NCBI GenBank assembly: GCA_017305535.1
Contig: JAFKKN010000005.1
Location: forward strand, 372,001 to 436,000
Origin: Hyphomicrobiales bacterium
GTDB taxonomy: Bacteria > Pseudomonadota > Alphaproteobacteria > Rhizobiales > Xanthobacteraceae
DNA: 64,000 bases
Direction of reading: 5' to 3'
Below the pieces are notes generated by a model that saw only the letters and a program-made list of their open reading frames with translations, was not told the DNA's origin and made no database searches. Every line of letters starts with the position of its first letter. Positions within the stretch are counted from its first letter, which is position 1. Positions 1 to 64,000 of this stretch are shown in pieces. The translations under genes and the position numbers were made by a program.

Positions 1-998
1 AAGACAAGAGGCTCGGACTCCATCGCGCAGCGGAGTCTCTCGGCGAGCCGATAGGCGTCGCTGACGTCCTTCCCCGGCAGCAGAACGATGAATTCCTCGC
101 CGCCGATGCGCGCGATGAAATCATCGTCGCGAAACGTGTGCCGGATCAGATCGGCGCAGCGTTTGATCGCCTCGTCGCCCGCCGCATGTCCGTAACTGTC
201 GTTGACGCTCTTGAAATGGTCGATGTCGAGCAGCACGAGGGCTGTCTCCTCACGCGTGCCGCGATGTTTGACGATCTCGGGCAGCGCCTGGATGCTCAAC
301 CGGTTGTAGAGCCCGGTCAGGGGATCGCGCAGCGCTGTCTCCCGCAATCCGGCGACGCTTCGTTCATAGGCGAGCGACAAGGAGAACGCGCCGCTGGCGC
401 TGATATGAACGGCGGCGGCGATCAGGTTGAGATCCAGGAAAATGTCGGCCGGCAGCAGGCTGTCCATCCCGCGATCCAGCAGCAGGCCCTGAACGACGCG
501 CAACAGCGACGAGGCAGCAATCGTTCCGTAGGCGAACACCAATCCCCAGCGGGATGGAAGGTGTTCCCGTTCCAGCGCAAGCGAGAGCATGATGGCGCCG
601 ATCTGCGCCGCGACGATGGCGTTGGTCAGGCCGAAGACCAGTCCCTTGCCGAAAACGGGGGAGAGCATGAGCCCCAGGACCATGACGAGGCTGAGCACAA
701 GAAACCACGCGGACGACGAAGGATGACCGAAGAATATCCTGACGGCCCGCCATCGCAGGCCAAGGCCGATCACCAGCAGGCTGTTCGGCAGCAGCAGGGC
801 TTCCGGCGTGCCGTTGATCTGGCGCGAGAAAATCATGAACGCGACGGCGAAAATCGCGTTCGACGCCACGAGGTAACCCCAGTAGCGGCGATCCTTGTGT
901 CCAAGCCCCGCGAATGCGAAGGCGACCGCGAACACGATCAGCAGCAACGCGTTCACCTTGAACATCGTTTGCTGGTCGAGACCGAACAGAGGCTCCAT
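1..998 (-). CDS. Membrane-anchored diguanylate cyclase (GGDEF), 3' end outside window
   Basis: Predicted to make cyclic di-GMP from two GTP at the inner membrane. The N-terminal ~210 residues hold about six hydrophobic segments and act as an uncharacterised sensory module. The GGDEF domain starts near residue 220 (RDPLTGLYNR at 224-233) and has its active-site loop as GGEEF at 299-303, a functional variant in this family. An RxxD inhibitory site (R290 to D293) sits five residues before it, so product feedback inhibition is likely. No EAL domain is visible before the window edge, which cuts the gene after about 332 codons. The start is ATG at 998; the end is unseen. Confidence 0.9.
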   Translation of the reverse strand, partial: MEPLFGLDQQTMFKVNALLLIVFAVAFAFAGLGHKDRRYWGYLVASNAIFAVAFMIFSRQINGTPEALLLPNSLLVIGLGLRWRAVRIFFGHPSSSAWFLVLSLVMVLGLMLSPVFGKGLVFGLTNAIVAAQIGAIMLSLALEREHLPSRWGLVFAYGTIAASSLLRVVQGLLLDRGMDSLLPADIFLDLNLIAAAVHISASGAFSLSLAYERSVAGLRETALRDPLTGLYNRLSIQALPEIVKHRGTREETALVLLDIDHFKSVNDSYGHAAGDEAIKRCADLIRHTFRDDDFIARIGGEEFIVLLPGKDVSDAYRLAERLRCAMESEPLV

Positions 999-1152
999 CA
1001 AAATCGCCAACTCGCATCGTTTGTTCGAGACACGGTGGGGAAAAAACTTGAACAATCCGATCATCGGCAATCGAGCAATTTGAGTCTCATTTAAATTAAA
1101 ATGGACGTGCCTCCAGTTCGTGTGCGAGGCATGATCTCCGGACGAAGGCCGG

Positions 1153-1869
1153 ATGACGGAGACGCCCTTGCGCGGCATCGATTTCAGTTCGTGGCAGAGT
1201 TTGCTCGCGACCTTGATGGGGCTGGCGCTGTTTGTATTCATCAGCATCGGCATTCGTCTGCTGATCATGTTCACGATCCAGCAACGCCGCGAGCGCATGA
1301 ACCGCCAGATCAACGAGCGCCTGCGCACATTGATCGCGGCTTACAAAACGCTGGGCGGTTCGTTCACCGGCGATCTGGCGGTTGACCCGGCGCATCTGCG
1401 CGATTTGCGCCAACGTGGCCCATCTGCCGGTGAAAACGAGCCGCCGGATGACGTGGGCGCTTCCGTCGAGATTGAAACCGGCTCGGATCGCAAGCGTCGC
1501 ATTCGCGACGCGGTCGAGGCGGCGTTGTCGGATATCATCCTGCTCGGGACCGAAGACCACGTCCGCCTGGCCGAGCGCGCGGTGCGCGAACTGATCGCCG
1601 GCCGCCCGGTTCATACCGCTGAACTCGTGGTGTCGCTGCGCAACTTCATTCGCGAGGCGCTCGATCTCGGGCCGATCCCGTCCGATCTCACGATCCCGAT
1701 GCAAGGTCCGGCACGGCCGTCGAATGGCGGCGGGCGCGGCAAGGGCGAGGGAGGACGCGAACGCTCACGCGGCGGTGGTGGTGCTGGCGGGATGGGCACG
1801 GGGATGGGGATGGGCGGAGGTGGATTGGGAATGGACGGCGACGACCCGTTGTCGGATCATCATCGCTAG
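1153..1869 (+). CDS. Conserved single-pass membrane protein with Gly/Met-rich tail
   Basis: A 238-residue protein I do not recognise. One strong hydrophobic segment lies at about residues 14-41. A basic stretch, a predicted helical region (about 45-180) and a tail from about residue 185 made largely of glycine with methionine and arginine follow. The charged body with repeated Arg/Glu pairs suggests a helical cytoplasmic domain. ATG at 1153 follows a GAAGG. It runs divergently from the GGDEF gene. Its function is unknown; the tail composition recalls low-complexity assembly or nucleic-acid-contact tails, but that is only a resemblance. Confidence 0.75.
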   Translation: MTETPLRGIDFSSWQSLLATLMGLALFVFISIGIRLLIMFTIQQRRERMNRQINERLRTLIAAYKTLGGSFTGDLAVDPAHLRDLRQRGPSAGENEPPDDVGASVEIETGSDRKRRIRDAVEAALSDIILLGTEDHVRLAERAVRELIAGRPVHTAELVVSLRNFIREALDLGPIPSDLTIPMQGPARPSNGGGRGKGEGGRERSRGGGGAGGMGTGMGMGGGGLGMDGDDPLSDHHR

Positions 1870-1937
1870 GGTGAGATCACGCGGCGCAAGGCCGTATAGT
1901 CGATGTCTATTGCGGGAGTTGAGAAAGCCGTGAACAG

Positions 1938-2357
1938 ATGAGCAAAAGCCCTTCGCCTCCGATGCCGGCCGATGTCGCGGCCGCTTTCGATGCGTTTCCG
2001 GCCGCGCTCCGTCGCCGCTTGCGCGGCATTCGAGGCCTGATCTTCAAAACTGCCGCGCAACTCGATGGCGTCGGTCCACTCACCGAGACGCTGAAATGGG
2101 GCGAGCCGGCTTATCTCACCGATGCGTCCGGCAGCGGCACCACCATCCGGCTGGGGTGGCTGCGTCCGTCCGAGACGCATTGCGCGGTTCTGTTCAATTG
2201 CAAGACGACGCTGGTCGAATCGTTTCGCGAGCGGTTTCCGGACGAATTCGCCTACCAGAAAAATCGGGCTCTCCTGCTCGACATGGCGAAGCCGGTGCCC
2301 GAAACCGAACTGTCGATTTGTCTCGGGATGGCGTTGACCTACAGGAAACGACGCTGA
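1938..2357 (+). CDS. DUF1801 domain protein
   Basis: A 139-residue soluble protein with the DUF1801 fold features: an N-terminal helix, the segment ETLKWGEPAYL around residue 55 and a C-terminal helical part. The biochemical role of this family is not established; members resemble small YdhG-type proteins. ATG at 1938 begins a frame that is continuous with family length. It sits 80 bases upstream of dsbB on the same strand, but nothing in the sequence ties the two functionally. Confidence 0.8.
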   Translation: MSKSPSPPMPADVAAAFDAFPAALRRRLRGIRGLIFKTAAQLDGVGPLTETLKWGEPAYLTDASGSGTTIRLGWLRPSETHCAVLFNCKTTLVESFRERFPDEFAYQKNRALLLDMAKPVPETELSICLGMALTYRKRR

Positions 2358-2437
2358 CCGGTCACCGTGCTGTGATGGCGGTCGTCTCGACAGCCCACCC
2401 GTCACGCGATACGTCGTCCGGACATTGAGAGGTTGTG

Positions 2438-2980
2438 ATGACCGTTTCGACCACCACCAAACCGGGATCATTGTCGGACGCGACCAGCGCCGCGTCGCGT
2501 TGCGCGGCGTCGATCGCCGCGATCGCCGCGCTGACCTTGGGAGGAGCATGGTTCTTCCAACTGGTGCTCGGCTTGCAGCCGTGCCCGCTCTGTCTCGAAC
2601 AGCGCTATGCCTATTATCTCGCGGTGCCGCTGGCGATCGTCGTCGCGATCGCGGCCGCGCGCGATGCGCCGCGCTCGCTGATCTATGCGGGCCTCTTCGC
2701 GCTGTTGCTGGCGGCGCTCGCCAACGCCGTGCTCGGCGGCTATCATTCGGGCGTCGAATGGCGCTGGTGGCCGGGACCGACCGATTGCAGCGGGCCGGTC
2801 GGTAATCTCGGCAGTGCTGGCGACCTGCTGTCGCGTCTCGATACCGTGAAGGTGGTGCGTTGCGACGAGGTGCAGTGGCGTTTTCTCGGCCTGTCGATGG
2901 CGGGCTACAATGTGCTGATCTCGCTGTTGATGGCGGCGCTGGCGCTGCTCGGCATCCGGCGGCTGTCGCGGCGGGCCTGA
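2438..2980 (+). CDS. dsbB: Disulfide bond formation protein B (DsbB family)
   Basis: Inner-membrane quinone reductase that reoxidises periplasmic DsbA-type thiol oxidases. Four hydrophobic segments are visible. The first periplasmic loop carries the redox pair C49-P-L-C52 and the second loop carries C117 and C142, as DsbB needs. The 180-residue length is normal. A GTG lies immediately before the ATG at 2438; the ATG is preferred. A DsbA-like protein is encoded at 6567-7256, a plausible partner, though not in the same operon. Confidence 0.93.
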   Translation: MTVSTTTKPGSLSDATSAASRCAASIAAIAALTLGGAWFFQLVLGLQPCPLCLEQRYAYYLAVPLAIVVAIAAARDAPRSLIYAGLFALLLAALANAVLGGYHSGVEWRWWPGPTDCSGPVGNLGSAGDLLSRLDTVKVVRCDEVQWRFLGLSMAGYNVLISLLMAALALLGIRRLSRRA

Positions 2981-2986
2981 AGATCG

Positions 2987-4051
2987 TCAATCGTCGGCGT
3001 CGTCCTGCGGGCGATCGAACAGGTGGACGATGCCGGGCGTGGCGAGACTGACAAAGACGAAGCGCGCCAGGTGATGCGCGCCGACGAACACCGGATCGAT
3101 ATGCAGGGTCAGCGCGAGCGCCAGCATCGCATCCATCGCGCCGGGCGCGAACGCCACCACGATGTCGCTGAAGCGCACGTCGGTGATCATGAAGATGGCC
3201 GCGACGAACAGCGCAGAAATAACGATGGCGACCGCGAACGAACCCAGCGCCGCGCCGACATAGCGCAGCACGGTCCGCGCCGAGATTTTCGCGAAGCGCG
3301 TTCCGATCAGGGCGCCGATGCCGATCAGCGCCGCGGCGCGCAGTGCCGGCGGCAGGCCCCCTTCGATCACCCCGGTGCCGTGCAACAGCGCCGAGCCGAG
3401 CATGGCGCCGAACATCCAGCTCGCCGGAAACCTGATCAGGCGCAGCACGATGGCGCCGGCCACGGCGGCGGCCACCAATGCCGCCAGTTCGAGCGGTGAG
3501 GCGACCATCGGCTGAGTCGTCGCGGGCGCCGGCGCGCCGAGGCCGGTGAGAGCCAGCAACAGCGGCAGGCCCGCCGTCAGGATGATGACTCGCATGGTCT
3601 GCACCACGGCGATGCCGGCCACGTTGGCATCCCGCTCCGCCGCCAGCATGACGATTTGCGACAGCGCGCCGGGGCTGCCGGCGAGCAGCGCCGAGGTGCG
3701 ATCCCAGGCGTGAATGCGTTGCAGATAGATGCTGCTGCCGAGGGTGGCGCAGAACGTCGCCAGCGCCAGCAGCGCGATCGTCACCGGATAGGCGCTCATG
3801 TCGTGCAGCATCTGCCGCGACACCAGCGAGCCGAGCGAGATGCCGAGCAGCACCAGAACGGTTTGCGTGAGCAGCGGCGGCATCCCCAGCGGTCGTCCGG
3901 CGAACGCCGCGACCGCCACCGTGATCATCGCGCCGGAGATCAATCCGCCCGGCAGTTGCAGCCACGCGAACAACAGGCCGCCGCCGACGCCGAGCAGCAG
4001 CGTCTCAAACGTGTGCAGCAATGTCGATCGGCTGGGGAGGGCGAGGCGCAT
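2987..4051 (-). CDS. AbrB family membrane protein (PF05145-type)
   Basis: A 354-residue polytopic membrane protein with roughly ten hydrophobic segments arranged as two similar halves, each with a GGLISGAMI- or SWMFGAMLG-like helix-breaking motif. This is the AbrB/YdcO-like permease family, often misnamed ammonia monooxygenase. It is not the Bacillus DNA-binding AbrB. The substrate is unknown. It converges on dsbB with a 6-base gap. The start is ATG at 4051, giving a normal family length. Confidence 0.85.
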   Translation of the reverse strand: MRLALPSRSTLLHTFETLLLGVGGGLLFAWLQLPGGLISGAMITVAVAAFAGRPLGMPPLLTQTVLVLLGISLGSLVSRQMLHDMSAYPVTIALLALATFCATLGSSIYLQRIHAWDRTSALLAGSPGALSQIVMLAAERDANVAGIAVVQTMRVIILTAGLPLLLALTGLGAPAPATTQPMVASPLELAALVAAAVAGAIVLRLIRFPASWMFGAMLGSALLHGTGVIEGGLPPALRAAALIGIGALIGTRFAKISARTVLRYVGAALGSFAVAIVISALFVAAIFMITDVRFSDIVVAFAPGAMDAMLALALTLHIDPVFVGAHHLARFVFVSLATPGIVHLFDRPQDDADD

Positions 4052-4147
4052 GCGCCGCGATCTATGGCAAATCCCGCCGCCGCCGACAAATGCATGAAAG
4101 TCATGCGGCGGGCCGGTCAGGGTATGGCTGGCCGGTTACTGGAGTGG

Positions 4148-4245
4148 CGTCATCCTGAGGCGGCGATGCGATAGCATCGCCCTCGAAGGATGATGGGCCG
4201 TCGCCCTTCGTGGCCATTGCTGCGCAATGGCACCTCAGGGTGACG
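4148..4245. repeat. Interspersed palindromic repeat, family B, copy 1
   Basis: An imperfect inverted repeat with outer arms CGTCATCCTGAGG and CCTCAGGGTGACG and internal hairpins, including one around ATGCGATAGCAT. The same outer arms recur at 18539-18630. It lies between the start of the AbrB-family gene and the start of the PsiF gene, both on the minus strand, so it is downstream of neither promoter-to-gene path. No gene was seen in the rest of the 4052-4272 gap. Confidence 0.8.
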
Positions 4246-4272
4246 GCACCTCATTCACGCAAAACGTTCGAC

Positions 4273-4545
4273 TTACATCGCCTTGCCGCCGCTCTTCTTG
4301 CACTCGGCGCGGAATTTGTGACGCGCCTTGCCGTGCAGGCCCTTGGCGTCGGCCTGCTTGGAGCATTCCAGCGACGCGGCGCTGCGCTCGGCCTTGGCTT
4401 TCGGTGCGGTCGCGGGAGCGGCCGTGGTTGCCGGCGCGGACTTCGCGGCGGGAGCGGCGGGCGCCGTCGTCTGGGCCGAGGCGGGACCCGCGAGCAGCAG
4501 GGCGGCAACGGCGGTGGTGATCGCGAGGGACGTGAATTTCATCAT
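4273..4545 (-). CDS. Small secreted PsiF-repeat protein
   Basis: A 90-residue exported protein. It has a signal peptide of about 24 residues ending in ASAQ, an Ala/Pro/Thr linker, then a single PsiF repeat near residues 57-84 with two cysteines (LECSKQADAKGL and FRAECKK). E. coli PsiF is phosphate-starvation induced, but the molecular role of the repeat is unknown. The first of two adjacent ATGs (4545) is chosen because an AGGTG lies five bases upstream; a longer in-frame extension to 4650 has no signal-like start. Confidence 0.8.
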   Translation of the reverse strand: MMKFTSLAITTAVAALLLAGPASAQTTAPAAPAAKSAPATTAAPATAPKAKAERSAASLECSKQADAKGLHGKARHKFRAECKKSGGKAM

Positions 4546-4729
4546 AGTGTCACCTACGGGTTGGAGGGGCTTGGACGGTCGCGCCGCGATGCTGAATGGC
4601 CGATGAATAATTACGGCCGGCGAAAAACATAAATTTGACCGGCCCCGCATGGTCCTCGTTGAAACGGCTTCGGCCTGCGCTAGGATCAGGTCGATTTTCT
4701 TGGACCACCACGACCCGAGGAGAACGACG

Positions 4730-5221
4730 ATGATAAGTCATGTTAAACTGTTCTGTGCGGTGGCTGTCTCCAGCGTTGCCATGTTGTCCGTGACGCTGCC
4801 GGCGCAGGCCCTCACGGCGCAGGAATGCAGCGCCAAGTATCAGGCGGCGAAGACGGCCGGTACGCTCAACGGCCAGAAGTGGAACGACTTCCGCAAGACC
4901 CAATGCGCGGCCGGGGCCACGGCCGCGGCACCCGCTGCCGCCCCCGCCGCTGCGCCGGCACCGGCGGCGCCCGCTCCGGCGCCGCGAACGGCAACGGCAC
5001 CGAAGCCGGCCGCGGCTCCCGCCGCTGTCGGCAATGCCGTCTTCCCGTCGGCGGTCGATCCCAAGTACGCCAAGGAAACCGCCGGCAAGGCGCGGATGCA
5101 TACGTGCGTCGATCAGTACAACGCCAACAAGGCCACCAACGGCAATGGCGGCATGAAGTGGATCCAGAAGGGCGGCGGCTACTACAGCGAATGCAACAAG
5201 CGGCTGAAAGGCGCGGCGTGA
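4730..5221 (+). CDS. Secreted Ala/Pro-rich protein with paired cysteines
   Basis: A 163-residue protein with a signal peptide (residues 1-25, ending PAQA). Two small cysteine-containing domains are joined by an Ala/Pro-rich linker of about 50 residues. The N-terminal one has QECSAKYQAAK and FRKTQCAAG; the C-terminal one has HTCVDQYNANK and YYSECNK. The repeated pattern of a Cys, a K/A-rich helix and a second Cys resembles the PsiF-like protein next door, suggesting relatedness. The start at 4730 has GAGGAG eight bases upstream. It is divergent from the PsiF gene, and its function is unknown. Confidence 0.75.
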   Translation: MISHVKLFCAVAVSSVAMLSVTLPAQALTAQECSAKYQAAKTAGTLNGQKWNDFRKTQCAAGATAAAPAAAPAAAPAPAAPAPAPRTATAPKPAAAPAAVGNAVFPSAVDPKYAKETAGKARMHTCVDQYNANKATNGNGGMKWIQKGGGYYSECNKRLKGAA

Positions 5222-5248
5222 TTCGTCGCATCTTCGTGACGTGATGAG

Positions 5249-5282
5249 CAATCGCCCCGGCGCGCCCGCGTCGGGGCGATTG
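5249..5282 (+). terminator. Hairpin after the secreted Ala/Pro-rich gene
   Basis: A perfect 11-bp stem, CAATCGCCCCG at 5249-5259 pairing with 5272-5282, with a 12-base loop, lies 27 bases after the stop codon. It lacks a clear T-run, so it may act as an mRNA 3' stabiliser or a weak terminator. Confidence 0.6.
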
Positions 5283-5327
5283 TGATTCCGATGAACTAAT
5301 TCTCACGATGACGATGATAGCCAGACG

Positions 5328-5717
5328 ATGATAGCAAGTCTCGGCCTGATCCTGCTGTGTCAGTTGCTGGGCGAGATCGTGGTCCGCGGCATCGGCGCGC
5401 CGATCCCCGGACCTGTCGTCGGCCTGATTATATTGTTGGTGCTGCTGCAAGGCCGCGACCGCATCGGACTGTTGCGGCGTGGGCCGCTCGGTGACGGCGG
5501 CGTCGAACGCGCGGCCAGCGGGATGCTGGCGCATCTGTCGCTCTTGTTCGTGCCGGCCGGTGTCGGCGTCGTGCAACATCTCGATCTGGTGTCGTCGCAT
5601 GGCGTCGCGATCTTCGTCATTCTCGCGCTGTCGGCACTTGTGACGCTGGTGGTGACGGCGGTGACATTCATTGTTACCGGCAAGTTGCTCGATCGCTGGC
5701 GAGGCACGTCATCATGA
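5328..5717 (+). CDS. CidA/LrgA family holin-like protein
   Basis: A 129-residue membrane protein with four hydrophobic segments and the family motif around GAPIPGPVVGLIILL (residues 22-36). CidA/LrgA proteins form small oligomeric membrane pores and act with an LrgB/CidB partner, affecting murein hydrolase activity or export of small metabolites such as pyruvate. The partner gene follows directly and overlaps by four bases (ATGA), so translation is coupled. An ATG lies at 5328. Confidence 0.88.
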   Translation: MIASLGLILLCQLLGEIVVRGIGAPIPGPVVGLIILLVLLQGRDRIGLLRRGPLGDGGVERAASGMLAHLSLLFVPAGVGVVQHLDLVSSHGVAIFVILALSALVTLVVTAVTFIVTGKLLDRWRGTSS

Positions 5718-6445
5718 CGAGCACCTCGTCCGGACCGTTCGCGCTGTGGGTCTATCTCTCGCAGACACCGTTGTTGTGGCTCACGCTGACGCTGCTGGTC
5801 TACGCGGCCGCCGATGCGGTATCGGCGGCGACCAATCGTCATCCGCTCGCCAATCCGGTGTTGCATTCGGTATGGGTGATCGGCGTCATCCTGCTGCTCA
5901 CCGGCACGCCCTATCCGGAATACTTTAACGGCGCGCAGTTCGTGCATTTCCTGCTCGGTCCCGCGACGGTCGCGCTCGCGGTGCCGCTCTATGAGAACCG
6001 CAAGGTGGTGTTGTCGGCGGTGGTGCCGATGGCGGTCGCGGTGCTGGTCGGCGGCATCACTGCCATTGTTTCCATCGTAGTGCTGGCGCGGCTCGTCGGG
6101 CTGCCCACCAATGTCGTGCTGGCGCTGGCGCCGAAGTCGGTGACCGCGGGCGTCGCGATGGGCATCAGCGAATCGCTTGGCGCGGATCCATCGATCACCG
6201 CGGTCTGCGTGATGCTGACGGGGATCATGGGCGCGATCATCGTCACGCCGCTGATGAATCGCCTCCGCATCACCGATTTTCGCGCACGCGGTTTCGCGGC
6301 CGGGCTGACCGCGCACGGCATCGGCACCGCGCGGGCGTTTCAGGTCGATACTGTCGCGGGCGTGTTCGCCGGCGTGGCGATGAGCCTGAATGCCCTGGTC
6401 ACCTCGCTGATCGTGCCCGTTGCCGTCACCCTGTTGATGCGATGA
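5714..6445 (+). CDS. LrgB/CidB family membrane protein
   Basis: A 243-residue polytopic protein of the LrgB family, with conserved stretches VFLL-like helices, LAPKSVTAGVAMGIS (around residues 137-151) and HGIGTARAF near residue 200, which are characteristic of the family. It overlaps the LrgA-like gene by four bases and forms the standard LrgA-LrgB pair. The likely role is membrane permeability or metabolite export with that partner. No dedicated LytTR- or LysR-type regulator lies next to it. Confidence 0.9.
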   Translation: MTSTSSGPFALWVYLSQTPLLWLTLTLLVYAAADAVSAATNRHPLANPVLHSVWVIGVILLLTGTPYPEYFNGAQFVHFLLGPATVALAVPLYENRKVVLSAVVPMAVAVLVGGITAIVSIVVLARLVGLPTNVVLALAPKSVTAGVAMGISESLGADPSITAVCVMLTGIMGAIIVTPLMNRLRITDFRARGFAAGLTAHGIGTARAFQVDTVAGVFAGVAMSLNALVTSLIVPVAVTLLMR

Positions 6446-6566
6446 GGGCAGGTGCGACGGAATGCCGAAATTGTCATTTGCCCCGGCTTCGCTATGCTGA
6501 TTGACAGTCCCGCAACATATACGCGTATCCGGCGCCATGCCGGTTCAGAGGAAGTTGGTCGAAGCG

Positions 6567-7256
6567 ATGTCCGTTAAGTTGCCGTCGATGCAGGTTGCCA
6601 CGCCGTCCGTCATCACTCGCCGTCACGCGCTCGGCGTGCTGGGTGGAGTCGCGGGAATGCTCGGCGCGGGCGTTGTTCCGTCACGGGGCGCGCCGGCCGA
6701 TGCGTCCGACGACGTGCTGTCCGAAGGCGCGGTGCTGCGCGATCCCGATATCCCGGCGGCAGGTAATGCCAATGGCGACGTCACCATCGTCGAATATTTC
6801 GATTACAATTGTCCGTACTGCCGCAAGCTCGCGCCTGAACTGTCGCAGGTGGTATTCGACGACGGCAAGGTGCGGCTGGTGTTCAAGGACTGGCCGATTC
6901 TCGGGCCGGTGTCGGTCTATGCATCGAAGATGGCGCTCGCGACCAAGTATCAGGACAAGTTCGTCCAGGCACACGAAGCGATGATGAACACCAGTTCGCG
7001 GATCACCGAATCGCGGATTCGCGAAATGCTCGCCGAGGCCAAGATCGATGTCGATCGCGCCACCCGCGATCTCGAAACCCACGGCGCCGACATCGACCGC
7101 GTGCTGAAGCGCAACGACGAGCAGGCCAAGGCCTTCGGCTTTCGCGGCACGCCGTCGTTCATCGTCGGCAAGTTCCGGGTGCCCGGCATCCTGACCATGG
7201 CGCAGTTCGACCAGGCCATCGCCGACGCGCGCAAGGCCGCCAAGGCGAGGAAGTAG
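6567..7256 (+). CDS. DsbA-family periplasmic thiol oxidoreductase
   Basis: A thioredoxin-fold protein with active site C82-P-Y-C85 and the cis-proline loop RGTPSFIVG near residue 196. It has an N-terminal export signal with adjacent arginines (TRRHALG) followed by a hydrophobic stretch, consistent with Tat or Sec export. It probably oxidises or isomerises cysteines in the periplasm and may be recycled by the DsbB at 2438. Start uncertain: ATG at 6567 has AGAGGAAG 12 bases upstream, while in-frame ATG 6537 and TTG 6501 are alternatives. The TTG overlaps a TTGACA that could instead be a -35 element. Confidence 0.9.
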   Translation: MSVKLPSMQVATPSVITRRHALGVLGGVAGMLGAGVVPSRGAPADASDDVLSEGAVLRDPDIPAAGNANGDVTIVEYFDYNCPYCRKLAPELSQVVFDDGKVRLVFKDWPILGPVSVYASKMALATKYQDKFVQAHEAMMNTSSRITESRIREMLAEAKIDVDRATRDLETHGADIDRVLKRNDEQAKAFGFRGTPSFIVGKFRVPGILTMAQFDQAIADARKAAKARK

Positions 7257-7282
7257 GCGCGGAGGCATTTTCCGCGTGCAAG

Positions 7283-7306
7283 GCGCAAGGTTGTGTATCC
7301 TTGCGC
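7283..7306 (+). terminator. Hairpin after the DsbA-like gene
   Basis: An 8-bp stem, GCGCAAGG at 7283-7290 with CCTTGCGC at 7299-7306, and an 8-base loop lie 26 bases after the stop codon. A T-containing stretch (GGATATTTCCCTT) follows. It is a plausible intrinsic terminator, though the T-run is interrupted. Confidence 0.5.
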
Positions 7307-7370
7307 GTGGATATTTCCCTTGAGGATTGAGTCGTAGAGTGGTGCAGTTACTCCGCGCTGGAGTGACGAA

Positions 7371-7666
7371 ATGATCGTCGGCTTTCGGGATGACTGGCTG
7401 CGCGCCTTTTTCGTGGACGATATCCGTTCCCGTAATATCCCGCCCGATCTCGAAGCCGTTTGTTCCGCAAGCTCCAGATGATCGATGATGCCGTGACCGA
7501 TCAGGATTTGCGCGTGCCGCCCAGCAATCATTTTGAAAAGCTGCGCGGTCATCTGGCAGGTTTCCACGCGATCCGCGTCAACCAGCAATGGCGCCTGGTT
7601 TTCCGCTGGAATGGCGAACGCGGCGAGGCGGACGGGATTTATCTGGACGATCACAGCTATCGATGA
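7371..7666 (+). pseudogene. higB: HigB/RelE-type toxin, frameshifted
   Basis: The reading from ATG 7371 gives MIVGFRDDWLRAFF and on to PDLEA, typical of the N-terminus of HigB host-inhibition toxins. It then meets a TGA at 7488. The rest of the toxin continues in another frame from about 7458 (LFRKLQMIDDAV, then LRGHLAGFHAIRVNQQWRLVF) to the stop at 7666. One missing base near 7457 would restore a continuous protein of about 98 residues. The gene is therefore broken, or expressed by frameshifting, or the sequence has an error. A TTG at 7460 could start a 68-residue C-terminal part. The antitoxin gene downstream is intact. Confidence 0.75.
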
Positions 7667-7679
7667 GAGCGAGGCGAAC

Positions 7680-7988
7680 ATGCTGACCACCAAGCGCAAG
7701 CCGGCGACCGTGGGCGAAATCCTGACCGAGGAATTCATGCAGCCGATGGGCCTCACCCAAGGCGCGCTTGCGGAGGCGATGGGCGTCCAGCGTAAGCATG
7801 TCAACGAACTCTGCGGGAATCGCCGGAACGTGACCGCTGCAACCGCGCTCATTCTCGCGCGCGTGTTCGGCAACAGTCCTGATTTCTGGCTTAACGTGCA
7901 GCGGCGTTATGACCTTTGGGAGGTGATGAATACACCGAAAGAACGCGAACGTGTTGAGCGCGCACGGCCGCTCAAGCACGCTGCGTGA
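7680..7988 (+). CDS. higA: HigA-family antitoxin (XRE helix-turn-helix)
   Basis: A 102-residue DNA-binding antitoxin. Residues 10-60 hold the XRE-type helix-turn-helix (VGEILTEEFMQPMGL, then QGALAEAMGVQRKHV and NELCGNRRNV). It is followed by the family-typical DFWLNVQRRYDLW. HigA normally binds HigB and represses its own operon. The ATG at 7680 follows GAGCGAGG and lies 13 bases after the toxin stop, the usual toxin-first HigBA order. Since the toxin frame is interrupted, HigA may now act only as a regulator or as an antitoxin for toxins elsewhere. Confidence 0.9.
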   Translation: MLTTKRKPATVGEILTEEFMQPMGLTQGALAEAMGVQRKHVNELCGNRRNVTAATALILARVFGNSPDFWLNVQRRYDLWEVMNTPKERERVERARPLKHAA

Positions 7989-8057
7989 GGCAGCTATGCG
8001 GATGACCTGCCAATGGGGAAATACTGACCTGCCGTTGGCTGAGGTGTCTTGAAAGTT

Positions 8058-8143
8058 TGGTGCGGGTGGAGGGACTCGAACCCCCAAGCCTTTTGGGCAA
8101 CGCATTTTGAGTGCGCCGCGTCTACCAGTTCCGCCACACCCGC
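8058..8143 (-). tRNA. tRNA-Leu (anticodon CAA)
   Basis: On the minus strand the acceptor arms GCGGGTG and CACCCGC pair. The anticodon stem GCGCA/TGCGT encloses the loop CTCAAAA with anticodon CAA. A long class II variable arm (TTGCCCAAAAGGCTTGGG) and the T-loop GGTTCGAGTCC are present. The CCA end is encoded. The total is 86 bases including CCA. It reads UUG leucine codons. Confidence 0.93.
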
Positions 8144-8228
8144 TTCACCAAATGCCGCGACCGAGCGCGGCGCACAGACCTATAAGGGGCGCCCAAACCG
8201 GTGGCAACCCATAATCAGGCTTCGTCTA

Positions 8229-8304
8229 TAGCGTTTTCAAGCGGAGCATGTCCTCGGGCCTGACCCGAGGATGGGGCCGGTTCGCGTCAGGAAAACGCAT
8301 CAAA
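8229..8304. repeat. Interspersed repeat, family D
   Basis: Outer inverted arms GCGTTTTC (8231-8238) and GAAAACGC (8291-8298) enclose an inner hairpin CCTCGGG/CCCGAGG (8252-8258 with 8264-8270) and the segment CCGGTTCGCGTCAGG. From general knowledge this resembles a repeat common in Bradyrhizobium-group genomes. Its right end reaches into the mobA stop codon region (8300-8302). The rest of the gap from the tRNA to here shows nothing else. Confidence 0.65.
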
Positions 8305-8926
8305 CCTCAAGCGCGGCGAGGCGTTCGGCCTCGGCGAGGTCATCCGGGGTATTGGCATTGAAGAACGGATCGAACGGCGTCACCGGCCATTCGACGGTGG
8401 CGACCGGATGGCGCGCCATCCAGCGGCCGACGGCGCGGAAGCCCTCGTTGACCACGGCGTCCCGCAGCGGCTCGCGCAGCGCAAGGCTCCACAGCGCAAT
8501 GACGTGGTGGCTCTGGCCGCCGGAGGCCGCCACCGCCAGTGGTGCATCCTGTTCGCTGCGGGCGTTGTCCAGCCGGCGGACCAGATCGCGCGGCAGGAAC
8601 GGGCAATCGGCGGCCGCGCTGAGCATCCAGCGCGTCTGCGGCCGGTTCAAAGCCACCCAGTCCAGCCCTGCCAGAATGCCCGCCAGGGGGCCGGGGAAGC
8701 CCGCCACGGCGTCCGCGACCACCGGCAGCTCGAGGTCGGCAAAGCGCGCCGGATCACCGTTGGCGTTGAGGATCAGACCGTCGCATTGCGGGGCGAGGCG
8801 ATCGATGACGCGGGCCAGCATGCTTTGCCCGCCGACCGTCTGCATCGGCTTGTCGCCGCCGCCCATGCGGCGCGCCAGACCGCCGGCCAGCAACACACCG
8901 ATGATGCCGTCCGAGCCCGTCGTCAT
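8300..8926 (-). CDS. mobA: Molybdenum cofactor guanylyltransferase
   Basis: Transfers GMP from GTP to molybdopterin to form the MGD cofactor used by DMSO-reductase-family enzymes. The nucleotide-binding signature [16 protein letters not shown] lies near the N-terminus, and a DCPF metal-site motif follows in the middle (AAADCPFLP). The 208-residue length fits. ATG 8926 (MTTGSDG) is preferred, but ATG 8962, preceded by AGGATGAA, is possible. It is divergent from moeA, another step of the same cofactor pathway. Confidence 0.92.
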
Positions 8927-9117
8927 CGCCTCAATCCTGTCGCAACTGGCAATCGGCCGCATTTCATCCTGGCCGCGCCACGCGTTATGATACCGCTAGA
9001 CTGGTTCGGTCAGAAAGCTTTTCAGGTTCTGAAATTGCTGGCCGCCATCGGGTGCGAAACAGTGGCCGCTTGCAGCCGCGCGGTTCGCCGCCTGATGGAT
9101 TGCTGAAAAGCGAAACG

Positions 9118-10374
9118 ATGACTCAACTGTCGAACGATTGCTTTGCTTCCGGTCCGCCGGTGCTGTCGGTGGACGATGCGGTGGCGCTGATCGCGGCGCG
9201 GGTGGGCGCGGTCGAGGGTGTTGAGACCGTGCCACTGCGGCGAGCGGACGGCCGAGTCCTCGCCGCCGATCTGGTCGCGTCGTTGCCGCTTCCGCTCTTC
9301 ACCAACTCGGCGGTGGACGGCTACGCCGTCGCGAGCGCCGATCTGCCCGCGGCGACGGAGCGTACCTTCCCGGTCAGCTTCCGTGTCGCCGCTGGTGCCG
9401 CGACCTTGCCGCCGCTTACGCCGGGTCATGCCGCGCGGATTTTTACCGGCGCGCCGCTACCGGCCGGGGCCGATACGGTTTTCATGCAGGAGGACGTGCG
9501 GATCGACGCGGACGGTCGCGTCGTTCTGCCGCCGGGGCAAGGTCCGGGTGCCAACGTTCGCCAGCTTGGCGAGGATGTCGCGGCGGGCCACGTGGTGCTG
9601 AAGGCCGGCGTCCGGTTGCGGCCGCAGGACGTGGCGCTCGCCGCCGCGCTCGGCCAGTCCGATCTCGCGGTACGCCGTCGCATTCGCGTCGCGGTCGCCT
9701 CCACCGGTGACGAGGTGGTGTCGCCCGCTTCGCCGCGCGGTGGCTCGCAGCTTTTCGATTCCAACCGCTTCATGCTGATGGCGCTGCTGGAGCGCCTCGG
9801 CTGTGAAGTGGCCGATCTCGGAATCCTTCCTGATGATCGCGCGCGGGTTGCGGACAGTCTGAAAGCTGCCGCCGCCGGTCACGATCTCATCGTTACCTCC
9901 GGCGGTGTCTCCACCGGCGAGGAGGATCACATCCGCGCCGGCATCGAGAGCATCGGCCAACTGGTGCTGTGGCGGATGGCGATCAAGCCGGGACGGCCGG
10001 TCGCCATGGGCGTGATCGACGGCACCGCGCTGATCGGCCTGCCGGGCAACCCGGTCGCGAGTTTCGTCACCTGTGCCCACGTGGTGCGGCCGACGGTGCT
10101 CTCGCTCGCCGGTGCGCTCCAGACCCGAACCACGGCAATGCCGGTGCGCGCCGCGTTCGCGCACGACAAGAAGCCCGGCCGCCGCGAGTTTTTGCGGGCG
10201 AATTTACGTCATGCCGCAGACGGCGCGGTGGAAGCCGTCAAGTTCGATCGACAGGGTGCGGGAATGCTGTCGTCGCTGGTGGAGACGGATGGTCTGGTCG
10301 AACTCGGCGAGGACGTCACGCGTGTCGCGCCGGGCGACAGCGTCGGCTTCCTGGCCTATGCGGAACTGGATTGA
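9118..10374 (+). CDS. moeA: Molybdopterin molybdenumtransferase MoeA
   Basis: Inserts molybdate into adenylylated molybdopterin in the cytoplasm. The family signatures are present: NSAVDGYAV near residue 62, FTGAPLPAGADTV near residue 108, STGDEVV near residue 195, SGGVSTGEEDHI near residue 261 and GLPGNPVASFV near residue 306. The 418-residue length is standard. ATG 9118 is the start that matches family N-termini. It sits head-to-head with mobA and 44 bases before a TusA-like sulfur-carrier gene. Confidence 0.95.
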   Translation: MTQLSNDCFASGPPVLSVDDAVALIAARVGAVEGVETVPLRRADGRVLAADLVASLPLPLFTNSAVDGYAVASADLPAATERTFPVSFRVAAGAATLPPLTPGHAARIFTGAPLPAGADTVFMQEDVRIDADGRVVLPPGQGPGANVRQLGEDVAAGHVVLKAGVRLRPQDVALAAALGQSDLAVRRRIRVAVASTGDEVVSPASPRGGSQLFDSNRFMLMALLERLGCEVADLGILPDDRARVADSLKAAAAGHDLIVTSGGVSTGEEDHIRAGIESIGQLVLWRMAIKPGRPVAMGVIDGTALIGLPGNPVASFVTCAHVVRPTVLSLAGALQTRTTAMPVRAAFAHDKKPGRREFLRANLRHAADGAVEAVKFDRQGAGMLSSLVETDGLVELGEDVTRVAPGDSVGFLAYAELD

Positions 10375-10417
10375 GCCGCGGTTGACGCGGCTATCCACCT
10401 TGGCCATTTTGCGCCGT

Positions 10418-10693
10418 ATGTCGCTGACCAAACTCGATCTGATCGGGCTGAAATGTCCGCAACCGGTGCTGCGGACCCGCAAGGCTTTGAAGGGTCTCGC
10501 GCCCGGCGACCGGCTCGAGGTGCATTGCTCCGATCCGCTTGCGGCGATCGATATCCCGCACCTGATCGCGCAGACCGGCGACCGCGTCGAGACGACACGG
10601 CGTCAGGATGCGATCATGGTTTTCCTGATCGAGAAGGTCGATCCTGATCCCGAAAGTGGAATCCGGTTTTCGGATAGGATCATGCCCCAGTAA
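10418..10693 (+). CDS. TusA-family sulfur carrier protein
   Basis: A 91-residue TusA/SirA/YedF-like protein. The family active-site motif is LKCPQPVLR near residues 11-19, with the persulfide-carrying cysteine. Such proteins deliver sulfur for tRNA thiolation or molybdenum enzyme maturation; the position directly after moeA favours the latter. The last ~17 residues fall outside the TusA fold and are encoded by an interspersed repeat (10640-10685), so the natural C-terminus was probably nearer residue 75. Confidence 0.87.
   Translation: MSLTKLDLIGLKCPQPVLRTRKALKGLAPGDRLEVHCSDPLAAIDIPHLIAQTGDRVETTRRQDAIMVFLIEKVDPDPESGIRFSDRIMPQ
10640..10685. repeat. Interspersed repeat, family E, inside the TusA 3' end
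   Basis: A palindromic element running from GATCCTGATCC through AAAGTGGAATCCGGTTTTCGG to GGATCATG. From general knowledge it resembles a short mobile palindromic repeat widespread in Rhizobiales. Here it lies wholly inside the tusA-like reading frame and extends it. Only one copy was noticed in this window. Confidence 0.6.
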
Positions 10694-10731
10694 TATTTTG
10701 GCTGCGTCCTAGGATTGCGATTGAGTTTGTC

Positions 10732-11142
10732 TCAAGCCGCCGGTTGCGGTGGCCACGGCCGGTCGGGTCGATAGAAGATGCCGAGCTTGAGGCTTTCGGC
10801 GATGCGCTCGGCCTTGACGCGGAACGCGGCGCTGATGTCGTCGTCGAACAGTTCGTTGCAGGTCTGGTCGAACAGTCTCAGCCACTGGCTGAATAGTTCC
10901 GGCGTGATGCCGGGCAGAACCATGTGCTTGATCAGCGGGTTACCCTTGTAGCGCCCGGTGGTCAGCATCACCGAGGACCAGAACGCATACATTTTGTCGA
11001 GATGCGGCTGCCAGTCGTGGATCGCCGCCTCGAAGATCGGGGCGAGTTCGGCATCAGCCCGCACCTTGGTGTAGAAGGTGTCCACAAGCTGGCAAATGCT
11101 GTCCTCGGAAATGGAGCTGAGCTTTTCCATCGTGCACATCAT
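10732..11142 (-). CDS. Group III truncated haemoglobin
   Basis: A 136-residue haem protein of the group III 2-on-2 globins. The proximal-side segment (PLIKHMVLPGI, His near residue 73), the FW(S)SV helix near residue 54 and YKGNP match the family. These proteins are tied to nitric oxide or low-oxygen metabolism. It is divergent from an Rrf2/NsrR-like gene, which supports nitric-oxide-responsive control. The start is the first of two adjacent ATGs; the exact start is uncertain by one codon. Confidence 0.88.
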   Translation of the reverse strand: MMCTMEKLSSISEDSICQLVDTFYTKVRADAELAPIFEAAIHDWQPHLDKMYAFWSSVMLTTGRYKGNPLIKHMVLPGITPELFSQWLRLFDQTCNELFDDDISAAFRVKAERIAESLKLGIFYRPDRPWPPQPAA

Positions 11143-11220
11143 CTCGCTTGCGCCGCCAATTCACACCAGCCGGAATCTGATATAGGTCGAAATCACCCAA
11201 GCGGTTGACTACGACAGCGC

Positions 11221-11249
11221 TTGCGCAAAAGCAATATATTTCGTATATC
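11221..11249 (+). promoter_or_regulatory. Candidate promoter for the Rrf2-family regulator
   Basis: TTGCGC at 11221-11226, a 17-base spacer and TATATC at 11244-11249 resemble a sigma-70 promoter upstream of the TTG start at 11279. The AT-rich segment AATATATTTCGTATAT is partly palindromic and could hold a repressor site in the space shared with the divergent truncated haemoglobin gene. Confidence 0.4.
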
Positions 11250-11278
11250 TTTTAGGACGATCTGCCGGGAGCCCGACG

Positions 11279-11734
11279 TTGCGCCTCACCGCTTACACTG
11301 ACTACTCCATGCGCGTCCTGATGTACCTTGCCCTCAAGGAAGACGGGCTTGCGACCATCTCGGAGATCGCCAGCAGCTACTCGATCTCGAAGAATCATCT
11401 GATGAAGGTCGTGCATCAACTCGGCGTCGCCGGTTATGTCGAGACTGTGCGCGGCCGGGGCGGTGGCTTGCGGCTGGCGAAGCCGAGCGAATCGATCGGG
11501 CTCGGCGAAGTCGTGCGCCGCACCGAACCGGACTTCGCCATCGTCTCCTGCTTCAAGCCGATCGACGAGCCGTGCGCGATCCGTCCATGCTGCGTGCTGA
11601 AAAACGCATTCGAGAAAGCCCGCGATGCGTTCATCGAGGTGCTCGACGGCTACACCCTGAAAGATCTGATCGAGCCGCGTGGCCGCCTGATCCGCTTGCT
11701 CGACATCCGGCAGGGCACGGCGGCTGCGCCGTAA
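11279..11734 (+). CDS. Rrf2-family regulator, NsrR-like
   Basis: A 151-residue winged-helix repressor with the Rrf2 signature MRLTAYTDYSMRVLMYLA and the RGRGGGLRLA wing. The iron-sulfur ligands are visible as C91, C99 and C104/C105. The 91-99-105 spacing equals that reported for the NO-sensing [4Fe-4S] repressor NsrR of Bacillus subtilis (92-100-106). Together with the divergent truncated haemoglobin this suggests nitric oxide sensing. The start is TTG 11279 with GGGAG upstream; no better in-frame start precedes the conserved N-terminus. Confidence 0.88.
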   Translation: MRLTAYTDYSMRVLMYLALKEDGLATISEIASSYSISKNHLMKVVHQLGVAGYVETVRGRGGGLRLAKPSESIGLGEVVRRTEPDFAIVSCFKPIDEPCAIRPCCVLKNAFEKARDAFIEVLDGYTLKDLIEPRGRLIRLLDIRQGTAAAP

Positions 11735-11792
11735 GGGCATCCTGAACGCCGCCACAGTATTGCCGCAAGAATCCCGCGGCAAAAAAACCGCC

Positions 11793-12242
11793 CTATCCCG
11801 CCTTGGCTTCCGCCAGTTGACGCCGCAGCTTGCGCAGCTCCTCGAACTGCTTGGTGACATCGCGCAGAATCGCGGCGGTGCCGGTCATGTTGCCGTGCGC
11901 ATCCTTCAACATCACGATGGTGAATTCGACGGAGACGCGACGTCCATCCTTGCGCAGTCCCGGCACCGCGAGAAGATCCGCTTCGCCGTAGCGGCTCTCA
12001 CCGGTCGCCATGGTGCGATGATAACCGTCCCAATGCCGCGCGCGCAGATTCTCCGGAATGATGATGTCGAGCGATTGTCCCATCGCCTCGGCGCGCGTGA
12101 AACCGAAGATGCGCGTGGCGCCGGGATTCCAGAAGGTGATCGTGCCGTCGCGATCGGTGGCGATGATGGCGTCGGACGCGGTGGAGAGCACGGCCTCGGC
12201 CAGCTCCGTCATATCGGTCGGTGCGGAGGTCGGCGCGTGCAT
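11793..12242 (-). CDS. PAS-domain protein without output domain
   Basis: A 149-residue protein made almost entirely of one PAS/PAC domain (ASDAIIATDRDGTITFWNPG near residue 24, then FTRAEAMGQS, ending with TAAILRDVTKQFEE). It has no kinase, cyclase or DNA-binding domain. It may be a stand-alone redox or ligand sensor acting through protein contacts. ATG 12242 has GAGGGA upstream, which is better than the longer frame to 12338. It lies 105 bases downstream of cytochrome oxidase subunit I but shows no proven link. Confidence 0.82.
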   Translation of the reverse strand: MHAPTSAPTDMTELAEAVLSTASDAIIATDRDGTITFWNPGATRIFGFTRAEAMGQSLDIIIPENLRARHWDGYHRTMATGESRYGEADLLAVPGLRKDGRRVSVEFTIVMLKDAHGNMTGTAAILRDVTKQFEELRKLRRQLAEAKAG

Positions 12243-12347
12243 GTGTGGTCCCTCGTCATCAACAAAGAAATGCGTCGATCCGATTTGTAACGGATCGACG
12301 CGTTGGTGTAGAGCCCGACGTTCGGTGCAGTCGGTCACGTCACCCGT

Positions 12348-14408
<2,061 letters not shown>

Positions 14409-15296
14409 TCACGCGATTTGCGAAATGTGGTCGGAATTGACGTGTTCGCGCGTGTTGCGACGCGCGACGTCGTGCATGAGCGCGAGTGCGTTGCCGAACA
14501 CGTCGGCATCGTGCTCCACCGGATAGATCACGTATGCGGGAAGATAGAAGCTCGGTGCGCCGTCGATAGCGTGCAGCGTGCCGGCATCGAGACAAGGTTG
14601 CACGATGCGTCGCGGAAAATATCCCGATCCGCCGCTATTTAAAACGTGCTGCAATCCGAGCCAGCCAATATTGGCAGCGAGCGCCGCGCCGCCGAAATTG
14701 GGGAAGGAGACGCTGTGACGCGCGTAGAATTCTGGTCCCCATTCGACATAGACGTAATTCTGCTGCGGCTCAGGCGCGGCGTGCGGATCGGTCGATACCA
14801 TGATCAACTGCTCGTCGAACAATTTTTCGACTTTCAGTCCTGGGCGGCTCTGCGGCGTGTAGAGAACGCCGATATCGATCCGACCCTCAATCAACCCGCG
14901 CATGATCTCCGGCTCCAGTCCGCTCTCAATGCGGATCGCCAAGGCCGGACGATGCTCACGCATCATCGGCAGCCATTGCAGCAGGAATTCCTCCCATAGC
15001 CCGATGCGTCCACCGATCGCCAGCGTGCCGCTGAAACCTTTCGGGATGCCGACATCGTGGCGCGCCTGTTCGACAGTGCGCACCAGCGTCGCGGCGTGGC
15101 GCTGAAATTGCCGTCCGGCGGCGGTCAACGCGGTGCCAGCCTTATTGCGGACGAACAGCGTGCAGCCGAGATAGCTTTCGAGCGCGTGAATGCGGGTGCT
15201 GACGGTGGATTGGCTGACATGCAACCGCTCGGCCGCGCTGACGAAGTTTCCCGCTGCAACGACCGTCAAAAAGGTCCGCGCAAGTTCGGTATCCAT
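14409..15296 (-). CDS. LysR-type transcriptional regulator
   Basis: A 295-residue LTTR with the N-terminal winged helix-turn-helix (residues 1-60: FLTVVAAGNFVSAAERLHVS, then STVSTRIHALESYLG) and a periplasmic-binding-like effector domain. Its own target is unclear: ctaD lies downstream in the same orientation after a 441-base gap, and a sigma factor gene is divergent 200 bases away. LTTRs often control the divergent neighbour, but no T-N11-A operator was confirmed. Confidence 0.9.
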   Translation of the reverse strand: MDTELARTFLTVVAAGNFVSAAERLHVSQSTVSTRIHALESYLGCTLFVRNKAGTALTAAGRQFQRHAATLVRTVEQARHDVGIPKGFSGTLAIGGRIGLWEEFLLQWLPMMREHRPALAIRIESGLEPEIMRGLIEGRIDIGVLYTPQSRPGLKVEKLFDEQLIMVSTDPHAAPEPQQNYVYVEWGPEFYARHSVSFPNFGGAALAANIGWLGLQHVLNSGGSGYFPRRIVQPCLDAGTLHAIDGAPSFYLPAYVIYPVEHDADVFGNALALMHDVARRNTREHVNSDHISQIA

Positions 15297-15495
15297 GGCA
15301 AATGGTTGCTCATCGTATCGCGTATGTCGATATCAAGCGCTCGTGCATTTCGATTGTCAAAACCAATCGACGTTGTAGCGTGGATTTTCCGCGATCCGGA
15401 GCGATGCGACGCCGCTTGCGGAGCGCGCGGAAAATATCCGTTATCGGGAACCTTTTTCGAACTCCGCCATCCAAGGGATGATCAGGAGACGAGTT

Positions 15496-16188
15496 ATGGA
15501 ACAGGCACGGACACTTTCGATCGACGAGGGTCGGCTCAACGACGCCGAATTGGTGCGGCGTTCGCTCGCCCGGGATGGCAGCGCCTTCCGCGTCATCATG
15601 CAGGCCCATAACCGGCGGCTATATCGGCTGGCGCGCGGCATCGTCCGCGATGACGCCGAGGCCGAAGACGTGGTGCAGGAAGCTTACGTTCGGGCCTTCA
15701 CCCATCTCGCCGACTTTCGGGGCGATTCCTCGCTGGCGACGTGGCTGTCGCGGATCACCATCAACGAAGCGCTCGGGCGGCTGCGATCGCGGCGCCCCAC
15801 TGTCGATCTGGCGACGTTCGAGGTGCAGCGGACGCCCGCCGAGATCATTCAGTTTCCTCTCACGTCCAAGGCCGACGATCCGGAACAAACCATGGCACAA
15901 CGTCAGCTCTTGCAACTCGTCGAGCAGGCCACGGACAAGTTGCCGGAGGTCTATCGCATCGTCTTCATCACCCGTGTCATTGAGGGCATGAGCGTCGAGG
16001 AAACCGCCGAAATTCTCGGGTTGCGGCCCGAGACGGTGAAAACGCGTCTGCACCGCGCGCGGCGCCTGGTGCGCGAGCAACTCGACAAGCAGATCGGCCC
16101 GGTGCTGATGGATGCCTTCCCGTTCGCCGGCCGCCGCTGCGAACGCGTCACCAACGCAGTGATGCAGCGGTTGGGATTGCCGGACTGA
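15496..16188 (+). CDS. ECF-type RNA polymerase sigma factor
   Basis: A 230-residue sigma factor. Region 2 spans about residues 35-100 (LYRLARGIVRDDAEAEDVVQEAYVRAF), and region 4 about 145-205 (LPEVYRIVFITRVIEGMS, then VEETAEILGLRPETVKTRLHRAR). No anti-sigma gene is seen beside it; folE follows. ATG 15496 has AGGAG eight bases upstream. A GGAACC at about 15447 could be a self-recognised -35 element, but no matching -10 was identified. Control of the nearby redox genes is an inference from position only. Confidence 0.9.
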   Translation: MEQARTLSIDEGRLNDAELVRRSLARDGSAFRVIMQAHNRRLYRLARGIVRDDAEAEDVVQEAYVRAFTHLADFRGDSSLATWLSRITINEALGRLRSRRPTVDLATFEVQRTPAEIIQFPLTSKADDPEQTMAQRQLLQLVEQATDKLPEVYRIVFITRVIEGMSVEETAEILGLRPETVKTRLHRARRLVREQLDKQIGPVLMDAFPFAGRRCERVTNAVMQRLGLPD

Positions 16189-16259
16189 GCCGGCCTCCCT
16201 TTCACGCGATAGTCCTTCCAAGCAACAGGATGCGGCAGCCATAGCCGTCGGAGACTTTT

Positions 16260-16880
16260 ATGAGTTCGAATATTCGCGCGGTCGAGAAGTTGGAGTCGTC
16301 GCCTGTCGAAGAGCCGCGTCCCAGCCGTGCCGAGGTCGAGGCGGCGGTGCGTACCATCATCCGCTGGACCGGTGAGGACCCGGATCGCGAGGGTTTGCAG
16401 GACACTCCGGCGCGGGTGACGCGGGCCTTCGAGGAATACTTCGGCGGTTATGCGCAGGACCCGGCGGAATTTCTCGCGCGAACATTCGAGGAGGTCGGCG
16501 GCTACGATGAGATGATTCTGCTGCGCGGCATTCGCTTCGAGAGCCATTGCGAGCATCACATGGCGCCGGTGATCGGGCAGGCCTGGGTCGGTTACGTGCC
16601 GAACGGGCGCGTGGTCGGCATCAGCAAGCTTGCGCGGGTGGTCGATGTGTTCGCGCGGCGGCTGCAAGTGCAGGAGAAACTGACGGCACAGATCGCCGAC
16701 ACCATCAACGACATCCTGAAACCAAAAGGCGTGGCGGTGGTTATCAAAGCCTCGCACCACTGCATGACGACGCGCGGCGTGCATAAGCCGGACACCGATC
16801 TCATCACCACCCGGATGATCGGATGCTTCAAGGACAATGCGCAGATGCGTCAGGAGTTCTTGATGGCGGTGAATTCCTGA
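16260..16880 (+). CDS. folE: GTP cyclohydrolase I
   Basis: Converts GTP to 7,8-dihydroneopterin triphosphate, the first step of folate and pterin synthesis. The zinc and active-site motifs are intact: FESHCEHHMAP near residue 95 and ASHHCMTTRGVHKP near residue 165, with RVT and KLARVVD in between. The 206-residue length is normal. It starts 71 bases after the sigma factor gene on the same strand. Confidence 0.95.
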   Translation: MSSNIRAVEKLESSPVEEPRPSRAEVEAAVRTIIRWTGEDPDREGLQDTPARVTRAFEEYFGGYAQDPAEFLARTFEEVGGYDEMILLRGIRFESHCEHHMAPVIGQAWVGYVPNGRVVGISKLARVVDVFARRLQVQEKLTAQIADTINDILKPKGVAVVIKASHHCMTTRGVHKPDTDLITTRMIGCFKDNAQMRQEFLMAVNS

Positions 16881-16984
16881 GATGATCTAAAGTCGGCGCG
16901 GCGATACGCGCCACAACAAAGCCGGGGCTCGCGCCTGTTTGGTCAACGGCATCCGCCGCCCGGTGCTTACGCTGGGAGGGTACG

Positions 16985-18529
16985 ATGTCAGAGGATCAAG
17001 CCGCGCAGACCGGGCCGGACCTCACGCGAGGCGTGAAGCTTTCCGATTTCGAGAACGGCAAGCTGTCGGGCCACGTCGGCGATCAGGAGGTCCTGCTGGT
17101 GCAATCCGGCTCGGACATCTTCGCTATCGGCGCGCATTGCAGCCACTATCACGCGCCGCTGGCCGACGGCCTCGTGGTCGGCGACACGGTTCGTTGCCCG
17201 TGGCATCACGCCTGTTTTAGCTTGCGCAGCGGCGAAGCGGTTCGCGCGCCGGCGTTCGATGCGCTGACGGCCTGGCAAGTCGAGCGCGATGGCGACCGTA
17301 TCGTGGTGCGCAATCAGATCGCACCCGCTGGCAATCACCGGGAATCGTCCAAGGGCGAACCTGGTCAGATCGTCATCGTCGGCGGCGGCGCGGCAGGCTT
17401 CGCCGCCGCCGAAATGCTCCGCCGGAGGAAATTCGGCGGTCGCATCGTCATGCTCAGCCAGGACACCGCACCGCCAGTCGATCGTCCGAACCTGTCGAAG
17501 GACTATCTCGCCGGCAGTGCGCCGGAGGATTGGCTGCCGCTGCGTCCCGACGATTATTATCGCGAGGCGAAGATCGATCTGCGTCGCGATGCCGAGGTGA
17601 CGGCGATCGATCCCGCGAAACATCAGGTCAAACTGTCGGACGGTGAGGCCATTTCCTACGACCGCCTGCTGCTTGCCACCGGCGCGGAGCCGGTGCGGCT
17701 GCCGATTCCCGGCGCGGGGCCCTCGCAGGTCCACACCTTGCGTTCGCTCGACGATTGCCGGGCCATCATCAAGGCGGCCGATGGTGCCAAGCGGGCGCTG
17801 GTGATCGGTGCGAGCTTCATCGGGCTCGAAGTCGCGGCCTCGCTGCGCGCACGCGAGATCGAAGTGCATGTCGTCGCGCCGGAGAAGCGGCCGATGGAGC
17901 GGGTCCTCGGCGCCGAGATGGGCGATTTCGTTCGCGCGCTGCACGAGGAGCACGGCGTGATCTTCCATCTCGAGGACTCCGTCGATCACGTCGACGGCAA
18001 GCGCGTCACGTTCAAGAGCGGCGGCACGCTGGAAGTCGATCTGATCGTCGCCGGTGTCGGCGTGCGCCCGCGTCTTGCGCTGGCCGAGGGCGCGGGACTG
18101 GCGCTCGATCGCGGCGTCGAGGTCAATGCTTATCTGCAAACCAGCGCGCCGGATATCTATGCGGTCGGCGACATCGCACGCTGGCCCGATCCGCACAGCG
18201 GCGCAAAGATTCGCGTCGAGCACTGGGTGGTGGCGGAGCGACAAGGGCAAGTCGCCGCGCTCAACATGATGGGCGAGCGCACGCCGTTCGACGCGGTGCC
18301 GTTCTTCTGGAGCCAGCACTACGACGTGCCGATCAATTACGTCGGTCACGCCGAGCAGTGGGATGAGATCGTCGTCGACGGCAGTATCAAGGACCGGGAT
18401 TGCGTGGTGCGCTACATGCAAGGTGGTCGCGTGCTCGCGGTGGCGTCGATCTATCGCGATCTCGCAAGCTTAGAGGCGGAACTGGCGATGGAGCGCGCGG
18501 ACGCGAAACGCAAGGTCGGCTTGAATTGA
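16985..18529 (+). CDS. Rieske ferredoxin / FAD-dependent NAD(P) reductase fusion
   Basis: A 514-residue electron-transfer flavoprotein related to AIFM3-type reductases. The N-terminal Rieske domain binds a 2Fe-2S cluster through C52, H54, C71 and H74 (HCSHYHAPL and CPWHHACF). The FAD-binding fold begins with GGGAAGFAAAE near residue 133 and the NAD(P)-binding fold with IGASFIGLEVAASL near residue 264. A second FAD motif (YAVGDIA) follows near 393. It may reduce a cytochrome or oxygenase partner. GGAGGG lies five bases before ATG 16985. Confidence 0.9.
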   Translation: MSEDQAAQTGPDLTRGVKLSDFENGKLSGHVGDQEVLLVQSGSDIFAIGAHCSHYHAPLADGLVVGDTVRCPWHHACFSLRSGEAVRAPAFDALTAWQVERDGDRIVVRNQIAPAGNHRESSKGEPGQIVIVGGGAAGFAAAEMLRRRKFGGRIVMLSQDTAPPVDRPNLSKDYLAGSAPEDWLPLRPDDYYREAKIDLRRDAEVTAIDPAKHQVKLSDGEAISYDRLLLATGAEPVRLPIPGAGPSQVHTLRSLDDCRAIIKAADGAKRALVIGASFIGLEVAASLRAREIEVHVVAPEKRPMERVLGAEMGDFVRALHEEHGVIFHLEDSVDHVDGKRVTFKSGGTLEVDLIVAGVGVRPRLALAEGAGLALDRGVEVNAYLQTSAPDIYAVGDIARWPDPHSGAKIRVEHWVVAERQGQVAALNMMGERTPFDAVPFFWSQHYDVPINYVGHAEQWDEIVVDGSIKDRDCVVRYMQGGRVLAVASIYRDLASLEAELAMERADAKRKVGLN

Positions 18530-18538
18530 AAAGCGTGC

Positions 18539-18630
18539 CGTCATCCTGAGGAGCGAGCGAAGCGAGCCTCGAAGGATCGCGGCTGTCGCCCTTCGAGGCT
18601 GGCGCTGCGCGCCAGCACCTCAGGGTGACG
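18539..18630. repeat. Interspersed palindromic repeat, family B, copy 2
   Basis: Outer arms CGTCATCCTGAGG and CCTCAGGGTGACG match the copy at 4148-4245. Internal arms GAGCGAGCGAAGCGAGCCTCGAAGG and the GGCGCTGCGCGCC hairpin are present. It begins ten bases after the Rieske/FAD gene stop. Confidence 0.8.
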
Positions 18631-18772
18631 ACCTCAGATTCAGCTCCTGCAAATGATGCATTGACGCGCGCACAAAATTTTCTGGAACCTTCGCGCGCGC
18701 GGGCCATCCAATCGGCATTCACAGCGTCACACAAGTTCGGCATCGCATCGGTGCCGGCGACAGGAGGACTCT

Positions 18773-19294
18773 ATGTTTGTTCGTTTGAGCACGGCCGTTG
18801 CCGTCGTTTGTCTGCTTGGCACGCCGAGTTTCGCGCAGGGTGCGAAGCCGACTGATCCGCAAATCGCCCATATCGCCTACACTGCCGGCGTTATCGACGT
18901 GACTGCTGCGAAGCAGGCGATCAAGAAATCGAAGAACAAGGCGGTGGTCAGTTTCGCCAAGGACATGGTTCGCGACCACGAGGCCGTGAACAAGCAGGCG
19001 CTGGCGCTGGTCAAGAAGCTCAAGGTCACGCCGGAAGACAACGACACCAGCCGCACGCTGGCGAAGCAGGCTACTGCGAAGCAAGCCGAACTGGCGAAGC
19101 TGAAGGGCGCGGCCTATGACAAGGCCTATGCCGCCAACGAAGTCGCCTACCACAAGGCGGTGATCGGCGCGCTGGAAACGCAACTGATTCCGGCATCGTC
19201 CAACGCGGACCTGAAAAGCCTGCTGCAAACCGGTGTCAAGATCTTCCAGGGCCATCTCGAGCACGCCGAACACGTCGCGGCCGAGCTGAAGTAA
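18773..19294 (+). CDS. Exported DUF4142 protein
   Basis: A 173-residue periplasmic or outer-membrane-associated protein with a signal peptide (residues 1-21, ending SFAQ) and the four-helix DUF4142 domain (ferritin-like style helices: VIDVTAAKQAIKKSKNKAVVS, VSFAKDMVRDHEAVNKQ, YHKAVIGALE). The molecular role of the family is not settled. AGGAGG six bases upstream of ATG 18773 fixes the start. The cupredoxin gene begins 10 bases after its stop, so the two form an operon. Confidence 0.9.
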   Translation: MFVRLSTAVAVVCLLGTPSFAQGAKPTDPQIAHIAYTAGVIDVTAAKQAIKKSKNKAVVSFAKDMVRDHEAVNKQALALVKKLKVTPEDNDTSRTLAKQATAKQAELAKLKGAAYDKAYAANEVAYHKAVIGALETQLIPASSNADLKSLLQTGVKIFQGHLEHAEHVAAELK

Positions 19295-19304
19295 GGAGAC
19301 GCCG

Positions 19305-19628
19305 ATGTTGCCGGGATTCAGATCTCTCGCGGTTCTCGGTGTCGTGGTGGGTGCGATGGGCTCGATCCCGGCGCGAGCCGAGACCATTCGAGTCAATATC
19401 GACAAGCTGGTGTTCGCTCCCGCGAGCATCAGCGCCAAGGTTGGCGACACCATCGAGTGGGTGAATGCCGACGTGCTGGCGCACACCGCGACCGTCAAAG
19501 GCGACTGGAATGTGATGATCCCGCCGAAGAAGACCGTCTCCTTGGTGCTCAGGAAGGCGGGCGACGTTGAATACTTCTGCCGCTTTCATCCGAACATGAA
19601 AGGTCGGATCGCGATCGCGCCGAAGTAG
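19305..19628 (+). CDS. Cupredoxin (plastocyanin/amicyanin-like)
   Basis: A 107-residue type I copper protein with a signal peptide (ending PARAE). The copper ligands are visible: a histidine in VLAHTATV and the Cys-His-Met cluster in YFCRFHPNMKG near the C-terminus. It carries electrons in the periplasm or binds copper. It sits in an operon with the DUF4142 gene and close to a Rieske/FAD reductase. AGGAG lies upstream of ATG 19305. Confidence 0.92.
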   Translation: MLPGFRSLAVLGVVVGAMGSIPARAETIRVNIDKLVFAPASISAKVGDTIEWVNADVLAHTATVKGDWNVMIPPKKTVSLVLRKAGDVEYFCRFHPNMKGRIAIAPK

Positions 19629-19651
19629 TCGGCAGCGGGTCACTGCGACGG

Positions 19652-20095
19652 TTACTTTGCGCGAGATTTCGTCTTGGTGCCGACTTTAGCGCTCGCCTTG
19701 GCATTTGTTTTGGCGCCCGCCTTGGCGGGGGAGCCCAGCAGAACATCCCGCAATACGGTCGCGTGCAGATGCGGTGTGTCGCGCGCCGCGTAGATGAGGG
19801 TGATTGGCCCGGCCTGAGCAAGCTTGCGCAGCTCCTCAAGCTCGCTGCCTTTGTCTTTCAGCTCGGCGAGATAGCGGCGGCGAAACTCGTCCCAATGGTC
19901 AGGGTCGTGGTGAAACCACTTGCGCAATTCGGTACTGGGCGTGACGTCCTTCGCCCATTCGTCGATGGCGGCGGATTTCTTGGTAAGGCCGCGCGGCCAC
20001 AGCCGATCCACCAGCACGCGGACGCCGTCCGCTTCATCCGGCGGATCGTAGGCGCGCTTCAAGGCGATATTGGCGGGCAGGATTTTCGTGACCAT
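19652..20095 (-). CDS. DUF488 family protein
   Basis: A 147-residue protein with the DUF488 hallmarks VRVLVDRLWPRGLTK near residue 25, EWAKDVTPSTELRKWF and TLIYAARD. It has a Lys/Ala-rich C-terminal tail of about 25 residues. The family function is unknown. It converges on the cupredoxin gene with a 23-base gap. Confidence 0.88.
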   Translation of the reverse strand: MVTKILPANIALKRAYDPPDEADGVRVLVDRLWPRGLTKKSAAIDEWAKDVTPSTELRKWFHHDPDHWDEFRRRYLAELKDKGSELEELRKLAQAGPITLIYAARDTPHLHATVLRDVLLGSPAKAGAKTNAKASAKVGTKTKSRAK

Positions 20096-20304
20096 CGGAT
20101 TTGAATGCTACTCCTGCCGAACCTGACCGGCAACGACGATTCCTCTCCGGGAGGTGATCCACCCCGGGGTTCGTCCCGCGGCCGAACAATGCTATGAAGA
20201 TGACCAATGCGCTCAAGGGGCCGGAGCGACGCCAGCCCCAGTCATCGGTTCGTGCGGTGCGCCCCGATGAGTGCGCGTGCGTGAGACGTCACGGAGATAC
20301 GGTC

Positions 20305-20526
20305 ATGGCGGTCGATCGGCTGATAGTGATGGCCAATCAGATTGGTGCGTTTTTTGTGACTCAACCGCGCGCCAGTGCGCCCGAGGCGATTGCCAATCAC
20401 TTGCGGAAGTTCTGGGACCCGCGCATGCGCGATGAAATCCGGGCCCATGAGCAGAACGGTGGCGCCGGGCTCGATCCGCCGGTGCGCGAGGCGGTGCGGC
20501 TGTTGGCGACGCCGCCGGGCAAGTGA
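20305..20526 (+). CDS. fdsD: Formate dehydrogenase delta subunit-like protein (FdsD), orphan
   Basis: A 73-residue protein matching the FdsD family (RLIVMANQIGAFF near residues 5-17, then HLRKFWDPRMRDEI). In Rhodobacter- and Cupriavidus-type NAD-dependent molybdenum formate dehydrogenases the delta subunit is small and needed for cofactor handling. It normally sits beside fdsGBA and fdhD; none of these is in the window. ATG 20305 with GGAG upstream is preferred to the longer frame from 20194, whose first 37 residues look unlike protein. Confidence 0.8.
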   Translation: MAVDRLIVMANQIGAFFVTQPRASAPEAIANHLRKFWDPRMRDEIRAHEQNGGAGLDPPVREAVRLLATPPGK

Positions 20527-20555
20527 TGTCGTGCTGTTTCGGATACGATTATCTT

Positions 20556-20666
20556 TGTCATGTCCGGACTTGATCCGGGTATCCATCTTTCGAGAGAGAT
20601 GGATTGCCGGGCATAGAGGCGAGCGAAGCGATGCCGTTCTTCGAACGGCTATGCCCGGCAATGACA
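20556..20666. repeat. Interspersed palindromic repeat, family A, copy 1
   Basis: Begins TGTCATGTCCGGACTTGATC and ends ATGCCCGGCAATGACA, with an internal GAACGGCGTCGC-like arm set reversed. Family A elements share TCATG-type outer ends and a CCGG(G) core around ACTTGATC or ACAAGCCC. It lies between the converging fdsD and copper ATPase genes. Confidence 0.8.
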
Positions 20667-20692
20667 GCGCAAAGCGTGTCGATCGGCTTTCT

Positions 20693-23227
20693 CTATAGCT
20701 TCACCCCCCGCAGCCGCAGCGCGTTGCCGATCACGCTGACTGACGACAGCGCCATCGCGGCGGCGGCTACGATCGGCGAGAGCAGCAGTCCGAATGCCGG
20801 ATAGAGAATGCCTGCGGCGATGGGCACGCCGGCCGTGTTGTAGACGAACGCGAACAGCAGGTTCTGCCGGATATTCTTCATCACCGCCGCTGACAGGTGC
20901 CGCGCCTGCACGATGCCGTTGAGGTTACCCTTCAGCAGCGTGATGCCGGCGCTCTCCATCGCGACGTCGGTGCCGGTGCCCATGGCGATGCCGACGTCGG
21001 CGGCGGCAAGTGCCGGCGCGTCATTGACGCCGTCGCCGGCCATGGCGACGATGCGGCCTTCCTTGCGCAGCCTGGCGACGATGGCGCCCTTGCGCTCCGG
21101 CAACACCTCGGCTTCGATCTCGGTGATGCCGAGTTTCGTCGCCACCGCGCGCGCCGTGGTTTTGTTATCGCCGGTCAGCATAATCACCTTGATGCCGTCG
21201 GCCGCCAGCGCCTTGAGGGCATCCGGCGTCGAAGCCTTCACCGGATCGGCGATGGCGATGACGCCGGCCAGCGCGCCGTCGATGGCGATGTTGATCACCG
21301 TCGCGCCGTCCTGCCGCAGCTTCTCGGCCTCGGCCGCCATCGCATCGGTCGCTACGCCGCTTTCGGTGAGGAATGCGGCATTGCCGAGCAGCACTGTGCG
21401 GCCGTCGACGCGCCCGCGCGCGCCCTTGCCGGTGGGCGAGTCGAACTCATCGACACGCGCGAGCGAGAGTTGCTTGTCGGTCGCGGCCTTGACGATGGCA
21501 TCCGCCAGCGGATGCTCGCTGCCACGTTCGACGCTGGCCGCGAGCCGCAACAGTTCAGTGTCGTCGAAGCCCGGCGCGGTGCGCAGCGCGACGACCGCCG
21601 GCTTGCCTTCCGTCAGCGTGCCGGTCTTGTCCACCACCAGCGTATCGATCCGCTCCATGCGTTCCAGCGCCTCGGCATTCTTCACCAGCAGGCCGGAGCG
21701 CGCGGCGCGGCCGACACCGACCATGATCGACATCGGTGTGGCAAGACCGAGCGCGCACGGGCAGGCGATGATCAATACGCTTACCGCCGCGACGATGGCA
21801 TAGGCGTAACGCGGCTCCGGTCCGAACATCTCCCATGCCGCGAACGCGAGCACCGCCGCCGCGATCACCGCCGGCACGAACCAGCCGGCGACGCGATCGG
21901 CGAGGCGCTGGATCGGCGCGCGCGAACGTTGCGCCTGCGCCACCATCTGCACGATCTGCGACAGCAGCGTATCGCGGCCGACCTTTTCGGCACGCATCAC
22001 GAAGCTGCCGGATTTGTTGAGCGCGCCGGCGATTACCTTGTCGCCGACCTCCTTGGTCACCGGCATTGATTCGCCGGTCACCAGCGATTCGTCGAGGCTG
22101 GAGCGGCCTTCGATCACCGCGCCGTCCACCGGCACCTTTTCGCCGGGACGCACGCGCAGATGATTGCCGACATGCAGGCTGTCGATTTCGACTTCACGCT
22201 CGCTGCCGTCGTCGCCGACCAGCCGTGCCGTCTTCGGCGCCAGCGCCAGCAGCGCCTTGATTGCGCCTGACGTAGCATCGCGCGCGCGCAGTTCGAGCAC
22301 CTGTCCGAGCAACACCAACACAGTGATGACGGCGGCCGCCTCGAAATACACCGCGACGCTGCCGTCGTGATTGCGGAATGCCGCCGGAAAGACGTCGGGC
22401 GCAAGCGTCGCGACCAGGCTGTAGAGATAGGCGACGCCGGTCCCCATCGCGATCAGCGTGAACATGTTGAGGTTGCGCGTGAGCAGTGACTGCCATCCGC
22501 GCACGAAGAACGGCCAGCCCGCCCACAGTACCACGGGCGTTGCGAAGGCGAGTTGTATCCAGCCCGACAGCGTAGGATCGATCAGGCTGTGACCGACAAT
22601 GTGCGCGCCCATGTCGAGTACGATCACCGGCAGTGCCAGCGCGAGACCGATCCAGAAGCGCCGCGTCATGTCGGTCAGTTCGTGGTTCGGTTGGTCGTCG
22701 AGCGTGACGACGTCGGGCTCCAGCGCCATGCCGCAGATCGGGCAACTGCCCGGACCGACCTGTCGAATCTCCGGATGCATCGGACAGGTGTAGATGGTGC
22801 CTTCCGGCACGTCGTCCTGCTGCGGCTTCGGATCGAGATAGCGTTGCGGATCGGCGGCGAATTTGGTGCGGCAGCCGGCGGAGCAGAAGTGGTAGGTCGT
22901 GTGATCGTGATCGAAGACATGCTTGCGGGTCGTCGGATCGACTCGCATCCCGCACACCGGATCGATCACGCGGCCGTCGTCGGCCGCGACATCATGCGTG
23001 TGATGGTGATGACCGTGCGCGTGGTGGTGATGGGCATGATCGTGATGCTCGTGCTTGTGATCGCCACCGCCGCAACAGGAAGATGTAGCAGCCGGCGCCG
23101 CTTTCGTGGTGTCACTGCCACCGCAGCAGGACGACGTGGTCGCCGCGACCGGCTCTGACGCCGCATGGTTGTGATGGCTGCAACATGCGCCGTGGGTTTC
23201 GCTGCTGGCCTTGGTTTCCGTCGACAT
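20693..23227 (-). CDS. copA: Copper-type P1B ATPase with Cys/His-rich N-terminus
   Basis: An 844-residue metal-exporting ATPase. Residues 1-78 are a Cys/His-rich metal-binding stretch (two SSCCGG motifs and a dense His cluster at 57-78) in place of the usual GMTCxxC domains. A YHS domain (DPVCGM at 89-94) and a heavy-metal-binding box with CPMHPE and CPICGM (148-167) follow. The transport motif CPC lies at 489-491, TGES at 384-387 and the phosphorylated Asp at D533 in DKTGT. An SEHP motif follows. It is divergent from csoR across a palindromic operator, so copper-induced expression is likely. The gene name is by function; the domain layout also fits CopB-like ATPases. Confidence 0.93.
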
Positions 23228-23252
23228 GGTCGATCCGATCCGTGCTTGATTT

Positions 23253-23273
23253 GTATACCCTATGGGGGTATAT
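23253..23273. promoter_or_regulatory. CsoR-type operator between copA and csoR
   Basis: The palindrome-like sequence GTATACCC-TATG-GGGGTATAT resembles known CsoR operators (TATACCCC followed by GGGGTATA). It lies 26 bases from the copA start and 8 bases from the csoR start, so one repressor site could control both. Confidence 0.8.
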
Positions 23274-23280
23274 ATACGGC

Positions 23281-23556
23281 ATGAGAACAGAGATCAAGGC
23301 CTCGGTGGCCAAACGCTTGAACCGGATCGAAGGGCAGGTGCGCGGATTGTCGCGCATGGTCGAAGAGGACCGCTACTGCATCGACATCGTCACGCAGATA
23401 TCGGCGGTGCGCGCGGCGCTGCGTCGTGTCGAGGAAGAGGTGCTGCGCGATCACGTCAGCCATTGCGTCGAGCACGCCCTCGCCAGCGGCGACAAGGCCG
23501 ATCAGCGCGCCAAGATCGCGGAGCTGATGGCAGTGATCGGACGCGCCGAGCGCTGA
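23281..23556 (+). CDS. csoR: CsoR-family copper-sensing repressor
   Basis: A 91-residue all-helical repressor. The copper ligands C33, H58 and C62 have the same spacing as C36-H61-C65 of Mycobacterium tuberculosis CsoR, arguing for copper rather than formaldehyde or nickel sensing. The N-terminus [13 protein letters not shown] is typical. Copper binding should release the operator at 23253-23273 and allow expression of the divergent ATPase. Confidence 0.93.
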
Positions 23557-23610
23557 GCGCGCTTGCGCGTTGTGCGAGGATTTGCATTCTCGACGAGAGC
23601 GCCGGAACCC

Positions 23611-23734
23611 GTCATGCCCCGGCATAGCCGTTCGAGGGATGGCGTCGCTTTCGCTCGCCTGTGTGCCGGGCATCCGTGTCTTGAATGTCGCAACATGAAA
23701 GACATGGATGGCCGGGACGAGCCCGGCCATGACA
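23611..23734. repeat. Interspersed palindromic repeat, family A, copy 2
   Basis: Starts GTCATGCCCCGGCATAGCCG, contains GGCGTCGCTTTCGCTCGCC and ends GGCCGGGACGAGCCCGGCCA followed by TGAC. It lies between csoR and livF, which converge. The rest of the 23557-23836 gap holds a terminator. Confidence 0.85.
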
Positions 23735-23781
23735 AGTCATAAGACTCTATCTGAACGAGCTCGCTCTAAGTGGTGCAATAG

Positions 23782-23807
23782 AAAACCCCGCGTCTGTGGA
23801 CGCGGGG
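23782..23807 (-). terminator. Intrinsic terminator of the liv operon
   Basis: A perfect 9-bp stem, CCCCGCGTC at 23786-23794 with GACGCGGGG at 23799-23807, and a TGTG loop. On the minus strand the stem is followed by TTTTC. It is 30 bases past the livF stop. Confidence 0.85.
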
Positions 23808-23836
23808 TCCTAACAAGCAGTGAATGCGTCGCGCCG

Positions 23837-24531
<695 letters not shown>

Positions 24532-24535
<4 letters not shown>

Positions 24536-26388
24536 TGTTCGAGCACTCCACCGAGGTAGGCTTCCTGCACGATCGGGTTGCCTTTGATTTCTTCCGGGGT
24601 GCCTTCAACCAGAAGGCGGCCTTCCTGCAGCACGGTGACCTTCTCGACCAGTTCGAACAGCGCATCCATGTCGTGATCGATGATGATCATGGTGCGGCCC
24701 TTGCTGATCGAGCGCAGCAGCTTGACGGTCTCGACACGTTCGCGCGGGCTCATGCCGGCGAGCGGTTCGTCGAGCAGCAGCAGGCTGGGCGAATTCGCCA
24801 GCGCCAGGCCGATCTCGAGGCGGCGCTTCTCGCCGTAAGCGAGAACCGCGACCGGCGTGTCGGCGCGCGCGGTGAGGTTGACCATCGCCAGCGTCTGGTT
24901 GACCTGTTCGGTCACACCCGGCACCTTGTCGATCCGCCGGAACATGTCGAGCCTGAACTTGCCGCGAACCGCCGCAAGCACCGCGATGGTCACGTTCTCG
25001 CGAACTGTCAGGCGGCTGAAAAGCTGGTTGACCTGATAGCTCTTGGTCAGACCGAGCTGGCAGACATCGGTGACGCTCTGGCCGGTGATGTCGTTGCCCT
25101 CGAACACGATCTTGCCGGAGGTCGGCGGCACTTCGCAGGTCAGCATCTTGAAGAACGTCGACTTGCCGGCGCCGTTCGGTCCGATGATGCCGCGAAGTTC
25201 GCCGTGATTGACCGTGAAGTTGATGTCGCTGTTGGCGGCGAGGCCGCCATAGCGCTTGGTCAATCCGGTGGCCTGCAGGATCGGGCCTTGATAGCTGTCG
25301 CCCTCGCGGGCGCGGAGCGCCAGTTGCGGCGTGCCGGCTGCCGCAGACGTTGGCTCGAGCGTGCCGGCCGCGTCGGCCGCTTCCGCGGCTTCGGCGGCGG
25401 CTTGCTGCGCGGCCTTCTTGCCGGTCGCCAGCTCGTAGAGATCGACGATGCCGCCGATGATGCCGCGTCGCAGGAAGCAGACCAGCACCACGAAGATCAG
25501 GCCCAGCACCAGCTTCCACGCCGCGCCAAGGCCCAGCGCCGCTTGCAGGAAGTCTTGCAGGAACAGCCAGATCGCCGCGCCGAGCAGCGGACCGAACAGG
25601 GTGCCGGTGCCGCCGATCGCGGTTTGCATCACCAGTTCCGCCGAAGTCTCGAACATGAAGGCGTCCGGCGGCATGAAGGCTTGCATGATGCCAAGCAGGC
25701 CGCCGGCGAAGCCGGCATAAGCGGCCGCGATGACGAACGCGGTCAACTTGTAGCCGTGGATATTGTGACCGACGGCCGAGGCGCGCAGCGGATTGTCGCG
25801 AATGGCGCGGAACACGGCGCCCACCGGCGAACGGATGATGCGCAGCGCGATGACGATGCCGATGAAATACCAGAACGCCAGGAAGCCATACAGCGACCAG
25901 CCGCTGGTGAACGAAAGCTTGATGAAGCCGAGATCGAAGGCGGGGCTCGGCACGCCGGGCAGACCATTCTCGCCGCCCGTCCAATGCGCGAGCGGATTGA
26001 ATTCGACGAAGAAGAACACCTCGGCGATGGCTACCGTGATCATCGCGAAATAGATGCCAGTCCGGCGCAGCGCGATGAGGCCGACCAGGTAGCCGACCAC
26101 TGCGGCAGCGATCATGCCGATGAACAGTGCGGTGACGACGTGGGGGAAGCCGGCTTGCGTCAGCAAATAAGCCGCGACGAAGCCGCCGGTGCCGTAGAGG
26201 GCGGATTGGCCGAACGACAATAGTCCGGTGAAGCCGAACAGAATGTCGAAGCCGATGCCGAACAGACCCCACACCAGAATGCGGTTGACGGTGTTCGGCG
26301 CGAAGCCGAGATGCGGCAGGATAAAGGGCGCGAGAAGCAGGCCGATGGCCGTCAGCGTCTCGACCAGAAAGCGACGTTGATTGATCAT
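24532..26388 (-). CDS. Fused LivM permease - LivG ATPase
   Basis: A 618-residue fusion. Residues 1-320 are a LivM-type permease with about ten membrane segments (including GYLVGLIALRRTGIYFAMIT). An Ala-rich linker (about 323-350) follows. Residues 370-618 are a LivG-type ATPase with Walker A GPNGAGKS at 403-410. The two parts are separate genes in the E. coli system but fused forms occur in alphaproteobacteria. The neighbouring operon genes supply LivH and LivF, so the set needed for a transporter is complete. Confidence 0.93.
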
Positions 26389-26401
26389 GATGAAACCGTT
26401 T

Positions 26402-27277
26402 CTATGCGCGGCTCTGCGAGCCCATCAACCCATGCGGCCGCAACACAAGCACTAGCGTCATTGCCGCGAACAGCATGACGTAGGCGTAGCCGGGATTGAT
26501 CATTGAAGTGATGCTGATGATTTCGCCTGCGATCAGGCCGCCGATGATCGCGCCGGGGAAAGAGCCGACGCCGCCGATCACGACCACCACGAAGGTCTGC
26601 ACCAGAATGGCTTCGCCCATGTCGGGCGTCAGCGACACCACCGGGGCGTTGACGATGCCGGCGAAGCCCGCGGCCATCGCGCCGATGCCGAACACGATCA
26701 TGAAGACGCGATAGACGTTGATGCCGAGCGAGGCGACCATCACCGAGTCCTCGATGCCGGCACGCACGATCATGCCGAGCCGGGTGCGATAGAGCACGAG
26801 GAACAGCGCCAGCAGCGCCACGGCGATGATGCCGACAAGAGCGAGGCGGTAGGTCGGGTAGAACATGAAGCCGAGCGAGGTGATGCCGGCGAGCATTTTC
26901 GGGGCCGGCACCGTGAGCGACAGGCTGCCGAAGCCGAGGCGAACCAGCTCGACGATGCACATGCCGATGCCGAATGTCACCAGCAACTGGTCTTCGTCAG
27001 GCCGTCCGTAGAAATGGCGGATGATGATGCGTTCCATCACGATGCCGACCAGCATCACGAACAGCGATCCGAAGATGATCGCGATGATGAACGAATCCGT
27101 ATAGGTGTAAGCGACATACCCGGCGTAGCCGCCGAGCATGAACATCGCGCCGTGCGCGAGGTTGAGGACGCCGAGCGTCCCGTAGATGATCGTCAGGCCG
27201 GATGAGATCAGCGCCAGCAGCGCGCCGAGCACAAGCCCGTTGAACATTTGTGATATCAAATTGCCCCAGTTGACCAC
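26402..27277 (-). CDS. livH: Branched-chain amino acid-type ABC transporter permease LivH
   Basis: A 291-residue inner-membrane permease with about eight hydrophobic segments and the LivH features LIYGTLGVLNLAHGAMFMLG near residue 30 and GGVGSFPGAIIGGLIAGE near 235. It lies 13 bases before the LivM-LivG fusion gene. The substrate cannot be told from the sequence beyond amino acids or related amides. Confidence 0.92.
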   Translation of the reverse strand: MVNWGNLISQMFNGLVLGALLALISSGLTIIYGTLGVLNLAHGAMFMLGGYAGYVAYTYTDSFIIAIIFGSLFVMLVGIVMERIIIRHFYGRPDEDQLLVTFGIGMCIVELVRLGFGSLSLTVPAPKMLAGITSLGFMFYPTYRLALVGIIAVALLALFLVLYRTRLGMIVRAGIEDSVMVASLGINVYRVFMIVFGIGAMAAGFAGIVNAPVVSLTPDMGEAILVQTFVVVVIGGVGSFPGAIIGGLIAGEIISITSMINPGYAYVMLFAAMTLVLVLRPHGLMGSQSRA

Positions 27278-27392
27278 CGTCGACCTCGTGCGCGGAATGA
27301 AGAATTAGCGCGTCTCCCGGCGAAAGAGACCCCCGGGGTTTGCCCCGAGGGTGGAATCAGCATGCCGTGGAAGACGCGGATCAGTTTTGAAA

Positions 27393-27435
27393 CGATCGGC
27401 GCACGATCCGATTCAGGCGGATCGTGCGCCGATCG
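27393..27435 (-). terminator. Long hairpin between the binding-protein gene and livH
   Basis: A perfect 18-bp stem (27393-27410 with 27418-27435) and a 7-base loop begin five bases after the binding-protein stop. On the minus strand TTTCAAAACTG follows. A second, shorter hairpin, with stem CCCCCGGGG at 27330-27338 pairing with CCCCGAGGG after a TTTG loop, lies before livH. They may terminate part of the transcript or protect the upstream mRNA. Confidence 0.7.
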
Positions 27436-27439
27436 GCGA

Positions 27440-28798
27440 TCAGGTATAATCGCCGAGCTTGCAGCCGAAGGCGTCGGGCTTTTGCATCAGGCCTTCGCCC
27501 GGGACGATCTCGACGATATCGTACCAGTCTTCCTTGTTCTTCATGTCCTTCTTGAGCTTGCCCTTGACGATGATCACCGGGCGGACGCACTGGTGATCCT
27601 CGGGGCGGTAGTGCACGTCGCCCATCAGCGAAGGAATGGTCTCGCCCTTTTCCCAGGTCTTGATGATGTCCGGCGGATAGTAGCTGCCGGTCTCCTCGAC
27701 CATGCGGGCCCAGTGAACGATGCTGATATAGGCATTCTCGGCGCCCCATTCCGGCTTGTAGCCGAACTTCTTCTCGAACGCGTCGTTGAACATCTTGGCG
27801 TGGGGATACTTGTCCTCGATGGTCCACCAGTATTCGGTGGCGGCGTAGACGCCTTCCATCAGTCCGCCGGTCTCGCGCGCCAGGAACGGGATCTGGTAGG
27901 GCACGACCAGCTTCATCTTGTCGAGCACGCCGAACTGCTTGGCCTGCTGGATCGACAGCACTGCGTCGTGACCCCAGTTGACGTTGATCAGGAGGTCGGC
28001 GCCGGAATTGGCGACGTTGAGCAGATAGGACGAATAGTCCGGCGCGCCGAGCGGCGACACCTGGTTGGTCACCGTGGTCCAGCCGGCGGCCGCCGTCATG
28101 TCCTGCATCGATTTGGTGACGGTGTGGCCGTAGGTGTAGTCCGGCGTCATGTACGCCACTTTCTTGTTCTTGCCGAACTCCTTCACCAGCACCGGCGCGA
28201 TGGCCGCGGCGGCGGTCTGGCCGAAGAAGCACTGCCGGAAGCCGTAGCGCACGCAGTCCTTGCCGGTGGTGTCGTTGGAGCCGGAAATCTGCGAGATGTA
28301 GAGAACCTTCTCGCGCTGGGCGAGCTTGTTGAGCGCGACCGCGACGGCAGACGAGGTCGAGCCGGTCATCAGCACCACCTTGTTCTCGGTGATGAAACGC
28401 TGTTCGGCCTGCACGGCTTCGTTCGGCTTGGCGGCGCTATCGGCGACCACCAGCTTGACCTGCTTTCCGAGCACGCCCTTCTTGATCTTCGGCGCGAGCT
28501 GCTTGATGAGGTCATTGCCTTCGTTGAGGTGTTCGACAGCGAGTTGCGCGCCCTTGAGTTCGTCCTCGCCCTGCACGGCATAGGTGCCGGTGCGCGGCAC
28601 CGCGGCGCCGATATAGACGGTATCGCCGGACGAGCCAGCAGGCCAGGTGCCGATCGGTGGATGATCGGCCGCAAACGCGGGCATCGCAAAACCGACGGGG
28701 AGCAGCGAGCCGCCGACGAGGCCAGCACCCGCTTGAAGCAGCGTGCGGCGTGATACCGCCGCCTTGAATTCCTGATCGCCTGTTAAGCGCTTTACCAT
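27440..28798 (-). CDS. Liv-type ABC transporter substrate-binding protein
   Basis: A 452-residue periplasmic binding protein of the type I amino acid/amide class. It has an N-terminal twin-arginine-like signal (SRRTLLQAGAGLVGG near residue 16, cleavage after AFA). GAAVPRTGTYAVQGEDELKG near residue 63 is the start of the binding fold. It delivers the ligand to LivH and the LivM-LivG fusion downstream. The length is somewhat above LivJ (about 370), as in the amide/urea-type relatives. The start is ATG 28798. Confidence 0.9.
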   Translation of the reverse strand: MVKRLTGDQEFKAAVSRRTLLQAGAGLVGGSLLPVGFAMPAFAADHPPIGTWPAGSSGDTVYIGAAVPRTGTYAVQGEDELKGAQLAVEHLNEGNDLIKQLAPKIKKGVLGKQVKLVVADSAAKPNEAVQAEQRFITENKVVLMTGSTSSAVAVALNKLAQREKVLYISQISGSNDTTGKDCVRYGFRQCFFGQTAAAAIAPVLVKEFGKNKKVAYMTPDYTYGHTVTKSMQDMTAAAGWTTVTNQVSPLGAPDYSSYLLNVANSGADLLINVNWGHDAVLSIQQAKQFGVLDKMKLVVPYQIPFLARETGGLMEGVYAATEYWWTIEDKYPHAKMFNDAFEKKFGYKPEWGAENAYISIVHWARMVEETGSYYPPDIIKTWEKGETIPSLMGDVHYRPEDHQCVRPVIIVKGKLKKDMKNKEDWYDIVEIVPGEGLMQKPDAFGCKLGDYT

Positions 28799-29279
28799 GG
28801 GTTGTCCTCCGAAATGTCTTTGTTGACGTCTGCCGATTGCAGTCAGCTCGAAATCAGAACGTCAGAAATCATGGATCGGCATTGCCACTTTGATCTCTGT
28901 GGTTCTTGGCTCCTTGGAGCCGTTCCGGGAGCTTTCTGTCAATTTTACTTTGGTCGAAAACGCGGCGTGCGGATATTAGAACAATGACTAATAGGGTTTG
29001 CGGATCAGGAATTTAATTAACGCCGATGTGGAGCGAACGTGCGACTTTAGAATCGTCATGCGCCGCGAAAACGAACTTGCATATTGACGCAAAGATGCAA
29101 TCCGTCATGCCGGGCATAGCTGTTCGAAGAACGGCGTCGCTTTCGCTCGCCGTCGTTCCGGGGATCCACGTCTTTAAGTCTTCGCAAGGTCCGGAATGTG
29201 GATGGCCGGGACGAGCCCGGCCATGACGAGTCGCGGATCTGATCTGAACGAAACTGCTTCTGGGATAAGGTCAAGCGAG
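28799..29279. other. Intergenic region upstream of the liv operon
   Basis: No gene was seen. It should hold the liv operon promoter on the minus strand near 28800-29000, which is AT-rich around 28965-29020 (GGATATTAGAAC, AATTTAATTAACG). A family A repeat occupies 29104-29228, beyond that region and nearer hemE. Confidence 0.6.
29104..29228. repeat. Interspersed palindromic repeat, family A, copy 3
   Basis: Starts GTCATGCCGGGCATAGCTG, contains GAAGAACGGCGTCGCTTTCG and ends GGCCGGGACGAGCCCGGCCA then TGACG, closely matching the copy at 23611-23734. It lies just past the hemE 3' end. Confidence 0.85.
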
Positions 29280-30341
29280 TTAGGCGCGGTGCCCGCGTAC
29301 GCGTCGCAGCATTTGCTCGACATGCGCGATCGGCGTTTCCGGCGTGATGCCGTGGCCGAGATTGAAGATCAGCCGGCCATCGGCGTAGCTCGCCAACACA
29401 TCGTCGACGGCGCGGTCGAGCGTCTCGCCGCCGGCGATCAGCGCGAGCGGATCGAGATTGCCTTGCACCGCAACACGATTCTGAACGTGATCACGGATCA
29501 GTTTCGGTTCGGCGGTCCAGTCGATGCTGACGGCATCGACGCCGGTTTGCGCGATATAAGACGGCAATTGCGCGCCCGCGCCGCGCGGGAAGCCGATGAT
29601 CTTCGCATCGGGAACCGCCTTGCGGACGCCCGCGACGATGCGGCGCGTCGGCTCCACCGACCAGTGCTGGAATTCGCGCGGCGGCAGCACGCCGGCCCAG
29701 GTATCGAAGATCTGCAACGCATTCGCGCCGGCGGCGAGTTGCTTGATCAGATAGCCGATCGACGCTTCGACCAGCACGTCGATGATCCGCGCGAAGGCTT
29801 CAGGATGACGATAGGCCAGAAGCCGCGCCGGCGCCTGATCCGGCGTGCCGCGTCCGGCCACCATGTAGGTCGCGACCGTCCATGGTGCGCCGCAAAAGCC
29901 GATCAGCGCCACTGACGGATCGAGTTCGCGCCGCACCCGGCGCAACGCTTCGTAGACCGGCGCGAGTTTCGTATCGTCAGCGTGTGTTGCGAGTGTCGCG
30001 ATCAGTTCCGGCGTGTCGAGCGGATCGAGCCGCGGCCCTTCGCCGGCCTCGAAACGGACCGAGCGGCCGAGCGCGTGCGGAATTACCAGAATGTCGGAGA
30101 AGATGATCGCCGCATCGAACTTGAAGCGTCGGATCGGTTGCAGCGTTACCTCCGCGGCATAGTCCGGCGTAAAGCAGAGATCGAGGAAGCTGCCGGCCTT
30201 GGCGCGCAGCTCGCGATACTCCGGCAGGTAACGTCCCGCCTGCCGCATCATCCAGACCGGCGGCACGCTTTGGCGTTGGCCGCGCAGCACCTCCATGAAA
30301 GGTTGCGTCACGGTCGATGCGGTCGAAGACGAATGTGCCAA
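29280..30341 (-). CDS. hemE: Uroporphyrinogen decarboxylase
   Basis: Removes four acetate carboxyls from uroporphyrinogen III to give coproporphyrinogen III in haem synthesis. Family motifs are present: [18 protein letters not shown] near residue 26, a key aspartate near [12 protein letters not shown], and [13 protein letters not shown] near residue 148. The 353-residue length is normal. The start is TTG 30341 with AAGGA eight bases upstream; no ATG lies before the conserved N-terminus. It follows the oligopeptidase B gene by 41 bases. Confidence 0.95.
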
Positions 30342-30382
30342 AGCGGCGATCCTTGCGGCTCAGAGAAAATAGGTGTCGGCGG

Positions 30383-32488
30383 CTATGCCGGCCCGGCGTC
30401 GGTTGCGAGGCCGACCGCCCATAGCGCGAAGGCATAGACCACGGCAACCTCGTCGAGACGGTCGAAGCGGCCCGAGGCGCCACCATGGCCGGCGCCCATA
30501 TTGGTGCGCAACAGCACCGGTCCGCCGCCTTGCATGGTGGCGCGCAGCCTTGCCACCCATTTTGCCGGCTCCCAATAGGTGACGCGCGGATCGGTGAGCC
30601 CGCCCATCGCGAGGATCGCCGGATAATCCTTCGCCGCGACATTCTCGTAGGGCGAGTAGGAGAGAATAGAGCGGAACGCCGCTTCGTCGGTGACGGGGTT
30701 GCCCCACTCTGGCCATTCCGGCGGCGTCAGCGGCAGCGTGTCGTCGCGCATGGTGTTGAGCACGTCGACGAACGGCACCTCGGCCACGATGCCGGCGAAC
30801 AGATCGCCGGCGCGATTGGCGACCGCGCCCATCAGCATGCCGCCGGCGCTGCCGCCGTGGCCGACGATGCGTTTCGCCGACGTGTATTTCGCGTCGATCA
30901 ACGCTCGTGCACTTGCGGCGAAATCGTCGAAGGTGTTCGGCTTCTTCTCGCGCTTGCCGTCGAGATACCAGCCCCAGCCCTTGTCGGAGCCGCCGCGAAT
31001 ATGCGCGATGGCGTAGACAAAGCCGCGATCGACCAGCGACAGCCGGTTGGTGGAGAACGAGGCCGGAATGGCGTGGCCATAGGAGCCGTAGCCGTAAAGC
31101 AGCAGCGGCGCGGAGCCGTCGAGCTCGGCGTCCTTTCGATGTAGCAACGACACCGGCACCTGCGCGCCGTCCTGCGCGGCCGCCATGATGCGCGTGGTGA
31201 CGTAATCGGCCGGGTTGTGCCCTGAGGGGACGTCCTGCCGCTTGCGCAGCACGCGCTCGCGGCTGACCATGCCGTAGTCGTAGACTTCCGACGGCGTCGT
31301 CATCGACGAATAGGAGAAGCGCAGGTTGGTGGTGTCGAACTCGTAGCCGCCGTGCGTATCGAGCGAGTAAGCCGCCTCGTCGAAGGCGATGCTGTGTTCG
31401 CTGCCGTCGATGAGATCGCGGATGACGATGCTCGGCAATGCATTGGCGCGTTCCAGCCGCACCAGATGCCGCGAATATAATTCGAAGTCGATCAGATAGA
31501 CGCCCGGACGATAGGCAATGAGATCGCGCCAGTTGTCGCGCGATGGCGTCGCCAGTGGCGCGGTGACGATCTTGAAGTCGATGGCGTTGTCGGCATTGGT
31601 GAGGATGAACAACTCATCGCCGCGATCGCCGAGGGAATACTGCACGCCATCCTCGCGCGCCGCGACCAGCCGGGGCGGCGCGTCGGGATTGGCGAGATCG
31701 AGCAGCCATTGCTCCGAGGTTTCGTGATCGCCGCCGGCGATCACGCCGAAACGGCCGCTGGCGCTCTCGTGAATGTGGGTAAACCAGCCGGTGTCTTTCT
31801 CTTCGTAGACGAGTTTGTCGTCCGTTTGCTTGGTGCCGAGCCGGTGCAGGAAGACCTGCATCGGCCGGTGATTGTCGTCGAGCTTGACGTAGAAGAAGGA
31901 ACGCGAGTCCTTGCACCAGACAACGCCGCCGTCGGTCTGCTCAAGGATGTCGGGAAGGTCTTGCCCGGTCGCCCAGTCGCGCACGCGGATCGTAAAATAT
32001 TCCGAGCCGCGCGTGTCGGCGCTCCACGCTTCCAACGTGTGATCCCAGGAATGACTCGCATCGCCGAAGTTGAAGTAGTCGGTGTCTTTCGCCAGCGCGT
32101 CGCCATCGAGGATGGTTTCTTCATGGCCGCCGTCGCGCGGGGTGCGCACAAAGATTGCGTGCTGGCCGCCTTCGCGATACTTGCGAAAGTAGGCGAACGG
32201 TCCGTCTTTCGACGGCACGCTGGAATCGTCTTCCTTGATGCGGCCGCGCATTTCGCTGACGAGGCGGCGTTGCAGACTGCTCGTGCCGCCGAGCACGCTC
32301 TCGGTAAAAACATTCTCAGCGTCGAGATAGGCGCGGATGTCGACTGGCAGCACGCTCGGATCGTGCAGGACTTCCTGCCAGTTGTCGGCCTTCAGCCAGG
32401 CATAGTCGTCGGTCAGCGTCGTGCCGTGCAAGGTGAAGGATTGCGGCCGCCTGTCGGCGACGGGAGCTTTGGTCGTGGTATCATTCAT
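30383..32488 (-). CDS. ptrB: Oligopeptidase B (S9 family serine peptidase)
   Basis: A 701-residue cytoplasmic peptidase of the prolyl oligopeptidase family, cleaving peptides after basic residues. The N-terminal beta-propeller is followed by an alpha/beta hydrolase domain with the nucleophile in GHGGSAGGML, the Asp in GLTDPRVTYWEP and the His in MGAGHGGASGRF. The length matches OpdB. ATG 32488 is the chosen start. The aminotransferase gene upstream ends 16 bases before this start, so they may be co-transcribed. Confidence 0.92.
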   Translation of the reverse strand: MNDTTTKAPVADRRPQSFTLHGTTLTDDYAWLKADNWQEVLHDPSVLPVDIRAYLDAENVFTESVLGGTSSLQRRLVSEMRGRIKEDDSSVPSKDGPFAYFRKYREGGQHAIFVRTPRDGGHEETILDGDALAKDTDYFNFGDASHSWDHTLEAWSADTRGSEYFTIRVRDWATGQDLPDILEQTDGGVVWCKDSRSFFYVKLDDNHRPMQVFLHRLGTKQTDDKLVYEEKDTGWFTHIHESASGRFGVIAGGDHETSEQWLLDLANPDAPPRLVAAREDGVQYSLGDRGDELFILTNADNAIDFKIVTAPLATPSRDNWRDLIAYRPGVYLIDFELYSRHLVRLERANALPSIVIRDLIDGSEHSIAFDEAAYSLDTHGGYEFDTTNLRFSYSSMTTPSEVYDYGMVSRERVLRKRQDVPSGHNPADYVTTRIMAAAQDGAQVPVSLLHRKDAELDGSAPLLLYGYGSYGHAIPASFSTNRLSLVDRGFVYAIAHIRGGSDKGWGWYLDGKREKKPNTFDDFAASARALIDAKYTSAKRIVGHGGSAGGMLMGAVANRAGDLFAGIVAEVPFVDVLNTMRDDTLPLTPPEWPEWGNPVTDEAAFRSILSYSPYENVAAKDYPAILAMGGLTDPRVTYWEPAKWVARLRATMQGGGPVLLRTNMGAGHGGASGRFDRLDEVAVVYAFALWAVGLATDAGPA

Positions 32489-32504
32489 CGGAACACTTGC
32501 CTGT

Positions 32505-33692
32505 TCATGCGCTCACGGCGTCGGCCAGCGAGCGGATCGCGGCGGCGGTGCCGCCTTCGCCGTGCGGAATGCGCAGCGCACGCAACGCCATCTCCACCAC
32601 GCCGAGCGTGCCGAGAATCATCGGCGCGTTGACGTGGCCCATGTGCGCGATGCGGAACGCCTTGCCGGAGAGGTCGCCGATCCCGGTGCCGAGCACCACG
32701 CCGCACTTGCCTTTGCAATAAGCCTGCAATGCGACCGGATCGTAGCCAGTGCTGACGCGGACGGTGCTGACCGTGTCGGAGCGCTCGGCGGCATTGAGGA
32801 TATTGAATTCCAGTACGTCGCCTTGCGCCCAGGCCTCGACAGCGCTGCGCACCGCGCGCGCCAGCAGCCGATGCCGCGTGAACGAGGCCTCTAACCCTTC
32901 CGCGAATAGAAGGTCGAGCGCCTTGCGCAGCGCGAACAGCAGATGCACCGGCGCGGTGCCGGCGTATTTGTGGTAATGCTCGAGCCCCTCACGCGCGGTC
33001 CAGTCCCAATAGGGCGTGCGCAAGCCGGCATGGCGATGCCGCTCGCGCGCGCGATCGTTGGCCGCGACGAAGGCGAGGCCGGGCGGCGTCATCAGGCCCT
33101 TCTGCGATCCCGACATCGCGACATCGACGCCCCATGCATCCATTTCGAACGGCATGCAGCCTAGCGAAGCGACGGTATCGACCATGAACAGCGCGTCGTG
33201 GCCCGCGGCCTTGATGGCGCGGCCGATCGCCGGAATGTCGTTGACGACGCCGGACGCGGTATCGACCTGCACCACGAGGACGGCCTTGATCTCGCCTTGG
33301 GTGTCTTGCCGCAGTCGCGCCTCGACCTCGGCGGGACGGACCGCGCGACGGATATCGCCTTTGAGGACTTCGACCGTCGCGCCCATGGCCGCTGCGGCCT
33401 CACCCCAGCCGATGGCGAAGCGGCCGCTTTCCAGCACCAGGATCTTGTCGCCGCGCGACAGTGTATTGCTCAGCGTCGCTTCCCACGCGCCATGGCCGTT
33501 GGCGATGTAGATGTAGGTCTGCCCGATGGTGCGGAACAGCCGCTTGAGATCGCCGAGCAGGCCGTCGGTGAGTTGCACCATCTCGTTAGAATAGATGTCC
33601 AGCGCCGGGCGATGCATGGCTTGCAGCACCTCGTCGGGCATCGTGGTAGGGCCGGGGATGGCGAGAAATTCCCGCCCCGCGCGAACGACCAT
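32505..33692 (-). CDS. Class V aminotransferase (serine/alanine-glyoxylate type)
   Basis: A 395-residue PLP-dependent enzyme. The pyridoxal lysine is in MSGSQKGLMTPPGLAFV near residue 197, and the N-terminal FLAIPGPTTMP is typical of alanine- or serine-glyoxylate aminotransferases. It probably transfers the amino group from serine or alanine to glyoxylate. ATG 33692 is chosen over the longer frame because AGGAAG lies upstream and the conserved N-terminus begins at once. Confidence 0.9.
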   Translation of the reverse strand: MVVRAGREFLAIPGPTTMPDEVLQAMHRPALDIYSNEMVQLTDGLLGDLKRLFRTIGQTYIYIANGHGAWEATLSNTLSRGDKILVLESGRFAIGWGEAAAAMGATVEVLKGDIRRAVRPAEVEARLRQDTQGEIKAVLVVQVDTASGVVNDIPAIGRAIKAAGHDALFMVDTVASLGCMPFEMDAWGVDVAMSGSQKGLMTPPGLAFVAANDRARERHRHAGLRTPYWDWTAREGLEHYHKYAGTAPVHLLFALRKALDLLFAEGLEASFTRHRLLARAVRSAVEAWAQGDVLEFNILNAAERSDTVSTVRVSTGYDPVALQAYCKGKCGVVLGTGIGDLSGKAFRIAHMGHVNAPMILGTLGVVEMALRALRIPHGEGGTAAAIRSLADAVSA

Positions 33693-33827
33693 CGTGGGAC
33701 TTCCTTGTTGTTCTTGCAGCCCGCCCTGCTTGGCACGGCGAGCCCGCGAATTAAAGCCTTTCCGGTGAATGCCCGATATCGGGCCGGAACATGGGCGTAG
33801 TAAGCGCGGCCCATCGGCCACGCACCG

Positions 33828-34613
33828 CTATTTGCGTAGCGTCTGGGCGATGGCCTGCCAGATCTGGTCTTTGAGCTGGATCGCCAGCGGACTGGCGATA
33901 TCGACGACCGGGGTGGCATTTTTCTGGCAGTCCGCGACCAGCCGCAGCACCCAGACTTCGCCGTCGGTGTAGTAGGGATCGCCACCGCCGTTGCGGCCTG
34001 CGAGCGTGGGCCCGACGCCGGTGACCTGATATTTCGTCGTCACCATGCCGGCGGTTTCAAGATCGGCCGCAAGCGTGGCGCGTTCGGCGTCGATATCGGG
34101 TGCGATGTGATGGGTGACCGCGCCGGTGTAACGGCTGACGCCGACGCCGCGGTCGAAGGCCGCGTCGCCGAGCCAGACCGGGCGATCCTCCGCGCCGCGC
34201 TCCAGCACGCGCCAGAACCTGACGTGGTGCCGCTGATCCGCGCTGCGGCCCACCTGCTTTTCGAAGGCCAGATCCTCGCGGCGGCCGAGGTAATAGAGGT
34301 TGCTCACCGGTGCGTCGCGATAAGGGCGTCGGAAGATCACGCTGCCGGCGATGCCGATGCTGGAGCGGACCGAGATCGGCGCGGCAGGCGACCAGCCGGC
34401 TTCCTTCATGGCGCAGGCAATGTCGTCGCGTGATCCGATCAAGCCGACATTGATCGGATCGCCGGGAATGCCTTGCGCGGTGCGCGTCACCATCGGCAGG
34501 CCGGCAAGGCCTTTCTGATGTTCGTAATGCGTCCACAGGATCGGCAGCAGCATATAGGCGATCAGCCCGTAGAGGCTGAGCAGCATCAGCGACAACAATA
34601 CGGTCTGCCGCAC
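33828..34613 (-). CDS. Membrane-anchored LssY C-terminal-domain protein
   Basis: A 261-residue protein with one N-terminal membrane segment (residues 1-28) and a body matching the LssY_C domain (RTAQGIPGDPINVGLIGS, PRRREDLAFEKQVGRSA-like segment, RFWRV). The function is unknown; LssY was named beside a Legionella secretion system. The start is GTG 34613; the reading frame stays open upstream to a TGA before another Arg-rich stretch, so the start is uncertain. Confidence 0.75.
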   Translation of the reverse strand: MRQTVLLSLMLLSLYGLIAYMLLPILWTHYEHQKGLAGLPMVTRTAQGIPGDPINVGLIGSRDDIACAMKEAGWSPAAPISVRSSIGIAGSVIFRRPYRDAPVSNLYYLGRREDLAFEKQVGRSADQRHHVRFWRVLERGAEDRPVWLGDAAFDRGVGVSRYTGAVTHHIAPDIDAERATLAADLETAGMVTTKYQVTGVGPTLAGRNGGGDPYYTDGEVWVLRLVADCQKNATPVVDIASPLAIQLKDQIWQAIAQTLRK

Positions 34614-34722
34614 GCGGCGATGCCTGCGGCGCGGGTGCGGAACTTCATTGTTGTCACCAGGGGCGATCAGCTTGCCGGCCTGTTGCTGCGCGCCGCGAGG
34701 CTCTCATGAAGGCGCATCGCCG

Positions 34723-35454
34723 TCATCGTTTGGTTTCACGACAGCCGGCGTCCTCGGCGTCCTCCACCGAGCAGAACCAGCGCGTTCCCTTGCTCACCTT
34801 CATCTTGATCTGGGCATACCAGCGGCTGGTCGGAAGATGGTAGATGCACTGGCCCGAGGTGTTGACGTTGCCCTTGATGCGACAAGCGGGCGACGGCGGC
34901 AGCGGTCCGGAGGCTGATGCCAGCAACAGGCGGCGGACATTCTCCTTCGGCTTGGCCGCGCCGAGGATCGGTGCATGTTTCTTGCGGACGCGCCAGTCCG
35001 CCGGCGCGAAGAACGCGCCCTGCCACAAGCCGGCATTGGCGGCCTGTGCCTGCTTCTGCTCGGCGTCGTAGGTGTGCGCGCCGCGAAACGCCATCGCCCA
35101 GCCGTTACTCACCAGCCACTTGTGGACGTCCTCGCCGTCGACGGTGCATTTCGCCAGCGTGCGGGCGCGGCGATCGAGCCGCATCAGGTGGCAGGTCCAC
35201 GGTTTGTTGCCGACGTAACCGGCCAATGCGTCGTGCGCGGCGATGCCGCACTTCCACGGCGCGCCCTTGGCGTCGAGGCACAACTGCTGAAGCGCGGGCG
35301 CGTCGATGCCGGCGAGCTTGATGCGGATGTTGTTGATGCTGATCTGATCGGCGGTCTGAATCTTCGGCACGCCGGTGACGTCGGCCGCCTGCGCGGTGAC
35401 GGCGGATACGATCAGCGCCAGCATCGCTGTGGCTAAGGAAATCGATTTGAACAT
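34723..35454 (-). CDS. Exported thermonuclease-like (SNase) protein
   Basis: A 243-residue protein with a signal peptide (ending TAQAAD). An SNase-like domain spans about residues 35-160 (IRIKLAGIDAPALQQLC, CTVDGEDVHKWLVSNGWA). The C-terminal domain, about residues 180-243, has four cysteines (ACRIKG, QCIYH, FCSVEDAEDAGC). The family degrades nucleic acids, but here several cysteines lie where the usual Arg/Glu catalytic residues should be compared, so activity is not certain. ATG 35454 is chosen over the adjacent TTG. Confidence 0.85.
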   Translation of the reverse strand: MFKSISLATAMLALIVSAVTAQAADVTGVPKIQTADQISINNIRIKLAGIDAPALQQLCLDAKGAPWKCGIAAHDALAGYVGNKPWTCHLMRLDRRARTLAKCTVDGEDVHKWLVSNGWAMAFRGAHTYDAEQKQAQAANAGLWQGAFFAPADWRVRKKHAPILGAAKPKENVRRLLLASASGPLPPSPACRIKGNVNTSGQCIYHLPTSRWYAQIKMKVSKGTRWFCSVEDAEDAGCRETKR

Positions 35455-35550
35455 CAACGATGGCCGCTTGCGGTGGTCATATCAAACCATTTTGGCGGGC
35501 ATCGTGCGGCCGCGCAAGGCGCGAGGACGGATCGCGCAACTTGGAGGTCC

Positions 35551-37293
35551 TCACGAGATCGTCATCGCGCGTCGTGCCAGCGCGAGCCCCATCAGCACGA
35601 AGGCCGACGTGACCTCCGGTCCGCCAACCAGGATGCGCGTCGGCGTCTTCATCTTGTTCCATTCATAGGCCTTGAACGGGCCGCGCCGGCCGCCTTCGCC
35701 GCGCTGGTGAATGATGACATGAAGCGGCGCCGCGAAGGCCGCGCGCTCCGCGCCGAGATGGCCAAGCGCGATCAGCGCCAATGCCGCATCGAACGGATTC
35801 ATCTCGTGGGCAATCAGATCGTCGCGCACGTAGGCGAGAACTTTTTCGCGAATGAAGACGAAGGCATTGTCGGGATCGATGGCGCGACGCGCGGTGTCCG
35901 GCAGCGCCATGAAGGCGGCGTAGCAGCGGCCGAAATAGGCGCAGTACAGTTCCGGAAGGTAATAGATATGCGAGCGCGGATCGGCGAACGCGCCGCTTTC
36001 CGCGAGCCGCCGCTGGAACGCGACGATGCCATGGATCATCGCGAGCCGCGCCGGCGTCTCGACGATCTTCCAGCGCGCGCAGTTGCGGAAGGAAACCTCA
36101 AGTACATCGAGATTGAGCGTCGGATCGAGATCGTTGCCGTAGGGGCGCTCGCCTTTGAGGTTGTCGATCCACGTCACGATGCCGCCGCGATAGTCGACGT
36201 GATCGTTGAGCGGCACGGTAACCGGCGACTCGTTGGCGCCGTCCTGCACCTGATAGCCGGCGTAGAAATCCACCAGTGGCTGATCGAGCAGCGGATCGCT
36301 GCGGCCAGCCTGCAACGCTGCCGAGAACGAGCAGGCGGTGGTGTCGCAATCCGGCACGTAGATGCCGAAGCCGAGATCCTGCTTGATCTGCGCGAAGAAG
36401 CGGCTGAAGCGCGGATGCGGCGCCGGCGCCAGCGCGGTGATGACGTCGAAGGTTTTGCCGTCGCGCCCGTGCACGGTTTCGCGGCTCGGGCCGAGGCAGA
36501 ACTCGGCCATCGCGTCGATCGCCGCGTGTGCCGAGGTGCGTTCATCCGGCGAAGCCAGATCGGTTTCGAGATAGCTCAACAACGCCTCGATGAAGAATGC
36601 GTCGTAATAGGCCGAGCGATGGCGGATCTGCACCGGCTCCCACATCGGTTCGGCAATGCCAATCCAGGGCGGATTGATCAATTGCGCCGCCGGCGAACGC
36701 GCGATGAACACCCGCGCCAGATTGAACAGCAGCGTCGAATTCTTGTAGCCGCGCGCGTCGAGCCCGGTCAGCGCCGCGAGAAAGTCCGCGCCGCGCACGT
36801 CCGGATCGCCGATCAGGTTGAAGGCGGCGTAGGTCGGCAGAAAGCCGTTCTTCGCGTAGGAGCGCAGCAGATGCTGACCGCAGGTGCGAATCGTCGCGTC
36901 GATCTCGCTCATTGCCGGCGCATCGCGTGACGCGGCAAGCGGCTTCGGTCGCGGATGGTGGAGTTGCAACGTGTCGACCAGTTCGGCTACCGGGCGGCCG
37001 ACCGCGATCCAGTCGGGCTCGCTGTCGTCGCGGGCGCGCGTCAGCGCCGCGCGCAACCTGTTGAGGCGCTCCTTATCGCGCAGTTCCGGCAAGCCCGCGC
37101 GCCGCAGCAGCGGCCGCAGCGCCGGATTGCCCAGCGCGGTCCGGTAGAATTTCGCGAGATGCGCATCACCGGGCGGAGGGCGGCCGCCCGCGCTGTGCAA
37201 CAGCGGATCGCACACGTCGTAAAGGGAAGGCCCTTCCTTGCTGGCCGTGAGCGCGCGGAAGGTGGCGCCGGCGAAATACCGCACATCCGTCAA
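35551..37293 (-). CDS. Large uncharacterised protein with a DxDTTA motif
   Basis: A 580-residue soluble protein I do not recognise. It is Ala/Leu/Arg-rich, without a signal peptide or clear membrane segments except a hydrophobic end near residues 555-575. Residues 315-320 read DCDTTA inside YVPDCDTTACSFS, which resembles the DxDD/DxDTT acid motif of class II terpene cyclases, whose helical barrel fold has similar composition. QxxxxxW repeats of squalene-hopene cyclases were not found. The start is TTG 37293, or the GTG three codons later. No terpene genes lie nearby, so a cyclase assignment remains a suggestion. Confidence 0.7.
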   Translation of the reverse strand: MTDVRYFAGATFRALTASKEGPSLYDVCDPLLHSAGGRPPPGDAHLAKFYRTALGNPALRPLLRRAGLPELRDKERLNRLRAALTRARDDSEPDWIAVGRPVAELVDTLQLHHPRPKPLAASRDAPAMSEIDATIRTCGQHLLRSYAKNGFLPTYAAFNLIGDPDVRGADFLAALTGLDARGYKNSTLLFNLARVFIARSPAAQLINPPWIGIAEPMWEPVQIRHRSAYYDAFFIEALLSYLETDLASPDERTSAHAAIDAMAEFCLGPSRETVHGRDGKTFDVITALAPAPHPRFSRFFAQIKQDLGFGIYVPDCDTTACSFSAALQAGRSDPLLDQPLVDFYAGYQVQDGANESPVTVPLNDHVDYRGGIVTWIDNLKGERPYGNDLDPTLNLDVLEVSFRNCARWKIVETPARLAMIHGIVAFQRRLAESGAFADPRSHIYYLPELYCAYFGRCYAAFMALPDTARRAIDPDNAFVFIREKVLAYVRDDLIAHEMNPFDAALALIALGHLGAERAAFAAPLHVIIHQRGEGGRRGPFKAYEWNKMKTPTRILVGGPEVTSAFVLMGLALARRAMTIS

Positions 37294-37506
37294 TGGTTTC
37301 CCGCCCCGCTGTCCCTGCCCGAATGTCCCGGCGTCGTTTGCCGGATTGGCCCGCCCTCATGGCGCCCGAGCCCTGCGAGGCTGTCATGAAGCGGGCGGCA
37401 TTTCAAATGTGATGTCCGTCACTGTGGAGAAACGCGACCGGGGGCATGGTTGGGGCATCAAACGCGGCCATCCAGACGGAACGGCCCACAGCCCAGGGAG
37501 AGTGTC

Positions 37507-37749
37507 ATGTCGAAGGTTTCCAGCAAGCTCAGCATCCGCACCGTCCTCACCACGCTGGCGGTGGCCGGTTCCCTCACGGTCTTCGCCCAAGCGGCGAATG
37601 CCTATACCAGCGAGCAGCGCATCGCCTGCACCCCGGATGCCTTCCGCCTGTGCAGCAGCGAAATCCCGAACATCGACGGCATCACCGCCTGCATGCGCAA
37701 GCAGAAGTCCAACCTGAGCGCGGCCTGCAAGGCGGTGTTTGACAAATAA
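37507..37749 (+). CDS. Small secreted cysteine-rich protein
   Basis: An 80-residue protein with a signal peptide (residues 1-32, ending ANAY). The mature part, 48 residues, has four cysteines in the pattern ACTPDAFRLC, then ITACMRKQ, then AACKAVF. The spacing suggests two disulfides. Similar small proteins are common in the Bradyrhizobium group, without known function. ATG 37507 follows CAGGGAGAG, a good ribosome site. It is divergent from the DxDTTA gene. Confidence 0.75.
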   Translation: MSKVSSKLSIRTVLTTLAVAGSLTVFAQAANAYTSEQRIACTPDAFRLCSSEIPNIDGITACMRKQKSNLSAACKAVFDK

Positions 37750-37911
37750 TCGTGAGGTTTCACGCGGGTCGGAACGACGGTAACTCTTTGTTATACCGCA
37801 GTGCCGCAAATCGAGCACAATTGGTCTGCAAGACCTCCGCGACCCTTAAACCGATGCGAGTACCGGCGCGCTTATGACGACGCGACGGATGACGACGGGA
37901 TCTGTACGGCC

Positions 37912-38781
37912 ATGAAAATACGAAATTTTCGCGTATCGCGCCGGTCAGCCACCCTGCTTGCGGTCATGGTCGGAACCCTGTCCTTGGCGATCGGCGCCCA
38001 CGCCGCCCTGTACAAGCGCGCCGTCGATGCCACCAAGATCACCACGGCCGCTCCGGTCACCTCAAACGGCCCCGCCAAGGTCGCCCTGGTGATCGGCAAT
38101 AGTCTCTATCCCGACGCCAATGCCCCGCTGGCCCAACCGACCAACGATGCCCGCGCCTTGAGCGCGGCCTTGCAACGCGATGGTTTTGACGTCGAAACGG
38201 TTGAAAACGCCGATAAAAGCGAAATGCGCGGCGCCGTGGAGCGTCTCAAGGCAAAGATCCGGCCGGACTCGGTGGCGATGTTGTTCTTCGCCGGCTTCGG
38301 CGTGCAGGTCGGCCGTGAGAGTTACATGATGCCGGTCGATGCCGCGATCTGGAAAGCATCCGACGTTCGCCGCGACGGCACCAGTATCGAGTCGGTGCTG
38401 GCGGCGATGAAGCAGCGGGGCGCCCGCGCCAAGCTGGTGGTGGTCGATGCCTCGCGCCGCAATCCGTATGAGCGTCGCTTCCGGTCCTATTCCCATGGCC
38501 TGGCTCCGATCAACGCGCCGGATAACGCGCTGGTGCTGTCGTCGGCCGCGCCGGGGCAGGTGGTCGATGACGGCAACGGCGAAAACAGCCTTGTGGTCAC
38601 CGAATTGCTCAACAATCTGAAATCTCCCGCCGCCGACGCGGCAACGGTGTTCAACAAGACCCGGATGGCGGTGTCGCAGGCCTCTAGCGGCAAGCAGGTC
38701 CCGTCGGTATCGTCGTCGCTGCTCGACCAGGTGCATTTCGGCGACAAGACGCCGGCTAACTTCGCCAAGGCTGGAAGCTAG
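37912..38781 (+). CDS. Exported caspase-fold protein lacking the catalytic dyad
   Basis: A 289-residue protein with an N-terminal export or anchor segment (residues 12-32) and a peptidase C14 fold: ALVIGNSLYPDA near 58, LFFAGFG at 124-130 and VVVDASRRNPYE at 176-187. In active metacaspase-like enzymes the first motif ends in a histidine (AGHG) and the second carries a cysteine (DACR). Here they are F129 and S181, so proteolysis is not expected. The surrounding fold is well kept. A paralogue with the same replacements is at 51894-53405. The start is ATG 37912 with a weak ribosome site. Confidence 0.88.
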   Translation: MKIRNFRVSRRSATLLAVMVGTLSLAIGAHAALYKRAVDATKITTAAPVTSNGPAKVALVIGNSLYPDANAPLAQPTNDARALSAALQRDGFDVETVENADKSEMRGAVERLKAKIRPDSVAMLFFAGFGVQVGRESYMMPVDAAIWKASDVRRDGTSIESVLAAMKQRGARAKLVVVDASRRNPYERRFRSYSHGLAPINAPDNALVLSSAAPGQVVDDGNGENSLVVTELLNNLKSPAADAATVFNKTRMAVSQASSGKQVPSVSSSLLDQVHFGDKTPANFAKAGS

Positions 38782-38806
38782 AAGTACGATACATTCAAAT
38801 CCGATC

Positions 38807-38837
38807 CGTCATGTCCGGGACAAGCCCGGCCATGACG
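38807..38837. repeat. Interspersed palindromic repeat, family A, minimal copy
   Basis: A single hairpin unit, CGTCATGTCCGGG, ACAA, GCCCGGCCATGACG, equal to the end unit of the longer family A copies. It lies between the converging caspase-fold and adaptor genes. Confidence 0.85.
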
Positions 38838-38914
38838 ATGTTGGATTTCGAGCCATTTTTCTCTGAATTGCCTGCAAGACTGAGTTGGCAATCCATTCGT
38901 CGCGTGTGATGTCG

Positions 38915-39823
38915 CTATTTCTTCGTGGCATCGGCCATGATCGGCCGCACCGGATCGCCTTCGCGCAATAGCGCCCCGGCCCGTGCCACCACCGTCTCGC
39001 CTTCCGACAAGCCTTCGCGGATTTCGACGCGCCCGTTCGACATCAGGCCGACCTCGACGCGACGGGTTTCCACCCGGTCGCGCCGCACCACCTGCACCAC
39101 GGTGCCGGCGCTGCTGTAGAGGATCGCGGTCAGCGGCACCGACACGCCGCAGCTCTCGCCGGTCTTGATCGACGCCCGCCCCGCCGCATTGACCAGCAAT
39201 GACCGCTTGGACGTGACCGCGATGAAGGCCATGCCGAGCTGGCTGTTGGGGTCGACAGTCGCGCCGATCTGGCGAACCTTGCCTTCGAGGTCGTCGGTGC
39301 CGCTGATCCGGATGGTGGCGGGCTGGTCGACTTTGAGCTTGGCGAGGTCACGGGTCGGCACGCGCACCGCGAGATCGAATTCGTTGCCGGTGATGATGTT
39401 GAACAGTGCTTCGCCCTTGCCGGAGGCAATGGCGCCGACCACGGCGGTCGACGCGCTGACCAGTCCGGCCGCCGGTGCCTGAACGGTCAGAGGACCGCCC
39501 TCGGGCTGGCTGAGCTTCGCCAGCGCTTGTCCGGCGGTAACGGTCTGCCCGATATCCACCGATACCTCCTGCACCTTCAGGCCGGGGCGGTCCGGCCGCA
39601 CGGCGATCTCCTCGCGCGGGATCAGGAGGCCGAACGCATCGACGATATCGGCAAAGCACGACTTCGCGGTGGTGAGAACCGTCACCGCGGCGGCGCTGCT
39701 CGGGACCTCGTTGGCGGCGTGAGCGGACAGCGGCAAAACGGACATCGCCACGGCTGCGAGCAACGCGCGGGCAGGACGTTTAACCCGTCGCGGAATCGGT
39801 AACGGTGCGGCAATGCGTTTCAT
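38915..39823 (-). CDS. RND-type periplasmic adaptor (membrane fusion) protein, no pump gene beside it
   Basis: A 302-residue exported adaptor with a signal peptide (residues 18-37), a lipoyl-like hairpin region (QAPAAGLVSASTAVVG) and beta-barrel domains. C56 (KSCFAD) and C225 (ESCGVSVP) are the only cysteines of the mature protein. They line up with C64 and C237 of the adaptor at 50088, and the C-terminal halves are clearly similar (ETRRVEVGL and ETRRVRTGL). No inner-membrane pump is encoded adjacent. It converges on the caspase-fold gene. ATG 39823 has GGAACC upstream. Confidence 0.85.
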   Translation of the reverse strand: MKRIAAPLPIPRRVKRPARALLAAVAMSVLPLSAHAANEVPSSAAAVTVLTTAKSCFADIVDAFGLLIPREEIAVRPDRPGLKVQEVSVDIGQTVTAGQALAKLSQPEGGPLTVQAPAAGLVSASTAVVGAIASGKGEALFNIITGNEFDLAVRVPTRDLAKLKVDQPATIRISGTDDLEGKVRQIGATVDPNSQLGMAFIAVTSKRSLLVNAAGRASIKTGESCGVSVPLTAILYSSAGTVVQVVRRDRVETRRVEVGLMSNGRVEIREGLSEGETVVARAGALLREGDPVRPIMADATKK

Positions 39824-39952
39824 CAAAAGGGTTCCGGCTGCAATGGACGTCGTCGTTGATCGGGGCAGACTATTGAAGCGGCACGCCAGCGCCAAGGGGT
39901 GACGTCAGACGTGCTCTGTCGCGAAATTAGTCGGTTGCCGGACGCGGCAAGT

Positions 39953-41896
39953 TCAGGAGGCCGGGCTTGATTGCTGAGCCGCCGTGTCGGCCCCGGATTG
40001 CGATCCGCGCCAGCGCAGGATTTCGACGACGGCAACCGGATGATGGAAACCCTTGAGGTTCAGCGGTTCGATCGGCCTGGCCTCGACGAGGGATTCCACC
40101 ATGCCGTAGGCGCGTTGGCTGACGATGATCTGCCCGGCCCTGGCTTCGTCGGACAGCCGTGACGCCAGATTGGTGACGCTGCCGATCGCCGCATATTCGA
40201 GCCGTTGCTCGAAGCCGATCTGTCCCAGCGTGGCATAGCCCACCGCGATGCCGACGCCGAAGCCGAGGTTGTGGCCGCGGTTGCGCCATTTGCGGGCCAG
40301 CACCTCGATGTTGTCGCGCATCTCGATCGCCATCCTGACCGCGCGCTCGGCGTGATCGGGAAACGGCAGCGGCGCGTTGAACAGGATCATCACGCCGTCG
40401 CCGGCGTAGCGGTCGAGCGTGCCCTCGTAGCGGAAGATCAGTTCGCCGAGCGCCGCGTGATATTCGCGCAGCACGTTCATGGCTTCTTCCGGCTCCGAGC
40501 TTTCGGTGAAGGCGGTGAAGCCGCGCAGATCGCAGAACACCACGGTCACCTCGCGGCGATGGCTGTTGAGCAGCGAATCGTGACCGTCGGATGAGGCGAT
40601 GAGCTGCGCCACTTGCGGCGCGAGAAAACGCTCCAGCCGGCGGATGCGCTCGATCTCGCCGAGCTGTTTCTCGACGCGTTCCTCCAGCGAGCGATTCCAG
40701 TGTTGCAACTGGTCGGTCTGCTCCTGCAACTTGTCGGCCTGACGTTGCACGGTGTCGCGCGCCGTCGCCAGTTCGTCGACCGATCGCGCCAGATCGCGCG
40801 TGCGCTCCGCGACCTTGGATTCCAGCCCCGCGTAGGTTTCCTGCAATTGGCCGGCCATGCTGTTGAACTGGTCGGCGAGTTCTTCCAGTTCGTCGGAGGT
40901 CTTGACCTCGATGCGGTGGCCGAAGTCGCCGGCGCCGAGCCGTCGCGCACCGGCACGCAGCGCGTTGATCGGTCCTACCATTCGCCGCGCCAGCAGGATG
41001 CCGGCGAGAGTGGCGACCGCAAGTCCAAGCGCGGCGAGCGCCGCGATACGCAACAACAGATCGCGCACCGGCGCCAGCGCCTGACTGGTCGGTTGTTCGA
41101 ACACCACGAACCAACCGAGCTTGGGAACGACATGCGCGGCGGTCAGGACGGAATGGCCATCCCGCGCGGTGCCGGCGTCGAGCGGCGTGCCATCAGGTTT
41201 CAACAGCGCCGCGACCTGCGGCAGCGCCGCCCAGTCCTGCCCGATCATGCGCGCCGTGCCGGAATGCGCCAACACCCGGCCGTTGGGATCGACGATGTAG
41301 GCGGTGGTATGTTTGCCCGCTTGTGCCGCATCGACGAAGTCACCGAGAAAACGCAGATCGATTTCGGCAACGGTCACGCCCGCGTCCTGCCCCGAATGCG
41401 CCACCGCGATCTCCATGAAGGGCTGGCCGTCGCGGAAGGTCGCCGGCGCGAACGTCGCGCCCTTGGCGACGCCTTGCGTGAACGCCAGATCGCGGGAGAA
41501 GTTGGCGCCGCTGTCGAGCGTCACCTTGGCGCGCGTCATGCGGAGCTGTTCGCGCCCCGCGCCGTCGAGCTTGAAAATCTGCCGCACCGAGGGTTGCTGA
41601 TTCAGCAACTGGGCGTAGTCGGCCTGCCGCTGTTCGATGGTTGCGACGCTGGCGCGGGTGACCCAGCTCACCTGTCGTTCGAGGTCCGACATCGATTGCG
41701 CGATGCGCCGCGCAGCCGCTTCCGCCTTGTCGCTCATCGTCGCGGTGAGGCTCGCGCGCGTCTCGCGATAGATCATCCAGGTTTCGAGCGCGGCGTTGAT
41801 CGCGAGCACGAACAGCACCAGGCCGACCAGCGAAACGACGTATTTGGCGAACAGGCCGCCACGTCGAAACCAGGCTTCGTTGCTGTCGTCGGCCAT
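39953..41896 (-). CDS. Membrane class III adenylate/guanylate cyclase with Cache-like sensor and HAMP
   Basis: A 647-residue signalling enzyme. Residues 18-40 are a membrane helix, 40-275 an extracytoplasmic Cache-like sensor, about 280-310 a second helix, then a HAMP (ARRMVGPINALRAGARRL) and a long coiled coil of about 100 residues. The cyclase domain follows with FCDLRGFTAF (first metal Asp), YAGDGVMILFN (second Asp) and GSVTNLASRL (transition-state Asn and Arg). It should make a cyclic nucleotide in response to a periplasmic signal. Chosen start ATG 41896. Confidence 0.92.
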   Translation of the reverse strand: MADDSNEAWFRRGGLFAKYVVSLVGLVLFVLAINAALETWMIYRETRASLTATMSDKAEAAARRIAQSMSDLERQVSWVTRASVATIEQRQADYAQLLNQQPSVRQIFKLDGAGREQLRMTRAKVTLDSGANFSRDLAFTQGVAKGATFAPATFRDGQPFMEIAVAHSGQDAGVTVAEIDLRFLGDFVDAAQAGKHTTAYIVDPNGRVLAHSGTARMIGQDWAALPQVAALLKPDGTPLDAGTARDGHSVLTAAHVVPKLGWFVVFEQPTSQALAPVRDLLLRIAALAALGLAVATLAGILLARRMVGPINALRAGARRLGAGDFGHRIEVKTSDELEELADQFNSMAGQLQETYAGLESKVAERTRDLARSVDELATARDTVQRQADKLQEQTDQLQHWNRSLEERVEKQLGEIERIRRLERFLAPQVAQLIASSDGHDSLLNSHRREVTVVFCDLRGFTAFTESSEPEEAMNVLREYHAALGELIFRYEGTLDRYAGDGVMILFNAPLPFPDHAERAVRMAIEMRDNIEVLARKWRNRGHNLGFGVGIAVGYATLGQIGFEQRLEYAAIGSVTNLASRLSDEARAGQIIVSQRAYGMVESLVEARPIEPLNLKGFHHPVAVVEILRWRGSQSGADTAAQQSSPAS

Positions 41897-42049
41897 CCGG
41901 ATGACATCCCTCGCACGAGGATCGTCGGAGTTTGGGCAAAGTCCGCCGCGTATCACCTTTTTGAAGAAGGACGGATTACCGGGTCAAGCCCCCAACACGG
42001 CCGCAACGTATTTTCGTCGCAACGCACGGGCGTCAATGCACAGGGCCCT

Positions 42050-43054
42050 TCAGGCGCAAAACCGCGTCCGGTAACGCGCCGGGCTGGTGTCGAAGCGGGC
42101 GCGGAAATGATGGCGCAGCGCATCCGCTGAACCGAAGCCCACGGCGGCCGCCACGTCTTCCACGGTCATGTCGGTGGTTTCCAGCAGGCTTCGCGCCCGT
42201 CCCACGCGCTCATGCAGAATCCATTCGCCGGGCGGCAGTCCGGTCGCCTCGCCAAAGCGTCGGATGAAGGTGCGCCGGCTCATCCGCGCCTTTGCCGCCA
42301 GCGCCTCGATCGTGAGATCGCGGTCGAGATGCGCGAGGATCCAGGCCAGAAGCCCGGCGAGCGGATCGCCCTCGCCCAGCACCGGGCTCGGGATGAATTG
42401 GGCCTGCCCGCCTTCCCGATGAGCGGGGACCACGAGGCGGCGGGCGACGTCGTTGGCGATCTTCGCTCCGAAATCCTTGCGCACGATATGAATGCACAGG
42501 TCGAGTCCCGCGGCGCGCCCGGCCGAACTCATGACGTCGCCGTGATCGACATAGAGGACGCGGGAATCGATGTTCAGCGCGGGATATCGACGCGCGAGTA
42601 CGTCGGCATGGGCCCAGTGGCACGCGACGCGGCGCCCGTCGAGCAATCCCGAGGCCGCCACCACGAAAACCCCGGCGCAGATCGACACGATGCGCGCGCC
42701 GCGCGCATGGGCGAGGCGAAGCTGCTTCAGCAGCGGCTCCGGCGGCGGCGCGTCGATGTCATGCCAGCCCGCCACGACGATCGTGCCGGCGCGCGCGAGA
42801 AACGGGAAGCCGGTGTCGGCGACGATCCGGACGCCGTTGCCCGCGGCGACAGGCTCGCCCGGCCGCTCAGTACAGACCGCAACGCGATACCAGTCGTCGC
42901 CCATGCTGGACAGGCCGAAGACCTCCAGCGCGATGCCGAGTTCGAAGGCGTTGACGCCGTCATAGGCCAGCAGTGCGACAGTTCTGTCGTCGGGGTGCGC
43001 GCGCTGGGTTTTGCTCGTGGCCGAAATTGGCATGATATCGACGATATCTGTCAT
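42050..43054 (-). CDS. GlxA-family AraC-type transcriptional regulator
   Basis: A 334-residue regulator. Residues about 25-200 are a DJ-1/PfpI-like domain (VALLAYDGVNAFELGIALEVFG; ARIVSICAGVFVVAASGLL with the nucleophile-elbow Cys). Residues about 230-330 are an AraC helix-turn-helix pair (LTIEALAAKARMSRRTFIRRF, then VEDVAAAVGFGSADALRHHF). It is divergent from an EamA exporter gene with 65 bases between, which is the usual layout for control of the neighbour. Starts at 43063 (GTG), 43054 or 43033 are all possible. Confidence 0.9.
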   Translation of the reverse strand: MTDIVDIMPISATSKTQRAHPDDRTVALLAYDGVNAFELGIALEVFGLSSMGDDWYRVAVCTERPGEPVAAGNGVRIVADTGFPFLARAGTIVVAGWHDIDAPPPEPLLKQLRLAHARGARIVSICAGVFVVAASGLLDGRRVACHWAHADVLARRYPALNIDSRVLYVDHGDVMSSAGRAAGLDLCIHIVRKDFGAKIANDVARRLVVPAHREGGQAQFIPSPVLGEGDPLAGLLAWILAHLDRDLTIEALAAKARMSRRTFIRRFGEATGLPPGEWILHERVGRARSLLETTDMTVEDVAAAVGFGSADALRHHFRARFDTSPARYRTRFCA

Positions 43055-43119
43055 TCGTGCCACTGGTCAAGAAGGGCGCGGTTCTGCTGTTCTTGCGGGC
43101 GAAATGACGTTCTTGCCCC

Positions 43120-44106
43120 ATGAAAGCGATGCCCCCGATGCCTGAACAGATCCGGACCGAAACCACGAAGGGAATTCTGGCCTGCCTCGTTGCGGCGACT
43201 TCGTTCGGCCTCATGTTTCCGGTGATGGCGAGCGCGCTGAAGCGCGTCGATCCCTTCACCTTCACCTCGCTGCGTTACCTCACGGCCGCGGTCGCCTCGC
43301 TCGTGGTGCTGCTGATGAAGGAAGGGCCGCAGGCATTGCGCGTGAGGGGCGAATCGATCGGCCGCGCGTGGCTTCTGGGGTCGCTCGGGTTCGCCGGCTT
43401 CGGCTTCCTCGTTTTTCTCGGCCAGCAACTGGCCGGGCGCGATGGCGCGCTGATGACCTCGATCATGGCGGCGACGCAGCCGCTGCTCGGTGTCCTGATC
43501 CTAGCGGTCGTCAATCGCGCCCTGCCGCCGCTTGCGACGCTGGGCTTCATCGTGCTGTCGTTCTGCGGTGTGATTCTGGTGGTGACGCGCGGCGACATCG
43601 GCGGATTTCTCAATGCGCCGCAAAACTATGCCGCAAACCTGCTGATTCTGCTCGGGATGACGTGCTGGATGATCTACACGTTCGGCGCGGCGCGGTTCGC
43701 GACGTGGTCGCCGCTGCGCTACACGACGCTGACGATGTGCCTCGGCCTGACGACGATTCTCGCGATCAACGCCGGGCTGTTTGCGGTGAATGCGATCACA
43801 GTGCCCTCGGTGGCCGACCTCATCTTCATCGTCCCGCATGTGCTCTACATGGGGCTGATCGCGGGCATGGTCGGCGTGCTGTGCTGGAACATCGGCAACA
43901 AGCTGCTCGCGCCGCTGAACGCTGCGCTATTTCTTAACATGGTGCCGCTGGTTGCCTTCGCCGTTTCGGCGCTGCTCGGCGTCTTGCCGACGCATATCCA
44001 GATCTTTGGCGCGTGCGTCACCATCGCGGCGTTGATCGGAAACAACCTCTATCCGAGGCTCGCTATGCGACGCACGCCGACCGTCAGCGGCCGAACAACT
44101 GCTTGA
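43120..44106 (+). CDS. EamA-family (DMT) exporter
   Basis: A 328-residue membrane protein with ten hydrophobic segments in two EamA halves (ATSFGLMFPVMASALKRVDP at residue 26; LGVLILAVVNR; NKLLAPLNAALFLNMVPL near 268). Members export amino acids or other metabolites. The substrate is unknown. Its 3' end overlaps the convergent AsmA gene by 23 bases. The divergent GlxA-type gene is its likely regulator. Confidence 0.9.
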   Translation: MKAMPPMPEQIRTETTKGILACLVAATSFGLMFPVMASALKRVDPFTFTSLRYLTAAVASLVVLLMKEGPQALRVRGESIGRAWLLGSLGFAGFGFLVFLGQQLAGRDGALMTSIMAATQPLLGVLILAVVNRALPPLATLGFIVLSFCGVILVVTRGDIGGFLNAPQNYAANLLILLGMTCWMIYTFGAARFATWSPLRYTTLTMCLGLTTILAINAGLFAVNAITVPSVADLIFIVPHVLYMGLIAGMVGVLCWNIGNKLLAPLNAALFLNMVPLVAFAVSALLGVLPTHIQIFGACVTIAALIGNNLYPRLAMRRTPTVSGRTTA

Positions 44107-45970
44107 GGATGCCGTCGATGGCGGAAGGCGCGTCGGTGCCGCCGGGCGCATCCGGCTTGTCGGGCGCGGGGGCCGCTTGCTGCGGAGGACTGCCCAGCCC
44201 TTGCTGGATCATTCCGCCCAGCGTCTCGCCGAGACTTTTGCCGGTCTTGTTGTTGGGGTCGGTGCCGAACAGGCCCTGACCCAGTTCGCGCAAGCGCGCA
44301 TAGGCCGCGTCCGGGTTGTCGAGGATGCCGGCCATGTCCGGATAGATCCGCGGCGCGGCCCATGGCCCCTGGATCATCACCGGAATGCCGAGGCCGACCG
44401 GATCGGCCGCGCTGCCCTGTCCCTCGAGCGACATCACCAGTTTCGGCTCGACACGCAACGCCAGCGCCTTGCCGCCAAGGTCGATGGTGCCGCCGCCACG
44501 CATCCGCACCAGCGGGCCTGTCAGCACGATGTCGCTGGTCTCGGCCTTGCCCCGCGCGATGCGGAACGAGGCGCTGAGCTGCGACAGGTCGGTGGCCTGC
44601 ACTTCGTCGCTCTGCCAGCCGTTCAGCGTGCCGGTGGTGAGCGAGCGGATCATCTGCGCGACATTGATGCCGCGGATTTTTCCGTCGCGAAAATCGAGGA
44701 AGGCGGTACCCTCGAGGTTGGACATCATGGCACGGGGATTGTCGCCGGACGACTGCACCGCGAACTTGGCTTGCAGCTTGCCTTTAAGCCGGTCGAAATC
44801 GGCAAGCCCCGACAACAACGGCAGCGCGCGGATGCCGGCGAGGTCGCCCTGCAGGGTGAGACGCGGCATTGGGGCGGATGCATCCAGCGTCAGCGCGCCG
44901 CTGGCGAAACCTTCATAGATACCAACGTTCTCGAACCTCGCCGCGAGGGTGCCGTGATTGAGCGTCGCGCCGAGCGCCAGCGGCGCGACGCGGAGATCGT
45001 CGTAAGCAAGGCGCGCGGCGGAGATGCGCACGTCGGCATCGACGTAATTCAGGCCGCGAAGATCGAACGGGACGTCGCTCCATGTCGCGGACGCTTGTGT
45101 CGCGGTTCGCGTCGGCTTTCCGAAGGCGAGGTCCTGAATGTCGAGGTCGAGCTTCACCAGCGGCTTGCCGGCGAGATCGACCGACGCCCAGCCGGTGAAT
45201 GGCTTGCCGCCCAGCGTGCCGGAGACGCCGTTGATGCGGACGACAGGGCCGGCGAGGCGAACGTCGGCCTTGGCGGTCAGACTGTCGCTCATCAGGCTCG
45301 GCGCCTCGAAGGTCAATTCCACCGGCAGGTTGCGGCGCGCTGCCGCATCGTTCGGCAGCTCCGCGCGGAGGTCGAGCTTGAGCGCGTGGTCGCCGCTTCG
45401 CGCGGTGGCGTTGATCGCGAGTTGCAGATCTGCGCCAATGGTGGCGGTGGCATTGATCGCCTCGACACGATCCTCGACCTTGTCGCGCGCGTTGGCGAAC
45501 ACCAGCGCGCCATCGGTGACGCTGACGCGATCGATTCGAACTTGCGTCGTGTCGGATGTGGGTGTGGTTGCGGTGTCGTTGCTTGCGGGCGCGGATTTCG
45601 ATGCCGTGCGTTCGCGCAGCAGTGGCAGGTAAGCGACCGGCTTTTCCAGCGCGAGGTCGGTAATGACGGGCTTGCCGGAGATCAGGTTCGCGAGCGGCAT
45701 TTCGACACGTGCTTGCACGATTTCGATCCGTTCGGCGTCGTCGGTACCGGCGCGCCGGTCCAGCGAGATATTGTTCAGCGTGACGTGGAACGTCGGCCAC
45801 AAGGCGATGCGGGTCTTGCCGTCGATTTCGATCCGATAGCCGGTCGCGCGTTCGATCCGCGCCTGGATTGCCGACGTCATCATACCGGACGGGATGCCGA
45901 CTGCGAGAACGATCGCGATGACGAGGATAATCGCCGCGATGGCGGCGCCGGCGAACTTGACAGTCTTCAT
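44084..45970 (-). CDS. AsmA-family envelope protein
   Basis: A 628-residue protein with an N-terminal membrane anchor (residues 8-28) and the AsmA-type N- and C-terminal regions (TGYRIEIDGKTRIALWPTFH; LTLDASAPMPRLTLQGDLAG; FLDFRDGKIRGINVAQMI). AsmA-like proteins are inner-membrane-anchored, periplasm-spanning proteins linked to outer-membrane lipid transport. Long beta-rich repeats fit that model. It ends inside the 3' end of the EamA gene on the other strand. The start is ATG 45970. Confidence 0.9.
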   Translation of the reverse strand: MKTVKFAGAAIAAIILVIAIVLAVGIPSGMMTSAIQARIERATGYRIEIDGKTRIALWPTFHVTLNNISLDRRAGTDDAERIEIVQARVEMPLANLISGKPVITDLALEKPVAYLPLLRERTASKSAPASNDTATTPTSDTTQVRIDRVSVTDGALVFANARDKVEDRVEAINATATIGADLQLAINATARSGDHALKLDLRAELPNDAAARRNLPVELTFEAPSLMSDSLTAKADVRLAGPVVRINGVSGTLGGKPFTGWASVDLAGKPLVKLDLDIQDLAFGKPTRTATQASATWSDVPFDLRGLNYVDADVRISAARLAYDDLRVAPLALGATLNHGTLAARFENVGIYEGFASGALTLDASAPMPRLTLQGDLAGIRALPLLSGLADFDRLKGKLQAKFAVQSSGDNPRAMMSNLEGTAFLDFRDGKIRGINVAQMIRSLTTGTLNGWQSDEVQATDLSQLSASFRIARGKAETSDIVLTGPLVRMRGGGTIDLGGKALALRVEPKLVMSLEGQGSAADPVGLGIPVMIQGPWAAPRIYPDMAGILDNPDAAYARLRELGQGLFGTDPNNKTGKSLGETLGGMIQQGLGSPPQQAAPAPDKPDAPGGTDAPSAIDGILKQLFGR

Positions 45971-46173
45971 ATGGAAATCCGGCCTCGTGAAATGATCGTC
46001 GGAACTTGAAATGTCGGTTCAGTTGGCTGCGGGGTTCAACGCGCCGGCGCGACGGGATGTCCCGCCAGTGTAGAAATAATGCAAAAGGGCTGCAAACTTG
46101 TGTGACCTGTGACACACTCTCAGAAACCGCAAGCGAAATAGCCGTCCAGGCATTTCATCGGGGCAGGGGAGCG

Positions 46174-46848
46174 ATGGGCAAGCAGGCTGAGTTCGCGGTC
46201 ATTCTCAAGATGAACCCGATGTTCGCCGAACTGGGCGCGGCGGAATTGCAGCGCATCTCCGGCCTTTGCCACACGCAACAGCTCGCGACCGGCGAGGTGC
46301 TGTTCCAGAAGGGCGACGATGGCAATGCGCTGTTCGGTGTGCGGCGCGGGCAGATTCGCATCGAGACCGGTGCATCCGACGGCGCGCGGCTGACGCTGAA
46401 TTTCCTCGGCCCCGGCGATCTGTTCGGCGAGGTTGCGGTGCTCGACGGCCAGAGCCGTACGGCGGACGCGACCGCGGGGGAGCCGACCGAGCTGTTCGTG
46501 CTGCGCCGCGAGGATTTTCTCGCGCATCTCGAGCGCGAGCCGAAGGTCGCGGTGAAGCTGATCGAGCTGCTGTGCCAGCGCATCCGCTGGATGAGCGAGC
46601 GCATGGAGGAGTCAGTGTTGCAGCCGCTGCCGGTGCGGCTGGCGCGGCGGCTCTGCGCGCTGGCGTCCGATTTCGGCGCCGAGGTGCACATTTCGCAGGA
46701 GCAACTCGGCGTGTTCGTCGGCGCGGCGCGCGAGAGCGTCAATCGTCAACTGCAGCAATGGCGCAAGGACGGCATCCTCGACCTGCAACGCGGCCGCGTG
46801 CTGCTGCTCAACATGACCAAGCTGTCGGCGGTGGCGCGGAACGATTAG
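46174..46848 (+). CDS. Crp/Fnr-family transcriptional regulator
   Basis: A 224-residue regulator with a cyclic-nucleotide-binding-like domain (LGPGDLFGEVAVLDGQSRTADA near residues 84-105, a good phosphate-binding cassette with Arg) and a C-terminal helix-turn-helix (ISQEQLGVFVGAARESVNRQLQQW). It lacks the Fnr cysteine set, so a cyclic nucleotide or other ligand is likely; the adenylate cyclase gene is 4 kb away. AGGGGAG upstream fixes ATG 46174. It is divergent from the AsmA gene. Confidence 0.92.
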   Translation: MGKQAEFAVILKMNPMFAELGAAELQRISGLCHTQQLATGEVLFQKGDDGNALFGVRRGQIRIETGASDGARLTLNFLGPGDLFGEVAVLDGQSRTADATAGEPTELFVLRREDFLAHLEREPKVAVKLIELLCQRIRWMSERMEESVLQPLPVRLARRLCALASDFGAEVHISQEQLGVFVGAARESVNRQLQQWRKDGILDLQRGRVLLLNMTKLSAVARND

Positions 46849-46861
46849 CAACAAAAACAGG

Positions 46862-46977
46862 CGTCATGCGCGGACTTGATCCGCGCATCCATCTTCTTCG
46901 AGAGAAGATGGATTGCCGGGCCTTCGCCGCGCCGTAGGGGCTTCGGCCCCGCAGGCGGGTCAAGCCCGGCAATGACA
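46862..46977. repeat. Interspersed palindromic repeat, family A, copy 5
   Basis: Begins CGTCATGCGCGGACTTGATC and ends GGGTCAAGCCCGGCAATGACA, with an internal GTAGGGGCTTCGGCCCCGC hairpin. It sits between the converging Crp/Fnr and RND pump genes, filling nearly all the gap. Confidence 0.8.
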
Positions 46978-46985
46978 CTCTTTGT

Positions 46986-49900
46986 TCACGTCGCCTTGTG
47001 CTCGACCGTCGGCGGCTCGTCGTCGTGTTCGCCGTTCGATGAAATCACCTTGCGGCCGAGCCGCACGAAGAACTTTCCGACGTCGTCCATCAAGAGGAAC
47101 ATTGCCGGCACGAAGATCAGCGACAGCAGGGTCGAGAAGATCAGGCCGCCGATCACCGCGAGCGCCATCGGCGAGCGGAATTCGCCGCCGGCGCCGAATG
47201 CCAGCGCGCTCGGCACCATGCCGGCCGCCATCGCGATGGTGGTCATCACGATGGGTCGGGCGCGCTTCTGCCCGGCATCGATGATGGCAGCGTCGCGCGC
47301 CATGCCGGCGCGGATCGATTCGATGGCGAATTCCACCAGCATGATGGCGTTCTTGGTGACGATGCCCATCAGCATCAGGATGCCGATCCACACCGGCGTC
47401 GTCAGTTGCTTGCCGGTCAATAGCAGCGCCATGATCGCGCCGCCGATTGAGAGCGGCAGTGAGAACAGGATGGTGATCGGTTGCAGGAAGGTGCCGAACA
47501 GCAGCACCAGCACCGCATAGACCATCATCAACCCGGCGCTGATCGCGGTGGCGAAGCCGGCCGAGAGTTCGTTGAGGCTCTCGGCATCGCCGGACTGGTT
47601 GACGCGAACGTTCTTCGGCAGGCTTTTCATCACCGGAAGTTCGTAGATGTCCTTCAGCGCGTCGCCGAGGGCGGCGGTGCCGACGAGATCGGCGGCCACC
47701 GTCGCCTGCCGTTCGCGGTCGTAGCGGCTGATGCTGGTCGGGCCCTGATCGAGCGTGACGTCGGCGACGACGGAGAGCGGCACGCCGCCGCGACCGCCGC
47801 CGATCGGCACCCGCAACTGCTCGAGCACGCGCAGGTCGCCGCGCGCGGTGTCTTCCAGTTGCACGCGGATCGGCACCTGACGGTCGCCGGCGTCGAATTT
47901 CGCGAGCGCCGGGCCGACGTCGCCGATGGTGGCGACGCGGATGGTTTCCGACAGGCTTTCGGTTGAGACGCCGAGTCGCGCGGCGAGATCGGCGCGCGGC
48001 TGGATGCGCAGTTCGGGGCGATCCAGCGCGGTTTCCGAGATCACGTTGGCGATCAGCGGAATCCGCTTCATCTGGTTGGCGAGTTCGCTCGCGACATTGG
48101 CGACGATGTTGCTGTCGCTGCCGGTGACCACCAGCGAGATGGCGCGCAGGCCGTTTTCGTCGAGGAACCAGTAGCGGATGTCGGGAACGCTCTCCAGTTC
48201 CTTGCCGATCGCGAGTTCAAGCTCGCGCTGGGTGATCTTGCGGTCGCCCTTCGGCGTGTAGTTGATGATCAGCGCGGCGCGGCGGACTTCGTAGGTGCCG
48301 GGCGGAACATGGCCGCCGTCGACGAACACGCTCTTGACCTCCGGTCGCTTGCGCAGCCGCGCCACGATGTCCTCGGTCACCTTCTCGGTGTAGGCGAGCT
48401 GCGAACCCGGCGGCAATTCCATCGCCAGCAGCGAGCGCGCGGTATCCTGCGCCGGCAGGAAACCCTGCGGCAGCAGATGGATGCTCCAGATCGAGGCGGC
48501 GAACACCGCGAAACCGAAGATCACGGTGAGGATGTAGTGCTTCACCGACCACGTCACCAGCCGCGTATAGCTGCGTAGCACGCGGCCCGGTGGCGGGTCG
48601 TCATGGTCGTGGTGCTTGAGGAAATAGGCCGCAAGCACCGGCGTCACGAAACGCGCGGCGAGCAGCGAGAAGAACACCTGCACCGACACCGTGATGCCGA
48701 ACTGTTTGAAGAACTGCCCGGCGATGCCGGACATGAAACTAGCGGGTGCGAAGATCGCGATGATGGTGAGGCTGATGGCGATCACCGCGAGGCCGATTTC
48801 GTCGGCGGCTTCCAGCGCCGCGCGATAGGGCGATTTGCCCATCCGCATGTGGCGCACGATGTTCTCGATTTCAACGATCGCGTCGTCGACCAGAATGCCG
48901 GTGGACAGCGTGATGGCGAGGAAGGAGACGAGGTTCAGCGAGAACCCCAGCATGTCCATCGCCCAGAACGCCGGGAAGATTGACAGCGGTAGCGAGATCG
49001 CCGCGATGATAGTGGCGCGGATATCGCGCAGGAACAGGAACACCACGATCACCGCGAGGATCGCGCCCTCGAACAGGGTCGAGATCGCAGCCTCGTAGTT
49101 GCCCTTGGTGAAATCGACCGACGTATCGATCAGCTTGAGATCGACGTCGGGATACGCCGCCTTCAGCGCCTCGATGCGCTTCTCCACGGCGGCGGCGACC
49201 ACCACGTCGCTGGCGCCTTTCGAGCGTTTGATGCCGAGCGCCACCACCGGCTCGCCGTTGAAGCGGGCGAAGGTGCGGCGGTCGGCGATGGTGTCGGTGA
49301 CGGTGCCGAGGTCGTCGAGGCGCAGTTCGCCGCCGGCGGGCAGGCTGATCATGGTGCCGGCGAGATCCTGCAAGGTCTTCGCGCCGGCCAGCGTCCGGAT
49401 CGCCTGATCGTTCTTGCCGATTTCGGCGCGGCCGCCGGCGAGATCGACATTGGTGCCGCGCAGCCTTCGGCTGACGTCGAGAGCAGTGAGGCCCGCCGCC
49501 TGCAGGCGGTCGGGATCGAGCGACACGAGAATCTCGCGCTCGACGCCGCCGATGCGCTCGACCTGCGCCACGCCGCGCACGCCCTGCAGCGCGCGTTTCA
49601 CCACGTCGTCGACGAAATACGACAGTTGTTCCGGCGTCTTGCCGGGCGAGATCGCGGCATAAGTGACGATCGGCAGGCCGATGACGTCGACGCGCTGGAT
49701 CAGCGGTTCGTTGACGTTCTGCGGCAGGTTGGCGCGCACCCGCGTCACCGCGTCCTTGATGTCGTTGAGTGCGCGGTCGGTGTTGGTTTCCAGCGCGAAC
49801 TGGATGGTGGTCACCGACAGCCCGTCGGTGATCGACGACGTGATGTGGCGCACGCCCTCGACGCCGGAGACGCCGTCCTCGATGGTCTTGGTGACCTGCG

Positions 49901-50087
49901 CTTCCAGTTCGGCGGGGGCTGCGCCGAATTGCGACACCGCGACCGAGATCACCGGAATGTCGGCGGCCGGCAGCCGCGTCACCGCGAGTTTGGTGAAACT
50001 GATCCAGCCCAGCGCCAGCAGGATGATGGAGAACACCACCGACGGCAGCGGATGGCGAATCGACCAGGCCGAGATATTCAAGGACAT
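46986..50087 (-). CDS. RND-family efflux pump (HAE1 type)
   Basis: A 1033-residue inner-membrane proton antiporter. It has the twelve-helix RND layout with two large periplasmic loops. The charged helix-4 motif GILVDDAIVEIENIVRHM near residue 396 supplies the proton-relay aspartates. The gene begins directly after the stop of the adaptor gene (50088), with no gap, so they are translated together. An outer-membrane channel gene is not adjacent; the OmpA proteins nearby are not TolC-like. Substrates cannot be inferred. Confidence 0.95.
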   Translation of the reverse strand: MSLNISAWSIRHPLPSVVFSIILLALGWISFTKLAVTRLPAADIPVISVAVSQFGAAPAELEAQVTKTIEDGVSGVEGVRHITSSITDGLSVTTIQFALETNTDRALNDIKDAVTRVRANLPQNVNEPLIQRVDVIGLPIVTYAAISPGKTPEQLSYFVDDVVKRALQGVRGVAQVERIGGVEREILVSLDPDRLQAAGLTALDVSRRLRGTNVDLAGGRAEIGKNDQAIRTLAGAKTLQDLAGTMISLPAGGELRLDDLGTVTDTIADRRTFARFNGEPVVALGIKRSKGASDVVVAAAVEKRIEALKAAYPDVDLKLIDTSVDFTKGNYEAAISTLFEGAILAVIVVFLFLRDIRATIIAAISLPLSIFPAFWAMDMLGFSLNLVSFLAITLSTGILVDDAIVEIENIVRHMRMGKSPYRAALEAADEIGLAVIAISLTIIAIFAPASFMSGIAGQFFKQFGITVSVQVFFSLLAARFVTPVLAAYFLKHHDHDDPPPGRVLRSYTRLVTWSVKHYILTVIFGFAVFAASIWSIHLLPQGFLPAQDTARSLLAMELPPGSQLAYTEKVTEDIVARLRKRPEVKSVFVDGGHVPPGTYEVRRAALIINYTPKGDRKITQRELELAIGKELESVPDIRYWFLDENGLRAISLVVTGSDSNIVANVASELANQMKRIPLIANVISETALDRPELRIQPRADLAARLGVSTESLSETIRVATIGDVGPALAKFDAGDRQVPIRVQLEDTARGDLRVLEQLRVPIGGGRGGVPLSVVADVTLDQGPTSISRYDRERQATVAADLVGTAALGDALKDIYELPVMKSLPKNVRVNQSGDAESLNELSAGFATAISAGLMMVYAVLVLLFGTFLQPITILFSLPLSIGGAIMALLLTGKQLTTPVWIGILMLMGIVTKNAIMLVEFAIESIRAGMARDAAIIDAGQKRARPIVMTTIAMAAGMVPSALAFGAGGEFRSPMALAVIGGLIFSTLLSLIFVPAMFLLMDDVGKFFVRLGRKVISSNGEHDDEPPTVEHKAT

Positions 50088-51032
50088 TTAGCGGCCTCGC
50101 AGGCGATCGGGGTCGTCGTTGAAGATGGGTTTGACGCGGTCGCCGTCATGCAGCGAGGTACCGGCGTCGGCAACCACGATCTCGTCGGTCTTGAGGCCTT
50201 CGAGAATTTCGACGCTGGTGTCGGAGTTCAGGCCGGTTCGCACGCGTCGTGTCTCGATGACGTCGCCGGCTACGACCTGGATCGTCGAATGGTCCACTGC
50301 CGAGCGCGGGATCGAGACGCCGCAGCTTCGCTTGGCATCGATGTTGACGCGCGCGAACAGGCCGACCCGCAGCGGTGCGTTGCCGGTCAATGCCACCCGG
50401 ACATGGCCGAGCTGGGTGCGCTGGTCGATCTGCGGATCGATCCGGCGGATGCGGCCGGCGAGATCGGGCTGGCCGTCGCGGCTGATACGGGCGGTGGCGC
50501 CGATGCTCAGCTTCGGCATGTGGAGGCCCGGTACTTCGACATCGAATTCGAGGACGTTGTCGATCGCCATGCGGAACATTGGTTCGGCCTGCGGCGAGGC
50601 CGGCGCGCCGACCATGGTATGGACCTTGGTGATCAGCCCGGCGGCCGGTGCCTTCAAGACGATGGGATTGCGCGAATTGCCGGCCGGCGGCGGCGTCAGC
50701 TTCGCGAGATCCTGGTTGATGGTGACGACGTCGCCTTCATGCACGAGAAGATCGGTGACCTTCGAGCCCTCGGTGTCCACATTCACCACCGCCTCCTGTT
50801 TCGGCACCACGAAGCCGGTGACCCGGATCATGTCGGAGAAGCAGGCGTGCCTGGCCTTCACCACGCTGACGGTGACGCCATTGTTGTTCGTTCCTTCGGC
50901 CGCATGGAGCGGCGAGATCGTGGCGCCGCCGAGCAGCGCGGCGATCGCGAATGCGCGGAGCAGGATCGCGGGCCGTCGTGGCGCTGCGGTCATCTCGGGC
51001 GCCGCGGGCGGCTGACGGTTGGGCTCGATCAT
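50088..51032 (-). CDS. RND-type periplasmic adaptor of the pump at 46986
   Basis: A 314-residue membrane fusion protein with a signal segment (residues 20-45), a lipoyl-like region (KAPAAGLITKVHTMVGAP) and beta-barrel domain. It links the pump to an outer-membrane component. It has only two cysteines in the mature part, C64 and C237, in positions matching those of the adaptor at 38915. Low spacing to the pump (stop-to-start contact) indicates a dedicated pair. AGGCGA precedes ATG 51032. Confidence 0.9.
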   Translation of the reverse strand: MIEPNRQPPAAPEMTAAPRRPAILLRAFAIAALLGGATISPLHAAEGTNNNGVTVSVVKARHACFSDMIRVTGFVVPKQEAVVNVDTEGSKVTDLLVHEGDVVTINQDLAKLTPPPAGNSRNPIVLKAPAAGLITKVHTMVGAPASPQAEPMFRMAIDNVLEFDVEVPGLHMPKLSIGATARISRDGQPDLAGRIRRIDPQIDQRTQLGHVRVALTGNAPLRVGLFARVNIDAKRSCGVSIPRSAVDHSTIQVVAGDVIETRRVRTGLNSDTSVEILEGLKTDEIVVADAGTSLHDGDRVKPIFNDDPDRLRGR

Positions 51033-51097
51033 GAACGGCGTCGCCTGTCGATAGGATGAATTCGCGAGGGTGATGCAGGGCGTTCGGCGCGACGATA

Positions 51098-51748
51098 TTA
51101 CTTCGCCGCCGTCTTGTTCTGCATGTTGACGACCTGCACGCGTCGATTGGCGGCGTCCAGCGGCGCGTCCGGCTTTTTCAACCGGGTTTCGCCGTAGCCG
51201 ACGGTGACGAGATCGGTGCCGGCGATGCCGAACTTCTCGACCAGATAGTGCTTGACCGCGTCGGCGCGGCGTTCGGACAGGGTCTGGTTATAGGCGTCGC
51301 TGCCGGCGGCGTCGGTGTAGCCCGCGAGCAGGAAGGTCGAGCCCTTGAGATCGGGGTTGGTGAGGGCGCGTCCCAGCGCCTCGACCGCCGACTTGGCCTG
51401 TGCGCCGATGGTCGCGGAGTTGTAGTCGAAGTTGATTTCGAGATCGATGCTTGGCCGTTGATCGGCGATGGTGGCGATCTGCTGGCGTTCGCCGGAGGAG
51501 AGCGAGCGCGTGGCGCGGTTGCGCACCGTATCGATGAACCGGGTGTCCGCGGGGTTCGTTGTGGCTTCCGGCGGTGGCGTCATCGACAGGCTGCGCGTCA
51601 ACGGCTTCTTCGGCGTCAGCGCTTGCAGGATCTGCCCCTCGGTGGCTTCGCCGGCGAGCGCCGCGCCGCCGCTCGTCGCGATCAATACACCAACGGTCAG
51701 GATCGAACGGAGTGCGCCGCGGCCCCGTCGGTCTGATGCGATTGCCAT
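51098..51748 (-). CDS. OmpA-family exported protein (first of two)
   Basis: A 216-residue protein with a signal segment (residues 10-34) and an OmpA peptidoglycan-binding domain in the C-terminal 120 residues (DLEINFDYNSATIGAQAKSAV; LAGYTDAAGSDAYNQTLSERRADAV). An N-terminal part repeats the SLS motif (LTRSLSM, ATRSLSS). The sister protein at 53620 has the same repeats and similar spacing. The start ATG 51748 has GGAGGG eight bases upstream. It lies 66 bases upstream of the adaptor gene. Confidence 0.92.
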   Translation of the reverse strand: MAIASDRRGRGALRSILTVGVLIATSGGAALAGEATEGQILQALTPKKPLTRSLSMTPPPEATTNPADTRFIDTVRNRATRSLSSGERQQIATIADQRPSIDLEINFDYNSATIGAQAKSAVEALGRALTNPDLKGSTFLLAGYTDAAGSDAYNQTLSERRADAVKHYLVEKFGIAGTDLVTVGYGETRLKKPDAPLDAANRRVQVVNMQNKTAAK

Positions 51749-51893
51749 GATCAAATCCCTCCGCTGCAAGAATCGACGTTGGTTGGCCCAACGATGGAAA
51801 CAGGTATTCGGGCAAAGGCGCTGCGCGCCGGCCCCGATTATGAAATCCGCTGCGGAACGCTCGACAGCACGGCCGCGTTCCGCGATATCAAAC

Positions 51894-53405
51894 TCAGTTC
51901 ACGCCGTAGCCGTCGAACTCCTTGACGATGTTCGGGTCCATCGCCTTGGCGTTGGTGATGTCGAGTTCGCCGGCCGCCGCCGCGCCGCTGCGCTGCTTCG
52001 CGAGGCCCCGGCCGTAGAGCGACGACGTCAGCCGCGGATTGACCTTGAGCGCGGCGTCGAAGTCGGTGATGGCGTCCTTGGTCTTTCCGCTCTTGAGGTA
52101 GAGCAGGCCACGGCTGTCGAGTGCATCGACGAAGCCGGGCCGCAACCGCAGCGCCTCGTTGCAGTCCTTGAGGGCGTTCGACAGGTCGCCGGTCACCGTA
52201 CGTGTCCAGCAGCGATTGTTGAGGGCCTCGACGTCCTTCGGATTGAGTTTCAGCGTCTCGTCGAAATCCTTGATGGCCGCGCTGTAGGCGCCCTTGCTGG
52301 CATAGACCTGGCCACGCCGGTAGAGCGAATTGACGTCCTTCGGGTTGGCGGCGATCTTGGCATTCAGCGCCACCACCGTCGGCTCGTGCGCCAGCGACGC
52401 GACGCTGGTTTCGGGTTTCGTGGCCTGCACCGGCGCAGCCGTCCCGACCGGTTTGGTTTCGGCGGGCTTGGTTTCGGCAGACTTGGTTTCGGCGGGCTTC
52501 GTCTCGACGGACTTTTCGGGTTCGGGTTTCGTCACGACGACCGGCTTGGCGGGCACGGTGACGTTGAGTGGCGGGTCGGCATCGGGCGGGACCGGCGGCA
52601 CAGGCTTGGGATCGGCCTTCTTCGGCTCGAGCTTGGCGACCTTGGCGCCGGCGACGAACGCGAAGTCTTCCGCCAGCGACGACGAAATCCACGGCACCTG
52701 CTCGCTGCGCGAGGCGCGTGTGACGCCGACGCGGGTGCGGTTCAGGGTTTCCTCGGCGGTGAGATCGGGAACGCGAATTTCCTTCAACAATTCGCCGACG
52801 AACAGGCTGCGTTCCGCGCCGGAATCGCTGACCACGGAACTCAACGCCGCCGAATACATCACCAGCGTGCCGCTCGGCGCGATCACCGGCGCAAGGCCTG
52901 CCGAGAAACTGCGGAAGCGGCGCTCGAACGGATTGCGGCGCGAAGCGTCGAGCAGCGCGATCTTGACGCCGGCGCCGCGGCTGTTGAGTTCGCCGAGAAT
53001 GGTTTCGAGGCTGAAGCCGTCGCGGCGGACGTCCGCCTCGGTCCAGATTTGCGCGTCGACCGGCAGGATGTAGCTCTGCCGCGCCGACTGGATGCCGAAA
53101 CCGCTGAAGAAGATCAGCGCTGCCGAGCCCGGCTTGATGCGGCCGTAGAATTTGTCGAGAGCGCGACGCATGGCATCGCCGCCGAGATTCTCGCCGACCT
53201 CGACCTCGAAGCCGTCGCGCTTCAACTCGTCGGCGACGTCGCGGGCGTCGTTGAGCGGTTCTTTCAGCGGTGTTTCGTTGTCGGGGTATTTGGCGTTGCC
53301 GATGACGAGAGCGACACGCTCGCCGGCGGCATGAGCCGCGACCACCGGAAACAGCGGCACTGCCAGCATCGACAGGGCGGCAAGCAGGGCAATACGCAAT
53401 CTCAT
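51894..53405 (-). CDS. Exported caspase-fold protein without catalytic dyad, fused to TPR repeats
   Basis: A 503-residue protein: signal peptide (1-27), caspase-like C14 fold (28-250), a Pro/Lys/Thr-rich linker (255-345) with AETKP repeats, then three to four TPR units (about 345-480). F103 sits where the catalytic His should be (SGFG for AGHG) and S155 where the Cys should be (DASRRNPFERRF). The 37912 protein has the same changes. The TPR part suggests a protein-contact role. Start ATG 53405 is chosen because the signal peptide begins there; a longer frame to 53486 exists. It is flanked by OmpA genes. Confidence 0.9.
   Translation of the reverse strand: MRLRIALLAALSMLAVPLFPVVAAHAAGERVALVIGNAKYPDNETPLKEPLNDARDVADELKRDGFEVEVGENLGGDAMRRALDKFYGRIKPGSAALIFFSGFGIQSARQSYILPVDAQIWTEADVRRDGFSLETILGELNSRGAGVKIALLDASRRNPFERRFRSFSAGLAPVIAPSGTLVMYSAALSSVVSDSGAERSLFVGELLKEIRVPDLTAEETLNRTRVGVTRASRSEQVPWISSSLAEDFAFVAGAKVAKLEPKKADPKPVPPVPPDADPPLNVTVPAKPVVVTKPEPEKSVETKPAETKSAETKPAETKPVGTAAPVQATKPETSVASLAHEPTVVALNAKIAANPKDVNSLYRRGQVYASKGAYSAAIKDFDETLKLNPKDVEALNNRCWTRTVTGDLSNALKDCNEALRLRPGFVDALDSRGLLYLKSGKTKDAITDFDAALKVNPRLTSSLYGRGLAKQRSGAAAAGELDITNAKAMDPNIVKEFDGYGVN
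52455..52514. repeat. Four 15-base tandem units in the caspase-TPR linker
   Basis: Four consecutive 15-base units (GGTTTCGGCGGGCTT and variants), the fourth most diverged, encode the repeated pentapeptide AETKP/S on the minus strand, in the linker at residues 300-320. Confidence 0.85.
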
Positions 53406-53619
53406 GAGGCAACGGTCCGGGGAAATATGACAAATTGAATTCAGCAACATATCCACGACCGTACCCCACGCTCCCCGCATTTTCAAATAGGCCCCTTGTT
53501 GTGGAGGCCTTTCATCGTCCGCGCTGTGGCAATCGACCGCAGCGCGGCAACCGGTGCAGGATTTTCAAAACGCGGGCGGCAAGAGGCAGACGGCCACTTG
53601 TTCCGGTTACTTGTTCCGG

Positions 53620-54255
53620 TTACTTGGCCGCGTGCTCCTTTTCGACCACGTTGACGATCTCGACGCGGCGATTTTCGGCGGCGTAAGGATCGGCGGTGTT
53701 CTTCAGGCCGTCTTTGCCGAAGCCGGAGGTCATCAGCAGGTCCGGCGAGATCTTGTAGTTGTCGACCAGGAAGCGCTTCACCGTCTCCGCGCGGCGCTCC
53801 GACAGTTTCTGATTGTAGTCGTCGGTGCCCTTCGCGTCGGTATGGCCGCCCAGCATCACCACCGAGCCCTGCAATTCCGTGCTGGTGAGCGCCTTGCCGA
53901 GGTTGTTGAGTTGCGGTTCGGCGCGCGGGGTCAATTCCGCCGAGTTGAAGTCAAAGTTGATCTCGACATCAACCTTCGGCCGCTTGGCCGCGATCTCCGC
54001 CATTTGCTGGCGATCACCGAGCGACAACGACCGGCTCTGGCCGCGCACGCGCTGGATAAACGCGGTGTCGGCGTCGCTGAGGCTGCTGCGCGTCGATGCG
54101 CTCAGACTGCGGGTCTTCGGCTTCAGGCCATCGATAATCTGTTGCGCCGAAAGCTCACCGGCCATGGCCGATTGCAGGGCGGGCGACACGACAAAGCCGC
54201 CAGCCAGGATTGCGAGGGCGAGGGAGGTGCCCAGATATTTCCGCCGGCTCATCAT
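53620..54255 (-). CDS. OmpA-family exported protein (second of two)
   Basis: A 211-residue protein with a signal segment, repeated TRSLS motifs (KTRSLSA, QSRSLSL) and an OmpA domain (VEINFDFNSAELTPRAEPQL; LGGHTDAKGTDDYNQKLSERRAETV). It is a paralogue of the protein at 51098. Three close ATGs start the frame; the third (54255) has GGAG at a normal 6-base spacing, while the first (54261) has it immediately adjacent. The 53406-53619 gap before it has no other gene. Confidence 0.9.
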   Translation of the reverse strand: MMSRRKYLGTSLALAILAGGFVVSPALQSAMAGELSAQQIIDGLKPKTRSLSASTRSSLSDADTAFIQRVRGQSRSLSLGDRQQMAEIAAKRPKVDVEINFDFNSAELTPRAEPQLNNLGKALTSTELQGSVVMLGGHTDAKGTDDYNQKLSERRAETVKRFLVDNYKISPDLLMTSGFGKDGLKNTADPYAAENRRVEIVNVVEKEHAAK

Positions 54256-54445
54256 CTTCATCTCCGTTCGATTGAGGTTGCGATGGTCGCCACTATGAGC
54301 CGCGCTCTCGTCGAGAAATGTGATGTGAATCACATAGCGAGGAAGTCTGTTCCGGAGCGCGGACCGCAAGACGGCTCGCCTGGATAGGACGCCGGCCGGA
54401 TCGGCAAGGTTCAAGGCGAGATGGTGCAGGGGGTTCCAGCGCCCT

Positions 54446-54474
54446 TTGACATTTGCGTCGAGGGTGGTCTGTAT
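54446..54474 (+). promoter_or_regulatory. Candidate promoter for the lactonase-like gene
   Basis: TTGACA at 54446-54451, a 17-base spacer, and CTGTAT at 54469-54474. A transcript from about 54481 would give a leader of about 25 bases before GTG 54506, which has AGAGGA at normal spacing. Confidence 0.45.
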
Positions 54475-54505
54475 GGGCGCAAGAAACGCAGCCAGAGGAC
54501 CACTC

Positions 54506-55321
54506 GTGTCACAGACTTACGAAATCTTCGCCATCCGCTACGCGACCATGTCGCCGCGCACGCCACAGATGAACTTTCTCGCCCCCGATCCGCATGAGAC
54601 CACGGCGTCCGATCTCGATTATTTCGTCTGGCTGATCCGTGGCGGCGGGCGCGACATCCTGGTCGACACCGGCTTCAACGAAGTCGCGGCGAAAGAGCGC
54701 AGCCGCAAGCTGACGGTCAATCCGGTCGATGCGCTCAAGGCGTTCGGCGTGGGCGCGGACAGCATCCGCGACGTGGTGGTGACGCATCTGCATTACGACC
54801 ACGCCGGCAATCTTGACCGCTTTCCCAATGCGCGTTTCCATTTGCAGGACCGCGAGATGAGCTACGCCACCGGGCGCTGCATGTGCCACGGCATGCTGCG
54901 GCATCCGTTCTCGGTTGAAGACGTGACCTTGATGGTGCGCTACGTCTACAGTGAGCGCGTCACGTTCCATCAGGGCGAGGGCGAGATCGCGCCGGGCGTG
55001 ACGGTGCATCATGTCGGCGGCCACTCCGACGGTTTGCAGATCGTGCGGGTACCGACCGCGCGCGGGCCGGTGGTGCTGGCTTCCGATGCCGCGCATTACT
55101 ATGCGAACCTGCATCGCCGCAGCCCGTTCCCGATCGTCTACAACGTCGGCGACATGATGGACGGCTGGGCCACCGCCGAGCGGCTGGCGGGACATCCCGA
55201 CCGCGTCATTCCGGGGCACGATCCGCTGGTCTGCGACATCTATCCGCGCGTCAGCGACAAGGCCGACGCCTTCGCGCTGCATGTGCCACCGTCAAGATCG
55301 TTCGCGAAGGCGGGAGGTTGA
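54506..55321 (+). CDS. Metallo-beta-lactamase-fold hydrolase, lactonase-like
   Basis: A 271-residue protein related to N-acyl homoserine lactone lactonases (AiiA type). Its metal motif is complete: VVTHLHYDHAGNL near residue 93. Further metal ligands are in VHHVGGHSDG and VLASDAAHYYAN. It could open lactone rings; whether homoserine lactones are the substrate is unknown. The start is GTG 54506 (AGAGGA seven bases before); ATG 54473 is an alternative with GAGGGTGG upstream. Confidence 0.88.
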   Translation: MSQTYEIFAIRYATMSPRTPQMNFLAPDPHETTASDLDYFVWLIRGGGRDILVDTGFNEVAAKERSRKLTVNPVDALKAFGVGADSIRDVVVTHLHYDHAGNLDRFPNARFHLQDREMSYATGRCMCHGMLRHPFSVEDVTLMVRYVYSERVTFHQGEGEIAPGVTVHHVGGHSDGLQIVRVPTARGPVVLASDAAHYYANLHRRSPFPIVYNVGDMMDGWATAERLAGHPDRVIPGHDPLVCDIYPRVSDKADAFALHVPPSRSFAKAGG

Positions 55322-55352
55322 GGCGGTCTTCTAGTTTGCCATTCTCACGTGT

Positions 55353-55431
55353 CGTCATGGCCGGGCTTGTCCCGGCCATCCACGTCTTTGATCTTGCCGC
55401 GCACTTTTAGGCGTGGATGCCGGGCATGACG
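55353..55431. repeat. Interspersed palindromic repeat, family A, copy 6
   Basis: CGTCATGGCCGGGCTTGTCC to GATGCCGGGCATGACG, a shorter copy with an internal GTGGATG. It lies between the converging lactonase-like and MarR-type genes. Confidence 0.8.
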
Positions 55432-55454
55432 GGTTAGCTTGTGGGCACCATATT

Positions 55455-55931
55455 CTAATAGGCCTCGACTTCACTCATCGGGCGGCTGGCTTGCACAAGG
55501 TCGAGGCTGTCCTCGATCTTGCCGAGCAGCCGCGCGAATTCCTTGCGCTCCTGCGCCGTGAGGCAGGAGAGGATTTCCTGTTCGCGGCGCAACAGGCGCG
55601 GGATCAGTTCTTCGTAGAGCACGTGCCCCTTGTCGGTCAGCGCCAGTCGGAACTCGCGGCGGTCCTCGGTGTTTTCCACGCGCTCGATCAATCCATGCTC
55701 AAGCAGCGACGTCACCGCGCGACTGATGGTGGACTTATGCGTGCGGGTGCACTGCGCGATGTATTGCGCGCTGCAGGCCTCGTTGCGGAAGCCGAGCGTC
55801 GCCATCACCCGCCATTCCGGAATGTCGAGGCCATAGCGCGCGCGATATTCGCTCGACAGCGCGGCGGAGACTTCGGCGCCGAGCCGGTTCAGCCGGAACG
55901 GCACGAACTTGAACAGGTCGAGCTTGGCCAA
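55455..55931 (-). CDS. MarR-family regulator, probable control of the homogentisate region
   Basis: A 158-residue winged-helix repressor (DIPEWRVMATLGFRNEACS; CTRTHKSTISRAVTSLLEHGLIERV; EDRREFRLALTDKG). It starts divergently from the flavin monooxygenase gene. A start at TTG 55931 is favoured because GGAG lies six bases upstream; the longer frame to 56021 would run through the operator. The nearby genes suggest it senses an aromatic intermediate, but the ligand is not known. Confidence 0.87.
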   Translation of the reverse strand: MAKLDLFKFVPFRLNRLGAEVSAALSSEYRARYGLDIPEWRVMATLGFRNEACSAQYIAQCTRTHKSTISRAVTSLLEHGLIERVENTEDRREFRLALTDKGHVLYEELIPRLLRREQEILSCLTAQERKEFARLLGKIEDSLDLVQASRPMSEVEAY

Positions 55932-55977
55932 AGGCGGCTCCAAAGTTTCAGTTGACGAACGGGGCGGCAAAGCGTTT

Positions 55978-56001
55978 AGATAGTTGCAAGTGAGACTATC
56001 T
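55978..56001. promoter_or_regulatory. Inverted-repeat operator for the MarR-type regulator
   Basis: AGATAGT at 55978-55984 and ACTATCT at 55995-56001 form a 7-bp inverted repeat with a 10-base centre (TGCAAGTGAG). The TAGTTGC half resembles MarR-family sites controlling aromatic catabolism. It lies in the divergent promoter region, between the regulator and the monooxygenase gene. Confidence 0.7.
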
Positions 56002-56094
56002 CGCGATGGGGATCGGAGCAACAGCCAATTCGGGCAGGGCGGCGGTTTCGGCCGGCGCCCGGTGGATTGGCCCTAAGGGCGTGTACGAACCGGC

Positions 56095-57705
56095 ATGACG
56101 CACCACATCACCCAATTCGGCTATCGCCGCCATCCGGATCAGGACCGCGCGGCCACGGATGCAGCGCATCATCCCGTCGTGGTGGTCGGCGCCGGACCGG
56201 TGGGGCTGTCGCTGGCGATCGATCTGGCGCAGCGCGGCCAGCCGGTGGTGCTGGTTGATGACGCCGACCGCATCGGCGAGGGCTCGCGCGCCATCTGCTT
56301 CTCCAAGCGCTCGCTGGAATACTGGGATCGCCTCGGTGTCGGTCAACGCATGGTCGACAAGGGTGTGGTGTGGAGCGTCGGCAAGATCTTTCACGGTGCC
56401 GAACAGCTCTATCAGTTCAACCTGCTGCCGGAAGACGGCCACAAGATGCCGGCCTTCATCAACCTGCAGCAGTATTACGCCGAAGCCTATCTGGTCGATC
56501 TGATCCGCGATTTGCCGGCGGTCGATCTGCGCTGGCGCAACAAGGTGACGGCACTGGAACAGCGCAACGACCATGTGCTGCTGACCATCGAGACGCCGGA
56601 CGGGCCTTACCGCCTCGCCGCCACTTACGTGGTGGCCGCCGACGGCGCGCGCTCGTCGCTGCGCGGCATGGTCGGCGCGGATTTCCACGGTCAGGTGTTC
56701 GAGGATCAGTTCCTGATCGCCGACGTGAAAATGACCGCGGAGTTTCCGACCGAGCGCTGGTTCTGGTTCGACCCGCCGTTCCATGCTGGCCGTTCGGCGC
56801 TGCTGCATCGGCAGCCCGACGATGTCTGGCGCATCGACCTGCAATTGAGTCCCGAGCACGACGCGACGGTGGAGCGCCGCCCCGAGAACGTACGGCCGCG
56901 CATCGCGCGGATGCTGGGGCATGACGCGTTCGATTTCGAATGGGTCTCGGTCTACAAATTCCAGTGCCGTCGCATGGATCGCTTCGTGCACGGCCGTGTG
57001 CTGTTCGCTGGCGATTCCGCGCATCAGGTGTCGCCGTTCGGCGCGCGCGGCGCCAATTCCGGGCTCGAGGATGCGGAAAACCTCGCGTGGAAACTGGCGC
57101 GCGTGCTGAAGGGCATTTCGCCCGACGCCTTGCTGGAAAGTTATCACATCGAGCGCAGCCTCGCCGCCGACGAGAATATCCGCGAATCGACGCGCTCGAC
57201 CGATTTCATGGCTCCGACCACGAAGCAGGAAGCACGGCTGCGGCAGGCGGTGCTGTCGCTCGCCAAGGAAACCGATTTCGGCAAGCGCATGATCAATGGC
57301 GGCCGGCTGTCGGTGCCGTCACGTTACGAGACGCCGCTGTCGACGCCGGATGTGGATGCATGGCGCGGGGGACCGGCGCCGGGTGCATCGATGCTGGACG
57401 CGCCGCTGAAGACGCGCGAGGGCGGCGATAGGTTCCTCACCGAGGCGTTCACCGCGCTCGGCAAGGATTTCACCTTGATGCAATTCGCAAATGGCGGCGC
57501 GGAGTCATTGCCCGCCGCGATGAAAGCGATCCGGATCGGCGAGGGTGGTTTCAACGATGGCGCCGGCACCGCACGGGCGCGTTACGACGCGCAGCCCGGC
57601 ACCGCCTATCTGGTGCGGCCCGACGGCTATGTTGCCGCACGCTTCCGTGCGCCGACGCGCGCCAGCGTCGAAGCCGCGATGAACCGTGCCTGCGCGATCA
57701 GTTGA
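56095..57705 (+). CDS. FAD-dependent aromatic monooxygenase
   Basis: A 536-residue flavoprotein of the PheA/MhpA type. The FAD motif VVVVGAGPVGLSLAIDLAQRG starts near residue 28, and the second motif VLFAGDSAHQVSPFGARGANSG lies near residue 301. It hydroxylates an aromatic ring using NAD(P)H and oxygen. Next to hmgA and hpd, a likely role is feeding a hydroxyphenyl compound into homogentisate, but the substrate is not shown by sequence. The start is ATG 56095. DUF2783 begins ten bases after its stop. Confidence 0.9.
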   Translation: MTHHITQFGYRRHPDQDRAATDAAHHPVVVVGAGPVGLSLAIDLAQRGQPVVLVDDADRIGEGSRAICFSKRSLEYWDRLGVGQRMVDKGVVWSVGKIFHGAEQLYQFNLLPEDGHKMPAFINLQQYYAEAYLVDLIRDLPAVDLRWRNKVTALEQRNDHVLLTIETPDGPYRLAATYVVAADGARSSLRGMVGADFHGQVFEDQFLIADVKMTAEFPTERWFWFDPPFHAGRSALLHRQPDDVWRIDLQLSPEHDATVERRPENVRPRIARMLGHDAFDFEWVSVYKFQCRRMDRFVHGRVLFAGDSAHQVSPFGARGANSGLEDAENLAWKLARVLKGISPDALLESYHIERSLAADENIRESTRSTDFMAPTTKQEARLRQAVLSLAKETDFGKRMINGGRLSVPSRYETPLSTPDVDAWRGGPAPGASMLDAPLKTREGGDRFLTEAFTALGKDFTLMQFANGGAESLPAAMKAIRIGEGGFNDGAGTARARYDAQPGTAYLVRPDGYVAARFRAPTRASVEAAMNRACAIS

Positions 57706-57714
57706 GAGGATGTG

Positions 57715-57939
57715 ATGCCGCTGTTGTCAACCGCCTCCAATTTCGCAAAACCCGATGACGCATTCCGCGCCATCGTCGAGGCGCATCGCGGCCTCGACGA
57801 CGAGCAGAGCGCCGCGCTCGACGCCGCGCTGGTGCTGATCCTCGCCAACCACATCGGCGACATCGATGTGCTGCGCGAAGCGGTTGAACTCGGCAAGCGG
57901 CGCGTCGTCGCCGACGTACAATCGCAACACCAATCGTAA
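57715..57939 (+). CDS. DUF2783 protein
   Basis: A 74-residue helical protein of the DUF2783 family (NFAKPDDAFRAIVEAHRGL; DEQSAALDAALVLILANHIGD). It lies directly between the monooxygenase and a metallo-beta-lactamase-fold gene. Its small size and position suggest an accessory or partner role for the monooxygenase; no function is known. ATG 57715 follows AGAGGA and is preferred over the adjacent GTG. Confidence 0.85.
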   Translation: MPLLSTASNFAKPDDAFRAIVEAHRGLDDEQSAALDAALVLILANHIGDIDVLREAVELGKRRVVADVQSQHQS

Positions 57940-57969
57940 CTGAAGACCGAACAAGAGAGTTTGAACGAT

Positions 57970-58920
57970 ATGGCCAAAGGTTTCGCCTCCACCACCGATC
58001 TGACTGAGAAGAAGGTCACCTTCTCTGAGATCGGCACCGATTTGTATGCCTTCACCGCCGAGGGCGATCCGAACTCCGCGGTGATCGTCGGCGACGACGG
58101 CTGCATCGTGTTCGACGCGCAGGCAACGCCGGCGATGGCCAACAAGGTGATCGAACGCGTGAAAACCGTCACCGACAAGCCGATCAAGTATGTCGTGCTG
58201 TCGCATTATCACGCGGTGCGCGTGCTCGGCGCGTCGGCCTATCACGCGCAGGGTATCGTCGCGTCGCAGGAGACGTATCGCCTCGTTGAGGAACGCGGCC
58301 AGCAGGATTGGGATTCCGAATACGGCCGCTTCCCGCGTCTGTTTCAGGATGCCGCCAGCATTCCCGGCCTGACCTGGCCGACGCTGACCTTCGAAGGCGA
58401 GATGTCGATCTATCTCGGCAAGCGCGAGGTGCGGCTGATGCAGCTCGGCGCCGGCCACACCTCCGGCGATATCGTCGCCTGGGTGCCGGATGCAGAAGTG
58501 ATGTTCTCCGGCGACCTGATCGAATATCACTCGGCCTGCTATTGCGGCGACGCGCATTTGCGCGAATGGCCGATGACCTTGAACGAAATCCGCGAATTCA
58601 ACCCGAAGGCGATCGCGCCGGGACGCGGCGATGCGCTGAAGGGCCTGGAGACCACGCGCGAGGCCATCGCCATGACGCGCGATTTCGTTTCGACGCTGTA
58701 TGGCGCGGCGGAAATTTCCGTCGCCAAGGGTCGCACGCTGAAGGAGACGATGGCGGCGACCCGCGAAGTGATGGACCCGAAGTTCTCGAGCTTCGCGATC
58801 TACGAGCATTGCCTGCCGTTCAACGTCTCGCGCGCCTTCGACGAGGCGTCAGGCATCGACGATCCGGTGATCTGGACCGACAAGCGCGACCGCGAAATGT
58901 GGGCCGCGCTGCAAGGCTGA
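57970..58920 (+). CDS. Metallo-beta-lactamase-fold protein with altered metal motif
   Basis: A 316-residue protein with the MBL fold (AVIVGDDGCIVFDAQATPAM near residue 35; GAGHTSGDIVAWVPDAEVMFSGD near residue 157). The usual HxHxDH motif reads SHYHAVRVLG near residue 78, so the Asp and the third His are replaced by Val and Arg. Later ligands (AGHTSGD, FSGDLIEYH) remain. It may bind one metal or work differently. It sits in the homogentisate operon, 31 bases after DUF2783. The start is ATG 57970. Confidence 0.85.
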   Translation: MAKGFASTTDLTEKKVTFSEIGTDLYAFTAEGDPNSAVIVGDDGCIVFDAQATPAMANKVIERVKTVTDKPIKYVVLSHYHAVRVLGASAYHAQGIVASQETYRLVEERGQQDWDSEYGRFPRLFQDAASIPGLTWPTLTFEGEMSIYLGKREVRLMQLGAGHTSGDIVAWVPDAEVMFSGDLIEYHSACYCGDAHLREWPMTLNEIREFNPKAIAPGRGDALKGLETTREAIAMTRDFVSTLYGAAEISVAKGRTLKETMAATREVMDPKFSSFAIYEHCLPFNVSRAFDEASGIDDPVIWTDKRDREMWAALQG

Positions 58921-58943
58921 TAATTTGGAATGACGGAATAGTC

Positions 58944-59057
58944 CGTCATCGCGAGGAGCGCAGCGACGAAGCAATTTCTCTTCCCTTCTCCCTCTCCCGC
59001 TTGCGGGGGAGGGTTAGGGTGGGGGCACTGGATTGCTTCGCTTCGCCCGCAATGACG
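58944..59057. repeat. Interspersed repeat, family C
   Basis: Outer arms CGTCATCGCGAGGAGC and GCCCGCAATGACG, plus inner arms GACGAAGCAAT and ATTGCTTCG. It contains CTCTCCCGCTTGCGGGGGAG, a strong inner hairpin. It lies between the MBL-fold gene and hmgA on the same strand. Only one copy was seen in the window, though the pattern is known from Bradyrhizobium-type genomes. Confidence 0.7.
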
Positions 59058-59101
59058 ATCTTGGCGGATCACACTGCGCTTGAGTTCGATGGGAGACTCC
59101 A

Positions 59102-60448
59102 ATGAACATCAACACCGCACCCAACAGTCTGAAGCAAGGCACCGCCGGCGTGACGCCGGGCTATATGTCCGGCTTCGGCAACAGTTTTGAAACCGAAGCG
59201 CTGCCCGGCGCGCTGCCGATCGGCCGCAACTCGCCGCAGCGCTGCGCTTACGGCCTTTATGCCGAGCAGCTTTCAGGCTCGCCGTTCACCGCGCCGCGCG
59301 GCTCGAACGAGCGCTCGTGGCTCTATCGCATTCGCCCGTCGGTGAAGCACTCCGGCCGCTTCACCAAGATCGACCCGATGCTGTGGCGAACCGCGCCGTG
59401 CTTCGAGGACGACATGCCGATTTCCCAGTTGCGCTGGGACCCGACGCCGATGCCGAAGGAAGAATTGACCTTCGTGCAGGGCGTGCAGACCATGACTACC
59501 GCGGGCGACGCCAACACGCAGGCCGGCATGGCGGCGCATGTCTATCTGATCACCAAGTCGATGGTGGACCAGCACTTCTACAATGCCGACGGCGAGATGA
59601 TGTTCGTGGCGCAGCAGGGCAACCTGCGCTTCGTCACCGAATTCGGCCGCATCGACATCGAGCCCGGCGAGATCGCGGTGATCCCGCGCGGCGTTAAATT
59701 CCGCGTCGAGATTCCGAACGGCCCGGCACGCGGCTACCTGTGTGAGAATTACGGCGGTGCCTTCACGCTGCCGGAGCGCGGGCCGATCGGCGCCAACTGC
59801 CTCGCCAATTCGCGCGACTTCCTCACGCCGGTCGCGGCCTATGAGGACAAGGACACGCCGACCGAGCTTTACGTGAAGTGGGGCGGCGCGCTCTACATGA
59901 CCAGGCTGCCGCATTCGCCCATCGACGTGGTGGCGTGGCACGGCAACTACGCGCCGTACAAATACGACCTGCGCACCTTCTCGCCGATCGGCGCCATCGG
60001 TTTCGATCATCCCGATCCGTCGATCTTCACGGTGCTGACCTCGCCGTCGGAAACCGCAGGCACCGCCAATATCGATTTCGTCATCTTCCCCGAGCGCTGG
60101 ATGGTGGCGGACAACACCTTCCGGCCGCCGTGGTATCACATGAACATCATGAGCGAGTTCATGGGGCTGATCTACGGCGTCTACGACGCCAAGCCGCAGG
60201 GGTTTGTGCCGGGCGGCATCAGTCTGCATAACATGATGCTGCCGCACGGGCCGGATCGCGAGGCGTTCGATCACGCCTCCAATGGCGAGTTGAAGCCGGT
60301 GAAGCTCACTGGCACCATGGCCTTCATGTTCGAAACCCGCTTCCCCCAGCGCGTCACAAGGCACGCGGCAACCTCCGGCACCTTGCAGGACAACTACGCC
60401 GATTGCTGGAACGGGCTGGAAAAGAAATTCGATCCGAACAAGCCTTAG
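59102..60448 (+). CDS. hmgA: Homogentisate 1,2-dioxygenase
   Basis: Opens the homogentisate ring to maleylacetoacetate with oxygen and iron(II). The protein (448 residues) starts with [17 protein letters not shown]-like sequence, typical for HmgA. The C-terminal iron site region [12 protein letters not shown] and [15 protein letters not shown] is intact. The length is normal. It is followed by the fahA gene after a repeat. It uses ATG 59102. Confidence 0.97.
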
Positions 60449-60452
60449 TCGC

Positions 60453-60526
60453 GTGTCATTGCCGGGCTTGACCCGGCAATCCATCCTTCCGAATGATGGA
60501 TGCCCGGATCAAGTCCGGGCATGACG
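60453..60526. repeat. Interspersed palindromic repeat, family A, copy 7
   Basis: GTGTCATTGCCGGGCTTGAC to CAAGTCCGGGCATGACG, with ATCCATCCTTC in the centre. It lies between hmgA and fahA, which are on the same strand. Confidence 0.8.
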
Positions 60527-60547
60527 CCTGTTTAAGTGGAGAGTGAT

Positions 60548-61822
60548 GTGTCCCACCCCAACGATCCGAAGCTGAAGTCCTTCATCGACGTCGCTGCCGA
60601 TTCGGACTTCCCGATTCAGAACCTGCCCTACGGTGTGTTCTCGACGCCTTCATCAGCTCAGAAGCGCATCGGCGTCGCTATCGGCGAATTCGTGCTCGAT
60701 CTCGCGACGCTGGAATCCGAAGGCTTGCTGAAGACCGGCGCGGACGGCGTTTTCGCGCAAGGCGGCCTCAACGCCTTCATGGCGCTCGGTCCGAAAACGT
60801 GGACCGCCACGCGGGCGCGGATCAGCGAGTTGCTGCGCCGCGACACGCCGACGCTGCGCGACAATGCCGCCCTGCGCCAGCGCGCGCTGTTGCCGCGCAA
60901 CGAGGTGCAGTTGCACATGCCGTTCGCGGTGGCCGGCTACACCGATTTCTATTCGTCGAAGGAACACGCCACCAATGTCGGCATCATGTTCCGCGGCAAG
61001 GACAACGCCTTGCAGCCGAACTGGCTGCATATCCCGATCGCTTATAACGGCCGCGCTTCCACCGTGGTCGTCAGCGGCACGCCGGTTATCCGCCCGCAGG
61101 GCCAGTTGAAGCCGCCGTCCGCCGACGCGCCGAGCTTCGGCCCGTGCAAGCGTCTGGATTTCGAACTGGAGATGGGCGTCGTGATCGGCGGCGCGTCGCA
61201 GATGGGCCACATGCTTACCGAGGCGCAGGCGGCCGAGATGATCTTCGGCTTCGTGCTGCTCAACGACTGGAGCGCGCGCGACATCCAGCAATGGGAATAC
61301 GTGCCGCTCGGCCCGTTCCAGGCCAAGGCGTTCGGCACCTCGATCAGCCCGTGGGTGGTGACGCGCGAGGCCTTAGAGCCGTTCCGCGTGCAGGGCCCGA
61401 CGCAGAATCCTGTGCCGCTGCCCTACTTGCAGCAGAAGGGCGCCAACAATTACGACCTCAATCTCGATGTCGAACTGCGCGCCAGTGGCGCGAAGGACTA
61501 CGCGCGGATCGCGCGGACCAACTTCAAGTACATGTACTGGTCCTCGGTGCAGCAGTTGGTGCATCACGCCTCCGGCGGCTGCGCGATGAATGTGGGCGAT
61601 CTGCTCGGTTCCGGCACCATCTCCGGCCCGGAGAAGGACCAGCGCGGCAGCCTGTTGGAGATTTCGTGGAACGGCGGCGAGCCGATCGACCTGCCGGGCG
61701 GCGTCAAGCGCACGTTCTTCGAGGACGGCGATTCGCTCTCCATTCGCGGTTGGTGTCAGGGCAACGGCTACCGCGTCGGCTTCGGCGAAGTCGAAGGCAC
61801 GATTTTGCCCGCGAAGGGGTAG
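60548..61822 (+). CDS. fahA: Fumarylacetoacetase
   Basis: Hydrolyses fumarylacetoacetate to fumarate and acetoacetate, the last step of tyrosine breakdown. A 424-residue protein with FAH motifs: FAVAGYTDFYSSKEHATNVG, CKRLDFELEMGVVIG, LNDWSARDIQQWEYVPLGPF and GTISGP. A GTG at 60548 with GGAGAG upstream is chosen over GTG 60536. It is 99 bases after hmgA, across a repeat, so the same transcript probably covers both. Confidence 0.95.
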   Translation: MSHPNDPKLKSFIDVAADSDFPIQNLPYGVFSTPSSAQKRIGVAIGEFVLDLATLESEGLLKTGADGVFAQGGLNAFMALGPKTWTATRARISELLRRDTPTLRDNAALRQRALLPRNEVQLHMPFAVAGYTDFYSSKEHATNVGIMFRGKDNALQPNWLHIPIAYNGRASTVVVSGTPVIRPQGQLKPPSADAPSFGPCKRLDFELEMGVVIGGASQMGHMLTEAQAAEMIFGFVLLNDWSARDIQQWEYVPLGPFQAKAFGTSISPWVVTREALEPFRVQGPTQNPVPLPYLQQKGANNYDLNLDVELRASGAKDYARIARTNFKYMYWSSVQQLVHHASGGCAMNVGDLLGSGTISGPEKDQRGSLLEISWNGGEPIDLPGGVKRTFFEDGDSLSIRGWCQGNGYRVGFGEVEGTILPAKG

Positions 61823-61828
61823 GGGTTC

Positions 61829-61954
61829 CGTCATGGCCGGGCATAGCCGTTCGAAGAACGGCGTCGCTTCGCTCGCCTATGTCCCGGCCATCCACGCCTT
61901 CACTGCGCCTCAACAAGAAAGACGTGGATGCCCGGGACAAGCCCGGGCATGACG
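61829..61954. repeat. Interspersed palindromic repeat, family A, copy 8
   Basis: CGTCATGGCCGGGCATAGCC, then GAAGAACGGCGTCGCTTCGCTC, ending GGACAAGCCCGGGCATGACG. It lies between the converging fahA and Lrp genes and fills most of the gap. Confidence 0.85.
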
Positions 61955-61968
61955 ATGTGAGATGTTGA

Positions 61969-62448
61969 TCAGCGTATCGTCACATTCCGCAACGGCAGCT
62001 TTGTCGTCGCTTTCAGACGATCGAGCACGATCGACGAGCGCACATGCGCGACGCTCGGGTGCGGCATCAGCACGTTGTTGACGATGTCCGAGAGACTCTT
62101 CAGGTCGCGCAGGATGATCTTCAACAAATAGTCGGCGTCGCCGGTGAGCGAATAGGCTTCCTGCACGTCGTCGACCCGCTGCACCAGATCGCGAAAATGT
62201 TTCGCGTTGTCGGGCGAGTGGGTCGCCAGCGTGATGTGGACGAACGCCACCACGTTGAAGCCGAGCCGTTCGGCGGCGAGGTCGGCGTGATAGCCGGCGA
62301 CGATGCCGTCCTCCTCGAGCCGGGTGCGGCGGCGTGAGCATTGCGAGGCCGACAGCCCCACCGCGTCGGCGAGTTGCTGGTTGGTCAGCCGGCCGTCGTC
62401 CTGCAACGCCGCCAGCATTTTGAGATCAAAGCCGTCGACATCAATCAT
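61969..62448 (-). CDS. Lrp/AsnC-family regulator
   Basis: A 159-residue regulator with an N-terminal helix-turn-helix (DLKMLAALQDDGRLTNQQLADA; VGLSASQCSRRRTRLEEDGIV) and a C-terminal RAM ligand domain (LTGDADYLLKIILRDLKSL). GGAG eight bases before ATG 62448 fixes the start. It is divergent from hpd with 121 bases between, so it is the likely regulator of hpd. Confidence 0.93.
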   Translation of the reverse strand: MIDVDGFDLKMLAALQDDGRLTNQQLADAVGLSASQCSRRRTRLEEDGIVAGYHADLAAERLGFNVVAFVHITLATHSPDNAKHFRDLVQRVDDVQEAYSLTGDADYLLKIILRDLKSLSDIVNNVLMPHPSVAHVRSSIVLDRLKATTKLPLRNVTIR

Positions 62449-62569
62449 GCATGAATCTCCGAACAATGCATGGTTTGTGCGTATTCTCCCGGAAATGCTC
62501 CTCGATTGCACGCCTTTTGCGCGAAAATCGGTGGATAATGGTCGAAATTCTGCTTCAGGAGGTTCCGTC

Positions 62570-63688
62570 ATGGGTCCGTTCCCGCACGATGCGCCACCCG
62601 CCGTCATCTCCGCCGACAATCCGATGGGCACCGACGGATTCGAGTTCGTCGAATATGCGCACCCGAACCCGCAGGAGCTGCACGCGCTGTTCAAGCTGAT
62701 GGGCTTCGCCCCGGTGGCGCGGCACAGGGCCAAGGCGATCACGGTCTATCGCCAGGGCGATATCAACTATCTGGTCAACGAGGCGCCCGGCACCCACGGT
62801 TTCGAATTCGTCGCCGCGCACGGTCCCTGCGCGCCGTCGATGGCGTTCCGCGTGGTCGATGCGCGGCAGGCCTATGAGCGCGCGCTCGCGCTCGGCGCGG
62901 AGCCGGCCGGCGTGGACGCGGCGGGCAAGACGCTCGACGTCCCGGCGATCAAGGGCATCGGCGGCAGCCTTCTCTATTTTGTCGATCGTTACGGCGCGAA
63001 GGGCTCGGCCTATGACGCCGAATTCGAATGGCTCGGCGAACGCAATCCACGACCGCGCGGCGCGGGGCTGTTCTATCTCGATCACCTCACCCACAACGTG
63101 CATCGCGGCCGCATGGATGTGTGGGCGGGTTTCTACGAAAAGCTGTTCAACTTCCGCCAGATTCGATTCTTCGATATCGAGGGCCGCGCCTCCGGCCTGT
63201 TCTCGCGAGCGTTGACCAGCCCGGACGGCAAGATCCGGATTCCGATCAACGAGGATGCCGGCGATGCCGGACAGATCGAGGAATATCTGAACACGTATCG
63301 CGGCGAGGGCATCCAGCACATCGCCTGTGGCGTCCGCGATATCTACCAGACCATCGAGCGGCTGCGCGGCGACGGCCTGCCGTTCATGCCGTCGCCGCCG
63401 GAGACGTATTTCGAGAAGATCGACGCGCGGCTGCCGAAGCACGGCGAGGACGTCGCGCGGTTGCAGACAAACGGCATCCTGATCGACGGCGAGGGCGTGG
63501 TCGACGGCGGCCACACCAAGGTGCTGCTGCAAATCTTCTCGGCCAACGCCATCGGCCCGATCTTCTTCGAGTTCATCCAGCGCAAGGGCGACGACGGTTT
63601 CGGCGAAGGCAACTTCAAGGCGCTGTTCGAGTCGATCGAAGAAGACCAGATCCGCCGCGGCGTGCTGCCACTGAAGGGCGCGGCGTAG
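62570..63688 (+). CDS. hpd: 4-Hydroxyphenylpyruvate dioxygenase
   Basis: Converts 4-hydroxyphenylpyruvate to homogentisate, the substrate of hmgA. The 372-residue protein has two glyoxalase-like halves with iron ligands in LDHLTHNVHRGRMD, GEGIQHIACGVRDI and the Glu in PIFFEFIQRKGDDGFGEGNF. AGGAGG seven bases before ATG 62570 gives the start. It faces the Lrp gene. Confidence 0.97.
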   Translation: MGPFPHDAPPAVISADNPMGTDGFEFVEYAHPNPQELHALFKLMGFAPVARHRAKAITVYRQGDINYLVNEAPGTHGFEFVAAHGPCAPSMAFRVVDARQAYERALALGAEPAGVDAAGKTLDVPAIKGIGGSLLYFVDRYGAKGSAYDAEFEWLGERNPRPRGAGLFYLDHLTHNVHRGRMDVWAGFYEKLFNFRQIRFFDIEGRASGLFSRALTSPDGKIRIPINEDAGDAGQIEEYLNTYRGEGIQHIACGVRDIYQTIERLRGDGLPFMPSPPETYFEKIDARLPKHGEDVARLQTNGILIDGEGVVDGGHTKVLLQIFSANAIGPIFFEFIQRKGDDGFGEGNFKALFESIEEDQIRRGVLPLKGAA

Positions 63689-63710
63689 GTTAGCCCGCAC
63701 GCTCTCCCCA

Positions 63711-63817
63711 CGTCATGCCCGGGCATAGCCGTTCAAAGAACGGCGTTGCGTCGCTCGCCTACGCCCCGGCAATCCATTTTTGGAAGACGGATGCGCGGAT
63801 CAAGTCCGCGCATGACG
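63711..63817. repeat. Interspersed palindromic repeat, family A, copy 9
   Basis: CGTCATGCCCGGGCATAGCC, then CGGCGTTGCGTCGCTCGCC, ending GATCAAGTCCGCGCATGACG. A further minimal unit follows at 63855-63884. The gap from hpd to the next gene has no other feature. Confidence 0.8.
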
Positions 63818-63854
63818 GCGGATGATTCCTCAAAACCTGAAAGCCTTCTAAGAC

Positions 63855-63884
63855 GTGGATGGCCGGGACAAGCCCGGCCATGAC
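63855..63884. repeat. Minimal unit of family A
   Basis: GTGGATGGCCGGGACAAGCC then CGGCCATGAC, equal to the end unit of the long family A copies and to the minimal copy at 38807. It sits just after copy 9. Confidence 0.8.
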
Positions 63885-63914
63885 GACGTTTTAGGCTGTG
63901 CAGAGCAAGCGCGC

Positions 63915-64000
63915 TTACTTCACGCCCCACGCCTTCACGATATCGCCGAGGTTCGCCGTCACCGGCTCGCGCACATTCGATGGCGTGCGGGAGAAGCGCG
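63915..64000 (-). CDS. 3' end of an unidentified gene
   Basis: The minus-strand frame ending TAA at 63915-63917 gives about 28 residues (RFSRTPSNVREPV, then TANLGDIVKAWGVK). It begins outside the window, so identity cannot be given. Confidence 0.5.
   Translation of the reverse strand, partial: RFSRTPSNVREPVTANLGDIVKAWGVK

Follow-up and report, generated by a model that had tools for sequence, protein, structure and literature searches.

Within the window (the whole stretch of 64,000 nucleotides analysed, from a Hyphomicrobiales bacterium), two pseudo-caspase genes, casp1 and casp2, lie among genes for an RND permease, two RND-type adaptors and two OmpA-domain proteins (Table 1). Five of these genes, ompA1, casp2, ompA2, adap2 and the pump gene, follow each other on the same strand with gaps of 133, 124, 65 and 0 bp, the last one separating adap2 from the pump. 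The first-pass annotation had described a pseudo-caspase beside a two-cysteine RND-type adaptor at each of two separate loci, with a pump, TPRs and two OmpA proteins in addition at the second; the genes, their coordinates and the additional members of locus 2 (the TPRs being part of casp2) are as it described them. Two independent occurrences of the pairing were rejected because synteny shows one cluster: in the locus maps, loci 1 and 2 are the two halves of a single conserved syntenic cluster, which is spread out in the window genome. This cluster, kept in soil bacteria such as Bradyrhizobium, Nitrobacter and their relatives and also present in Tardiphaga robiniae Vaf-07 (L123), is well supported as one conserved envelope gene module, and N-terminal hydrophobic stretches, recognized by eye, suggest that its proteins are exported. 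Between the two halves lie EamA and AraC genes, which were rejected as members, with no EamA match and two AraC matches (37-39%) in the other mapped loci; the MBL, MarR, FAD and MBL2 genes, though conserved beside casp2, were set aside as neighbours because genes for homogentisate dioxygenase and fumarylacetoacetase adjoin them here.

Table 1. Genes of the cluster and genes syntenic with it, by position in the window.
Gene or product	Position	Strand	Description and model matches
ompA1	53620..54414	-	first gene of the five-gene run; OmpA-domain protein, peptidoglycan-binding type; Pfam OmpA 8.4e-20
casp2	51894..53486	-	pseudo-caspase (Phe-Ser) with C-terminal TPRs; Peptidase_C14 1e-33
ompA2	51098..51769	-	second OmpA-domain protein; Pfam OmpA 2.5e-21
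adap2	50088..51032	-	hairpin-less two-cysteine RND adaptor; HlyD/RND_mfp models
RND permease	46986..50087	-	ACR_tran 1e-227; motifs VDDAI, KNAI, RPI.MT
Crp/Fnr-type regulator	46006..46848	+	syntenic; Pfam cNMP_binding, HTH_Crp_2
AsmA-family protein	44084..45970	-	syntenic; Pfam AsmA 6.1e-29
dCache-HAMP-class III nucleotide cyclase	39953..41956	-	syntenic; Pfam Guanylate_cyc, HAMP, dCache_1
adap1	38915..39895	-	second hairpin-less two-cysteine RND adaptor; HlyD_3 5.8e-13
casp1	37801..38781 (ATG at 37912)	+	pseudo-caspase (Phe-Ser), no TPRs; Peptidase_C14 2.5e-37
580-aa protein	35551..37293	-	divergent from casp1 gene; candidate class II terpene cyclase
SNase-domain protein	34723..35457	-	syntenic with 580-aa gene; Pfam SNase 1.4e-7
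LssY_C protein	33828..34613	-	syntenic with 580-aa gene in some relatives; Pfam LssY_C 2.7e-66

Both casp1 and casp2 carry a caspase p20 domain that lacks the His-Cys dyad, and are thus pseudo-orthocaspases: Phe replaces His (AGFG, SGFG) and Ser replaces Cys (DASRRNP in both), at F130 and S182 in casp2, which contains three TPR stretches in the Pfam search. Judged from the loss of the dyad, the two proteins are probably proteolytically inactive. In 131 of the 140 rows of their relatives the dyad was FS, YS, YA, FA, IS or VS; nine rows were unreadable and none had HC. The casp1 rows carry YS in 25 of 32 cases and FS in seven. Dyads were read in the fetched loci, which cover part of the 70 pseudo-caspases counted below. 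The window genome also codes for six His-Cys caspases and for one further pseudo-caspase (Tyr-Ala). The 22 loci with all three genes share with the window a median identity of 83% in the casp2 p20 domain, 88% in the pump and 58% in adap2; the dead domain is therefore nearly as constrained as the pump.

The two adaptors share 38% identity and are recognized by HlyD/RND_mfp models; with TIGR01730, adap1 scores 105.8 bits, above the cut-off of 94.9, and adap2 92.3, slightly below it. Past the likely signal peptide each contains exactly two cysteines (C64 and C237 in adap2), which are invariant across the adaptor class (46/46) and both present in all 28 adap1 rows, and which may form a disulfide. 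The lipoyl halves are separated by 11-15 residues in these adaptors (11 in adap1) versus 67-109 in 18 control adaptors, and the AF2 model of adap2 (pLDDT 83) has strands plus two short helices and no long helix; by alignment and predicted structure, the alpha-hairpin of canonical adaptors (AcrA/MexA/TriA) is thus lost. Structural matches of adap2 cover residues 51-306 and have BesA as the best one, placing the predicted fold in the BesA-like, hairpin-less structural class; in the sequence-profile search of the PDB, the adaptor is matched best by the TriA-TriB fusion 6vej (2.9e-26). In the tree, a quick one with SH-aLRT support and long branches among the distant rows, adap1 and adap2 are two old paralogues next to one pump. 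The absence of the alpha-hairpin that grips TolC, the two invariant cysteines and the old paired paralogues are new here.

The pump is an RND permease of the HAE-1 type, with a full-length ACR_tran match and an Asp-Asp/Lys/Arg relay that was located by motif matching, not by full alignment (VDDAI at 400, KNAIM at 912, RPIVMTT at 944; AcrB proton-relay residues as given in the available text of PMC8277102); the closest solved sequence is MdtB (1.4e-108). No outer-membrane-factor match was found on the window's contig. Such factors occur elsewhere in the genome, which counts against a one-module explanation, and the system may therefore use TolC. Among the 80 named loci, ompA2 has matches in 69 and ompA1, which is not universal, in 11; the Crp/Fnr-type regulator is matched in 50 (some with short flanks), AsmA in 45 and the cyclase in 31.

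The pairing of pseudo-caspase and adaptor exceeds chance in the neighbourhood count that the first-pass annotation had named as a check: 45 of 70 pseudo-caspases have an adaptor no farther than 5 kb away, versus about 0.3 expected under uniform placement, and in 77 of the 80 named loci casp2 is found upstream of adap2 at a distance of at most 5 kb. Score cut-offs for the 45-of-70 count, chosen by eye where the lists showed gaps, retained 69 adaptor rows out of 104 (down to E 8.1e-40) and 70 caspase rows out of 94 (down to 1.4e-53); most of the discarded adaptor rows are partial matches of the hairpin type, though broken fragments on G102 and G076 are also among them. In the family sample of 119 genomes, the adaptor class occurs in 35 and the pseudo-caspase class in 37, all 35 adaptor genomes having both; in the order sample of 249 genomes, the ten with a pseudo-caspase are the same ten with a full-length adaptor match, and two of them (G287, G331) extend the linkage to a second family. 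Both genes are present in the four genomes of genus g10, although they are 7-10 kb apart or on different contigs, and pseudo-caspase and adaptor occur or are missing together in six of the seven genera seen to vary, a count made on the listed genomes (37 and 54 match-less ones are unlisted), so that more varying genera may exist. Binomial odds treat kin genomes as independent and thus overstate significance; within-genus concordance was given more weight. A lone adaptor contig of 8.5 kb, with Crp and AsmA genes, was seen in G683, a genome without a caspase match; it may be misbinned or transferred.

As controls, no caspase was found in 17 stretches around hairpin-type adaptors, and in other orders all 14 of the caspase loci retrieved are of the His-Cys type without an adaptor of this class. 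These 14 loci led to the rejection of the pairing as a general trait of caspases, which also fails in the window genome, where none of the other seven caspases lies within 20 kb of an ACR_tran or RND_mfp match. Some observations count against one module: no adaptor lies closer than 20 kb to 20 of the 70 pseudo-caspases, some of which are at contig breaks and five of which are casp1-type genes relocated together with the 580-aa gene (G005, G050, G108, G028, G067). The complete genome G095 has casp2 (Val-Ser) and ompA2 without a class adaptor, G081 also lacks one, and the additional pseudo-caspase copy of G024, G086 and G064 is not accompanied by a nearby adaptor; L141 combines the pump with the two adaptors but has no casp2, and L067 has both adaptors with no pump in its 20 kb.

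Pseudo-caspases as such are already published. The available text of PMC6426788 (Front Plant Sci 2019) counts 561 inactive caspase homologues in Rhizobiales, with a conjectural function, and describes alphaproteobacterial pseudo-orthocaspases of this order in which an FS dyad is consistently followed by C-terminal TPRs; casp2 fits this type; casp1 has FS without TPRs, though its orthologues are mostly YS. That work relates pseudo-orthocaspases to photosynthesis, and its main text has no mention of efflux, OmpA or Bradyrhizobium. OmpA domains were found in 14 metacaspase operons (PMC3501461, PLoS One 2012), a paper in which the word efflux does not occur and whose available text names no RND pump or adaptors. 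No report tying pseudo-caspases to an RND system was found in the literature searched; the first-pass suggestion that this could be an undescribed envelope module is supported in that part.

Among known systems, the BesA adaptor of Borrelia burgdorferi BesABC (PDB 4kks/4kkt/4kku) also lacks the hairpin; unlike BesABC, for which besC (the channel), besA and besB form a single operon in the available text of PMC3807786, the window cluster has two adaptors, no channel gene nearby, and pseudo-caspases and OmpA proteins. The likeness to Pseudomonas aeruginosa TriABC (PDB 6vej) lies in two different adaptor genes per RND pump (available text of PMC8277102), an arrangement known here from gene neighbourhood and the tree. 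In the profile alignment, the 6vej chain has additional residues between the lipoyl halves. TriA and TriB carry hairpins, and we know of no caspase or OmpA partner of TriABC.

Loss of the dyads, loss of the hairpin on alignment and predicted-structure evidence, invariant cysteines, two old adaptor paralogues, and linkage and co-occurrence of the genes are what the analysis shows; that the genes are kept together suggests that the dead proteases have become components of a transport system, or its regulators. A wall-anchored RND transport module with the pseudo-caspase as its scaffold is the function that we infer, tentatively and with somewhat less than even confidence. The proton-driven pump would work with two different short adaptors, as a hetero-adaptor pump, and these lack the coiled-coil hairpin by which ordinary adaptors reach TolC; the pseudo-caspase would be a periplasmic protein-binding scaffold, attached through its p20 fold to the pump or to the adaptor ring, and the TPRs of casp2 would bind the OmpA proteins, tying the assembly to peptidoglycan. 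The scaffold would then take the place of the absent link to the outer membrane, or regulate that link, with no dedicated TolC partner; the caspase fold may have a structural or sensing role in the pump, as had been proposed. Two orthologous groups of inactive caspases tied to one transport system make their role directly testable, and the proteobacterial family of paired, two-cysteine, hairpin-less adaptors added here bears on the generality of the hairpin-TolC model.

The pseudo-caspase and OmpA proteins might instead form a separate cell-wall unit that shares a regulon with the pump without contacting it, both answering the same envelope signal through the linked cyclase and Crp-type regulator. 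This is possible, if rather unlikely: the Crp and cyclase genes belong to the cluster in many relatives, casp2 and ompA2 occur without adaptor or pump in G095, and OmpA domains accompany metacaspases generally in the 14 operons cited above; however, the concordance in six of seven varying genera and the conservation of the casp2 p20 domain nearly to pump level argue against it.

The most faithful neighbour of casp1 is not adap1 but the 580-aa gene: among 34 pseudo-caspases of lower identity (casp1-like), 24 have it within 3 kb and 18 have an adaptor within 5 kb, and in 28 of 32 genomes it is within 3 kb of a pseudo-caspase. Its product belongs to no Pfam or NCBIfam family, has no match in PHROGs (nor has casp1) and gave a single chance-level match in a PDB profile search (E 0.91); its DxDTT motif is invariant (12/12), its low-confidence predicted model matches class II cyclase folds, and DxDTT is catalytic in bacterial drimenol synthases (available text of PMC9128629). 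The motif, the fold matches, the proximity in 28 of 32 genomes and the AsmA gene in the cluster favour lipid traffic, in which the 580-aa protein would make a cyclic isoprenoid, the pump and the AsmA-like protein would move it to the outer membrane, and the pseudo-caspases would be assembly factors; this is considered improbable. Equally doubtful is an RND machine without TolC grip, in which two hairpin-less disulfide adaptors and a peptidoglycan-anchored pseudo-caspase/TPR/OmpA scaffold would replace the channel bridge, the cargo would be a cyclic isoprenoid from the DxDTT cyclase-like protein and the caspase fold would be purely structural.

It is quite improbable that the pseudo-caspase is a decoy or regulator, which would pair with periplasmic active His-Cys caspases, restrain them and couple the state of the pump to proteolysis, comparably to c-FLIP, which restrains caspase-8. 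Active-type caspase genes occur in 3 of the 80 named loci and in 9 of 61 loci outside the named set (8 places, since L099 and L100 overlap), several directly upstream of casp2, and the window genome has its six His-Cys caspases; however, the large majority of loci, as well as the window, contain none, and it is the pump, the adaptor and OmpA that are conserved as partners. Least likely of all is a gene order that reflects common descent in one family and has no functional meaning: most loci are from one bacterial family, genomes were unweighted by species tree, and background synteny is high since the flanking MBL, MarR and FAD genes are syntenic too, but the linkage reaches a second family, co-occurrence survives broken linkage in genus g10, and six of the seven varying genera are concordant.

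The first-pass annotation had noted two sites that each pair a pseudo-caspase with an RND adaptor, both adaptors being of one subfamily; a pump, TPRs and two OmpA proteins were added at the second. All these parts were found (see the table). In both caspase domains Phe replaces the catalytic His and Ser the catalytic Cys; the two caspase proteins are 46% identical, the adaptors 38% and the OmpA proteins 45%. The genome, G000, is 4.7 Mb in size, with the window at C4:372001-436000; it holds nine Peptidase_C14 matches, and the seven besides casp1 and casp2 have His and Cys intact in six cases and Tyr-Ala in one. The adaptor class, set in G000 at E 1e-40 or better, comprises two proteins, both inside the window (E 1.8e-204 and 4.5e-49; next match 9.5e-7). 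The Tyr-Ala protein, a third pseudo-caspase on contig C14, carries a long Pro-rich tail and adjoins rpsB/tsf/pyrH/dnaE-like genes (names assigned by eye); no RND partner was found in its fetched stretch.

Features of the window and of two other loci
Feature	Sequence	Coordinates	Strand
LssY_C gene	window	33828-34613	-
SNase gene	window	34723-35457	-
580-aa gene	window	35551-37293	-
casp1, pseudo-caspase	window	37801-38781	+
adap1, hairpin-less RND adaptor	window	38915-39895	-
dCache-HAMP nucleotide cyclase	window	39953-41956	-
AraC/DJ-1 regulator, EamA transporter	window	42050-44106	
AsmA gene	window	44084-45970	-
Crp-type regulator	window	46006-46848	+
Pump, RND permease	window	46986-50087	-
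adap2, hairpin-less RND adaptor	window	50088-51032	-
ompA2	window	51098-51769	-
casp2, pseudo-caspase	window	51894-53486	-
ompA1	window	53620-54414	-
Homogentisate dioxygenase, fumarylacetoacetase	window	57961-61822	
Third pseudo-caspase	L004 (G000, C14)	7907-10315	-
casp2 equivalent	L098 (G287)	4265-7624	

Gene neighbourhoods were counted in 119 genomes of the family, with cut-offs set where the ranked scores break (which keeps 69 of 104 adaptor rows and 70 of 94 caspase rows). The adaptor class occurs in 35 genomes and the pseudo-caspase class in 37, all 35 having both. The proposed pairing was borne out: an adaptor is found no more than 5 kb away for 45/70 pseudo-caspases, versus about 0.3/70 expected by uniform placement, a figure that ignores the relatedness of the genomes, and no more than 20 kb away for 50/70; conversely, 45/69 adaptors are within 5 kb of a pseudo-caspase and 58/69 within 20 kb. 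Among 249 genomes of the order, the ten with a pseudo-caspase match are the ten with a full-length adaptor match; of the 32 genomes with an adaptor match, the remaining 22 align only from about residue 121 onwards. Eight of the ten share the window's family; G287 and G331 come from another, and in them casp2 lies about 2 kb from an adaptor, with ompA2 in between. The casp2 equivalent of G287 is a 1119-aa frame, with a Phe-Ser caspase domain at 579-797 followed by TPRs. In a set of named genomes (Bradyrhizobium, Nitrobacter, Tardiphaga, Rhodopseudomonas, MAGs), limited to the best 80 of 232 and therefore weighted to close relatives, casp2 and adap2 share a strand, with casp2 upstream by no more than 5 kb, in 77/80 loci; two misses are at contig ends and one, L141, is genuine.

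By the genus labels of the listed genomes, presence or absence is concordant in six of the seven genera seen to vary: g1 (G093, without both), g3 (G002), g9 (G008), g11 (G010), g29 (G089) and g128 (G232, G309). The discordant one is g13, where G081 has pseudo-caspases and no adaptor; a second exception is the complete genome G095, with casp2 and ompA2 and neither adaptor nor pump nearby. Genus g10 retains both genes although they are dispersed.

No caspase was found beside hairpin-type adaptors in 17 control stretches (L078-L094), 11 of which have the adaptor adjoining a pump 44-57% identical to that of the window; L095 was excluded because its stretch ended short of a pseudo-caspase that its contig also carries. 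Across the 385 genomes of the class sample, the pseudo-caspase class is confined to G000 and G024. Weaker caspase matches (40-45% identity) occur at 22 sites in eight genomes of other orders; the 14 fetched all have His-Cys and lack a neighbouring adaptor of the class. The adaptor class is present in three of the 385: G000, G024 and G683, a genome of another order where a short contig (C245) carries adap1, AsmA and Crp. No caspase match was found in G683, and the contig may be misbinned or a transfer.

The proposal of an undescribed envelope module holds as regards a conserved gene module, not as two separate instances, since the mapped stretches of relatives (each up to 20 kb) have a common arrangement. 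It opens with ompA1, which is not always present, and runs through casp2, ompA2, adap2 and the pump; Crp, AsmA and cyclase genes come next to a varying extent, and adap1 closes this part. The casp1 gene converges on adap1, and beyond casp1 lie the 580-aa gene, which diverges from it, SNase and LssY_C. Single loci lack one part or another, and compact forms (L042, L045) have adap1 immediately after the pump. In the window 7 kb separates the halves, and ompA1-casp2-ompA2-adap2-pump share one strand, spaced by 133, 124, 65 and 0 bp.

Among 140 casp1 and casp2 rows read from fetched loci, some of which overlap, there was no His-Cys dyad. Those of casp1 are YS (25) and FS (7), and those of casp2 FS (53), YS (36), YA (7), FA, VS and IS (one each), with nine unreadable. 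Of these nine, L045, L060 and L075 give FS once the p20 domain is used alone; in L129, L153 and L180 the row is a TPR piece, and the p20 domain, in a frame of its own, gives YS, YS and FS, respectively; L051, L179 and L185 are truncated. Across the 22 loci holding all three genes, casp2 p20 has a median identity of 83% to its counterpart in the window, the pump one of 88% and adap2 one of 58%; judged from sequence, the inactive caspase domain is under strong constraint. Active-type (His-Cys) caspase genes adjoin casp2 in L058, L065, L101, L116, L120, L121 and L163.

The most likely arrangement is an RND pump that would work with paired hairpin-less adaptors, together with a proposed wall-anchored scaffold, which the pseudo-caspase/TPR and OmpA proteins would form. 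No outer-membrane-factor match was found on contig C4; G000 has several elsewhere. Published papers already describe FS/TPR-type pseudo-orthocaspases of Rhizobiales (PMC6426788), OmpA genes within metacaspase operons (PMC3501461) and a hairpin-less adaptor (PMC3807786). No report of a caspase-RND pump link was among the papers listed from the open-access literature, subscription papers and preprints being outside the scope; for the queries with loose settings, this absence is weak evidence.

Synteny of the cyclase and the Crp-type regulator with the cluster, seen in many relatives, suggests that the cluster is under cyclic-nucleotide control. The AraC/DJ-1 and EamA genes, which lie within the cluster in the window but not in the mapped relatives, are probably a lineage-specific insertion. 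The homogentisate dioxygenase and fumarylacetoacetase genes adjoin cluster-flanking MarR, MBL and FAD-hydroxylase genes, themselves syntenic with casp2 in many relatives. The 580-aa gene is kept beside casp1, and its product, for which no curated family was found, has a DCDTT motif invariant among relatives and a fold predicted by modelling to be class II terpene-cyclase-like.
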